Below, one piece after another: positions 1 through 64,000 of a DNA stretch of 64,000 nt. A program made the position numbers and the translations under genes. This DNA is from Monilinia fructicola (Eukaryota > Ascomycota > Leotiomycetes > Helotiales > Sclerotiniaceae). Location of the stretch: the NCBI GenBank assembly GCA_008692225.1, contig VICG01000007.1:1399501-1463500 (forward strand). Direction: 5' to 3'. Position 1 is the stretch's first letter. Every line of letters starts with the position of its first letter. Below the pieces are notes generated by a model that saw only the letters and a program-made list of their open reading frames with translations, was not told the DNA's origin and made no database searches.

Positions 1-395
1 TGATGGATTCTTTACTGTGCTTACTGCTTGTACTCCGTAGAAAGCTGCTCAGTAGATGGATCGGTAGAGAGTCGAGAGAGGCAGGTTAGTAGACAAAGAG
101 GTAAGTAGGTAAGTAGGCAAGTAGGCAAGTAGGTCAATAAGTCAGTAGGTAAGTAGGTAATGGTAAGTAGTTTGTACAAGCAGACTAAGTAAGTAAGGAA
201 GTAGTATATCTCTCCAACTATTCCATTCCTGCCACCATAACGAAAACCTCCTAGAACGATCAATTGATATATATCCATGGATGTGACGAGCATGCCAAAC
301 ACTATCCTCACTACTTTCACCGCATTGTTGGAAGCTGACCTCACTCTGAAAACCGCGTCGGGCACTGTAAGGAGAAGAAGAGCGAGTAATGAATA

Positions 396-436
396 TCCAT
401 CCATCCATCCATCCATCCATCCATCCATCCATCCAT
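396..436. repeat. (CATC)n microsatellite
   Basis: About ten uninterrupted CATC units. The same unit recurs at 9424-9450, 28590-28658 and 46678-46701, so this tetranucleotide is a favoured microsatellite in this genome. Open frames across it give artificial WMDG or IHPS repeats. Confidence 0.9.
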
Positions 437-752
437 ACGATGGGCATCGACGACGATGATCTAATTGGTGTTAACCTTATAGGGGTAAAGTTCGGAGATT
501 TTCCTCAGCGAGTCTGTTGCAATACTCCGTACAGCACCTACCTGCGCCTGCAGTACTTGGTAGGCATGCAAAAGGACGGAGGATATCTATGTGGCTATAT
601 TCAAGAGTTGAACTATTTCTCCTACTTGTATTGATCCTTCCATCTTCCATTTCATCGATCTATTCGTGTGTTTTTCCTAGGTTTATGTATGTACGTGCTG
701 TACCGAGTAGAAACGTTGATAATTAGAGGTTCTAGTTTAAAGTAATATATAG

Positions 753-783
<31 letters not shown>

Positions 784-3700
784 ATTAGAAGCACCTACCT
801 GGGTACCTACATATGATGAATGTCTTCCTCGAGAATTTGTCGTAATCTACTCTTTGACATGCAAACACAATATACGAGTACAAGTAAACGATAATGCGTA
901 AGTGATAATACAATACATATTCAAACATAGCATTCATCTATCTACCTACCGATTTACCTAGGTTAGATCGTTCAATCATACTATGATACTCGAGTATGTA
1001 CGTCCACGGGTAGCTGAACATCAGCAACATTTGGCAATGGGAGAAAGAATCCACCGCCATCTCGTCATGGGATCTGATTATTAAGGCCGCCAACATACCA
1101 TACATCCCTGGAGAGAGGGGGCAGGAGGGAGATGATGCCAATCTTCAGGAATCCCACCACGTGCCATACGTGATGGGCAGGTTCAGAAGGTCCCGAAAGA
1201 CATCTTTGCTCTCCGCTCGCCCATCCCTCGGTCCTCATGACGAACTGACTCCATTCTCCGGACTAACCATCCATCATTAGAATTAGAATCTTCCGTCTCG
1301 CGCAATCGGTTCCCGGCTCCTCGCTTTCACAGCCCGCCCAATGCAGGTCCGGCAGGTCCAGCTTCGGGGAGAGCGAGCACCTCAGCCGCTCCACAGGGAA
1401 GGGCGAAGCATGATGCACGGATGTGACGTTGGTGGCGGTGGATGGATGGATGGTACGTTGATGTTCAATGGTACAGTAAGATTACCTCCGTGTTCGTCCA
1501 CGAGCGTCATGTGCGTCGCGTGGCCACAGTGGGCGTGGGATTGCTGCGCTGTGGGTTGTTTGTTAGTTGCTGGTGCGAGATTGCGAGATGCTTCCTCCGG
1601 GGTTGAGGTATTCATTCGTCGATGGATCGACATCACAGTTTCGGGTCGTTTCTTTGTGATTCCACTGCTGCGTCGCGTCAAGAATGTTAAGATTGACGAA
1701 AGGTTTCGAGGTGGTAAAACCTCGGTTAGAGACCCTTTGGTGCCTTTTCGAGTATGGATGGAACGTGCTTGGAAGGAGGATGTTCATCTCTACTGTAATA
1801 CTCAATGTCATGCGAGGCCCGGCATATCGGGACAACTTCATGCGAGGTCGACGATTCATGATGATCCGATGCGTAGGTGGTAGGTGGTAGGTCTCTTTGA
1901 AAATTTGCGGGATTTGAGCTACGATAAAGACTTTCGAATCTACGAGGAGGAGCAAACTTTCTCTATTGAGTAGCATACTGGAAGGTCTTACAATCACGTA
2001 GATCCATCATCAATGGGCACATACGCTGTCTGTACTCTGTAGAAATCCACTTCTCCATACTTTCTGTCATGTAGGCATCGGTAGTTCTTGCATGTAGGTA
2101 CGAGTCAGAAGGCGTACGAGTAAGATCTTTGCAGTACGGAGATGTCACAATTGAGACGCGAGGAGATTATGCAGCTCTGCAGCGAGCATACCTGTAGTGA
2201 AAGGGAAAGGGGCAAAGAGGGGGGATTGCTTGGAGGACTTAACAACGCACTGTACTAATTGTCCTTCCTGCGTGTGTGGCCTTGGCGACCTGGTGTACTA
2301 GGCATGCGTAGATGGGCTTTAATTGTGCATGGTCGCACTGTAGATCATAATGCATAATACCGCGTGGCAGTGGCAGTGGCAGTGACTGACAGCTACGGGG
2401 ATGGGAAGGGGAAGGAAGGGGAAGGGGAATGGCGTGCAAGCAGAACTGATACCGCTATAGCCGTTCGGAGGATTTTGAACTTGAAACTTGCTACCCATAT
2501 ACTAGAGAAATGGATTTCGCGTATGGGGTCCTTGGTTGGGTGGTTGGAAGAGGTCGCCTGACCTGTGATACATAGTGTCTGTTGGGGTTGGGATCAGATC
2601 CAAGTTGCATGGAAGAGGGAGGAAAGAAACAAGGGAAAGGGTGCCTTTTTGGTAGGTGTGCTATCGCATCTAACCTACCACAACATAGACTCTCTCCAGG
2701 TACTACCACGTTCGTTCCTTCGTTCGAGTGGGATAACACCACTGTACCCAATGGATGATGGATCCCTTTATCGTTACCAAGATCGATCACTTCTGTACGT
2801 CGGTATGTTCCACCGATAAAGTACAGATAAAGAAGATAAAGCACAAGATAAGCCCAGCTGCATAATCCGGTCGCAGAAAGAATTCATGGCAAATATCAAG
2901 GGCGGAGTACGGAGTATACGTACAGAGAGAGGTATGCAGAGCAAGATGCAAGCAACACGCAAAGCAATGCCAACACTTTGTCGATTCATGGTTATCTGGT
3001 TAGGACTTGACCTAGGTACCTAGTTGTAGATGGATACTTTTAGTCGAGGGATCGGATGATTGAATACGTACTAACTAAGGTTAGTTGATGCTTTGATGCT
3101 TTGATACTTGGATGCTTGGATGCTTCGATACTTGGATACTTTGATACTTTGGTATGTACTTGAAAGATGGGGGTGGATGTACTTGAATGAAATGTCCAAG
3201 AGATACGATTGGCTGTTTTAAACGCTGCGTTCATCGTGATAAAGTTGCTTGAATTCGGGTATGGAGTAGTAAAATGAATGGATGAAGGGGTATTTCGTAG
3301 AGTTGATGATGGCTTTTGTGAAGGGGGTTTTATACATGTGTATGTGGAAGAGCAAGAAGGATAAGCAAAGGCAAGGTCAATCACAAATGCTTTATTCTAC
3401 TTCGACCTTTGATGATCATCCATCTACTCGAGTAGATGTGTACAGTAGGTGATGAATATTCTATCGGAATCGCCGTTACCGATGAGTTGAATGATTGAGT
3501 ATAATAAGCGAAAGAATTTCATGATTACTGTATATAGACAAGTGCCTTGAACGCAACTTCGATTAGGCCTTTGCTGTACGGAGTAGATATTATCCCAGAT
3601 CGATGTGAGGAAGAAGATACTAATTAGAAATGCTTTTGAATGTCAAAGTCGCACTCTTGGTTCCTTTATTACTCATCTACTGTAGTTTCAGATTTCCAAA

Positions 3701-4534
3701 TCTCTCTCTCATTCGATATAGGATGAACTTCATCTATATTACTTCCCTTCACCGATATTTAATTCCATAGTTAATCCATATTTCATGTGGTCGGGCATCT
3801 ATCTAGGATAATACTAGGGAGGAGTGTTTACCAGCCGCGTCCTTTTATGCTACTAACCTATCATCTAGCTAGGTAGGGTAAGAGAGAGCGAAGAGGTAGA
3901 GGACCCTTGGAATCCATTAACACCCGAGGGAAAAGCTCTTTTCTTGAACGACTACTGAGTCTCTCTGCATGGTGGCATGTTTGCCTGTCTATCTCTCAGT
4001 TCCAATTACAGTAGATACTATGCCTACCTGGTAGGAGGTATCCTTCTATGCTTCTTCGCTTGTATGCTTCTACGCTTCTATGCTTCCTGGCTTCCACGCC
4101 CATCTACCCATCTACCCATACCATCCATACCATCCATACCTTTTGCCTTGCCGGCTTTCCTCCCTAATAGAGATAGATGGATGAGAAGCGCCCGCCCTTT
4201 GAGATGACAATTAAAATAATAATAATTAAGGAATTTCCTAGTTCGATGCTCATCCAGCAAAACTCTCGCCCCAGCCTAACTTAAATCTACGTATCGACCT
4301 AATCATAAACATGATGACATCCGCATGAGCATTTTGTATATGAACATGAAGGGGAACATGAAGATGAAGCATATGATATCAATCATTTTCCCTCTCTTCA
4401 ACCTTCCTTCAATCAGAAATTCACACTCTAACCTCACTTACTTTGTGACTTTCCTATCATCTTCTACTTCTTGCTTTTGAGAAGGACAGAGGATTGATCG
4501 ATCTTAGGGTTGGGGTTTTTATTGAAAATATATT

Positions 4535-4690
4535 CTTACAATAAAACGCAATAAAATAAAATAAATATAACATAATATAAAATAAAATAAAATAAGAGGA
4601 ACTCATTCTCCCTTTTTATTTATTTTATATTTATTTATTTATTTATTTATTCTTTTATTCTTTTATTTATTTATTTGTTTGTTTATTAAA
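4535..4690. repeat. A-rich then T-rich simple repeats, inverted
   Basis: AAATA-type units on the left (about 4540-4596) are followed after a short spacer by TTTA-type units (about 4612-4690), so the two halves can pair as an imperfect hairpin. It lies about 570-720 bp upstream of the start codon of the proline-rich gene. Confidence 0.6.
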
Positions 4691-4974
4691 TTCATCCCCT
4701 CCTCCCTCCCTCCCTCCCTCCTTTCCCTTTCTCCCTCCCTTCCATTCTCCATTCCTTTTGCGCTGGTATCGCGAAAACGTCGAAAGAAAGAAAGAAAGAC
4801 TACCTACCTAGTACCTGCTACTACTGCTGCTGCTGCTGCTTATGGTACATCATACCTAAACAGTAACAACAACAAGAACAACAACAACATCAACATAAAC
4901 ATAAAACGCCCTTAAACAACAAACACTTTCCAACTAAACCTGGGGGAAAATCAACCGCTGGAAAGAGAGAGGGA

Positions 4975-5095
4975 AACAGAGAGAGAAAGAGAGAGAGAGA
5001 GAGACACACAGAGAGACACACAGAGAGACACACAGAGAGACACGCAGAGAGACACACCCGTACACACACCCATACACACACACACACAGATATAT
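4975..5095. repeat. Purine-rich AGAGAGACACAC minisatellite
   Basis: AGAG units pass into a 12-bp AGAGAGACACAC-like repeat and then into CA-rich units. It ends about 160 bp before the ATG at 5256, so it is probably in the core promoter or 5' leader of that gene. Confidence 0.75.
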
Positions 5096-5255
5096 TTGAG
5101 AAATTAAATAAAACAATCTCATTATTTCGTTCGCCATTGCATATTACAGCAAATAAGAAGTCACGCCCGAATTATTACCTTCACTTCTTATCGTACATTC
5201 ACCCAAAATACCCATTCCATGCCGTTATTGGGTCCTCGCAAAGGTCGCAGTAACC

Positions 5256-6315
5256 ATGGAACCCGTGCCTGAACTTCATTCCCTTCAGGAATTTAGAGCT
5301 TCACCAGTACCAAGATTACGATTACAAGAATCTGCTCTTTACGACACTCAAACTCCAATCAAGAATCGCGATCAATCGGGCAGACCTCCAACTCTTCGAC
5401 GGACTACAGAACCAATACCTCAATCACCCCGCTCCCCAGGATGGTCATCCCCTGTTACTCCTTCAATCCCTTTTTCGACCCGAAATACCTCACCATACGC
5501 CAGAGGTCATTTTAGATCAAGATCAAACGGCAGTGCTCTTGCGCCTCCAATGTCGCGAGCACAATCCCTTCCGGGGGTGAATGGTGCGGGTCATTTACTG
5601 ATGTCTCCTCAAAGACCCGCGAGTCCTTTGGCCTCCCCCGCCCGAGTGCGCATACCCAGAAAACCGGCAGATGAAGTGTTTCCAGGTTTTCCAAATCGCA
5701 CCTTGATCGATATCAGCGAGAGTGGTCAGGCACCGATAGAGGAGGATGCGTCAAAAATGTCGGATCGGAGTGCCTCGCCAATCTTAGGTATACCTTCTAC
5801 CGGTAGTTATACACGAGTACGAAGACCAGGTTCCCCATTACGACATCTTGCCCCAGCAAGTCCTATAACTAGTGGCACAACACCCACCACATCATCTCCT
5901 TCGACTTCATCCCCTTCACCCTACACTGCGAAATTTAGCGAATCTTACCTCACCTCGAACAGTTCTACCAGTTCATTGTATTATCCTGGTTCATACACAT
6001 CTTCGTCTGTTCCTTCCACTCCTACCTCCACCCGTTCTCGCAGCCCGAGTATATCCAGTTTGGAAACAATACCTGATACACCAGATGCAGAAGAAGCTGC
6101 CCTAGAAGCAGAGAGGATTGCTCAGTTGAAAGCTGCAGCAGATGCCGCAGATGGAGTAGAGAGTGAAGATGCCAAGTCGAGAGGCCTTGACGGTTCTGGA
6201 GGCCGTGGTAGGGTGTTGGGAGGATTTTGGTTCACGAGACAAGAGAAAGCGATGGAGTGTTTGTGGTGCTGAAAGAAGGGGTGATTTGAATTTAGATACC
6301 ATTTGGGAGGATTGA
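5256..6315 (+). CDS. Basic proline/serine-rich protein with conserved C-terminal tail
   Basis: The start at 5256 (context AACCATGG) opens a frame rich in Ser, Pro, Arg and Thr, with SPxR-like motifs and no membrane or enzyme domain, so it is probably largely disordered. The unspliced frame ends at 6272 in an unnatural sequence, but the +1 frame at 6238-6315 encodes KRKRWSVCGAERRGDLNLD followed by TIWED. I recall this tail from a widespread family of uncharacterised fungal proteins. A 67-nt intron at 6156-6222 (GTAGAG donor, CTTGAC branch-like site, GGGAG acceptor) joins the two frames exactly and gives about 330 residues. The alternative is a one-base insertion. Function is unknown; phosphorylation-rich scaffolding is possible but not shown. 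Confidence 0.7.
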
Positions 6316-7173
6316 GATTGTCGAACCACGATACCACGATCACGAATGGCCCACGAACGTTTTCAATTTGATGAAATGATTATGATCAGAAGAAAATCAA
6401 TTGTTGATGGGATGCGCTGTTCAAATTACACGGCTTCAGTACAAAATTCCCCGATTCGTCCCTGCTGTACTCCACAGTCAAGTCGTCTAGATCTGCATAT
6501 CTAGAAAAATTGGAATACTGAAAGTCTATCAGTATATTATTCCCTTGCTCATACATTATTGTACGATACCCCTTCAGCATTTTTTGGGGGAATGGGTAAA
6601 TTTCCAAGGAGCATTATATTTGGAGTATGGGAGGTTTGGAAGCATTGCAAAGGAATTTTGAATTTTTTTCCCCCGAGTATGTAAATAGGAACAATGCAAG
6701 TGGCACGAACGATAGATTGAATGACAATCAGATTAGCTACTATGAAAGGGCGAGAAGAGTTCATGTGTGAATTATTTATTTCCTTGCCTTGCTTCGGTAA
6801 ATTCTCTCTCCCTTGCACTTTGAACCCCTTTGTATGAATTGATTTCCCTCGCCTCGACAAGACTATCAAGGAGTAGGTAGTCGGGTAATATGAACAAAAG
6901 TCTTGGGAGGACAACTATAAGACGATGATGTTGTCCTGTTCTTAGAGAGTGAGGAAAGTAGCATTACGAAGTCACAATAAGACAGTCTTTTCTATTCGTT
7001 TTAGTCAAGTCACTCTTTCTTTTTTGTCCCCTCTTTTCCTGCCATTGTTGGCCTCAGTGGAAACCTGTGCTTTCTCCTCTTTTCAATAATTCAGCTGCTT
7101 GCTTGCGAACTTGCAGGATTTCTATCACTCTTTGGGGGCATCTTGGGAATTTCATTTTGAGTCAAAGATCACA
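6316..7173. other. Intergenic region
   Basis: No supported gene. The minus-strand open frames at 6386-6914 lack domains and have poor start contexts. The last 200 bp are pyrimidine-rich and probably form the promoter and leader of the next gene. Confidence 0.5.
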
Positions 7174-9181
7174 ATGCAACTCCTCACTGTAGTCGGCGCT
7201 ATTGCCGTTCTATCTAATGTCGTCTCGGCTGTTCCTCAACCTAATGAAAAAATTGTATGTCGATGTCTTTTTCTTCCCTTTTTCTTTTGATCACGATTGT
7301 GCTATCATATTATACGCAGAATATTCACCCTTTCATCCTACCAACAGCCTCCCCTGCATCATCACCTACTAACAGCGCTCCAGGAACACATCCCAAAAAA
7401 AGCGCTGGGGCTGGCCCGTGGAATTCCGGTTCAGGTCATGGTGGACATGGACATGGACATGGAGGCGGATGGGGGTGGGAGGTGATGATGACGATGATGA
7501 TGACGACGACGATGATGAATCTGGCTGCTGCTTCTCGCTCTGCATTGCCGTTTACACATCCGCATCTAAGGCCTGAGGAGACTAGCTCCAGTAGTTTGGC
7601 TGCTGCTACCTCACTTTCCCGTTCCTCGATTGCTGTCTCGACTGCGCCAGATTTCTTGCATTCGACTTCGATTAGTTTCAGTCTCTCTAGGTCTTTCACT
7701 GGTATTTTGACCGTTACGGATTCACCAATATCCATCACTCTTAGTACATCCTCATCCTCATTGTCATCCCACAACCTCAACCCCAACCCCAACACCCCTC
7801 CCACCACCCATCTCGGGCTCAGTCATCAATGCCATCTCTGCCTCAACATCATCCTTCACTCCTCCCCAAGCAACCCTCATCCTAAACCAATCCACATCTC
7901 TCACCCTCTGCTCCGCAAACCCCACAAGTATCGTTACGATCACCGAGAAGTTGCACCAGTACGCAGTGGATCACCGTAGTGGAATCCGGAACCTGGATCA
8001 CGACACCCTTGCCCGCTAATTGGACCACTACACCTTTACTCAGTACCTCTTTACCATCGTCGATCTCCGGTTCTCCATCCGGTGTGCCGTCGCTTGGTGC
8101 GAACTCGACGGGCATCTGGACCGTCACGCCGGTGGTGAGTAGTGGCGCGAGTACGAGTGTGCTGTCGAATCGTAGTCTGAGTTCTTCTGTGCCTACTCTG
8201 TCGGCCACAAGGGACGAGAACAAGCTTGTGGACTAGTGGCTCTCGTTTGAGCACTTTTGTCTTTTCTCCTTCTTCTTCTTCTTCTTCTTCTTCTTCTTCT
8301 TCTTCTTCTTCTTCTTCTTCTTCTTCTTCTTCTTCTTCTTCTTCTTCTTCTCTTCTTCTTCTTCTTCTTCTCCTTCTTTTCCTTCTCCTACATCAACCAC
8401 ATCATCCTCTCCTTCAGAGTCAGCCTCAAAATCCACCAAAGAATCCACATCAACCACCCTCCTATTCTCAACCACGACCCTTCTCCACCCTTCATCCTCA
8501 CCCTCATCCTCATCCACCTCCCCGTCCACCTCCCCAACCCTCGAACCAACCCCCGTCTCAACCGGCACCACGGATCTCCACCCCAGCACCACCATCGCCT
8601 TCACCACCACCGTCACCACCACCCAAATCAGCGGCACCCCCAATCCCGCCGCCGTCCACTGCGGTCTCCACGGCCTGCCCGTCGGGGATTTCTTCCTCGC
8701 GGAGTTTCGTCGAGGATAAGGCTGGGGTGGACGTCAGCTTGAGGGGGTGTTGGGAATTCTGTCGGGTGAGTTTTGTCTTGTTTTTTGTCCTTTTCCCGCT
8801 CCCCTCCCCTATGCTAAACAGCTAACGCAAATCAAGGGCGTGTACGGCATCGACAAAGGATGCGTCTCCTACTCCTTCTATCCGGAACCGGGCACCGGCG
8901 CCCCGAGATGCGATCTTTTTGGGGGGAGCGTGGCGCAGAGTTTGGATAGCATCATCCCGCAGGTTCCGAATGTTTGGTTTGATTTGGAGTGTGGGGGATC
9001 CGAGTTTGATGTGAAGGGTGGAGGTGGAGGTGGGAGATGGAAGGAATTTGAAGGAAGGGAGAGGGAGAGGGAAAGGGAAAGGGAGAGAGATTACCTCATG
9101 ATCGTTTCCTGTCATCTATCTTGTCCTTTTCCATCGCGATGCTGGGTCCTTTTCGCCATGACGATGTTTGCTTCATTATAG
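7174..9181 (+). CDS. Secreted Ser/Thr-rich protein with Cys-rich C-terminal domain, frameshifted
   Basis: The ATG at 7174 begins a clear signal peptide (MQLLTVVGAIAVLSNVVSA), followed at 7255 by a GTATGT donor; an acceptor lies at 7317-7319. The middle is Ser/Thr/Pro-rich with WTTT- and WTVT-like segments and a poly-Ser run encoded by (TCT)n. After an intron at 8766-8836 (GTGAGT, CTAAC, AAG), the last exon continues a cysteine-containing domain with CGLHGLPVGDFFLAEF upstream and CVSYSFYPEPGTGAPRCDL downstream. It resembles PAN/apple-like C-termini of fungal extracellular proteins (family assignment from memory). The coherent reading changes frame at about 7760, 7948, 8213, 8346 (inside the TCT tract) and 8708, so as sequenced no single frame encodes it. 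It is probably a cell-surface or secreted glycoprotein. Confidence 0.6.
8268..8375 (+). repeat. (TCT)n tract encoding poly-serine
   Basis: About 27 TCT units, then a one-base phase slip near 8346-8352 (TTCTTCTCTTCTTC), then more TCT/CTT units. It sits inside the secreted Ser/Thr-rich gene. The slip moves the reading from serine to leucine codons in one frame, so tract length directly decides whether the C-terminal domain is in frame. Confidence 0.85.
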
Positions 9182-11685
9182 GTAATACTAGGGGATGCCC
9201 CTTCACGTTTAGAATAAATTAATCCTTAGGTTCGGTCGTTGAATTATTCGCTTATTTATCCATCCATCTCCATATCCATAATCCCAAGCAACTGACCATC
9301 AATCAATCCTACAACCAACACCCAAGCCAACATGCAAGAATCCACGAACACAGTACGCCACACGCATGGGATGAATATCCGGCCTTGCTGATAGAGAATC
9401 TTCTCCTGCCATCTACTTATCTCTCCATCCATCCATCCATCCATCCATCTATCTCTATTGAATTAGTAACCTTGATATACCCCCTCCCTACATAGCACCT
9501 CGATAAATTCCAACGTCAATTCCAATTTCCTACCCTTCTCCGCGCGATGAAAAACGCCCCTCATGATTCCAATGTCAACACATCGTTGATTAGTGTTGTT
9601 TGATGGCTTTTTCTAACTCTTAAAACTCAAAATCCCAGATCTTTATCCGCTAGCTCTTCCCATCCCATCACAAAATCCCCCCCCCCCCCACCAAGAATCC
9701 ACCACCACCACCACCACTCCAGATACAACTACCTCCACAACACCAATCTAAAAGCAAATCCGCCATCCTCATCTCTCCCGCTTCGATCTCCTCTCTCCGG
9801 AATTCTTTTCCTACAGCACCAGCCGCTACAACGGAGACAGCGGCGTGCGGGGTTTGACGATTCATGATATGTGGATATATCGCTGTATGATAGAATGCAA
9901 GAAAGCTCGATGTTGGGTTGGTGCTAGAGCTGAGCTGAGCTGAGCTGAGCTGAGCAGAGGCCTCGGATGCAGATATTCCGGTATCTCGGGCCGACTCATA
10001 CGTGCGGCTTCTATTCTGGAGGTTCGTGAGGAGGTGTACCGTCTTGTTTAGAGCACAATTTGTGGGGGGGGGGGCTTTGGTTTGATGGTTGTGTTTGGTG
10101 GTTGTGTTTGGTGTTCGGGTGTTGTTGCGCGAAGCATTGTGGAAGTCATGTAATCTTTATGTGGTGCTTTCTTTGGCCGTGTGATGTGTTGATGTTGGAC
10201 GGCTGGGCGTGCATGGTGTTTGGATGCGGATGTTGCAAATGTAGGGGAGGGCTCGGCGCCGAGGGTTGTGCAGCTTTTATTTCCGGGTTTGCGGCGAGTC
10301 TCTGCTTTGCTTTTGGTTGGGGGCGGTGCGTCGACGTGTGATTTTGCTTGGTGTGTTTGTGAGATGGGCTGGCATGACTTTTCGGGGTTGAGAGCTTGGT
10401 AGATGTGGTGTTGTGGAGGTTTTATCGGGGCGGTTTTTGCTGCATAATGCTGGGATCTTCGTATTTCTCATGATGAGATCATACCGCCGTAACGGTTTGT
10501 CATAACTCAGAGGAAAGGGGAAGAGACATATTGGCTTCCTTTGGGTGTGATTATTGGAATGCATTTAAACTTATCATGGATCCTTTGGATGAAGAAATCT
10601 ACCCTCCTAGCTTCCCCGTGTTCATGTTCAGATCGAATGCCAGTTCTCAATGCGGTAGGAATGGGTATTTTGTAACCAAAGATTCAAGTCAATCAGAGTA
10701 ACATCGTCATATGTGACAACCATTCAATTGTTTCTCGTGTAGTAGTAAAAAATATGTTTAAGAACTCCAAGATACTAATTATTATGACGATCTTTGAGCT
10801 GTAGCCTTTTGCCCTGTTGCCATGTCATGGGCAGAAGTTCTAGAACAAGGTGCGTAAAATGAACGGAGAGTTATTTGTAAAAGAACCGTATCAGTGACGA
10901 AAATCGAAATGAATTCCGGGAGACATTGAAACTGCATTTCATTCAAATTTTGGGCATGCGGAGTGTATGTTCTACGTGAGGTGGGGTTTCTGGTAATGAT
11001 ATGTGTAAGTTACTATGTGTGGTGTTTAAGCGAGGTGGCTAGGGGGCTGTAATAGGAGAGTTTCACTGACAGCATATCGTCATCTCTTTCCGTAGAATAT
11101 AGATACGTCATCTAGTTCCCGAATATAGATTTGCTTAAGCGAGACACCTAACCGTATGAATATGCATGCAGCTCTCAGTCGCTTTGCGATTTCAAGAAAG
11201 TGAATGAGATAAACTGATATTATTCGATGAATCAAATCATGACGCAGTCAAGTTCGCGAGCGACATGCAAGGCTCTAGAATACGGTTCATCCCAACACCA
11301 CGGCTCCAGGTTACCAAGGAGAAGAGGAAGGAAGTGAATCTGATAAGAAAAAAAACAGTCAATTAAGCCACACACTATCGCACAAATTGATACTTGACCA
11401 ACTTTTCGAATCGCCAATTGACCGTTTTGTTCTCAAAATTAACTACTTAAGAGATCTCAATGGGATACGAGGACACCATCAACTCATCGCACTACATAAC
11501 ATTCTCATCTTCAAGCTTCGTGTCAAAATCTCACAAGCCACCGATTACAACCCACCCAGCCTACATCCAAGATCGCAAACACCCCTGACGTCTCCTTGAG
11601 TCCGTCACCAAGCCCCAAATACAGAGTCTCAAGATCCACAACCTTGTCCGAACCAAATCAGCCTAAGCCCAAGCAAACCGTCAAA
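9182..11685. other. Intergenic region with simple repeats
   Basis: No supported gene. It holds a CATC tract (9424-9450), a C homopolymer (9677-9690), five GAGCT units (9929-9956), a G homopolymer (10063-10073) and a GT-rich stretch (10060-10400) whose open frames have no recognisable domain. From 10560 to 11600 it is ordinary AT-rich intergenic DNA. Confidence 0.5.
9929..9956. repeat. (GAGCT)n short tandem repeat
   Basis: Five nearly perfect GAGCT units in a row in an intergenic region; no gene link seen. Confidence 0.8.
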
Positions 11686-11838
11686 ATGATTGCAATCAGC
11701 TGCACCCCAAGATATTACCTCAACGCTAGTCTCACCATCGTCTTATATATGGCTTGTATTGCAGTTTGTATCGGTTTGGTGACCTTGGGATATTACTGTC
11801 TTATCAATGCATTGATCATTGCATGCAGCTTCCTTTAG
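11686..11838 (+). CDS. Putative 50-residue membrane protein
   Basis: The ATG at 11686 has a strong fungal start context (CCGTCAAAATGA) after a leader rich in CAA and CCA, typical of fungal 5' leaders. The 50-residue product is almost entirely hydrophobic from residue 13 on, with one long or two short membrane segments (LTIVLYMACIAVCIGLVTLG is the core). I do not recognise a family. The two next small genes downstream also carry N-terminal membrane segments. It could be spurious; expression evidence or a conserved homologue would decide. Confidence 0.35.
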   Translation: MIAISCTPRYYLNASLTIVLYMACIAVCIGLVTLGYYCLINALIIACSFL

Positions 11839-14107
11839 GTATTTCTTCCCTCCCGCCGCCGAGTTCGTGGACTTCTGTTGAGACTGTTTGTGCTGATATT
11901 TGTTAATTAGGGGAGTAATTCGACAGCTGCAGTGCTTCTAGCTCAACATCAAGTGATTATTAGTTAAGTGATTCATTTGATGATTGAATGGGGGAGAGAC
12001 GGTACATGCCAGATTTCTAAGCTACAGTGCGACAATGATAAGGCTTAACTCGTTCTTCTACTCGAGTTCTGCCGACAGAATGGGAATGGCATGAGGCGAA
12101 GTATCTTCTTTACTGCAGTTTTTCAATGGTCATGGGTTTATAATCATAGGAGCAGAGTCGAGGAATGAATGGCAACATGTCTGGGCAAAAAGAGTTTTCG
12201 TGACGGGTCATCTGTGAAGGGAGGGGCAACAGAGATTGGGATGGGTGATCAATCTACTCACGTTCATCTGGCCTTATAACTCAAGCGGATTCCGTAGAAT
12301 TTCAATGAATCTTATCAGACAGAGACAGTCCACGATCCAAGTTTTTACTAGGATAATACGACGACCTAATGAAAGTCTCAACGTGATGCGCCATTGATTC
12401 AAATTTAGAATTCCTGTAAGCATACTGTATTTTGAACCTGATGATTATGTATCATTCTTGTATATTTATACTTGAAGGCCACTCCCTAGCATCCACATAT
12501 AGTTTCAATTGCAAGCAATCGTAAAGAAAAGCACAGCATTGAAGCTCCCAGATTCATCTACCTGTATGCCCTCTCCTTCTCTGTCTCTCGGCGTCCCTAG
12601 ACGCGACTTGATTCAAAAGGGGAAGGTGGTTAGCTCAATTTCTTGGAAACTCTATGTTTGACTCTATATTTAAGATAATGATAACAAACATATATATGAC
12701 TGAGTTAAACTCGCTACTCTTCTACCAAAACAAAACCGAACTTTGGTGGTCATAGTCATCTCTCTGAGGATCTCAACTCTAAATTTCACATCATCAGTCG
12801 AACGTCTCCTGTGTATATAACAAGCAGACGCGAAGTTGTATCTCTGAATCTTTCTCATATCCATATACCGGCTTATTAGCCTCTAAATTACTCTATCAAT
12901 TCTCAAACTTACCGTCTCTCTTTTACAAAGTAAAGATGATTCAATCAAAACAACAACATGACGGAGAGTAATCATACAAAAAAATATGCTTTTATATATT
13001 AGAATTTTCTGAAGTGAATTTTGAAGTAAATCCTAAAAATTGTGGTAAGCCAACAGCTTACAGAATGAGCGTAGTGTACTTTTGAACAGCACACAACTAA
13101 GCTGTGGAACGCCGGAACACCACGAACCACAAACAAAATATCATATCTTAGGTACCTAGCTATCACTTGACTTACATGTAATACCGTTGAAGTTTCATCC
13201 ACGGATCTCGAGAAGTGATGTTGCTAGCGAAGACTAAATTACCCCATCTGGCACGCTAACAGACTTTAGCGAAGTTTGCACGTATTGACAGCAATAGTAA
13301 TATGGATAATGCAAGCTTTGTGATATTACTTCTCCACAAATATCACCAGATCAATATTGAGATCCAGCTTTGATCTGATCTTTATCTCCAGCTGTTTTGA
13401 CATTTCTCATTACCTAGGAACATGGTACCTATCCCAAAATGTTGTCAACAATGATACAGGTCAACCTCATCGCTTTTTTAAGACCCCAAATTCTCCCAAG
13501 TATATTTGCAAGCAAAAATAAAATAAAAGAAAGACCCCAAAAATATGCTCATCGCATCGCCATACGCTATATTCTCTCTACTCGGGCGGAACTCTGGGCG
13601 AACCCAGGGCTGATCTTACACCGAAGTGTAAAGTGGGAAGTCAGGTTGCCAACTCGGCCATCTAACCTCGTTGATGAGATATTTGATAGGACTGCGTTTG
13701 TTTGAGAATTTATTGGATTCGCCTATTTTGTCGGGATGGAGCTATGTATCCAAGCAAATGAGGCTGATGAATTTTGGCCAAGAACATGCTCAACTGCTGT
13801 GGACAGCGAGAAGCTGGTGGTATGATAGGAACATAAGAAATGAAGGTAGCAAATGTATAGAGGAAGGGGGGAAAGCAAGCAAGAAATTTACGGATTGCGA
13901 GGAAATCAAAGAAAGCATAATTGATACATTTCCTGCACAAAACATGAATCTTCAACAAGATAGTCAACACACCAACGAAGAATCAGGTCATCTTCTCAAG
14001 AACCAACAGCCAAATATTTAACAGAACAACAAACAATCATTTACTTCCTCAAGTGTCAACCACCACGTCACAAAAACAATCAAATCAACTCCGACAGCGT
14101 TTCGAAA
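11839..14107. other. Intergenic region
   Basis: AT-rich with no recognisable gene. Open frames at 13439-13705 and 13671-14021 (plus strand) lack domains and good start contexts; the second may be 5' leader sequence of the small membrane ORF at 14108, since its end is CAA-rich in the way fungal leaders are. Confidence 0.45.
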
Positions 14108-14374
14108 ATGGATGCCTTGACCATTCTCTTAACGGCCACCTCCTGTTTCTATATTTGTGCCACTTTCGTACTGCTTTTTTCAAAATCTCAAATTTCGTCG
14201 GCAGATACATGCTTTGCAGGCAGAGCTACCAGTTTAGACTTGCAATTCACAACCATTCTGGAATATTGCCATAAACTTTCTCGATGGAATATTAAATGTG
14301 CGATTTTTTTTTTGACAAAATCTTTTTCAAATGACTTTGCTGATACTTCCCTGGGAAATCAGAGTGCCGGTTGA
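14108..14374 (+). CDS. Putative 88-residue protein with N-terminal membrane segment
   Basis: The ATG at 14108 has an acceptable context (CGAAAATGG) behind a CAA-rich leader. The product starts with a hydrophobic helix at about residues 4-25 (a membrane anchor, or a signal peptide cut near SSA) followed by a mixed 60-residue region with three cysteines. No family is recognised. It lies between two other small genes with similar N-terminal hydrophobic segments, which may be coincidence. Confidence 0.3.
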   Translation: MDALTILLTATSCFYICATFVLLFSKSQISSADTCFAGRATSLDLQFTTILEYCHKLSRWNIKCAIFFLTKSFSNDFADTSLGNQSAG

Positions 14375-15012
14375 AAAGCTGCTGTTGGAATTGTCTATAT
14401 TGCGATAAACAACAATACGACACAATGCGATATATAATAAACTTTTACCAGATGCCTACCTGTGCCAGAATATGGAGGAAGGAATACATGGAGATATGAG
14501 AATGCTTCAGTATGGGCTAAGAGCAGTCTGTTGGTATGAGAATATGGTGTTGTTTGGACATAGTTTGACACAGTTAGACGGTGGTCAGTTATCAATGTCT
14601 GCATTTGACCTTGAAAAAAGTCTTGCAATTTTTCAGGATAATCATATTGAAACATGGTCTGCATTTTGATTTCTCTGTGAAACTGTTGTCAGCAAGGAAG
14701 ATATTTCGTGTTTGCTAAGAATGTTGTCTGAAGACCAACAATTTATGAATCATCAGGTCGTACCTATCATCTTAGATCACATATGATACAAACCTTCATG
14801 TGGTGTTTGCCCAAAGACAGTTCTTTGTACCTAACGTTAACATCCAACAAGACCAAAGTAAAATCTGGTGTGCGGACAGACGGACAGGCAATTGCTAGAA
14901 TGCTGATGAAGGTGTACTATATAACGAATTAGCACTTTCCATCGATTGATCAATCAAGTTATCAACACTTAAGCCAAACAGTCTAGGCAAAAAACTTTTA
15001 CATACCTTGAAG
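14375..15012. other. Intergenic region
   Basis: No supported gene; the open frames on both strands at 14395-14669 overlap each other and have no domain. The last 100 bp probably contain the promoter and leader of the gene starting at 15013. Confidence 0.45.
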
Positions 15013-15561
15013 ATGTCGTCAAATGCCACGGTTGGCATAGTCCTTGTGGTTATAGTAATAAGCCTTACTGGAATTGTGGCCAGCATCTATTGCTGCAGAT
15101 ATCAAGATAGCAAATGGTCGGGTCACCAACAGCCATCTAGTGGATCTAGGTCTAGGAATAGATATACCTTGCGCAACACCAACAATACTGCTCCTGGAAT
15201 TCAACTTGGGACATTTTTTCCTCAACAACCCTTCCAACGAAACAGACCACCCGCCGTCCAAAATGGGGCAAATTTTCGAGCTAATTCTCCCTCTCTACCT
15301 CAAATACCTGTCTTTCCCAGAGTGCTTCCACCTACCTCATACCACCAACCCAATAGAAGATATATTATATCACCATGGGCCCAACCTCCTCAGGTCCATC
15401 AAGCCCCCCTATCACCTCCTCCTTCTCCGCGAAATCTCCAAAATCAGCCTCACCAGTCACCGCCTAACGTTCAGATCCCCCCACCCGCTCTTGCCCCTGC
15501 CACACCCGGAGCACAAGGCTTAAAAGGTATATTGAAAAAGCCAAGGCAGCGGGGTACATAA
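15013..15561 (+). CDS. Single-pass membrane protein with proline-rich tail
   Basis: The ATG at 15013 (ttgaagATGtcg) opens an uninterrupted 182-residue frame. Residues 1-6 are a short extracellular segment with an N-glycosylation site (NAT). Residues 7-28 form a strong membrane helix (VGIVLVVIVISLTGIVASIY), then a CC pair and a positively charged segment, which predicts an outside-in single-pass protein with a cytosolic tail. The tail is rich in Pro, Gln and Asn with PPxP-type motifs and ends in LKGILKKPRQRGT. I know no enzymatic domain; a proline-rich adaptor for SH3 or WW partners is a reasonable inference. The frame is intact, unlike its larger neighbours. Confidence 0.65.
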   Translation: MSSNATVGIVLVVIVISLTGIVASIYCCRYQDSKWSGHQQPSSGSRSRNRYTLRNTNNTAPGIQLGTFFPQQPFQRNRPPAVQNGANFRANSPSLPQIPVFPRVLPPTSYHQPNRRYIISPWAQPPQVHQAPLSPPPSPRNLQNQPHQSPPNVQIPPPALAPATPGAQGLKGILKKPRQRGT

Positions 15562-16698
15562 ATATCTTTATCCGTGGCATAAAAGCTCAATTTCGAGGTC
15601 CGCCCAGGTTTAAGATATCATTACCACAAACCAAAATAAATAGCTGGACTGAATATGCTGTGCATGTTGCCATAGGATATTTACTTATAATCGTAGAGAT
15701 CGATTACTTATTTTCGAGGCACTATTGGTCGAGCTGGGCTTCATTGAAACCCTAACTTGCTTTTGTGCACTTTCAGGGTTTTTGGCAGCAAATGCTTAAG
15801 AGGGTTATTGAAGCATGACAAGAGCCATCTGATATGATATCCTACCTACCACTATTTCGCATGGCATATTAAGATAAAGAACGATGAAGCGAAAGATCCT
15901 TTACTCCCTATCAATTCCCTTTTCATGATCTCGTGCCGGCTCGAGAAATAAGAGCACTGGACCAATTCCCAAATTCCAGAATATAGAATGTCGATGATAA
16001 GGAAAAGAAGGAACTATAAGATAAGATAACCTTGTAGACATTCTCTGTTACACATGCAGTGCAGTTCATGTTTTGCTATCGCGGAAACAACAGGGAGGAG
16101 TCACTCACTAAAGAGCTACTGTTTAATCTGCTTTGTGTTTCCGTGCAATTACAAACACCAAACCAAATCATTACAAATTCTATATCCAATTTCTAGGAAT
16201 CACCATCCCATTTCCTTCAAAGATAGCTGGAGTGATTTGATCCACAGATAGATTCCTTCCTCAAAAATGCAAAAGGGGAAGGTGAAGGGGAAAAGGGGAA
16301 AGGGGGAAAGGGAAAATGGGAAAGGGGAAACGGGATAGGGGGAAGGGGAAGGGGAAGGGGGAATTCGAAGCGGAAGGGGGAAGAGGAAAACTTCTTTATG
16401 GATGCTTCCAATAGCGGTACAAGTATATTTGCCGATTTCATGTGCATCCATCGCACACCGAAAAGCGACCGAAAGGATCCATCTGATTCGAATTGCACTT
16501 GTTTTCACCTGCGGATACCTCACTAGAGAGACGTTTACACTCACAATATAAATTCGCCGCAATTTTGAATGTCTCACGGCGCGGCCCGGATTATCAATTT
16601 ACCCGAAGCCTTACCAAATAGTTCTAGTCTCTAGATCTAGAGTTAACCTATCTAGATAATAATTTTATCCTTCCAACTTCAAATTTTGAGGTATTGAA
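15562..16698. other. Intergenic region with G-rich purine tract
   Basis: No supported gene. A GGGAAA-rich purine tract spans about 16268-16390 and generates a false Pro/Ser/Phe-rich open frame on the minus strand. Confidence 0.55.
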
Positions 16699-16953
16699 AT
16701 GTTTGATTGGCAAATAGAGATATCACAGGGAATTGTCCGATTCTTGTCAAGATTACCGTTTCATTTGGCTGATGAGCTTGTTGACAAAATGAATGAAGGG
16801 CTTGCTTGCCAATGCACATGTACATTTGAGATGAAGGGGTTCGTTCGGATTAACCTTACCGAGACTCGCATAACTTCAACCAACATAAAGCAATGGGTCT
16901 ATTTCCATTTGCGTTGTGGTAAGCCGAAGAGAAATATAGACGTAACCTTATAA
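16699..16953 (+). CDS. Small hypothetical protein (84 residues)
   Basis: A short intact frame from an ATG in a fair context (ATTGAAATGTTT). The product has an amphipathic N-terminal half, a CQCTC cluster near residue 38 and a further cysteine near the C-terminus (HLRCG). I recognise no family. Codon use is not obviously different from noise, so this is tentative and could be part of a larger degraded gene. Confidence 0.25.
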   Translation: MFDWQIEISQGIVRFLSRLPFHLADELVDKMNEGLACQCTCTFEMKGFVRINLTETRITSTNIKQWVYFHLRCGKPKRNIDVTL

Positions 16954-18165
16954 GGATTGTTACTGGATGGATAAAGCATTCCACCTGGGTAATTTCCACA
17001 ATATATGCAACTAATTACTTGTGAGGTTACTTGAGTATGTAATCTTATCATCTCATCTAGTTACTTAAGCCTGACTGATCTTATTAGGATCTTTGAGACA
17101 ACTAAACTGCCGGTACAAGACCCACATTGAGAGATGATAAGCTTGGTTTACCCTTAGGTCTACTCCGTACCGTACAGTGACAACCCGTAGAAACATTGCA
17201 TCTGTACAAAGAGAGTTCCAATTCAGCATCATCTGAAAAATGAGTTAGTCAGCAAAGCTCTTTCCATCTTCTATCACCTCATATTTTATTATTAGATATT
17301 GCCTTCCAAGCTGGTCAGTTCGTAATGGGAAGTTGCCAAAGATTACTGTACTCGTTATCATTTGACCACGCCATTCTCTATTTCCAAATAATGGGCTTCG
17401 TAAGACTGAGACTATGGCACCAAGACATGGGGTGGGAAAGAAATATAAAAAACAAAAATATGAAGAATCTTTTGCCAAGAAAAATGATGAGTGATCGACG
17501 ACGATAGGAAAGCTTCAAATCGACTTTATGCTAAAAAGGGCTTGGCGACTGCGCTTCCATCACCCTTGATTTTTAGTGTGGTTTTGTCAGCATGTAGCAT
17601 CAACTTCGTGAATCTCTATCAAACCTCGCAGCTAAAACCTTTGGCTTTCATAGAACCCTTATTTGAACAGTGAATAGCTCCAGTGAGCTGCTATACATAC
17701 ATTATCGGACGTATGGCGCCACAATGACTACCCTCATCGTATGCAATCAATATGGGATCGATCTCATTGCTTGATACGCTGTTGATCATACCTACGCATC
17801 GGGCAATGTGATAGATAGATAACTTTGGCAAGGACCGATAGTTGTTAAGGTCAGTCTGAACTCAATTTAATGCGTTTCCTCAATTGCGATTGCCGGGGCT
17901 GAAGATTACGGTTCCATTATTTTGGAAATCTTATCCTAGTTCAGCCCACATTCCTCCAATCTGCCTGTAGCCAGCTTATATTGTCTTGAGAGAACTTCTT
18001 CGGTCGTCAACAATTCTATCTTACACGTTGTTGTTTATATTCTTAATGTTTGTTCACTTGGGCGTATTTAATATTTCTGAATGTCCTAGCCAGAGGCCCT
18101 AGAACATTTAGACCATCCAATAACCTCTTCCACCTATTTACAAACGCACCCTTTAGTTTCCTAAG
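16954..18165. other. Intergenic region upstream of the GT71 gene
   Basis: No supported gene. One TACTCCGTA motif occurs at 17161-17169. The stretch before 18166 is pyrimidine-rich, consistent with a promoter and leader. Confidence 0.5.
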
Positions 18166-20043
18166 ATGTTGGCCAGTTCACTGTCCAAGAGGATTACCGT
18201 GATAATTATCTTCATCTCCGTTTTGTATCTTTCTTTCCGAGACAAACTATGGTCTTTGGAGACTCCTGTCTTTCTCAAAGAGCCCTTGACTAGCTTCGGT
18301 ATTAGTGCTACCAATACTTCTCACACTGAACCGAACAATTCGACAAATGTCCTCAAGCCGATCGACACAATCAGCTCCATTGAAGCAGCCCAAATATCAA
18401 AACTTATCCGCCAGTTGCATAATACCGGACCTCCAAAACTTACCCAACCTGCCGCATGTAAAGGCCGAACCCTCTCGATTGAGGAAGTCACAAACACTAC
18501 CGAGCGTCGAGACGTTACTCCAGTATCTGACAAACAAGTCGAGGAAGCGCGAAAAGCGCACACACGACTGTGGTGGAGATAATACGAAATTCCTCTCATT
18601 TAGTCCCATATACAGCCGAAACCAAAGGCATCGTAACTGTGGCAGGCGGGAGATACACCGGCGCATTACTCGTTACCCTTCGCATGCTTCGAAGAACAAA
18701 TTCAACGTTGCCAGTGGAAGTTTTTATGCCGACTGCGGATGACTACAATGAACACACGTGTGAAGTGGTATTACCATCTCTAAAACGCCCGTTGTGTTAT
18801 GATTCCACAATATGAGAACCTTAAGATTGCGAGATACCAGTATAAGATATTTGCTGTTATTTTGAGTAGTTTTGAGGAAGTTCTGTTTTTGGATGCGGAT
18901 AATTTCCCTATTGTCGATCCGGTTGAATGGATGGAGTCAAAAGTGTTCAAGGATATGGGTTATGTTCTGGTGAGGACTTTTCCATCTAATCTCCAGATAT
19001 TCCAATAGCCTGGATTGCAGTCAGGCAATTTGAGATTCTTGATTCTATTTGGAATCAAGAATTGTCTCCAAAACATTAATATGGCTTCAATTATTGCAAG
19101 CTTTTGCATCTAGTCTGCTAATCCGGAATGCTGGAGATGATCCTCTTCTGTTTCTCTGGGAGAAACTAAATCACTAATAACCTTATAGTGGCCAGACTTC
19201 TGGTGGGCAACCACATCTCCTCACTATTTTCAAGTCCTCAACGTTCCCACCCCCTCCCTCCTATCTCTCGGTACGACCGAATCTGGTCAAATAATCATCT
19301 CGAAACGAACACACAGCGACGTACTTTTGTTAGTCCTCTACTACAACATTTTTGGACCCTCCTTCTACTACCCACTCTTAACCCAATGCGACGCCGGCGA
19401 AGGAGACAAGGAAACATGGCTGTACGCCGCCATTGCACTCGAGAAAAACTATTACCAAGTTAGACAGAAAAATGGAATTATCGGACATCACACGGACGAA
19501 GGATTTAAGAGCGCAAGCATGATGCAACATGACCCACAAGCTGATTATTCTACATATCTCAAAGAAGAAAGAGAGGAGAGAGAACATCTGGTTTTCAGGA
19601 AAGATAAGACAGCGGAAGTGGTTTTCATGCATCATAATCTGATCAAGCTATCGCCAGTTGAAATGGTCGATTGGATAAAAAAGAATGTGGGAATGAGGAT
19701 GTGGGGGCCCAAAGAAGATACCATTAGAAAGTTCAAAGAGGATTTGGAAAGAGCTGTCTGGGAGGAACTTTTGTGGGTGGCTTGTGAGTATGGGGATAGT
19801 CTGGTGAATTGGAATGAGGAGGTCTGTGAGGGGGCTGATGGGGCATTGGGGAGAGATTGTGGCAAAGGAGGCTTATGGAGAAGTGAGGAGAAAGTTTGGG
19901 GTCAACAAACATACGGCGGAGGAGGAGAAGAAGAAGAAGGGAGAGTAGGAAAGTGGAACGAAATACAGGGTGGTATCGATACGGAGTTTGGGATTCATCT
20001 TTTGGATATAGGGCTGGATGACTTTCATGGTGTTACGAGCTAG
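18166..20043 (+). CDS. MNN2-like GT71 alpha-mannosyltransferase, two frameshifts
   Basis: The product is a type II Golgi membrane protein: a signal-anchor helix (about residues 9-25, ITVIIIFISVLYLSF), a stem, then a GT71 catalytic domain. Hallmarks are KGIVTVAGGRYTGALLV, the DxD metal/nucleotide site in LFLDADNFPI (Asp codons at 18892-18900), WPDFWWATTSPHYF and FGPSFYYPLLTQCDAGEGDKETW. Known MNN2/MNN5-type enzymes add alpha-1,2-mannose branches to N-glycan outer chains using GDP-mannose. A 219-nt intron (18970-19188, GTGAGG...TATAG) separates two exons in phase 0. Exon 1 needs one missing base restored near 18570 and one extra base skipped near 18795-18814; the shifts cancel and the total is about 552 residues. 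The C-terminus is Gly/Glu-rich. Convergent with the CorA-like gene. Confidence 0.85.
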
Positions 20044-20607
20044 GGACTGGTACTTATTCAGGCACGGCAATTTGAGCGTGGCGTTTGGAGGAACGGTCTG
20101 GGTGTCGAGCATATGAATGGAAGAACTACCAGAAATGAGGGTTTTCCCGCAATTATTATACGGTTGGTCAGGTAGCAAGGATTGATTGCTTATAGGGCAA
20201 AATTTATCTTATTAACGGCGATTGGTGAAACAACTTTTGTCTAGAAGGCTTTGAATATCGAGGTATAATGAAGAGACGATCATCGTATGAAGGCTGGATG
20301 AGATGTAATAGCTAGTATTGGGCTATGGCAGTCTGCGGAGCTCTTCAGGCATCAATTTTATCTTTCTGAAGAATCCAACCGATTTCAGAGATTCGATTCC
20401 GTTAAAGGATTCGCTTTCCTGGAGAAATTCAACAGATAAATAATGTTCGGGTCATTTGGGATATACAAAGTCACTCAGATATAAATATGTAGGAAAAAAT
20501 TTGCAAAGGCTTCCGCAATGCAGGACAGGATACGTATACTCAAGTGGTAGGCTACGTGTTTATGCAAATCAACCAAATGAACAAACGAAGCCAAGTAGCT
20601 TAACGGG
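20044..20607. other. Intergenic region between convergent genes
   Basis: The 3' ends of the GT71 gene (plus) and the CorA-like gene (minus) face each other across about 560 bp. It presumably contains both 3' UTRs; I see no other feature. Confidence 0.5.
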
Positions 20608-23600
20608 CTAGTACCCTCCAGGCGCATATTCTCTACCCGCAAAAAGAGCACTCGGCCTCCTCAATCTTGGCATTGGTCCTGGTCGCGGAGGATAATACCC
20701 CGGGTAGATCCCACTAGCTCGTGCCTTCGGTGCTATACTCAATCCTGTCATCGGCTCCATTCGTGCATAATCTTCGGGTAATCGAACATGTCTGCGTTTC
20801 GTCCCCTTTCCCCATAAATTGCTGAATGCGCTTCGGAAATTATGCCATTCGTCGGACCATATCAATACTAGACCGATGATGATTAGCGTTAGGGGGATGG
20901 CTATCACCCAGAAGAGCCATTGTGTGAGTTCCATGTTGCGCACATCGTTGGTGTTCATGCCGAGGATGGAGGCTACGGTGCTAAGGGGCAGGAAGATGAT
21001 GGTTACGATGGTGAATGCGTATATGGCTGTTTCTTGTCTGTCTTTGTTCGTATCTATGCTGCGAAGATTCTTTGTCGTAGAGTTAGTACACGTCTCTCAT
21101 ATTATATTGATTTTGAAGGAGAGGAGAGAAAATATTACCCAATCCTCAAGATAAGTGGCACGATCATTGATATCATGGAAGACTTTGATACGTTCCTCGA
21201 TGAGCGCAAGGCTTTCTCGAAAGAGGAGTCCCTGGACCCCACGAGAATTATCGGGAGACGACTGATTTTTTGGTGGGCTTGGAGTTCTAATCCCCAAATC
21301 AACTTCGTAGTATTCGGGGTGATTAATTGGTGTTTCACTCATAGTATTTCTTGTATGAGGCTCGACAAAAGTTGATGGCCTGTACTCATATTTGGGTGCG
21401 TGGACTACTCGATTCAATCTGCCATCTTGAAAGTGCGGTCGCAATTGGGCGTTCTGGGCATCATCTAGGATTGCTCTTTGAGTTTCTAGCGTTTCCAGAA
21501 TCACGGCAATTTCTTGCTTGAGATCAGTAATTCTACCTTGATGTTCTCTGTTGATTGGGTCGGCATCAATGTCAAATTCCTTATTGCTCGTTAGATGGGA
21601 TCAAATCATTCATCTGGGAATACATACCAAAGACCTCATATAATCTACATAAGTATCAAATATATCTGGACACGAACCTGTCAAATCTTGCGACAGTTGA
21701 AAAGTTATAAGAGATGCCACATCGAAAGGTGCAAAGACGACGTAGTCCGAAAGCTGGTAATTCGATATTTTTTGGATAGTTTTCCTTCATACCATCCTTC
21801 ATGAGCTCAAGGCATAGATTCATGTGCGTGGACCAAGTTGGTGCCATGTCCTTCGCAAAAAGCCAGAGCCATGAGGAGATGTAACCACGCTCGAGGTAGC
21901 TTGTCTGAAATTTCGATTTTGCAGCGCTCCACTATCGGTACCTCAGACGCAACTTCTTTGAATTGTTCTGTCCACCTTCAATAAACTCCATCCAGTCGGA
22001 AATATATCTGACATCCCTAATATCTAGACTCCAAGCTCTGTCAGAAGATATATGAGGCGCGGCGTTCGAATTGTCGTTCTCTGAGGACCTATCCAGCTGG
22101 ATCAAACCATATGGAAGCATTGCCTATTGATTAGCTCATAGTTAACTAAAGAGGTAGTAACTCACTAAAATTATATCATATAGTGGACCCCAATACTTTT
22201 CAATGGTAGGACCCGATTGTTGCGGCGATAGAAAGAACCCAAATACCGCCTCTGCAGCATTGGCGAGTTCGACCTGTAATTCGTATGTTGTCTGAAGTGA
22301 TTGGTCGACCTGAACTTTGCTTTCAACCTCGGCTAAAACATCATAAAATTGTTTTCTTGTATGTCTTGGACTAGCTTTGTAGGCAAATCGTTCACGGAGA
22401 CTGGTTGCCTGCAAAAGGTAGTCATCGATTTCTTGCAAATCCTTCTGCAGTAAAATTTCGTTTACACCTGCCTTGAAATTAGGGGTTGAGGAGTCTCTAG
22501 CAGTTTTTGAACTATCTGGAACTTCAATATGCGTATTCATCCAGCTAAAGATATGAAATTCGTTCAACAAAAGTGTTTTTGTTGCTTTTGAGGGATGGGA
22601 AGATTGAGAATCGAAATTCTTCTGATTACAGTCTGGTGTTGGTGCGTTCGAATCCGCAATGTTGACATTCGATTGGTTGGAGGCGCCCTCCTCTTTGGTA
22701 TTTTGATGCCTATTATTACCGGACCTGAATTTGGTTCTCCTGATTTGTTCAACACTCCCTTGGAGACTTTTTTGGCTTTGAGCTTACGCCTGTCAATGAT
22801 TATCATGAAGTAGATTTCGAACGGTCTTACCTAGACTTGAGCTGAAGATCAACTCTCGATCTTTCCGCTTGCTTGAAGATCCTTGGCCAATCGCTTGGTG
22901 TTATCGTGCTTTCGTTGTATGAAAATTCAAATCCGAGTGGCCACAACTCCAAGAAATGCTTCACAAAAATCCTAAAATAACATTGGTTACTATAAAGTTC
23001 AAGATGAAAGATAACGTTGAGATTCCTCACAATCCATGTTTTGCATTCTTCAAGGGGGAATGACCACAAAGTCGAGCCAGAGCTTGAAACGAGAAGCGTT
23101 CGCATTGGTGAGACAGGGTTTTTGTTTCGATAAGGAACAATTGAAACGGAATTATCAATCAACTGTGCTGTAGACAGCCCCGCACATGAGATTATGAACG
23201 CTGAAAGCAAGTCAGCTTTCTGTATCGCAAGGAATTATACTCATTCTAGTTACAATCGTCCAAAATCAGAAACCAGGCCTGCCTAATATGAAAGCAAAAA
23301 CCCTGGCGGCGTGTCTGGTAGATGGCATACAGCTTGTTTCAAGTCGCGCTCTTTTGGTGTCATAGATTGCCGCGTCTGTAACAGAGTTTGTGGGGGGTGG
23401 GATGAAGATTTCACATCTGAAGAAGTGTATTTTTGGAGTGAAAAGTATGGTAAACAGAGCCATACAAGTTTCCTCGACCTAGATGCGGGAACTGGGGTTT
23501 CGTTGCGGATTGGTTCTTGTAGAAGCTTTGGAATCATACGCCGAATTTTAATACGGCTAGAAACTTGCAAAGTTTTGTCATATCTTCTCTTCACGCGCTC

Positions 23601-24726
23601 CATTAATTTAGAAATGGCGAATCTTTCGTTTTCTTTGAGACCGTCAAGATTCAATATCCCACTCTGATCAAACTATCAGTAATCACGCGGCTTCCTTTGT
23701 ACTCACCCATTAGAGACGTACCTGGAAGCCATCAAAGTCCATAGAGGAATCTTCAAAACGACTTAAGAACATCAGTAAGTATCGAAAGAAGTATACTGAG
23801 TTGCTCACATAAAATTAAACAGCGGTAGGGGCATTCTTCCAGCTGAAGTCGCTTGTCCGGCAGCTACAGAAAATTCAACAGAATGCATCCCTCCCATCAT
23901 TCCATCGCCTGTATAATGAGATTTTATTATCCTATCAATTTTGGGGCATGGTACAGTCGAAGAGCTATGTGGTTGGAGTGGAGGCAATGGAACCTCCTCA
24001 AAACGTCCTGAGCTAGAGTCTTGGGTATTCTCTGACTGCAGAGAATTGTTATGATGACGCGAAAGCCTGAAGGAATAGCTCACAGACTCGGGCATAGACG
24101 ATTTCAAAATCAAATTCCATGGTTTGACCCGCGAGACCTCCATGTCTTACATCATAGCTATTCAAATTATGCACTCTACCATGACTTGAGCTTCTAGACC
24201 TGCTATATCGATATCGATTGCGGGAGTTTGATCTGGAACGTCTTGCATGGCGGGTGTAATACGGTGAACTTCTTGCAGCTGCCCCGGCTGAGGTATACCT
24301 CTCGCCAGTTCTGTCTCTAATAATGTATTCAGGAGAAGGGCCTGCATTATAGTATGCTGTCGACTGGTGCACTATGTCATTGTAAGTGGATTCATTGGCT
24401 CTACGACGTTCTATAGAGGTCAGAGATGGACTTCTTGAGCGCGCTCGAGAAAATTCAGGTCGGGCTGGACTTGGAGAAAGAGTGCGACGAGGGAATTGGG
24501 CTGTGCGCTGATCATTGTATAAATGATGAGTTTCATCCTTATCGATTACCGTGCCTCTTGGAGGAAACCTTTCTCCAGTATAGCGCTGTTCTCGAGTACG
24601 CCGGCGGTAAACGCCAATTTCTGGTATTCGTGAGGGGGTTTCATTAAATCGAACAGGAAACGTCTCTGCTCGACGTGGACCGGGGTTCTGTAGAAGATCA
24701 TACGAATCATCACCATGGCGTGCCAT
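20608..24726 (-). CDS. CorA-like Mg2+ transporter family protein, nine exons, frameshifted
   Basis: Reading from the ATG at 24726, exons are 24726-24088, 24035-23809, 23761-23722, 23663-23254, 23200-22831, 22789-22166, 22123-21628, 21579-21139 and 21069-20608; all splice sites are GT...AG. An optional 75-nt intron may exist inside exon 5. The N-terminal 200 residues are Arg/Ser-rich and disordered. Middle exons carry motifs I associate with fungal CorA-like proteins (LPYFSLQKY, FPLEECKTW, IEKYWGPLYD, VERCKIEISDKLPRAWL). The last exon has two membrane helices, the first ending in the CorA signature GMN (ILGMNTND), the second WLFWVIAIPLTLIIIGLVLIW, then a short basic tail. Five single-base shifts are needed: an extra T in a T5 run near 23300, one base missing near 22725, one missing near 21950, and two extra near 21850 and 21765. 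Corrected length is about 1235 residues. Ion transport is inferred from the family only. Confidence 0.82.
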
Positions 24727-25268
24727 TTTTTTGTCGGTGAGAACTTCCCACAATTGATGCTCAAGGGAACATTCTGATGGTCGGGAACCTCAGCTCCCAC
24801 CCCACCAGTAAGCTGAAAAGGTGCCAAGGCGTGACTAATGCAATAGTGAAAATGCTGCATCTTGAAGCCCCATTGCCCAACTTGGACAGGTTCTAGGATG
24901 TGGGATGTCCCGCGTGGGAGATTCTGATTCTCAGAGAGTCTACTCGAGTACCTCCGATGTGAATGGTGAACGTGGTCGGATTGATTTATTGTATTGTCTC
25001 CAGAAATTTTGATAATAACACCCCCTATCACTGCTGCAGAGAGCTTGGCACGTGTTATTTACGACCAGGAGGTAACCTTGGAATCTCGTAATTCTTCGTT
25101 TGCGCCATATTAAGTTAGACCTATCTTTTGAATACTATATAAAGCCATCATGTACAGGTTGTTCTATGCTTACCAAGTTCCACAATACGGGATGGCCATC
25201 ACTGGGAACGCTTGGTAGTTTATTGCCTTTCATCAGTTTGGTAAGCCCTGGAGGTTAGTGTCGGGTCA

Positions 25269-25443
25269 TGCGATATTGCGCTGCTGTACGAATAATACGT
25301 CTAATCGTATCAGGCGTACTAGCACCTCGAGGACGTCTGTAAAGTCGTCCTCCATTCCATAGTTTATACAGAGAATAACAACAACAATATACCAGTAAAA
25401 GGATCAAGTACTTATACTTCAACTGACTAGGTTAATACCAACA
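25269..25443. repeat. Dispersed repeat copy 1, solo-LTR-like
   Basis: This 175-bp stretch matches 42365-42540 in the same orientation along its whole length. Shared blocks include CTGTACGAA, AGCACCTCGAGGA, CTCCATTCCATAG and GAGAATAAC. It begins with TG and ends with CA, as LTRs do, but I see no clear target-site duplication. Many differences are C/T or G/A transitions. It lies in the promoter region of the amidoligase gene. Confidence 0.6.
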
Positions 25444-25693
25444 GGTAGCATCTGTGATAGACTAATTCTATGCCAAACTTCAAGCCGTAAGATATTGAAT
25501 TCCATTCAGGATCAGGATGTATAGTTTCCACCCTCCTAGTGAACAATTCCAAATTCACCCCTTTATCGAACCCTCGCAGAACAAAGAATTTTCTCGGTAA
25601 AAGTCGAACAATGCTCGATCAATCCCTCTTCAGGGGTTTTGCTATTGTTCAGATTCAACAATGAACAAACAAACTGAGCGAGTGAGTCCTACA

Positions 25694-25703
25694 TATATAA
25701 AGG
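25694..25703 (+). promoter_or_regulatory. TATA-box-like site of the amidoligase gene
   Basis: TATATAAAGG lies about 135 bp upstream of the ATG at 25838 and is followed by a CAA- and CCA-rich leader, fitting a fungal core promoter. Confidence 0.4.
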
Positions 25704-25837
25704 GCATAGTATTGCTATACATAACAAGGCTATTGTGTTCTCCACCATCTGAAAACTTTCAAATACCACAACTGTACCACCAAAATCCACAGGACAAATC
25801 ATTTGAAAACCTTCACTTTACTTAAAATAAGTCAAAA

Positions 25838-27058
25838 ATGGAAGATAAACAGATTCTCCCGGAAGACAGCTCCACTAGAACTAACATTTGGCGTTGGAGC
25901 TCGAGCTCTGTGTTCTCTCAGTACCAGACCAATTCCTCGATCCTGCGCCCGACGATCCTCGTCAAGCGCAGGGTATCACTCGGCCAGAGAGGTATCCCGA
26001 TGTGTTTCTCCCTTATATACACCAGCAAACGCCGATCATGGTCGATGGTGTAGAAGAGTACGACTGGCCGGATGAATGGTACGACCAGTTCAACACGCTG
26101 AGAAGAAACATGGCCGAATTTCTCACCGGATCCGAATACCCGGCCATCGCCGATTGCGACTACGACGAGCGTTCCCACGATTCGAACATCAAAGACTTGG
26201 ACCTCTGGATCGTGTCCATGGATCGGACGATCCGGCACGGCGTCAGCCCGGACGCCCCCGGCTATTACCTCTGGCCCGTCGAGATCAAGAGCCCAGCGTA
26301 TATCTACAATGAGGAAAACAAGCACAAGGTAAGAGACGTCCTGCGAATCCTCGACACATCCTACCGGACGCGATGCGATCTCAGCGCCGACGTGCACGTG
26401 CACATCGGCAACGGGCAGAACGGCTTTGACGTGCGCACCGTCCGAAACGTCATGGCGTTCGTCTGGACGTTCGAACGGCAACTCGCGTCGATCCATGACC
26501 CTCATTACATGGCTGGCACGGCCTTTTCCCAACCGCTGACCACGCACAGCTACCTTGCGAGCGTGTCGCGTGAGTCGCGAGCGATGCTCGCGATGGAGTC
26601 CGGAGACGCCGAGGCGGCTGCTGCAGCATGATCGGAATTTTGTCATTGATCAGATCATGTCGTTGAAGACGGTGGATGAGGCAGTGATGATGCTGTCGGC
26701 GATCAATCTGAAGCAAGATGTGCGTAGGAACCGACTCATCTATTCCATCTGCAACTTGGAGACGGGTGCCGAAAAGGTCAAGAAGACCATCGAGTTTAGA
26801 CAGCATGGGTCAACTCTCGATGATGAAGAAGTGGATCACTGGATCACCGTCTGTAGGTCCCTCGTCCGTTTTGCCATTATGGTGGATGAGGAGCTGTTGG
26901 TGCGATTCTGCAAGAAACATATTAACAAGACAGTAGAAGAGTTTTCGCTCGTGGAAGTTCTGATGGCCATCAACCGTCCGATGCAAGCTTATTACTACGG
27001 CATCCGAGTTGCAGCAGCGACAAGAAAGAGGAAGGAGAAGGAAGCTCAGGAAGAGTAG
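25838..27058 (+). CDS. Putative amidoligase (Amidoligase_2-like), frameshifted
   Basis: The ATG at 25838 has a strong context (GTCAAAAATGG). The coherent reading contains LTFGVELEL near the N-terminus, a central VHVHIGNG (about 26390-26414), and KKTIEFRQHGSTLDDEEV (about 26785-26835). These are the GVE-E, HVHxG and EFRxHxGTLD landmarks I associate with the putative amidoligase family, distant relatives of glutamine synthetase/gamma-glutamyl-cysteine ligase folds that join a carboxylate to an amine using ATP. The substrate is unknown. Three one-base insertions are implied, between about 25869 and 25875, at 25891 (GG) and near 26630; removing them gives exactly 406 codons with stop. The gene is intronless and GC-richer than its surroundings. 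Confidence 0.75.
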
Positions 27059-27520
27059 AGGAGAGAAAGCGAGAGAGAGATCAACTGACTCAACTTACTC
27101 TCAAATTCGCCTTGACAAACGCCAGAATCCGAATTAAACCAAACTAGTCAGTAGCACCCCTCCACCCATCTACCCCCTCAAAAGCGCTAGACTCTCTGCC
27201 GAACAGGAAGTCCCTCTCAATTCAATGTGTTTTTTGAACCCGATTTATCTTTGTGAATTTGATCAACGTGCCTGACGTGAATGCGCAAGAACATGAGAAT
27301 ACAATGAACCGTCCCACCCCAGCCAGCCTGGAGATCCACCCCTCGCGAACAAATCCGAATCCGAATCGAGATATCCAACGCAACCACACCTCCTAAGTCA
27401 CGATGCACCGTTTCCCATGCCCTCATTCTCCCTCCCCCCCCTTCGCTCCACTCCGACACTCTCATCCGCTTTTCCCTACCCCCCCCCCTTTATGATCCGT
27501 AGCGCGCACCCCCGGAAAAA
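27059..27520. other. Intergenic region, convergent 3' ends
   Basis: It separates the amidoligase (plus) and the small cysteine-rich gene (minus). It contains C homopolymers (27434-27443, 27478-27488) and no supported gene. Confidence 0.45.
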
Positions 27521-27859
27521 TCAAGGCAACCTCGGCTGGTAATAATCCTGCAACAACCTCCCACTCGCAGTACAATACCCCACATCCGCCTTGCCGCCAT
27601 GCGCCAAAGCACACTTGAAGCCATCACAACACGGCACGCCAGGAACGCGACACACGTCATCTTTCGCAACGCAGAGTCTGCGGGGCTACTCGCACAGATT
27701 AGCCGGTGGCCTCCGATGGCGACGAGGCGGTGCGCGGGGTTGGGAAGAGGGGGGGGGAGGGATCGCCACATACCGCGAGAGTGTGCTCACTTGCCAAGAC
27801 GAGATTCGCGACGGAGGCGAGGGCGCACAGAAGGCGCGGCCTGGTCGGGAGAGGTGCAT
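27521..27859 (-). CDS. Small cysteine-rich knottin-like peptide
   Basis: Two exons, 27859-27774 and 27677-27521, joined by a 96-nt intron with GTATGT donor, GCTAATC branch-like site and CGCAG acceptor. Exon 2 encodes a C-x6-C-x6-CC-x4-C-x12-C pattern (C..C..CC..C..C), the cysteine spacing class of inhibitor cystine-knot peptides, then a short tail ending in YYQPRLP. From the ATG at 27859 the frame is open through the splice junction, about 80 residues in total, but that N-terminus is not a good signal peptide. A hydrophobic, secretion-signal-like stretch is encoded in another frame of the same exon. The start is therefore uncertain, and the gene may carry an indel like its neighbours. Role unknown; a secreted effector or defence-like peptide is an inference. 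Confidence 0.45.
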
Positions 27860-29569
27860 GTTGGGGTTGGGGCGGTGGAAGGATGGGAGGGTGCAGATGG
27901 CGATTTGGTCTTACGGGAAGACGTCGTCGGCGTCGTCCTTGGATTCGAAGGGTAGAGGGGAGACGAGTTGCGAGTGTGACGGGGTTGAGCAACGGCCGAT
28001 GAATGAATGCAGCATAGCATGGGGCCGGGGCGTCTCCATGGGTCAATAAATGCAGTCGTGAGGAATGCAACGGGGCCGCACGCGCATTCCATCCCGCGTT
28101 CCTGGCTTGCGCGTACATTCCACGTTGGATGCAGGGTCTCCCGACAGAGGAGAGTGCGGCCAGCAAATGAGAAGACGGCGTGGGGAGTTATCGGTAGGAC
28201 ATGCTCCGTCGCGAATGAGGTAAAGGTCTACAAGAAGTCGAGGTGAGTCTTGGTACATCATCCAATACCAACAGGTGAACGGATCGCGCAGCCGCGCCGC
28301 CAAAGCGAAATCGAGCACGGAACCCACATGCCAACCATCGAGCAAGCACGACTCCGAGAGAAGCTAAACGTGCAAAGCCCGCTTGCCTCGTCAGAAGATG
28401 CCTCGTTGAATCTCGGATGGTTTGGACCAACACAAACACTTGCATCAATATCCACTCTGATCAACCCATAACCACGCATTCCCGGAATCAAGCGAGACTA
28501 TCTAGCCTCTCCCGATCATCCCACCTCGCCTACAATATAACCATTTTACCATTCCGGAATTCCTTCATCTTCTCCCCCTCCTCCTCATCCATCCATCCAT
28601 CCATCCATCCATCCATCCATCCATCCATCCATCCATCCATCCATCCATCCATCCATCCAACCAAAAAAACCCAAAAAACCCAAAAAACCCAAGCACCCAA
28701 ACACCCAAATACATGCATAGCCAACACCACACCCCAAGCGATCATCTCAAGAACCTCAAGAACCCCTCCCTCCAATCACCAGAAACAGCCCCCCAGATGT
28801 TAGCCACGCGATAGTTGAGCGCCTAGCTCATGACTGCATGCCGAAGTTGCCGACGACGGGAAGTTTCATGTACTGGCCAGACGACGTGCCAAGAAAGTTA
28901 TTTGATACCAAGATCTGCGCCTTCTCCTAGTGGAGGGAGGGCTAGTTCTTTACTGCATACATAGCACTTGCCAATCAACTGTCCCTTCAAAAGATGTCAA
29001 TCACATGGAATCGAGCATTTGTAAAACTCATCACGCAGATTTGTATTGGACTAATTCACACTTTCCGTTCCTCTTCATATTTCTTCCTCCAGAGTTGCCG
29101 TGCTACCAATTGGCCATGAACCCAACCACGGTAACCTCCCATCTCGAAAACGCCATAACTTGGTATTCCACATGAATCCAGCTCAATAATTACCATATCC
29201 CAATATTCCCTGGCCCTTTTCGCCTATTCACAAATGAGCATATAACAAATGAACGTTACGCTGGCACTGAAAACAGTCACCTGGCGCAACCGGCCTGAAA
29301 GCCAAATTCTACCCAGCCCCCTCAAAATGTTAGGCAGACGCCACACGAACGTGTTGTTGGCGCAAGCGCATAAAATCGTAAGTTACTCGCATCAAAAACG
29401 CCGTTGAACGCCTTTTCCATGAAAGCGCCTCCCCCCCTCCCCATTCCCAGTTTTCCATACGGTGAGCACCCATTAACGCCTCTCCTTTTCGGCGATGCGC
29501 AATTTGGATTCATGTGTAGGAGAAAAATGTTTTATACAAGAGGCTGCAATTCTTTCTCCCATCAAAATT
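27860..29569. other. Intergenic region, GC-rich then ordinary
   Basis: Up to about 28250 it is GC-rich, and the long open frames on both strands reflect base composition rather than recognisable proteins. A CATC tract (28590-28658) and a C/A-rich repeat (about 28660-28715) follow. From 28800 to 29570 I see no gene. Confidence 0.5.
28590..28658. repeat. (CATC)n microsatellite, about 17 units
   Basis: Uninterrupted CATC units, followed by AACCC/AAACCC-like C/A-rich repeats to about 28715. It is the longest CATC tract in the window. Confidence 0.9.
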
Positions 29570-31448
29570 TTATCTAGGGGGTGGTTGCGCCTGTGATCCC
29601 CATAATGCGTTATGAACATGGCTCGGTGGCTCATTAGGTTGTACAGGTATTCTCGAGTTAGCCCATTGCTCGGATGGTCGCGCGCTTCTTTCACGTTCTT
29701 CCTGATCCGCTCGATCGCGTGCGGCTTTCTCCGCAGCTCGTTTCGCTCGTTTTCTGCTCGAGAACAATTCGGGTTCTGATAATTGACGCACGCCGTATGG
29801 TGATAACGGCCGTGCCACATATGTTGGCTGTGCCACCTGGCTCGGATAAGATTCCGGTTCTCCACTGATTGCCACGCCGATTGGATTCTCCTGTCTTCGC
29901 ATCGAGCCGGGGGTTGGATTGTTGGTAACAAGGCGGTCCGGTTGTTGTTGTTTTGATGTGTTGTTTGTTGTTGTTGTATTGCATTCCATTGGTCGTAATA
30001 TCAAGTCCTTCGGGAGTGTAACGTTGAGCAGCTGAAGTGTATCCTGAATGGTTGAGGTTGGTAGGGTTAGGTTGTGCATTATCAATTAGGCCAATTCCTT
30101 CCTCACCTTCCATAGCCCCTTTGTTACTACCGAAGGTGTTACTCCTGTATTCATTGGCAATCGGTAAGCCATCATCCCGCGCTTTGAAAGATGTTTCCCC
30201 CTCCGAGTTTGCCGATTGGAGAGACATATCATTGTCATTGTTGTACGATGCCTGTTTATATGAAGAGTCCGCTTCGCGATGCTTGACGCCGACGAACAAC
30301 CAACGCATGCCACGAGCAAATGCTTTGACCAGATCCCATGGATTCATTGCATCAGCGAAAGCCATCAGGCCAAGGAGGACCACCTTGCTTAGGACCAATA
30401 GGCTGCAAGCCACCGTCGGGTGAGCTTGGGTATTTGACCGGGGTAGCATTTGATGCGTATGGCTTCCAAGGAAATGCGAACAAGTGCAAAATGGAGAAGA
30501 TGGCCATCTCAATACACAGTAACAAGTTGGGAATGCCAATCTTCAGGTCGGGGTATGCTAAATACTTGGTTGGCGTGACCATGCCGATGGACGCTGACAT
30601 CATGATACTGATGGCAAAGCTTTGCCAGAAGGACAAGAAGATGACGGCTTTGATGGCAACCACTTTGAGGAAGGGTTTGTGTGGAGCCAGATCGGTTCGA
30701 AGCTGAACGTAAAACTGGATCAGACAGAACATGGCGACTGTCACGGCGGCACCTTCAATCACGAGAATCTGCAAGGGTTTAGCTAAGATCATGCTCCCGA
30801 GGACGTATCCTTACCCAGATATGAGCAAATACTGGAGAATCCGAAGAATCACAATATTTGCCAAAGTACTGCGTGACCACAGCCAAGATGGTCATGGTAA
30901 CCCTAATGAAGCAATATTGATAGACGCCGCCCCATCACAATGGTTGAACCAGGTCAAGCCACTTCGTGGTGTTCTCCAAGGACCGCGATCACCCCCACAA
31001 CATTTTCGCATCCAGGTCACCGGCCAAACCCATGGGGTCGGAATGGCGGTTCGAAAGTAAACCTTTTGACTGTGGAGATCCGGAGCAATATAATGGCAGA
31101 GAAGAGCAAAGAAAGACGCGATGGCAAATGCCTCATAACACTCTGATATAACACTGTAATATATCTCATGCCAGTATTGCCAAAAACTAAGGAAGGACGC
31201 CACCGAGTAAATTGGAACCATGAAAAGGATGCGTATGATGCTACATCAAATTAGTACACGCGCATGATGCTTGCATGAGAGAACATACTGTCGTTGCTCA
31301 TAGGGTTTGTATAGTGCACGGCATGCATCCACATGAGGTATAGGGAGAGAAGGATTGCGATCAAGGCCGTCGCGGCCGAAACTACGATACCCAACTCATG
31401 GAATGTTAAATCTGCCACCAAAATTGCTTCCGATTTTCCAACTACCAT
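29570..31448 (-). CDS. TMEM184/DUF300 (Solute_trans_a) membrane protein, frameshifted
   Basis: Exons 31448-31289, 31240-30815 and 30768-29570, with a GTATGT donor and TACTAAT branch in intron 1, and GTAAGG...TTGCAG in intron 2. The protein has several membrane helices and family landmarks: LYLMWMHAVHYTNP, CYEAFAIASFFALLCHYIAPDL, WVWPVTWMRKCCGG, PRSGLTWFN, FLSFWQS and LAYPDLKIGIPNLLLCIEMAIF. The family includes TMEM184, plant LAZ1 and organic solute transporter alpha-like proteins. The long C-terminal tail is hydrophilic, with Asn/Thr-rich and Arg/Glu-rich parts. Four single-base shifts are needed: one base missing at the exon 1/2 junction, one missing near 30945, and extra bases near 30380 and 30000. 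With these the total is about 594 residues and both splice phases match. Probable vacuolar or plasma-membrane location by family. Confidence 0.82.
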
Positions 31449-32094
31449 TATTCATCAGCACATCTCCTTTATTTTTGAACGAAGAGAACCCATACTTCGC
31501 ATATCATCCAGCGTCGCATTACATGTTGTGTTGATAAACATGACTGCGGTTGTTGTCGATCGACTGCACTGCTGACCAGCTCGACAACTCGAGCACTGTC
31601 GTCACCAGCGTAGGTTGTAATTTAACTCCAGCCCAGCCCACTCCTAAATTCACTTGCGATCTTCAAAATCCCTTCTATCCTTCGCTGTGTGTATAATCTG
31701 TAATCGTCTTGGGTTGGAGGAGAGGGACGTCAATTCGTGGGTGGATCGCAGAGAATAGAACGTAATGAAATGAAATAGCGACTGTTGTTTTCGATAACTA
31801 ACAAGAGATCTTTGAGCCAGCGTCGATGAGGGTGTACAAGGGTATCGTATCTTAATCAAAAGGAAATGATTCATCCAAGTCTTAATTATGACTGTATCGC
31901 TTTTTTCTCAAATGGGTATCAAGGTATTCGAATGGCTCGATGCACAGCTCTTTTTTTTTTACGAATGGTAAGGTCAATCGATGTGCGAAGTTGCGACAAT
32001 TTGTGGGTAGTTGGATTTGCCTGAAGAGAATCTAGAAATCTAGGTAGCAAACCAGTGCATGCAGATTGAAGTTTAAAAAGATTCAAAAGATGAT
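31449..32094. other. Intergenic region
   Basis: Promoter side of the TMEM184-like gene; no other gene or motif could be supported here. Confidence 0.5.
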
Positions 32095-32195
32095 CTAGGG
32101 GGAGGAGGAGGAGGAGGGAGGAGGAGGAGGAAGAAGAGAAGGGGGAAGGGGGAAGGGGAGGAGAAAGGGAGATAGGGAGAAAGGGAGGAAGGATT
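32095..32195. repeat. Polypurine GGA/GGAA tract
   Basis: About 100 bp almost purely of G and A on the plus strand, with local mirror symmetry, a composition that can form triplex DNA. It begins a cluster of different microsatellites. Confidence 0.75.
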
Positions 32196-32383
32196 CGGGT
32201 GGGTGGGTAGTCGAAGTATGAATGAAGAGCAGAGGATAATTGAAGGATTGAAATATTAAAGTAAAAGGGAAAAAAGAGATCTTGCTAAGACTGAAGACCA
32301 AGGAATATAAGAAGTACTAAGGAAAAGACAAGGCGGTTCTTGCAAATCTGCTTGGCTGCGCGTGTAAAATGGCAAGGAAGTGT

Positions 32384-32580
32384 GGGTGAGTGAGTGAATG
32401 AGTGAGTGAGTGAGTGAGTGTAAGGTAAAGAGGTACTGTACGAATGGTTTGGTGGGTATGGTGGGTATATGGTAAGGTAAGGTAAGGTAAGGTAAGGTAT
32501 GGATGGTATGGATGGTATGGATGGTATGGATGGTATGGATGGTATGGATGGTATGGATGGTATGGATGGTATGGATGGTA
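32384..32580. repeat. Adjacent GAGT, GGTAA and GGTATGGAT tandem repeats
   Basis: Three tandem arrays follow one another: GAGT (about 32384-32420), GGTAA five times (about 32471-32495) and a 9-bp GGTATGGAT unit about nine times (about 32495-32579). The arrays share GGTA, suggesting one arose from another by slippage and point change. Open frames across them are artefacts. Confidence 0.85.
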
Positions 32581-33194
32581 AGGTTATGTATGGTATGGTA
32601 GGAAGTCTGAAAATGGGACAAAGGAATAAAGGTTCAAATTGAACACAGAGAGAGAAAGAGAGAGGAAGCAAGAAGGAGAGGGGTGGATGAGGGAGTGAGG
32701 GACTGAGTGAGGGAGTAATTGAATGACTAAATGATTGAGTGAGTGTATGTATGTATGTTGGTTGGTTCACAAGCTCATAATTAGAATTAATTCATAGAAA
32801 ATACATGGATGGACAAATGGATGAATAGATGGATGGATGGATGATCTGCTACTATGGTAAAGGAATCCAAGCAATCCAAAGAATCGTTTGGGAGGCCACA
32901 GAGCGTGCTCAGGTCGGTATTGGGTAGATGATTTATCATTAATGCATGTTGCCCAGGTGTTTGTTTGGAACGTGGAACTTGTAAGGAACAATTTAGCTAA
33001 ACTCGTCACGAAACAAGACTGACTGATACTAAAATGAGGATAAAATGATGATGATGATAATAATGATGGAAGGCTGTGCAAGATAAAACCACAATTATAT
33101 TGGTTGGAAACATTCCTTCTTACACTCGTCATATCCACATTTCACATTCATATGCACATTCAGACATTCAGATGTTCAGATAGATGTTCAGATG

Positions 33195-33260
33195 TTCAGA
33201 TATTCAGATATTCATCCATCCGTCCGTCCATCCGTCCGTCCATCCGTCCGTCCATCCGTA
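33195..33260. repeat. CATCCGTCCGTC 12-bp minisatellite
   Basis: About four units of CATCCGTCCGTC, derived from CATC and CGTC, ending in an exact TACGGAGTA motif at 33259-33267. Upstream are ATTCAGAT/TGTTCAGA near-repeats (about 33160-33211). Confidence 0.8.
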
Positions 33261-34298
33261 CGGAGTATTGACACACTCACACACATAACGAGAGAGCATG
33301 AAGCACATACCAAGTACTCTCTCTATGCACACACACTTACTCACCCACATCATCGAGACCATCATCATTATTAATTAACCTTACCTATCTACTTGTACCT
33401 AGGTAGGTGCTAAGGTTGCTTACCTAATTAGTACTCATAAGGTTAGGTAATTCATAATAAGTTATTTTAGAATTTAACATTTGACATTTGAGATGAGAGA
33501 TTCATATAGCAAGTACCTAGATGAGATATTAATACTATATTGACTAATGGTATTATTATTATTCTTATGATTTTTATTCTTCTTCATCTTATTATTATTA
33601 TAAGTATAAATTTATAAGATTAGTTAATATCTTAACCTCTCTTTCTCTTTTCTCTCTTCTCTCTTAATCTCTCTTTCTCCTCTCTTAATCTTTCTCTCCT
33701 TTCTTAATCTCTCTCTCTTACTTTCTTACTCTTTTTATATCTCTATATCTATTCTTATAGAATTAAAATTCCTATAAAGAATTGATAGATTAAGGTTTTT
33801 CTTAGAAAAAGATTATATTTTATAAATATATAAATAATTTAAATTTTCCTAATCTAATTATAAATAACTTATATTTTATTAGTCTATTTATAATAGCTTA
33901 GTTCTATTAAAAAGCTTTATTTTATATAATATAATATTTTAATTTTTAAATCTTATTTTATCTTTTATTTTTAATACTTTAATAAGCTAAATAACGTTAA
34001 ATCTCAAAATAGTTTTAATAATAATAATAAGATTTATAATTATTATTATAATATTAAAAATAAACTTACTTTTAAAATAATAAAGTTTAAAAAAAACTAT
34101 ATTAGCTTATTCTTTTATCTTTTAATAAAGAGATAAATAATATATTAATATTTAAATATTAGATTTATTAACTTATAAGAGGTTAGAATCTTAATCCCGT
34201 AGGATACTAGCTATTTATCTTAACCATACCTACCTACCTAGTACCTCCTTATACTAAGATACACCCCGCCTCTCTAAGTTATAACTTCTCGAGTCGAC

Positions 34299-35623
<1,325 letters not shown>

Positions 35624-35825
35624 ACATACCTTAACTTCTCTTACCTAGGTACGGAGTACAAGTACGTTTTGAAATTTCGCCAAGCAATGCTCATTTAATA
35701 AACCATACTATGAATTCAATCTAGTCTAAGTTAACGGGCCGTAATACTATAAGAACTATATATTTATTATACCTCTAGGACTACTATTCATATATTAATT
35801 ATAGTAGATAATAATAAATATAATA

Positions 35826-35861
35826 TATATATATATATAGTAGTTATAATAGTTATAATAC

Positions 35862-35893
<32 letters not shown>

Positions 35894-35981
35894 ATATATA
35901 TATATATATATACACATACATACATATACATATACACACACACACACATATATATATATACACATATATACACATACATAC

Positions 35982-36014
<33 letters not shown>

Positions 36015-36015
36015 C
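35826..36015. repeat. TA/CA dinucleotide repeat cluster
   Basis: Alternating (TA)n, TACACA and CA-rich units over about 190 bp, just right of the AT-rich block. Open frames of Ile/Tyr/Cys/Val repeats are artefacts. Confidence 0.9.
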
Positions 36016-36059
36016 ATTCACACACGCACACCCACCTTCAAATCATTTCAAGTCAATAA

Positions 36060-39000
36060 TGAGCCCATCTCAATTACCTTTTGGATCAATTCAAATCAAT
36101 TCATCACAACCTAAACTTTATGATACGAATTGTTGTCTTTCAAGTATTAATCATCATGAGGACCTACCTATTGGGTATGAATTACTAATAAGTACAGACA
36201 GCGCTGGAGTAGTATGCAAATTAGAAAAGGAACGTCTTTCATCCTTTTCAGCATGGCAGTAAGGTTACAAGCATGTGTTCTATTCTTGGTGACGATATAC
36301 GGGATACCTTCCTCCCCATGGATCTATCGACCTATCGACCAGTTAATCTTTTGGATAGGTGATGCTTATCATTCACCAACAACCGTCCAACAGAGCAGTA
36401 TGTTATGAGCATTGCCCCTCAGTTCTCAACACTCAACACTCAACACTCAAGATAGAATATTACGTAGTTGCAACGTTGGGATGCATGTCAGTCAAATCAT
36501 AGCCGGATAGACTTCTTCTCTTCTCCTCTCTTCTCCTCTCCTTTCCTCTCGTCTCTTCCCTCCCCCCCCTTCTTGCCCTTTCCAAGTCTCTCAGTATTAC
36601 GTTACGATGTCTATGCCATCTTGAGTATAGCATTTCGTAACGCGGTGATGACCCCTCGTATCGCGGTAGAGCATTGATCGATTCCTCGCAAGCATCTCTT
36701 TATCGAGACCATGGCTATCTTACCTCATTTCTTTGATTACTGAACTCTCCACGGAGGTAGGTACCTGCACGATCTATCCACCAGTGGTCCTACCTCTCTA
36801 CTGACCTCTCGACCTCCCTCCCTACCTACCTACATAAGTTTCGGCACTTCACTTCATACTGTGTCAAATATGGAATTCTCGACAGGACTTTGATATTACA
36901 CCAAATATCCAAACCAGTCTGCTGTGAAACAATCCGGCAAAAGGGGAGGCTCGGCATTCGGAAGACCTCGTACGAAAGTTAAGTTCGGACCATATGGATG
37001 GGATTTGGATTTGGACCTACTGTACCTAAGTTTAGAAATCCCAGAAGGCTGACAAAGCCGTGGGATATTTAGAACGAGCGAGAGAGCGCCTTGGGTCGCA
37101 AAGAAGTGTGAGGTACGGAGTACAATTTCAACGGCAGACAGAGCCTTCGCTTCCGTTTCTCAAGTCGTTCTACGGAGTAACCTAATAAGAATTCTCACGA
37201 ATTACATTACTCTCTGCATTTGATACGAGCTGATCTAGTCCCATCATACCTTTCACGACACGAGTAACGCGTATCCTTTCAATTAATCCTGAACTGCATT
37301 ACCTTCCTAAGCGTCTGAATGTCCACAGAACACGCAGATCTTGATTAAATTATATCAGGTATTGCGTCAACAAACCTTCCATGCATGCATGATTTTCACA
37401 AGTGTGAAGACATGATATTCATCTTTCATATCGTTTTGATCAATCAGATCAATCAACGTCATGGTACATTCCATTATCATCGTCTCTACAGTACAAGTAC
37501 TGCATTGTACTCAGAAGCCAAAGTGGGATGATGATGGCGTGAAACGAAAGGGCTTGAACTTCAATTCATGCACATTCCTCTCCAAACACATGTTGTCAAT
37601 CACGTGTGTTTCATTTCCGCTGAACCAGCATTTCGATTTTTGCTTTAGGCTCCAATTGTATCTGTCAAGAGATTTTCTTGTTCACATCAAGAGTTCTTGT
37701 TTCAAGTTCATCGTCGTTTGACTCTGTAAATAAACATCTTCTACATTGCGTCTGATACGTGGCGATGATGGATTTGTTTCGCATCTCTCTTTCGTTAGAA
37801 CCTTCTTCCATCCTTCCCCCACATCCTGAATCCTGACAGAACTCACATGTGCTCAATGGCAGAAGGATTTCCACTTCTACATCGTCCAGACTTTTCAGGC
37901 CGCTGAACTTCATGTCACTTGATGATAAAATTTCCGAAATTCAAACCCTCATGAGCATAGACATCGGCACCATCAAGCCGCTGCCAAACTCACACCAGGA
38001 CATTATTCCTCGCACTATGGGAATGCCGTGAGACAAATCACTTGATAGGATAATCTCGTCATGTTATGAGCCAAGATGATGGAGATCGTGCTCGGTACCC
38101 ATTGCGCTTGGACGTAAGAGGGCGCTTTGTGCTGTGAGGGCTAATGGCTTCAACATCTAGTACTTTGGCCGTGGCGTATGGTGGGCGAGCTTTTGTCGAC
38201 TGCATCTTTTACTATCAGTCTTGAACCACAGAGTTGATTTTGTCAAGCCATTGCAATCATCCATCATTTGACTCTTGGGATACTTTCTCCAACATAGAGC
38301 TCAAGCCACATGATCTTCAAGAGTACGCGTCATTGGTTTATCATCTCCTCTAAAATCACGAATCTGTCCAATATGGTCACGTGTATTCATCATGAGCAAT
38401 TCAGATGACTCTAGAGATTCTTTGCCAGCATCTAGCTAGTCGTGAACCGATATGCTGATCAATCTTTAAAAGTCAATACAGTACAGTATTCCCACCTTCA
38501 AAACTTGGTCCCATTGGTAGCCCACGTGATCCGACCGGGCGCATTTAGTTTTGCAACGCAGCCCGTCACCAGAAATCTTTTCCAGTGATAATCAACTTGA
38601 CTGCATATCCTCCCGTAAGTTTAGTTCATGCTTCAAAACACCTCTTGACCACAACCTCCCTTGAAATATTCTCACGCTGTCGGCATGCAATATATGTATA
38701 TGTATATATATATACGCACCACAACCCCCTTTCTCTAAAATTCACCAAAAAGTTTCGAGGAGCCGTCACACAGCTAATCAACATTTACGCCCCCCCTCAA
38801 ATTAATTAATTCATCACACTGTCCAAAACAAGTTACTATGCATCCATGGATGCCATCAATCCATCTACCTCTCTCGCTCACCAAGACACACCCCCTCGCC
38901 CTCCACACCAACCCTTCTACCCGCCATTCCCTACCCATCCACCATCTCATCACTCATACCCCCACCTCCCAAGCTGGTATCTCGGCTCGGTTACAGGCCG

Positions 39001-42000
39001 CTCTGCGTGTGCCCGTCGGATATGTATGCTCGTGTCGTAGTCTTCCTGCGTAGATGTCATCGCCGTGGTCGGATTCTGGTTTTGGATTGTGGGATGTTGG
39101 TTCCATGTAGAATGCAGGATGCGAGCACAATGCTCTTCTCATCACCCCTCAAATAAACTCTCTACAAATCACCTACAAAACAGAACCTCGCTAAGCGTCC
39201 TTTTTTTTTTCTTTCTTTTTTTTTTGTTTTTGGCAATGCTTCTGATGAAATACGAAAGAATATTCCCGGGTATCCATCCAGCCATTCATCCGTCCATTCC
39301 TCGACCGAACTTCGAACCGCTCACCGCCCTGGCCGGGTGGAATGGGATTTTTGAAAAGGCGGAGCGGACTTGGTGTCGTTTGTATGTTGGTGGGTGATTG
39401 TTTTGCAATTGGTGGAGGAGAGTTTGGAGTAGAGTTTGGAGCTTTGTAGTTCGGAGCTGAGAGTTCGTGTAATTGGTCGGGGGGGAGATGGATTTGGAAA
39501 GGAATGGGAATTTACAAATTGAGGATTTTTTTTTAAATTTATGGGTGTGGAGATGGGAAGATAGGAAAGTGAGAATGACCTTCATTTTGTGGCGTTGGGA
39601 TTCGGGTTTATTTATTTTCCTATCCCTGTACCAAGGACGGAAACACACTCCCCACCTCAAGATCTAGAGATCTTCTTCACGCGTCAGTTCCTGCCGGAAT
39701 TCGAAGGGGGATCTAGGGGCTTGTGTTTTGCGGTTCACGGATCATGGAGATACGTATATCCGCCCAATGCCCCCTCACACTCGACCGAAAGTAAAAATAT
39801 ACGAATTCCCTCGCATCCTCATACCAGGTTTCCTTCCCCTCCATCTGGAAAATTCCTCGCTCTCCTCGCCTTCCACCTTGATGCAGAGGGAGTGTTGCGG
39901 GCAGACTTGCGTCCTCGCCGCGCTGCGGGTCGGTAGCGCCTCTCCTAACGAGTCAAAGATTCATCTACCATCGTCGATTCCAAACTTCTCGCAATCCGCT
40001 CCGTGTACAGATGAAGGGGCCGCGTTGACGTGCACGAACGTTTGAAATTTTTCGTCGTGCGTTTTGGCAGAGTGGAATGCTTCGTTTATGGCTTGGCAGG
40101 CAGGTACTGTATCATAATGTTGGGCCGTGGGTTGGGCTGGCTTCATGTTTCCCCATCATTGCCCCCGCTTCTTCTTCTATCTCGTTCTTTGCCCTCGAGC
40201 GGACGCGTCTTCTCGTGGCACTCTTCTCATCGCCGCGCCATCTCACTGCACAAGATACCTCCCATCTCCATACACCCCCAACGCGCACCCCCGCCTCCTC
40301 ACTTCAAATCCACAAACTCAACCCCCCCCCCTACATGCATACATGAGCCCCAACAACCCGTTCTCCCCATCTATCTCGTGAACCCGGGTGTCGCATTCAT
40401 CGAGAGCAAAGACCAAGTCTTGATTAATTCGTCCATCGTGGCGATCCCCACGAAATCCCACCGCGCGCATCTCACGTATCCATCATGGTGCAGCAATCTC
40501 TCGAGTTTGTCCTCGACGCTAGGCGCTGCTGGTTGCGCGATTCCTCCGGCACGGAGCCATGGGTCCCGGGGATGATGTCCGGAATTCTATAACCTCACTT
40601 CGCGGCCTGCACGTGGGTGTAGATGCTGATGCGCGATTGCGATAGACGCCTGCGGCTTGGCTTTGGCGGTGAGGATACGTACCGAGGACGGAGAGCGTAT
40701 CTGTCGGGAATGGGGTCATGGCGTCGCGAGAACAGCACGCTGTATATATCGTGGCATGCTATCATAACATCCACGACCATCCGTTACCGTTTGAGATTTT
40801 GGTAGTGTGTGGTTTGTGCGATGCAAAGAGGAGTTGGTGTGGATCATCCTTGCCTTTTTCCTCTTTGGAGCTTGGTTTGTTTATTGGTCTTGATCTCTAG
40901 AGTTTGGTCTATCGAATTCGGTTTATCGAGTTTAGCGTCCTCAGGCGTCTTTAGATGTATTGTATCGGTTTATTGATACCTAGTTACTATTGCTATTGGC
41001 ATGCAAGCTGTTTCGAATTGAAAGTGTTCAACCATTAAAATCACTACAAGATAGAAATAGGGGGCGAAGCGAAAAAACAAACCCAACAACAAAACGACGA
41101 GGACATGACATAATTCATCTCGACGAAAGAATGTGAACGAATGTACTCATCATCATCATGATTGTATTGATAACAGTGACATGAAATCGACGGTCCGAAG
41201 ATCCAATCACGTTAGAGGGTTGAGGTAAAACCAGCATATCCCGAGGACTCGGACGCTAACGCACATGGCATTATTCAAAAGCGCTCTCGCAACCAGCACA
41301 CAGCGCACGCGAAGAGATCCTCCTTGCAACGTCCACACTCGACAGCCCGCCTGGCCACTGCCCTAAGATATAACCTCGAGAGGGGGGCAAAGGGGTGCTA
41401 TATCATGCTAGCGAGCGTATTGCCGCGATGGTGGGGCCTCGGGGAAAGTTGATGGCGATGATGATTGTAGCCATGTTGGGTTGGGAGACGTACCCGTGGG
41501 GGGAGGTGCCAGGTTGATAGCGATCTTTTCTTTGCACGGGAGTAATCTGGGAAAGGGGGGTGCTTGGATTTCGGCGGTTGAGGCTCGCGATTGGGGCGGG
41601 CGGATTTGGAAGCGTTGGGGAGAGAGGTGGATGTCAGAAGATTTGGGGAAGGGGTAAGTAAGTGCGCTCGCATGAGGGAATACAGCCTGCTTGCAATTGG
41701 TACTTATCGAGTTTCTTACATACACCCGGGGCAAAATCATCGGAATATCCGGCATATCCAATGCTCATGCGTGATGCGAGCCATAGGGGCAGGAACCACG
41801 TCCAGAACCTACAGATTGTGCGGTTCCCGCTGGAAAATTACACAGGGGTTGGTACATAGAGTGGACGATACGCTGCACGAGGAAGAAGGCGATCACGTCA
41901 AATCGCGGTAGCTCGATTAGGAGCTCCCCATGCATTAGAACAAATCATACAAGTAGATCAATGTACATCATGGCACGACCCCCCGAGCCGCTAGGTATGC

Positions 42001-42364
42001 ACCCATCCACGCACCCCTCATCAACAAACACAACAAGCACGCGACATGTGCATGGCCATTTCCAACACCTAGCAAGCGGAGCTGCGCCGACCGGAGGACA
42101 AACAAAAAGAGTCAACAGAAACCCGCTATCTTTCTCTTACTACGCATGCATCTTCGCAAGCTCAGCAGATACATCCGAGCGCGATTCATCGTCCTTCACA
42201 GCCCTCTTTCCTCCTCCTTTGCCGCGATGAGAATCTTGCGGTTCGCAAGTAGACCACCAGCTTCCGATGCGGCATTCTCGACGTGCAGATGTAGACCGGT
42301 TGGGGTCAGATTTGGGGGTTGGGATGTGGACTGGGGAAGGTAGTATTTGTCGGGAAATGGATCA
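36060..42364. other. Gene-poor region with GC-rich patches
   Basis: I recognise no gene. 36-38.8 kb is ordinary intergenic sequence with two TACGGAGTA motifs (37114, 37171). 39.0-42.3 kb is GC-richer and has overlapping medium open frames on both strands without known motifs; the block at about 40370-40640 (plus) looks coding-like across two frame changes but I cannot name it. Confidence 0.45.
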
Positions 42365-42540
42365 TGTGATATTTGGGTTGCTGTACGAAGAATACGATTC
42401 AACGTATTAGGCGTGCGAGCACCTCGAGGATGTCTATAGAGTGGTGCTCCATTCCATAGGGTACATGGAGAATAACGAGGACGATTACAACAACGAGAGA
42501 TTAAGCACTTGGAGTTTAACTAGCCAAGTTAATGCTAACA
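42365..42540. repeat. Dispersed repeat copy 2, solo-LTR-like
   Basis: A 176-bp partner of 25269-25443 in the same orientation, beginning TG and ending CA. The two copies have almost equal length and shared blocks throughout. No internal retrotransposon sequence lies next to either copy, so solo LTRs or a small non-autonomous element are both possible. Confidence 0.6.
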
Positions 42541-44850
42541 GTGTTGAGTCTTGGTTTAGTATGGATAGAGTTGGATGGTTGGATGATTCGAAGGCTGGTG
42601 GTTCGATGGTGGTAGTGGTGGTAGAGCTGGAGCGATAGATAGGATGGATAGGATGTGGTGTAATGGGAGAATGGACGAGCAACTCATGCTCGGTTCAAGG
42701 ACCTATCTTCAAGGGATCTTGACCTAAATGTGGGATATGAACGGCCCTGCATATTCTCAATGTCCTTTCTGTCTTTTCAGTTTTGACTCCACGACGTGAC
42801 AAAAGATCAGCATGCCTGATATTTTCTACCCTAAATGTGGAACATGCTTTTGTTCATCTTGTTTCTATTGAGTCCCCTTGGTATCAAGTCCAAGCGAGCT
42901 TTGGACATGTGGCATTATCATCATGATCATCATCTGGGTACTTCAATTTTTACTCCATGACTCTGTACCGAATATAAATTTCTTGCTGTCGTCCAGGATG
43001 CGCCAGAACTGCAACCAATATCTTGCAAATCAAGCATCGGCATCCGCGAGTACTTCGTACCCAACCCACGGCTTCTCCGAGCCGACACCCGATCACATAC
43101 CAACTGAGCACCCTATGGAAGGATGGTTCAAACACGGGAAGATACAACGCCACCGGGGAGGACTTTGGAAATGCGGAAACCAAGTAATGAAGCGCAGAAC
43201 GATCAGAGGCGGGCAGTGAAGATTTTCTCATGCGCCGATTGTGCTACGCGAGAGAGATTGTCTACATTGCGTTCGAGCACCTCAGACATGCCGATCTCAT
43301 CATTACGCACTATGAAGTATATCGACTACCAAGAGTAGATGGGGTATTTGTCTCTGGTGGGTGGGTATTGCATAACTTGAGATCACGTTTGCCAGCAAAG
43401 ATCCGGATGGAGAGATGATTCCAAGAGACTTGAATTGATGTGAAGCAACGAAAACCCAAAGTCTTTTGGCAGCGAGCGCGAGACGCTCAAAGATCATTGT
43501 GGTTGCGTTTACGTGGATCCCGAGAAGAAGGGTGGAGAATATTTAGCATTAAGCCGGGTCTGCCGTTCCAAGCTCAGCCTTGCGTCTTGATGGGCTTTGT
43601 CTTAACACCCCAGGTACCTGTAACCTCAGGCGCTGTCTGCAACGAACCTCGCTTTTGAGTTTTTGAGAAGATGCTGCTAATTCAGGAGTAGCTTTGACTC
43701 TGAACTTCGCTTGGGCTCTTGGGAGGTTTGTGAAGACATATCCGATGGGTTGGCACTGGGAACAAGAACACTCAATCTCCCAATGTATCTTACAATCCTG
43801 GAGAATATCAATATCATTCAAAAAAAAAAACCTTGTGAGGGTAAAGCATAGCAATACGAAGATAGCTAGAAGTCATCCCGGCCCATGTCTTCTACTTATG
43901 GTCAACATCAGAAAAGCTATCTTTCGATATGGAACATCCGCTGGTAACAAGCTTTCGAAAAGTATTTGGTGTTCAAGGTTTCTTATAATAGTGAGCATCC
44001 CGTGAAAGGCATCCCGTGAAAACCCCGAGCGAAGCGATACACATGACCAGGGCTTTGTTGCAACGATTTATCCCCATATGGGTATAAATCCTCTAAATCA
44101 AATTGATATGGTGAGCGAATGAAACATGATCAACGAATGTTAACCCTTCAAGAATCTTCTAGTGGTGGGTTGCAATCCGGACTATGCAAAGCTTTGATGA
44201 TATATCACAATGTCATTTTCGCCCTTGCAAAAATGATAAACGAGATATTGACCAGACCCCAAACTTCAAAGTGCTTGTTTAAATATTTCATTGGGAGGCA
44301 AAAACTAGACGAAAAGACTTGCAAGTATTATGGGGCGAAGTTGATAAAGGACATATCTAAGCACAATGAGGCGACCCCACGATATTGGATTGCCAAATAC
44401 CGAGACATTTGAGAGCTTCATGATGATTAGCTATTCCTTCGAAGGATACTGGCAATCAAGATGAAGAGAAAGGTCGTGCTGACCCACAGTACAAGGGATA
44501 ATTCTCAAGTCGAAACTCGGGGACAACGAGCTTCCTTCTGGAGGCGCTGACCCTTTTCTCCGACCGTACAGATGGTAATACCATGTCCAGTGAAACCTAC
44601 TGCGAAAGGTCTCGGTGACTACTCTGAACTACAAGGTTTAGAATTAATTTATTGATAGCTTTAGCAATGAATGCAGATAACTTACCAATAAGATTCAATG
44701 GTACATCCACTTTCCGAAAGGATAAGAGCCGTCACCCCTGCACCAAAAAGTTTATATCAAGGCCAAAGCCATCGCGAACTTTTGGCAATATTGATTCCAA
44801 CGCCGGAGCCCAAGTTCAGTTTTGGATTTGAATTCATTTGCTTGAAGTGT
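42541..44850. other. Region without supported genes
   Basis: Medium open frames (42878-43219, 43230-43418, 43694-44005, 44119-44412, all plus) have no recognisable motif. The first is threaded with poor codons and the last two are AT-rich. They may be decayed coding DNA. Confidence 0.4.
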
Positions 44851-45404
44851 TCAAATTTGTCCACTCAATAGATATATTTCCTTATTGGTTCTAACCTTCT
44901 CTTGCTTACTTGCCGCGAGAAACTTATCAATATCATCTTGAGCTAAAGGGGAATAGATCAGACTGCAATCTCTCCAAAAAGTCCTGGCTGGGGGATTAGG
45001 AAAAGCACAGTGGCTAGATATTTCTCTCACAGTCTCAGCACAATCCAAAGTTCCCCCAAGACTTATTTTGATAGACTCGCGAGGCCATACTAAGATGACC
45101 TTATCTTCACTTGAATCTTTGTCTTCATTACTGCCATTATCAGCCCCCACACCCTGACCCTGAGTCTTCTGTGCCAGAAGAATCCGGGCTCCGCATCAGA
45201 GTCATCACTGACTTCCCACAGTTCGGGACATCTGCTGGCGAGCCAGACGTAATCCTTTCTGGGGTTTGACAGAAGCGATGATCCTTTTCGGGGTTTGAAC
45301 GGACACCAAAGCCCAACTTTGATTTCGTGATTGTACGTCGCGAATATGATATTAAATGAAAGGGATTGCATTGAGCCAAAACTTGAGCACAGCAGGCACG
45401 TCAT
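44851..45404 (-). CDS. Hypothetical orphan protein with one frameshift
   Basis: Two minus-strand frames, 45404-45090 and 45150-44851, join into one sensible reading of about 184 residues if one base is restored in the GAGCCCGG run near 45185. The joined reading contains CPELWEVSDDSDAE, then ILLAQKTQGQGVGADNG, an acidic stretch and KVILVWPRESIKISLGG before a C-terminus ending in YLLSGQI. I do not recognise the family. The ATG at 45404 is the first in frame but further exons upstream are possible. The single-indel pattern matches that of the named genes to the left. Confidence 0.35.
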
Positions 45405-48400
45405 TTCACAAATACTAAGACTTGATGTTCTATTTCGTTTTCTTCATAAATGTCAAAAAACTGAAGGAAATTGAGGATTCAATACATCAAATTGAATTTC
45501 TCTCTTTTCGAAGGAGCTAAGATTGCCTTGGATATGTTTGAATAGGGGCACACCAATTCAATGAGGCAAAGAGAGAATGAACGCAAATCAATAGATAGCG
45601 AGAGGGTATTCATTTACCACGGATGTAAGTATATATGTTCGCAGGTTGTGATCGTTTGATCTTGAAACAAAGAATGATCTCCTATTTTGTGTGAGCGTAT
45701 CAGGTGTGTGTAATATGGTTCCAAATGGGATTGATCTGTCCCTACAGCGAGTGATACCCAAGTAGATGAAGATTTGAGAGCGAAAGTCCGGTGCTCCAAT
45801 GTGAGAATTCATGTGTCACGTTCTATCCTCTTTTACGGATAACGAATGAAGATGTATCGGAATATCAATCTCAAAACAGCAAGTACTTGTGCTGCGTGGA
45901 TTTGGTTGATGTTAATGTTAACTGACGTGTTTGAGACTAAGCGAGGAGTTGGAAGTATGAGTGAACTCAATTGTAGGAGCTGAGATCAAGTGACGGGCGG
46001 TTATAGTTCAAAATTTCTCATAATAAAACCTGATCAACTTACTGGGCAATTAAGTTTCGAACTTAGTTGATTGGGCGTTGTCCTATGATTGATTGGACGT
46101 GATACATTGGTCTTTCGCCACATGGATAAGTGAAAACACCACACATAGAAATCCTAAAAGCAATGGGCAATGATTCTTGGTCAACTCATGCCCTGCCTCG
46201 TAATTCAAAATCATCCCAGAATCTATTGTCCCAGCCCTTTAGTCTCAGGTTATTGCGGTAAATCCCCAATCCGAAGTTCTGGAAACAACAAGATATATGG
46301 CGAGATAATATCTTAACTTTGGAGATTTTTGAGTTCATGGACCCTCACAGGTGGACTTACAAGTCTATGTATACTTTATCCCCCTCGACACAATGAACGG
46401 AACCAGCCTCAACTCAAAACTTTTAAGACAAGGTAAGGTTACTTCTCGGTTCTTGATTGAAACCATGTGGATGAACCCATTAACGTTTATAGACATTTGA
46501 TGCTTGGAACTCTCCGAGAAGGGTGATAAGCTACCAATCTAACTTCGACCCAAGGATCGGGTGCCGATTGACCTGCATCCAGACCCATACAATAAGATTT
46601 TACCGAACCTATATAAGGTTTCAGGGTCGCAATTAGCTCGAAAGCTTGAAATGAGATACCTGTTTTGGATTTCGACCATCCATCCATCCATCCATCCATC
46701 CACCAAGAGTGCTCTGGACAACTCACCGGAAACGATGTGATTTACATTGTCAGAGTGGCCAACAGGCAAGATGTGGAGGTGGGGATGTAGGCAGTGTTAT
46801 CATTAGTATTCCCCGTATTCTGTATATTGGTCCGTATAGCAGTATGTATGAATTACTCGCAATGTATTTTCGTATGTAGTAGTAAATCTCATATCATTAA
46901 CAGTATTCAGTATTATGACAATATCGAATATTATTAGGGATATAATCAAGCGCGCTTGGATTCCTGATCTATTTCTTCGATTCGATGACAGCAAATGTTT
47001 AATGCTAACATGCAATATGAGTCATGTACACATAGCTAAGTGGGTCATCCATAGCCGTAGAATACACTTTGAATGAACTTAGGCAATTTTGAATCCTAAC
47101 CGTTGGCTCTAATTCGTGGCCTCGCTCCTCAAGCCGTGAAGCCGTAAAGCCTGAGAGCTTAAAATGCCGAGAGATGAATGATAGTTTCTGGACCTAACGG
47201 CTTTCTAGCAACAAGTCGTTTAAAAAAGACAGCGGCCAGAGATATCGTTAATTGAACTTAATGTTCCGTGCTCCATGTTTGATGTGGCTTTAGAGCACTT
47301 GGGAATTTGTTGCACATCTAGATGATGCAGGATTGTTTTCATTCCCACGCCTCCCAGAAAGATACCCATCCTAAATAATTCATCGAGATTGATCTAGAAG
47401 TCATCAAGCTCCCGTCGACCTAGTTTAGCTACCCTCCAAGACTATCTTCCAATGCCGAGTTCGCAATGTAGCTCTGAGAAAGATGTTTTGTTGCACATCG
47501 TCAGGTATGGTATTGTTAAAATTTCATCTTCAGGTATGGCATTGTTAAAATTCCCATGTTTCTTCGAAGGTTTCCCATGCGCATATCTTCCAGATCTTAT
47601 AAGAGAGCTCCAATGGGATTGCGAGCGCTCTGGAATACATGGTTTGTTGCAAATCGCCAGGTAGGAATGGCTCAAATTCCCATGTTTTGTTTTCCAATTT
47701 CCATGTTGTTTTCAGAGTTCTCCATACTTGTCACATCGAAGGCACGGTCCGATTGAGTGCTTTACGGAGACTTCGGTAGAGGTCATGACTCCTGCTGGGT
47801 GGTTATATCACATCGATATCTGGACGTGGGGTTAGATTCTCGACTCATCCGAAGGCACTTTCTGGATGAGAGTACCCACTAGTCTGATCAACCGCTCCTC
47901 AGAATGGCCGAAAAACTGAAAAGAGACGCTCTATTTGAATAACCCATGGGGAGGTTGCCAGGGCAGAGATATACCACGGAAATTCGGCATCGTCGTATTT
48001 AACTTGAAAGATCCTCTCTCACAGCTCTGGATTTAGAAGGCACTGACCTACATGCAGGCTTTGCTCATTGAGCGCCATGTAAAGTTTGTTGTTATAGAAC
48101 TAGGAAGAGCTTGAGCTCGAAGTTACCTCAGTGACTCAAAGCAAGTTATATCACGGGCGGGAGTCAATGCCATCATATAATGCGAGCTTCATCCTCATGG
48201 AATGGAAGAGTGATCGAGCTTTTTACCAGTTCGACGATGCTGGGCAAGTGATAAGTACGTATACTCAAATAATCTGCACGCATTCAGCTTCACGTTAACT
48301 GGTAATTATCGACGTTGTGTTTGTGTCCCACCCGTTAAGCTTGCAGATTTCAACGTACCTAGTCTTACAGTTATTGAATATAATCTTGGGGTTCAGTTTA

Positions 48401-51400
48401 ACCTTTGAACGGTTAGCTTCCCCAATGAATCGCGCAAACCACCCAGAGCGGTAGCCCTGCTACAGAATACATTGACGTTCGTAGCCGGTATTGTTAGATA
48501 CGCCACCATTAGTTGTGTGCGTGTACCCAAAGTATGGCTTTATGCTATGGGTTGCATTGCAGTAGTATATTGATCAAGCAAGAGCCGTCTATAGCTCTTT
48601 TGACGAGTAGTAATATTCGCCAAGCAGCTCGCCAAGCAGGAGGGGAAAGCGGAAAGTCCACCCAAGTGCATCATGTGACCTGCCAAGCAGACTCCGCCCT
48701 TGAGCAGAGTGTCGGTACCAAATGAACTGATAAATAGTCTCTTGAGGAATCTTGGTCCCTGGGTAAATAACAGATGATTGATTTCTGAGCTGATTCTGGT
48801 GACTTGGCCATGTCTTGATCAATTATCTTCAGCACTTGGCGACGATACACGTATGGATTGACCTGGAGGCATTTCTGTCGAGGGCGATGTTTTCGTAACA
48901 TGGGCACGAATACGATGTATACGAAGTTTGTTTGAAAATGATATACTCGAGTACCAAGGATTGTATAAGAGGCAGGATGAGCCACTGAGCGCGAGGACTC
49001 TTGAGATAAGAGAGCTCAGAGCTGCTCTGCGGAGCACAGCATTTGTGGTTATTGGGTGTTGCACATTGCACATTGCATGCCTTTGAATACAAAACAAGGA
49101 ACGAGGCTTGTTTTGAACTGAGGTTGAGATAAGAGGAGGTTTCATAGATCCAAACTCTGTTTGAGCCAAATGAAAGTTTCAGTGAAGATATTCTAGGATG
49201 ACAACAATGTTCATGCCACTCCATGGTGGTGAGCGGCGCCCCATACTGTCAACACTGTACTGTACTGTACTGTACTGAGTCTCTATGACCATATTCATCA
49301 ATGATCATGCGGGGAAGGGTCAAATGGCACGGGATAATCGAAGGTTAACTGAAAGTATGTAGGCGAGATTGCTGCGTATTCGGTTCGTATAACTATGACA
49401 AGTACGAACAACTTCAGCCACCATTCCAAAATTCTATTCGCACAACCCTGAAGCGCTAGTGGGCGTTATGTCGGTAGACGGAAGTTGATCACTTCCGACC
49501 AATTGAAGAACCACGAGGACTTTGCAACTACTCCATTTTGGCAGCAGGTTGTTACTGGTATAATCCCATATCCACGCTTCCTCATGGGTGATTTGCGCGA
49601 GTCGTTGATACAGTAGAGCATTTTGTCATGTGGGGGGGCGTCAGAGTACATCAAGTCAACTTGTGGGGGCTTTTCCGTTGCGTGCTCTGTCTGATGCAAG
49701 GACTTTGATCTGTGACATGAAAGCTTTTGCGGAGGACGTGTCTAATTTGGAAGAGGGTCCTGGTTATCGAATCTTGCTAGCTCGACGATTTTACTGTGCA
49801 AAGATTTTGGAGAAACTACTGTGGTTCATTGGTTTTACGTATAGATGCAAGGAATGTCTACTATACTGTACATAAATCAACATTTCGATTCCATGGCGAT
49901 CATAATGATGTAACCAGTGTAAGATAAGACTTTGGAGCTATGTACAGAGGTTGACGTTGATAGCCTACCAAAAAGCTAATCCAACATTTAGATAGTACAT
50001 GGAGGGGTGTCAACCAAGCTTTCTCTCAAAATAAGCTGGCTGAGTCGATCCTTCTTCATGATGGTGATATTGATAATTGCATGCTGTGTATGGATCGAAA
50101 TACCAAGAGAGCAGCTTTCGGGGTTTGGAACGTTGGGTTCGCAGTGCCAGATGCAGATAAAGTCCGGGGTTCTACCAGTCAGCCATTCAGTGGGGATTCA
50201 TTCTCCTGTTGTTGGTAGCACTTGGTACATACAGTATTACAGTTACAACTTATTACAGGAGGAAGTTAATACTGTACTACTGCTATTATCGATGTCGATG
50301 ATCCAGACACACAATATGTTTTTGGAAAATGGTAGATCTGGTACATATGATACATGGTCATTCCCCAATAAGGATAGCTGGTGAGAATGAGTTCCAGATT
50401 TAGCCATAAGGTTTATCTAAGCCGGGACTTGATCGGATAAGAGTGGGCGTCCGTCACTACTTGCCGTCGCCCTTGCGGACTTTCTCGAATTTCCCATACA
50501 GAGTCTAAGATCTAGCGGCATAGCTCCACTGTAACGTTTACCGCGGTTGGATATCTCAGCCCTGTAGGATCATAAGTGGTTTGATTAATTATCAAAAGAT
50601 ACTCTAGTATTTCGGATTTAAGGTAAAGTTAATGCATCTCGATTACCCGCTTGATTATTTATCGAATGTGCCAAGACCAAGGTACAAGGAGTCAAGGAGG
50701 ACCTAGTAGTCGTTTTGTCATGAACAATCTCATATCATATAGAGTAGTACAGTGGTAGTACTATATCTCACGGACAACGCTTGATCGAGCCATTGCGGGA
50801 AGATTGAACGAACCCTGGAAGTTCTGGAAGCGTTCTAATTAGAAAGCTTCCACGGGTCCAAAATTCTCAAGCTGGCTGTTGGGAGATGTCAAGAGACGTG
50901 GCAATTCATCATCCAGGTAGATAGCTGTGATATAGCTGTGATATAGCTGTTAGGGTAGAAGAAATGAATGAATGAAGACTACCTAGGTAGGCATCGATCT
51001 ATTAGCCGAGTAATGATGATCATGCTTACGAGATCCTACAGGACAATGAATGAACTGAAATACCTAGGTCAGAATCCCCATAAAGCGGCCATGCCATGCT
51101 TATTACTGTACTGAGTACTCCGTACAGTACTTCGTACTTTTACCCACCTACTGTAACTTTTTTGCAGAATCATCAAACCTAAAAGAGAATCTAAAGGTTA
51201 ACTTTCCCTATTTGAAAGTTTCGTCTAATCGTTCTTTGCCCAAGTGACGCTTATGACATATACTCACATAAAGCACTGTACAGTAATCAATCATACTCTA
51301 CTAGGCCTAACCCATCCCCGTCCTCATACTCTACCTGCTGGTCTTAACCCACCCGAGTTTAAAGGTCTGCACATCTACACCCTCGTTGGGCATAGACTGC

Positions 51401-52224
51401 AGCACTTTATCTTCTACTTACCCCTTCATACCAATCTTTTCGAGTAATGTGGAAAGCGAAACACAATTCCTATTCACACCCATACCCATACCTATACCCA
51501 TCCATACCTGAAACCTTTCCTGGAATCGTTTACACATAACATACATCATCTAATCATAAGTACCTGTGATCCTATACTTTCATATGCACAGAGATACAAA
51601 AACCACCAGTATCCTCATCCGCCCTCGACGCCAAAACCTGAATGCACGAGAATTTACATCCCGCGACTCGTTGATGCTAATCCTCCGGAGTGAAGGAGTT
51701 TCGGAAAATCCATGTATGATTACCTATTTTACTTTCTTTCTTTCACAGCGCGGATTTAAAAACGCCAATCCGAAAGTTAAGAGCGACTGGGATCACTGGT
51801 CTGGGAGGTGAATCAGCTAGGGGACCACCTTCTTTCCACCTCACATAATACAAATCACCCGCCGATTCGGTCGACGGGTCTAACGCTTCCCCTCTACGTC
51901 CGTCTTTGCCCAGTAAATGGGGGTGCTTAGTGCTTTGGTTCCATTTATTTAATTATGTTCATATAATCAGTGGTTCACCTTTCTTATTGATAAATGATGA
52001 GCATCTAGTTTACTGCACATATTTCCACAACCGCACGAATTTTCGACCTTTGGATGCCCAACTCTGACGATATTCTTTACTTCTTTTGTATACTCATATA
52101 GTCTTTTGTGGGCTTTGTTTGGATTCTCCCCGAGTTTCTCACTCTTCTAGATTATCTCTTGACTTGCCAGTAACTTTGTCATAGTCCAGCCAAGAGCTTT
52201 GGAACTCTAGAGAGTACTCTTAAG
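45405..52224. other. Gene-poor region
   Basis: No supported gene. A CATC tract lies at 46678-46701, a near-duplicate CAGGTATGG(T/C)ATTGTTAAAAT at about 47500-47553, ACTGT repeats at 49256-49277, and one TACTCCGTA at 51116-51124. Open frames at 48589-49224 (minus), 49630-49875 and 50007-50384 (plus) lack motifs and good starts. Confidence 0.45.
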
Positions 52225-53701
52225 ATGACTAATTCCAATGATCTAAAACCGCCTAAAGTTTCGAAACAAGGAGCACGGAAGCGCAAGAGGGAAGGTACTT
52301 CAGAAAATTCTGGTCTCACATCTTCTCTTGAAAGCGGAAAAAGAAATAAACGGGCTACCAGAGCATGTGAGCGCTGTCGCAACAAAAAGATAAAGGTATG
52401 CATACTATAGTATCAGATGATCGGCTATCCATATTCTAATTCTATAACAGTGTGATATTGAACGTGACATCGCCTGCAATGCATGTGTCGATGCCAATGT
52501 TGTATGCGAGGCAGGCAATGGGAAGCACACTGAGGACAAAAAGTATCCTCCGGGGTGGGTATTTCTCTGCTTCTATGCAATACGGGGACTGACACATGCA
52601 ATCAGATACACTGAATCCCTAGAGAATACTTACCAAGCAATGATACTTGTTACTGACAAGCTGTGGCGCATGGTAAAAAATAGAGAAGAATGGACATTTG
52701 CAGAGCCTCGGATGAAGGACGGAGGGAAAGGGCCAGTAGTCATTCATGACATAGCGCAGGCTCTTGGATGCATACGAAATGCACCTGGTCTTCCAGAATG
52801 CTTCGTCGAGGATGCACCAGCTCTATTGAATCGATTATCAGCAGAAGAGGAGTCGAAAGTAAAGCAGGAAGCTCAGACAGAAACCACCACATCTACTGAA
52901 GAGGCTTCACCTGAAAGTCAATCTAAGCCACCTCAGTCCTCACCTAGATTCAAAGTTGACTCGCCAACCGAGCTCCCACCTCCAAGTTACTCAAGCCAGT
53001 TCCCCCAGTCTCCCAAAATAGACCAGTATCTCCCAACGAAGCCTTCCATCCAGCTTCAATGCCAATCAGCAAACAAATTTCCACCACAAGCACCAATGTC
53101 GAGATCGGCAACCGTAGATCAAAGACTCGACGTCTCTAGAACGCAGCATGAGCCTTCCACTGGATCACCAAATATACCTCACGGCCATAAGGTAAACAAA
53201 TTGTCATCAGACTTCTCTGGCGGTATGTCATGGTGCAATAGAATCAATACCACTATGGACAGTCGCCGAGCACCTGGTTTAATAATACAATCACAAGCTT
53301 ATCAATACCAAGAACAACAGGCATTGTCTGCCTCATCTACAGTCTCACCTTTCTCGCCTACTTGCCATACCAACTCGCCATTTCAATCCACCATTTCATC
53401 GTTTTCGCCTACTTACCAAGCAAACTCACCATTATCTTCCGAAACTTCTTACGAAGGAGACTCTTCATTATCTTCATCGCCATACCTCCCCAACTTGCAA
53501 AAGGATGCCTACTTCCCCTCTGTTCATCATCTTGACGACGCTGAAACGCAGGTATTCCACGACCTGAATACGCCATTAGGGTTTTGTGATTCCATGTTCA
53601 CATTCGACGTGGGATTCAGTGATCTAAGCGGCAGTTTATTTCCTGTTGAAGATGAACCTTACAGCCAAGATTTGCTGCTCAAGGTAACTAGTCTTGACTG
53701 A
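52225..53701 (+). CDS. Zn2Cys6 fungal-type transcription regulator
   Basis: Three exons, 52225-52395, 52451-52554 and 52606-53701, with clean GTATGC...AACAG and GTGGGT...ATCAG introns in matching phases, giving 456 residues. A basic segment (KQGARKRKREG) precedes the binuclear zinc cluster, whose six cysteines fall at residues 48, 51, 58, 66, 69 and 76 (C-x2-C-x6-C-x7-C-x2-C-x6-C). The first intron splits the cluster after the third lysine-rich turn, a common position in this family. YTESLENTYQAM after the cluster may be the linker and short dimerisation helix. The rest is Ser/Pro/Gln-rich with repeated SPFSPTCHTNSP-like units, a likely activation region. No fungal-specific middle homology domain is visible. 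It acts in the nucleus on DNA; targets are unknown. The frame is intact. Confidence 0.9.
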
Positions 53702-54760
53702 GGACAGAGTAGATCAAGGTTTTGTACTGGAAGTTTTCAAGACTTGTTCCCAGCAAGGACAGATACATATGCTGTTTTTATGAGTGTAGCATAGTAAATT
53801 GGCTCAGATCTACCTACCATTCTTATTATTCTGCCCAAGAATCAAGAAATGGTCTGGTCTGAAGAGAGGTGTCTTATGGTTCAGACCCAGCGAAGACGAA
53901 TTTTGTGGCTTTCTTTGGGGTAGCCACGATGTACACTCACTACATCTTGATAGGAGACTCAACTTGTACTATTTGATGAGATCACGGTCTATTGGTCACG
54001 GAGTTTCAGGGGCAGGAGCAGATACCATGGCGTTTAATCACCAATAAGACGCTTGACCGGATGTCAACCTTGGGTATTCATGTTTGGTGTGGAAATGGTA
54101 TACATTTTGTACATTATAGTGCTGTCATAATTCAACTTTGTGTAGTTGTCAGCTTTGATAAGCAATCGGGGTAGTTTATGATCTTATGGTGAGGAAGACT
54201 GATCAGCGTACTGCCTGCTCTAGTGCCTCGACAAAAGATCTACTTCTAGGATTCGGGAAAGCTTCACTCGACGTCTATGCAATAGCACGTTGTTCGTCTG
54301 TGCCTTTTCTCCTCGATATTTTTGTGGTAACGTGCTAGATCAAAAATAGGATCTGGGAGACTGAGTAGACCTAACTTCGATGCATCGGGTCTTGAATATC
54401 TCCAGGGGTATAAAGATCAATCTGGAACAACTAGTTACTCAGTCTACTTACTGTATGCAGAACAACAATGAATGAGCTGGACATTGGAATGCTCGTCTCT
54501 GCCAACATTCCTCAAAGAGAGACAATTAGACAGTCCCTAATTTGCACACACCGAGACCACATCCGCGGTAACTCCGCCGCCCAGCAGATATTTTCTTTTT
54601 TTCACCGAACAGTTCTGATCTTTGACGTTGTGATCTACCAGACAGGGTCCTACCAATCAAAAGCAAAAGCTTGTGGGACGGAGTTTATGTATGTCCGGCA
54701 TACACAAACAAGGGTTATTTATTGCTGTGATACCCCAGCTGCTGTCTGTTGGTGAGTAAG

Positions 54761-54820
54761 CTTTTACCAGCTTTTACCAGCTTTTACTAGCTTTTGCCAG
54801 CTTTTGCCAGCTTTTACTTG
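54761..54820. repeat. 10-bp tandem repeat CTTTTACCAG
   Basis: Six consecutive copies with variants CTTTTACTAG, CTTTTGCCAG and CTTTTACTTG; the period of ten is strict. It is intergenic, downstream of the Zn2Cys6 gene. Confidence 0.85.
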
Positions 54821-56901
54821 CGTTTTATTTCATTTTACTCTCTTTTTTCATAATTTTAGCATTCGGATATGTTCGATACGTCTTTGAATTATGAATTTAT
54901 TACAAATGTCATCGGCATCAACCTGCGGTCTGCCGTTTTGGGGATCAATGCAGAAGAATTTGTTCTACTCATGATCACTCATCGATGAATGATCGTGAAA
55001 ATTGCTCCAGCCTCCCCCGCTGTACCCGCTCTATCCATCCACGTTGTACTCCGTACTTGTACTGTACAGTACCAGTACAGCACGCTTAGATCAAATCCCT
55101 CAGCTAGGTTTACCTTGCCCTGGTCCATGTGGGATTTGCGTGGTATCTGTACATAGTAGGTCTAATGGGATCCATCGTCACATGGTAACTGTCAAGGTAT
55201 CAAGCCGAATTACCGTTCTGTTACTGGGGTTGCTCGGTCGACGACTAGTAAGTATTGTGCGAGTGGGCTGTGACTCGTGAGAAAAGAATCTACTGTCATC
55301 ACATATGCTGTTAATCCCTCGTGGAAGTGATAGGATAGCGTAGATGAGGGAATTCATCAATAGCAATAAAAACCACGTTTAGACTTCTCGAATGCGAAAT
55401 GCGAAACGCGAAGTCTGGCTGAGTATAATATCGTCTAATTTGAAATGGCACGCTGCTTCTACATGACCATTGTCAATGGATGAATTTACGATGATCTAGG
55501 TTCTCAGTGCGCGCAATTAACGTATTCGTACGTCTTCAATGCATCTCGTGCCTCTTTTAGCACGAGAATAATGTAAGTAACGATCTACGGAGTAAGTACT
55601 GTAACGTGCGTAGCATGGCACGACCAAAATCAATAAACGAGCGAATCCTGGAAGTTTCCGCGTCGGGCCCGAGTACGGATACTGGAATCCGAATTATATG
55701 CCGCTCGGAGACTTTTTCACGCCGTATGGGGTGAGTGGTTGCACGGCATGGTGTCCAAACTGCATGCATCCCCGTAACAGTCATCGCCGCGCAGCCAGGC
55801 TGAGCCAGCATCTTGTTTACATGGATATGAGTTTTTGCCATCAGATTGTTCTTATGATCGATGATCCCTGGGCTGATCTGACAGCCAGTGGCAGGAGATT
55901 AGGGTTTGTATATTACGCTTTCGGTGAGTAGTGTTGCAGAAAAGCTTTTCATACTGGTTTGGCCCCCAAAGTTGGGGGAGGATCGCTATTTTAGTTCTTT
56001 TGGATTGGCCTTGTTTGCAAGAAACGAGATGAGATTCATCAGACTTGAGATCAGTCGTAGGTAGGGCTTAGCCTCGAGGGTTATTGTTGGTCTTATCTTG
56101 TGCCCCGTCACATACTTAGGGGAGACGTAGGAGAGTGATAAACCTTCAAGGCGCTGATTTAACTCAGGTCTATGGACCGTGAAACGCTGGCTGGATTTAG
56201 GTCTTCTCAATTGGGATTCTGGATTAGCTTACGCCTGTTCAGTTTGCGATGCTCAGAGGGTGATTGGGCTGTCAGAGGAAGCAGGCTCGTTTGTTGTTGA
56301 GATGTATGTCAGCAATCAATTCTTGTATCTCAACTTCTGTCAGCATGCATCATAGCCATCGGGGTTCCTAATCCGCTGGCTTGATATCTGCTCTCAGCTT
56401 CATTTTCATGTACTTTTTTTCCTGTAAGGCTCAGGACATATTAGCCATGAGAGGCTCTGATTGGTAACGAAGGTGTTCAAGAGATACATCAAGTTGGCCA
56501 CATTGAACTGATGGAACGACAATTGCATAATCAACCTTTATATCTACCTGAAGCACCAAGTAGATGCTATTTCGGAGATGACCTCTTACACTATTTTCCG
56601 AATATTCTTCCTCGAAATTGAACCTTTGTATGAATATTCTTTTCCGAAAATTTCTCCATGCATAGGGGTATTCTTAATGCCACTCATACCATGATTTCTC
56701 GTCAACTCCCTCGGAGGAAAAACTTGGGGCAGATTCAACACCGAGTGTTGATGGAAAGATTCCATGTAAAGACTTATGAATGAGCTATAAGTGCAAGAGT
56801 TAGGTCGTTTTTGCAATCTTGTTGCGATTTAGATGAGAGCTTTTGCTATCTTAATTATTCCTCACTTTCTTCATGTTTTATAGAAGTGCGCCGGCTTTCC
56901 T

Positions 56902-57219
56902 TTGGATGAAATCCCCTTGTGGATAGCGAATCGTCACTATATTAAGTCTATTAAGCATACATTACGAGAGTCTAGCTCTCTTGCATTAGCCAAGGCCCAC
57001 CGAAGTATCGATATTACAGAAAAGGGGCATTCTTTGCGTAACCACATACTTAAGCCCCCCCCTCCCCCCTGGTTTTTCCCTTGGATACAAAAGATTATAT
57101 ATATAGTTACTGTCGTAATGTGCCCAATAACAATAGCTCAGGCTACAGTCCGATTGGAGATCCTTCAAGCTTTTGGTCTTGACAGTATGTCGATTACTTC
57201 AACAAATTCATCAAGCTAA
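56902..57219 (+). CDS. Doubtful small protein with a membrane segment
   Basis: A 105-residue frame from an ATG that may be internal, since the same frame extends upstream through sequence reading AGFPL. It has a charged N-terminal half, a PPPPPW run and one hydrophobic segment (IIYIVTVVMCPITIAQA). I recognise no family; it may be a fragment of a decayed gene. Confidence 0.2.
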   Translation: MDEIPLWIANRHYIKSIKHTLRESSSLALAKAHRSIDITEKGHSLRNHILKPPPPPWFFPWIQKIIYIVTVVMCPITIAQATVRLEILQAFGLDSMSITSTNSSS

Positions 57220-58230
57220 ATGGATTCCTTCCATCAAGATGATTTCAATGTTAAAGATCTCTTGTTATAAAATTCCAGTCCAGATCATTGGACAATGGGT
57301 ATAGTCATTCAAGAACGAGACTAAAGTAGCATCCTTTTCTAGATCAAGTCATTGAAGTAAACCTTCATCCGCAAATTCTACAAAGCTGTTGCTGGCATCA
57401 AAGTTTGCTGTTGGCAGCTATTGACGCCGTTGGCACCAGATTTATCTATCCCGCATTCTTATTTAGCACGATTGGATTTCCGCACCCAACTGGCAATGAA
57501 ACGGTTTGTTGAAGTCATTTGGCCTCAAAATTACATTCACGTAATTAAATAATATTTTCATACCCGCGTTACCATGCTGCAGTTGTTCGAAAGATTTCAT
57601 TGTGCTGCCTACACCATTATCGTCTTCGTCGTCGCACGGCATTTAGTGGCATTTTACATGCATGGACTTTTACTGAACCCCATCTGATCTAATGTCGTAT
57701 CACTTGAATTCAAATGTTATTAGGTTTCTTTCGATTTGACGAATCGAATAATCCAGTAGATTATCGCCAATGGTATCAATTGCCAACAAATGGTATTGGC
57801 TATTTGTCGAAATCACATTTTATTGCTAATTGGCTGTCGACATGAACTGTTATTTGTCAATGGCAGTATGGCCGCCTTCACTGCCAAATGCCAATATACC
57901 CACCTACCCGTAACTGGGAACTTGGCAAAACATTTTTTTTTGTATTCGACTGTTGGAGCTTCACCAGACTGATGAAGAGGATTCATGGTTTCCAAAAACG
58001 AAAACCAAGACCTCATGCAAATGTGAGGCGTTGGTGTGCCATCGAATTTTCTCAACATGGTAAAACTGCTGCCTGAGCATAAGCTGTATGTATACACACT
58101 CAGCCGCACACTGCCAACCTCCGACTTTTCATCTGGATACAGACAGCAGTTTATGAGATCTGAAGGACTACGACCAATCACACCTAAAATGGTCGAGAGC
58201 TCCAAGTTGTAGAAACTCGCATACCAAGAG

Positions 58231-60630
58231 ATGGATCCTCTCACGGCGATAGGTCTCGCCTCGGCCGTAATCCAATTCATCGACTTTGGCCTCAAAATCG
58301 CCGCACGTCTCGACGATCTCAATAGAGCCACTTCCGCTCAAGTTCCCCCATCGCTCCAAGCGATATCGACTCAACTGCCCCTTCTGCTCTCTTCTCTTGG
58401 ACGCATGAAAACGGGCTCTCAGATCAGCAAGCTGGATTTCGACTCGAAATGTATCCTCCGCGGAGTGGTCGCTGGATGCATGGCTCAAATTGCGAAAATA
58501 GAAGAGATTATCGAGAAGGTTTCTGCGGCGCCAGGTGATTCTTTCAAGGTGAAGATTGGGAAGGTCTTTGTGAGTCTTAGATGTGATGAGCAGGCTTGGG
58601 AGATCGAGAGGAACCTACATACGTATGTTTCGGTGCTGGTTTTGCATCATGTGGTTGATGCTTCTGCTGGCGCGCCGGCGTTTGCTGCAGACCATTTTTT
58701 CGATGTCAGAGAGAAGAGGGTGTCGCCATTCATCGAACGTCCCGCTTTGACGAAGCAGCTTGAAGACTGTCTTGATCGAACTGCGAGATCGCAGGCTCAG
58801 GCGCCGACTTTGCTCCTGGTTCATGGCAAAAGGCGGGTCGGGAAGACGCAGTTGGTGTTGCAGTATTGCCACCAGGCGCATTCTCTCGGGCAATTCCAAA
58901 CGGCATTTTGGCTTGATGCTTCGTCTTCTCAGAGCGTCGCGCTTGGTTTCGAGGCAGTTTTTGCGACGGTCAAGAGGTCCATGGATGCATCTCGGGCAGA
59001 AAAGCTCGAGTTTGTTGGAAGCTTCTTGAAAGATCGGTGGCATCCATGGTTGTTAGTTCTCGATAAATACAATGCTCAAGAGCACGAGGAGATTATGGAG
59101 TTGCTGCCACAAAATGGACACGGCGGCATCATCATCATATCTTGCCTATCCGAACTCCCTGGTGTGGACGAAACCGTTGAAGTTCCGCGCTACCTTACTC
59201 AATCAGATCAAGCCGAGGTTAATAATCTCCTCATTCAAGCGGTGCATAACAGGTCCACCGCGGGGATCAAAGGCGCTGTAGAAAAAGGTGCGGATGTCAA
59301 TACTCTTATTTGGGATGAATGGCCCGTTCTTCACCGCTGCGTACTTCTCTCACTCCACGAAGCCGTTCGTTTCCTATTGGCCCAAGGTGCCAATCCGTGC
59401 AGGGTGGGAACATGCAGCAGTGCACTCTACTGGGCCGCCAAAAGCAATAGTTGGTATATTTTCATGATGATATTGGATTGCAGAGATGAATCGGGTTCGC
59501 TATGGAAGCAAGCAGATTATCAAGCCGCTGCTAAAGTTTGTGCTCAGGCGGGAAATATAGGGATCATGGAGGCCATACTGAGAAAGACGGAAGAAATCAC
59601 AGCTAAATGTGATTACGAGACGCCGTTGAAGAACGCGGCAGGAAAAGGCAAAGCAGAGATGGTCAAGTTCCTGATCGGGAGAGGGGAGTTGAAGGACAAC
59701 ATGAAGCAAGGCGAAGATGCTCTGGTCCGTGCAGCGATCGATGGGAATTTCGAAATCGTAAAACTCCTGTATGAGGAAGGACATGTAGACCTGAACGCAA
59801 GAGATGCACATGGGACAACGGCATTGTGCTATGTGGCAAAGCTGAAGGGCATGGATCGCAATGCGGAACTGGGGATCGAGATGGCCCGATTTCTGCTGGA
59901 GAGGGGGGCCGATCCAAATCTATGTGGCAAAGATGAAGGGCCGCTCCACGGCGCAGCGATATATGACCACCCGGAAATGCTTCAGCTGCTGCTGAAACAC
60001 GGCGCTGATATCGCGCGTGTTGTTAACGGCTGGTCGCCGTTGAAACTGGCGATCAAATATAATAGTCCGCTCGCTGTCACGTTTATCTCAAGCTACATCG
60101 TGAGCCCTGAGGACTTGGATGAACGTCAGGAAATGATCAATGCGGCGCTGCTATATGCTGCAGGAAAAGGGGATCGCGATGCAATTCTGCAATTATTGCA
60201 AGCGGGTGCCGACATTAATACCAGGCAGACGGAAGAAGCTGGGGGGAGCACACCATTGCTTGTTGCGATCGGTAGTGGGGAGATGCAAAGTGCAAGGTTA
60301 TTGGTGCGTCGAGGTGCGAAGTTGGATATGGTGGGTGAGAGGGGAACCATGGCGCTGGAGATGGCTATCAGGAAAGGATATGAGTTGTTGGCCCGGGATA
60401 TAGTAGAAAAGGGTGGGGATATGAAGGTTAAGATTGGGGAGCATGGGGACACGGTTCTGGGTTTAGCGGTTAGGGAAAGGCATTTGAAGGTGGTGAGAGT
60501 TTTGTTGAAGAAATCGGTAGACTTGGAAGGAGATAACAAATTTGGGGAGACTGCATTGGATATTGCGGAGGAGAATGGTGACGAAAAGATCATTGCTCTG
60601 TTGGAAGGACGAGAGGTTGAGGATGAATAG
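58231..60630 (+). CDS. NOD-like receptor: P-loop NTPase with ankyrin repeats
   Basis: An intact, intronless 799-residue frame starting MDPLTAIGLASAVIQFIDFG, the N-terminal helix typical of fungal STAND/NLR proteins, with an N-terminal helical domain to about residue 150. A nucleotide-binding module follows: Walker A GKRRVGKTQ (199-207), Walker B LLVLD (274-278) and GGIIIIS (298-304), where NB-ARC proteins usually have a TSR-type sensor. After about residue 330 the protein passes directly into roughly a dozen ankyrin repeats (GADVNT, GADPNL, GADIARV, GADINT and similar) to the C-terminus. The ARC/winged-helix part of a full NB-ARC is not evident. Such proteins act in the cytosol in self/non-self recognition and heterokaryon incompatibility; the ligand is unknown. 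Confidence 0.88.
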   Translation: MDPLTAIGLASAVIQFIDFGLKIAARLDDLNRATSAQVPPSLQAISTQLPLLLSSLGRMKTGSQISKLDFDSKCILRGVVAGCMAQIAKIEEIIEKVSAAPGDSFKVKIGKVFVSLRCDEQAWEIERNLHTYVSVLVLHHVVDASAGAPAFAADHFFDVREKRVSPFIERPALTKQLEDCLDRTARSQAQAPTLLLVHGKRRVGKTQLVLQYCHQAHSLGQFQTAFWLDASSSQSVALGFEAVFATVKRSMDASRAEKLEFVGSFLKDRWHPWLLVLDKYNAQEHEEIMELLPQNGHGGIIIISCLSELPGVDETVEVPRYLTQSDQAEVNNLLIQAVHNRSTAGIKGAVEKGADVNTLIWDEWPVLHRCVLLSLHEAVRFLLAQGANPCRVGTCSSALYWAAKSNSWYIFMMILDCRDESGSLWKQADYQAAAKVCAQAGNIGIMEAILRKTEEITAKCDYETPLKNAAGKGKAEMVKFLIGRGELKDNMKQGEDALVRAAIDGNFEIVKLLYEEGHVDLNARDAHGTTALCYVAKLKGMDRNAELGIEMARFLLERGADPNLCGKDEGPLHGAAIYDHPEMLQLLLKHGADIARVVNGWSPLKLAIKYNSPLAVTFISSYIVSPEDLDERQEMINAALLYAAGKGDRDAILQLLQAGADINTRQTEEAGGSTPLLVAIGSGEMQSARLLVRRGAKLDMVGERGTMALEMAIRKGYELLARDIVEKGGDMKVKIGEHGDTVLGLAVRERHLKVVRVLLKKSVDLEGDNKFGETALDIAEENGDEKIIALLEGREVEDE

Positions 60631-61482
60631 AATGCGAAAAGGTATCACATTGATACTTGATACTGTATAACAATAGAGTAGAAGACCTAGATAATTTTCA
60701 CAATCTAGAGGTACATCATGAGGCGAGATGAGGGGTATATAAACCTCCATATTTTTGAAGCATTTCCCCTTTCTGTCATATATACCAGCATATTTTAATA
60801 AACACCAAGACGTCCCCAGAAAGCTTACGACTCAACAGGAAAGAAGCATTCAAAACATTCATGAGCATACCTGCCCACGTCTCCGTCTCCGACGAGACAT
60901 CACAATCAATCTAAAACAGATCGCAGTCCAATGACCAGCTTAAAACTTCTCAAGCATTGGGTCACGACTTGAAACCCCACCATCCATCCATCCATCCACT
61001 GCAGGAACAGCTTTGGAAATTTGTACATGTGACGCCGAAGGAAGAATCTGAACGTTGAGGCTTTGAGCCCTCTATAGCTAGCCGCCACAAGACCTCCCTT
61101 CACGTTCACAGCCGACCTCTTCATCATTTCATCAACGCAGCCTCCTCAAATGGGTGTTCAACTCTTCAACGGTCTCGTGCCTTAGCCACAAGAATCAAAG
61201 AGGTGTAATGATCAATGAAAATTCAGTGCTAGCGTGTTTCAATACGAAGGAGTTTGAGGCTCTGCTCGGTATGAATACCTCTCTAGTTTATCGCCAAACC
61301 ACTACTGGGAACTCTTTTTGAATGTTTTTTATCAAGATAGTCAAACACCAGTCATTAGTTCTCTAGCATTCAAATATGGGATACCCTATATACAAAAAGT
61401 TTCTGCATGAAGCATTCACTCTAGATGACCTCATTTCCATATTAGTACTCAAAAATGATTGAGCCTTAACTCACTCAGCTAT
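60631..61482. other. Intergenic region, convergent 3' ends
   Basis: It lies between the 3' ends of the NLR-like gene (plus) and the acid phosphatase gene (minus). A short CATC tract occurs at about 60981-60999; nothing else could be supported. Confidence 0.5.
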
Positions 61483-63189
61483 TTAAGCAAACAAAGTACC
61501 ATCAAAGTCCTTCCCACTCGTCACATTGGAAATAGTCCAGTTTCCAAAGCAAACATAATCGTAATTTGCCAACGCCGTCACGTTACTCTGACTTTCCAAG
61601 AACTTACCAATCTCACACAATCCATCTGATCTTCCTTTGCACGCACCGCCTCGGATAGTATCCAATGGGAGGATACCATGGTTAAGTCTCATCCTGATGA
61701 ACTTGTATGGGGCATTGTCAGGATCATACCCATATTGAGTGGGTGTGTATTGAACCTTTGACGTCTTCTCTGCGACTGGGTTGGCGGAGCCACAGCCGAT
61801 GGTTTCAGTCATTAGACGTGCGCCGAAAGGAGTGATATGAGAGAGGATGAACTTTCTCTTTGGGTCGGGTGGGTATTGCGTGAGACTTGGAGCATCTCGG
61901 AAATAATCCATGCTCATTGCTGTTAAAGCTGATACGATGATATCATCGTGAGAGAAGTCGGCGTAGAACTTTTGGTCCAATGGGAATGTGGTTGGATTAT
62001 TGTCAAGGGTAGAATTTACAGATGAGTTGGAGGAGGTAATATACTGATGCTGGAGACGCGCAAGGAGCTCTTGAACATATCCAAGGCCTTGAGCACGCCC
62101 TGTGGGGTTTCCATATGCGTAATCGTACCAGTCTATTAGGCGTTTGTCAATAAGGGAAGAGTCAAGAAATTTGGCACAAAAGCCAACTCACATATCATGT
62201 CCAGAGTGTTTTCGAATCCGGCCCATTCATCCTCCGTAAATAGCCCGCAAAAGTCACTCATACCAATGTATGCATACTCATATGCGCAGATACTTTGCAT
62301 GGCATAGGTATCGTTGTAATTTAATTCGAAACCAGATGGCGCATACTTCTGCAATCGCTTTGTCGCACCGGCCAAGTATTTGGGAAGATAAGTGTAGAGA
62401 TTCAAGTCTCCGATGTTCCAGATTCCATCAACATAGTCGTTGAAACAGCTGTCATATGATGCCAAGGTGTTATTCTCAGTTCCTCCTTCAGGAATGATCA
62501 CCACATCGAACCCTGCGGTCACGTTTTCAAAAGCAGGATCTGGTACGGTTGCATAACTAGGGCCAAAGAATCCCAATGCCCAATTAATTTGACTGTTCTC
62601 AATTCTCGATTGTGAAGTCGTGCGTAGAGTAATCTTTGGGCGTGCTGTGCCATTGGGGTAGAATGGGTCGTAAGCAAGCTGTCCGACGGAAGCATTGTAT
62701 AGTGTTCGACCGTAACGATTCCAGAAGGAAACACCGGAAGTAAACTCTGTGATTGCACCTGCTCCAGTGAGGAGACCATTGTCTACCATTCCGTATTTGT
62801 AGGTGTTGAGAAATGTGAGAGGACCAGTGAAGCTCGCATTTGCGGACGTTGAAGTGAAGTTGGTAACCTTCTGAGCAAACCGCTCATCATTTACACCATC
62901 ATCCTCTGAGGTGGTTTGAAAACGCTGGGCATGCCTCTGGAGGACTTGCACCGATTCCTTGGAGGTTGTTAGCCGGCCAATTAGCATACAAATAGTCAAC
63001 ACGTATCCTTACAACTTGACAACCCTCCGGTAGTCCCACATGTTCTACACCAAAATAGTTCTCCTCATTATCAGCATAAGGAGTTATCTCTCCCCAGTAC
63101 TTCTGAATTTTATTTATATCTGTGAGAAGTTGAGCTGCGTTAGCCGAGACCAACAACGCGTTGGTAGCAACCAATGTGGAAAGATGCAT
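61483..63189 (-). CDS. Secreted histidine acid phosphatase
   Basis: Three exons, 63189-63013, 62957-62192 and 62132-61483, joined by 55- and 59-nt introns with GTAAGG/CCAAG and GTGAGT/TAATAG borders in matching phase, giving 530 residues. Residues 1-19 form a signal peptide (MHLSTLVATNALLVSANAA). The phosphate-binding motif reads LQRHAQRF (catalytic His 68), the variant of RHGxRxP seen in a fungal branch of the histidine phosphatase superfamily; the C-terminal proton-donor motif is FSHDD (His 376, Asp 377). Many N-glycosylation sequons (NFT, NAS, NVT, NNT, NSS, NWT) fit an extracellular or wall enzyme that releases phosphate from organic esters. The frame is intact. A CACGTGGGG box about 210 bp upstream suggests phosphate-starvation control. 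Confidence 0.93.
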
Positions 63190-63270
63190 CGTGAGACGTA
63201 ATTATAGTAAAAGAACACGAACAATGGAAAGCCTGCCAAGAATCTCACCACTTGAGATTGAGCTTTGAGG

Positions 63271-63280
63271 TTATATATAC
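63271..63280 (-). promoter_or_regulatory. TATA box of the acid phosphatase gene
   Basis: On the minus strand this reads GTATATATAA, about 85 bp upstream of the ATG at 63189, a normal distance for a fungal core promoter including a short leader. Confidence 0.5.
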
Positions 63281-63399
63281 CATTGGGAAAATTATCTAAG
63301 TTTGCGTCCCTTGGGGGGCGATCGTTGTTTCCCTGCAGCACTCGTTCTTCTACCTTGTTCTTTCTATCTTTCCAGCCTTCCTAAAGAGAATAGAATTTC

Positions 63400-63408
63400 C
63401 ACGTGGGG
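63400..63408 (+). promoter_or_regulatory. CACGTGGGG box, candidate Pho4/NUC-1 site
   Basis: CACGTGGG is the known high-affinity site of yeast Pho4; NUC-1 is the filamentous-fungus counterpart. It sits about 210 bp upstream of the acid phosphatase start, the expected target class. A second, weaker GACGTGGG occurs at about 63596. Confidence 0.55.
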
Positions 63409-64000
63409 TGAAGCGGCATTTCAATTCCACTGTTTCCCCTGCATGTTGAAGTAAGTATATTTCACGTTATCAGATCAGTGGTGGTGCTAATCTGGGAAGA
63501 ACCTCGCCAACCACCCTCATCAACGCTCTCTCGACAATCAAAGAATAGTTCCGCCATCTTTTCCTACGGAGTACAGTGCTGCACTGTGTGAAGATGACGT
63601 GGGTGGGTAGTGTTAGTAATCCCGCATACTGGATCATCCCCGTTGAGAAAACCTGGGATGAATTGAGATGGATAAGGGTTAATAACTGGGTTTTCATATC
63701 ATCTTCGGAACTCTGATTGGTTTACCTGATATGCGGTATATATTCGGTAACGAGGTACCCAGTAAGTAGTTCGTCCAAGGTCTTGTTGTACTTACGGAGT
63801 TACAGGAAGTTTCTACATCCATGGACACTGTAGTACTGTACAGAGTACGGAGTAAGTTCCTACCTAGGCACAGAAAATTGATGAGTTTTGGACGAAAGGG
63901 GCGTGGATTGATGATCTAGACTAGCAGGCTGATAAGCCAGGATTCTAAGCTAGTGACTAAGCGCAATCAATCATGTGACTAGTGATAAAACCACCCCTTC

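Follow-up and report, generated by a model that had tools for sequence, protein, structure and literature searches.

Clustered frame changes in a 64-kb window of the Monilinia fructicola Mfrc123 assembly very likely represent residual consensus errors

Brown rot of stone fruit is caused by Monilinia fructicola. The closest counterparts to the situation described here for the Mfrc123 assembly of this fungus are long-read assemblies built from PacBio CLR reads with DBG2OLC and Sparc and left without read-level short-read polishing, which likewise contain small indels without nonsense changes in many unrelated genes, at a rate of the order given in the available text of the Sparc paper. Depending on the number of rounds, that text reports an error of 0.11-0.41% for E. 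coli with 30x PacBio reads alone, of 0.02-0.17% for E. coli with 30x reads and Illumina contigs, and of 0.17-0.36% for A. thaliana with 20x reads and Illumina contigs (hybrid); these figures refer to total errors rather than to frame changes, and they offer no means of telling the causes of clustering apart. According to the accessible part of the Mfrc123 genome paper, this assembly was produced from ~24x PacBio RSII reads (quality 0.858) and Illumina pre-assembly contigs with DBG2OLC and a Sparc consensus, read-level Illumina polishing being described there for the rDNA scaffold only, and its BUSCO score amounts to 88% complete, 10% fragmented and 2% missing. Another assembly of the same species, CPMC6 (RKRL01), differs by its 92x coverage, two Arrow rounds, manual curation and a BUSCO score of 98.7% versus 88% in Mfrc123, although its authors likewise met more than 100 PacBio indels; in the consulted sections of their article, the lower Mfrc123 score is termed unexplained (PMC8070815). 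Elsewhere, in the accessible portion of a paper naming both M. fructicola and Mfrc123, frameshifts through assembly errors are mentioned merely as a general caution.

The window analysed here, i.e., the whole stretch of 64,000 nucleotides, is a part of Scaffold_007 (scaffold 7) of the Mfrc123 assembly. Compared to the long-read assemblies mentioned above, the rate of frame changes in Mfrc123 is patchy, with 1.9 per kb in the four genes of a dense zone of the window versus some 0.13-0.33 per kb in a set of eleven further genes. The proteins of CPMC6 that were compared, namely a GT71 protein, a NAD kinase and a phosphopantothenate-cysteine ligase, are identical to Mfrc123 over all aligned residues. 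With a probability of roughly 0.96, we consider the frame changes to be residual errors of the Mfrc123 consensus and not mutations in the fungus. The apparent gene damage is thus very likely an artefact of assembly instead of a real feature, because four genes are broken without stops, the GT71 gene retains 516/516 identity, control genes are intact and chaperone genes are broken elsewhere.

Stop-to-stop frames combined with Pfam scans revealed complete or partial GT71, CorA, Amidoligase_2 and Solute_trans_a domains distributed over more than one frame between 18 and 31.6 kb. The corresponding genes were examined by protein-to-DNA alignment, in which GT-AG introns of 42-400 nt (no other intron type being allowed), frame changes and read-through stops were permitted and each counted, and the robustness of the result was checked with four penalty settings, one of them with a stiffer frame-change penalty. 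All four genes still need frame changes under the four settings; apart from these interruptions, their codons remain typical of the respective families. The counts remain constant for the GT71 and TMEM184-like genes whichever of four homologues and of the penalty settings is used, whereas they vary for the CorA-like and amidoligase genes. Taken together, 16 changes occur in the 8.28 kb of these four zone genes, i.e., 1.93 per kb (~0.19%). PacBio CLR errors are usually insertion-rich, and 12 of the 16 changes are insertion-like, an excess which is only suggestive (p = 0.077). Six genes had been named as broken by indels in the original prediction; frame-aware alignment bears this out for the GT71, CorA-like, amidoligase and TMEM184-like genes, while for the Ser/Thr-rich secreted gene, another of the six, one open piece gave no Pfam match.

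The GT71 gene (Mannosyl_trans3, 18157..20043, + strand) requires 3 frame changes versus each of four homologues under default settings, where 2 had been predicted, and a single intron of 219 nt was recovered with three of the four. One of its changes is a two-base shift, so that not all of the changes are strictly single-base as had been supposed. The intact CPMC6 protein MFRU_005g03190 (519 aa) matches the window without a single difference at 516/516 aligned residues, with the three frame changes lying in between. This comparison with a second strain, made at the protein level and for one gene, favours an error, since decay would hardly be expected to leave three coding indels unaccompanied by any amino-acid substitution. 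The CPMC6 assembly was hand-corrected for more than 100 indels, as stated in the consulted text, and the intact frame of its GT71 gene could therefore reflect curation (PMC8070815). However, the GT71 homologues are also intact in Ciborinia, S. sclerotiorum and M. vaccinii-corymbosi, which argues against such an influence of curation. That a part of the zone or more reflects a real burst of small indels which struck Mfrc123 very recently, through a local mutational event followed by no amino-acid substitutions yet, appears highly improbable.

The gene of a CorA-like Mg2+ transporter (20608..24789, - strand), annotated as EYC84_002526, contains about 6 frame changes, with 6, 6, 8 and 8 being required by four near-full-length relatives under default settings and thus more than the 5 initially proposed. 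The annotated model is 1026 aa long, and its alignment contains 9 introns, of which one measures 369 nt, whereas four relatives possess 1208-1215 aa and 6-7 introns; upon alignment of the model with frame changes forbidden, one intron of 151 nt was obtained. Such a short model with extra introns indicates that the annotation hid the breaks of this gene. The intronless Amidoligase_2 gene (25826..27055, + strand) exhibits about 3 frame changes, i.e., 3 versus each of two homologues under default settings and 2 to 6 when the penalties vary. The TMEM184-like gene (Solute_trans_a/Ostalpha, 29573..31601, - strand) contains three GT-AG introns and needs 4 frame changes versus each of four homologues under default settings. 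For these last two genes the default counts coincide with those predicted (3 and 4, respectively).

Since fungal introns are short and change the frame, the frame changes could in principle be misread introns that are spliced out and leave no gene broken, in the same way as the frame switches of an amidase, a GH47 and a P450 gene in the flanks can be explained by introns when judged by eye. Against this stands the fact that the four zone genes need frame changes even with GT-AG introns of 42-400 nt allowed. Frame changes without room for an intron were found both in zone genes and in chaperone loci: in the TMEM184-like gene, the homologues switch frame with ~14 nt separating both frames, a distance too short for an intron, and in six chaperone loci located elsewhere in the genome both frames meet within a few nucleotides. 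An explanation by introns is accordingly hardly credible.

Residual consensus errors also account better for the nature of the changes than a real gene decay, i.e., pseudogenes clustered locally in strain Mfrc123. What speaks for decay is that the changes cluster in four adjacent genes, flanked on both sides by long open frames. However, no in-frame stop occurs in the printed alignments of the GT71, CorA-like, amidoligase and TMEM184-like genes, in agreement with the lack of nonsense substitutions noted before, and the splice sites are kept, with GT-AG introns recovered in the GT71 gene (1, with three of the four homologues), the TMEM184-like gene (3) and the CorA-like gene (6-7). Amino-acid divergence, assessed for the GT71 protein from its identity to CPMC6, is not raised, the families of the four genes are unrelated, and conserved chaperonin and Hsp70 genes elsewhere show similar breaks. 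Decay of these genes is therefore very unlikely. Repeat-induced point mutation (RIP) was also considered as a source of the damage, and the composition shift expected from it, with an elevated TpA/ApT and a reduced (CpA+TpG)/(ApC+GpT) ratio, was not found between 18 and 31.5 kb, where the TpA/ApT ratio (0.63) and the (CpA+TpG)/(ApC+GpT) ratio (1.30) resemble those of the flanks and indicate no RIP-like composition. The original preference for assembly error over decay is upheld by the identity of the conspecific GT71 protein, the lack of stops, the absence of a RIP-like composition in the genic part, the chaperone breaks, and the assembly method together with the BUSCO score.

With respect to the distribution of the changes, a contrast had been drawn between broken genes left of 46 kb and intact genes right of 52 kb. 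Inside the window, 16 changes occur on the left side in 8.28 kb (9.9 kb with the intact open reading frames 5256-6272 and 14950-15561) versus none in the 5.26 kb that lie beyond 52 kb, and the chance of all changes falling on the left under a uniform rate equals 0.0011; this contrast is more than chance. The genes from 52 kb on are intact as predicted: the histidine phosphatase (phytase-like) gene (61416..63189, - strand, 2 introns) shows 0 frame changes versus three homologues, and open frames of 805 and 417 codons occur, the latter in a predicted gene (52225..53701, + strand) which needs no correction and has no Pfam match. A gene encoding a SesA-type N-terminus and a P-loop NTPase-like part (weak matches), followed by ankyrin repeats, is similarly uninterrupted (58231..60630, + strand). 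Intact frames also exist within the left part. The gene predicted at 15013 corresponds, as claimed, to an intact open frame of 203 codons (14950..15561, + strand), and a further open reading frame of 339 codons including the stop (5256..6272, + strand), without any Pfam match, is open in its uncorrected frame.

The contrast does not hold as a real boundary, since breaks occur both left of the window and at ~+132 kb. The Anp1 gene, at ~-1.3 kb, changes frame between stretches matching residues 6-139 and 128-299 of the solved Mnn9 (3zf8), and the acetyl-CoA transporter gene, at ~+132 kb, between stretches matching residues 77-153 and 153-308 of the solved acetyl-CoA transporter 1 (9m0s). One further frame change is probably present upstream in the latter gene, whose upstream part gave no match among solved structures, and the molybdenum-cofactor sulfurase-like gene at ~-37 kb contains two probable compensating changes, judged by eye and by a motif. 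Outside the zone, two shown changes in 11 genes totalling ~14.9 kb correspond to 0.13 per kb (ratio 14, p = 5e-6), and five shown plus probable changes in the same genes to 0.33 per kb (ratio 6, p = 3e-4), based on rounded coding lengths and on several genes judged intact by eye or from Pfam frames only (GH47, amidase and P450 by eye), and excluding the diphosphoinositol kinase and UstYa-like genes of the right flank. Long uninterrupted frames in the flanks, e.g., of 1337, 1253 and 1110 codons, do not fit the zone rate. Among the control genes, the NAD kinase, which lies to the left of the window, and the phosphopantothenate-cysteine ligase at ~+135 kb both show 0 frame changes and are identical to the CPMC6 proteins at 619/619 and 399/399 residues, respectively. 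Together with the phytase-like gene, each being compared to three or four homologues, they contain 0 changes in 4.64 kb where 9 are expected at the zone rate. These three form no random sample, being those of ten query genes with families among the matches listed, and of the seven others at least two proved broken. The error rate is patchy and not zero outside the zone, which stands out as a dense patch against a lower background.

Fungi cannot do without their chaperonin subunits, which makes it very unlikely that breaks in chaperone genes are real. Screening of the whole genome for members of the Hsp70 and Cpn60_TCP1 families yielded 41 rows grouped into 19 loci, and 9 frame changes were found in 6 of the 19. 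Seven of these are junctions whose spacers measure -1 to 2 nt, while the remaining two stand for a single inner segment that is read in a different frame. Five of the six broken loci are within the 10 Cpn60_TCP1 loci, and three of the six were also examined on the sequence; in one Hsp70, the out-of-frame middle part matches residues 315-401 of Hsc70 by structure comparison. The genome-wide count of breaks refers to these two families, the tRNA-synt_1 (12 rows) and MFS loci being left out. An MFS search was tried as a sample of breaks and remained unused, as the 9 scored of 362 candidates were biased toward intact genes. An ab initio gene model that included states for frame changes and introns was also discarded: codon bias is low, the model mostly took the zone's known breaks for introns or failed to call them, and it proved too weak for its counts to be used. 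Brown-rot fungi have been compared by use of the Mfrc123 assembly, as indicated in the available text (PMC8959702). If the frame breaks in 6 of 19 conserved chaperone loci are false, comparisons of gene loss, pseudogenes and protein length based on this assembly are unsafe.

As to the cause, consensus errors arising from ~24x raw PacBio reads processed with DBG2OLC/Sparc would have been left in the assembly, and gene prediction may subsequently have hidden the breaks as false introns or truncated models, an effect seen in the CorA-like gene only. The low BUSCO score of Mfrc123 may plausibly be due to false frame breaks. The zone rate of 0.19% falls in the Sparc range for 30x PacBio reads alone, and also in that of the 20x hybrid assembly of A. 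thaliana, as given in the consulted text. Because it fits both ranges, we can only infer that the dense zone might be a stretch without Illumina contig in the consensus, which would display a PacBio-only error rate; the odds of this are about even.

Repeats occur inside the error-dense zone and have dozens of copies elsewhere, so that a collapsed or duplicated region, with a consensus confused by near-identical copies or with a degenerate duplicate in the assembly, was envisaged as well. However, comparison of the segments 7100-27000 and 27001-46900 to the whole genome gave no genic copy among the matches listed, which consisted of dispersed repeats and short matches only, and such an origin is exceedingly improbable. 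Rfam and tRNA scans gave nothing above threshold. One of the repeats, a dispersed element of ~180 bp (25263..25444, + strand), had 39 matches scored of 88 candidates, with 81-88% identity. Another is an AT-rich repeat with a (TTA)110 array (34291..35631) and many related copies genome-wide; between 34 and 36 kb, the composition differs from that of the genic part, with a TpA/ApT ratio of 1.09 and a (CpA+TpG)/(ApC+GpT) ratio of 0.57.

The CorA-like protein model EYC80_001134 of Monilinia laxa comprises only 614 aa and is devoid of the N-terminal half present in relatives, and the M. laxa assembly may be affected, as that of Mfrc123 very probably is, by false frame breaks arising from assembly errors.

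An AT-rich repeat containing a (TTA)110 array extends from position 34291 to 35631 of the window, and the 34-36 kb region displays a GC content of 0.15 and a TpA/ApT ratio of 1.09. Related copies of this repeat are numerous across the genome, and it may correspond to an element degraded by repeat-induced point mutation (RIP), for which a raised TpA/ApT ratio is one compositional sign. A shorter dispersed repeat of about 180 bp (window 25263-25444) exhibits 81-88% identity over 39 scored matches, among 88 candidates; a scan of this repeat for tRNAs found none, and no family reached the gathering score in an Rfam scan.

The gene located at window 58231-60630, which is free of interruptions, associates a SesA-type N-terminus, a P-loop NTPase-like part recognized by weak matches, and ankyrin repeats, in a layout known from fungal NLR-like proteins. 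In the right flank, about 95-98 kb beyond the end of the window, a UstYa-like gene adjoins a cytochrome P450 gene (positions 5400-8550 of the flanking DNA stretch L038), the two forming a possible secondary-metabolite pair.
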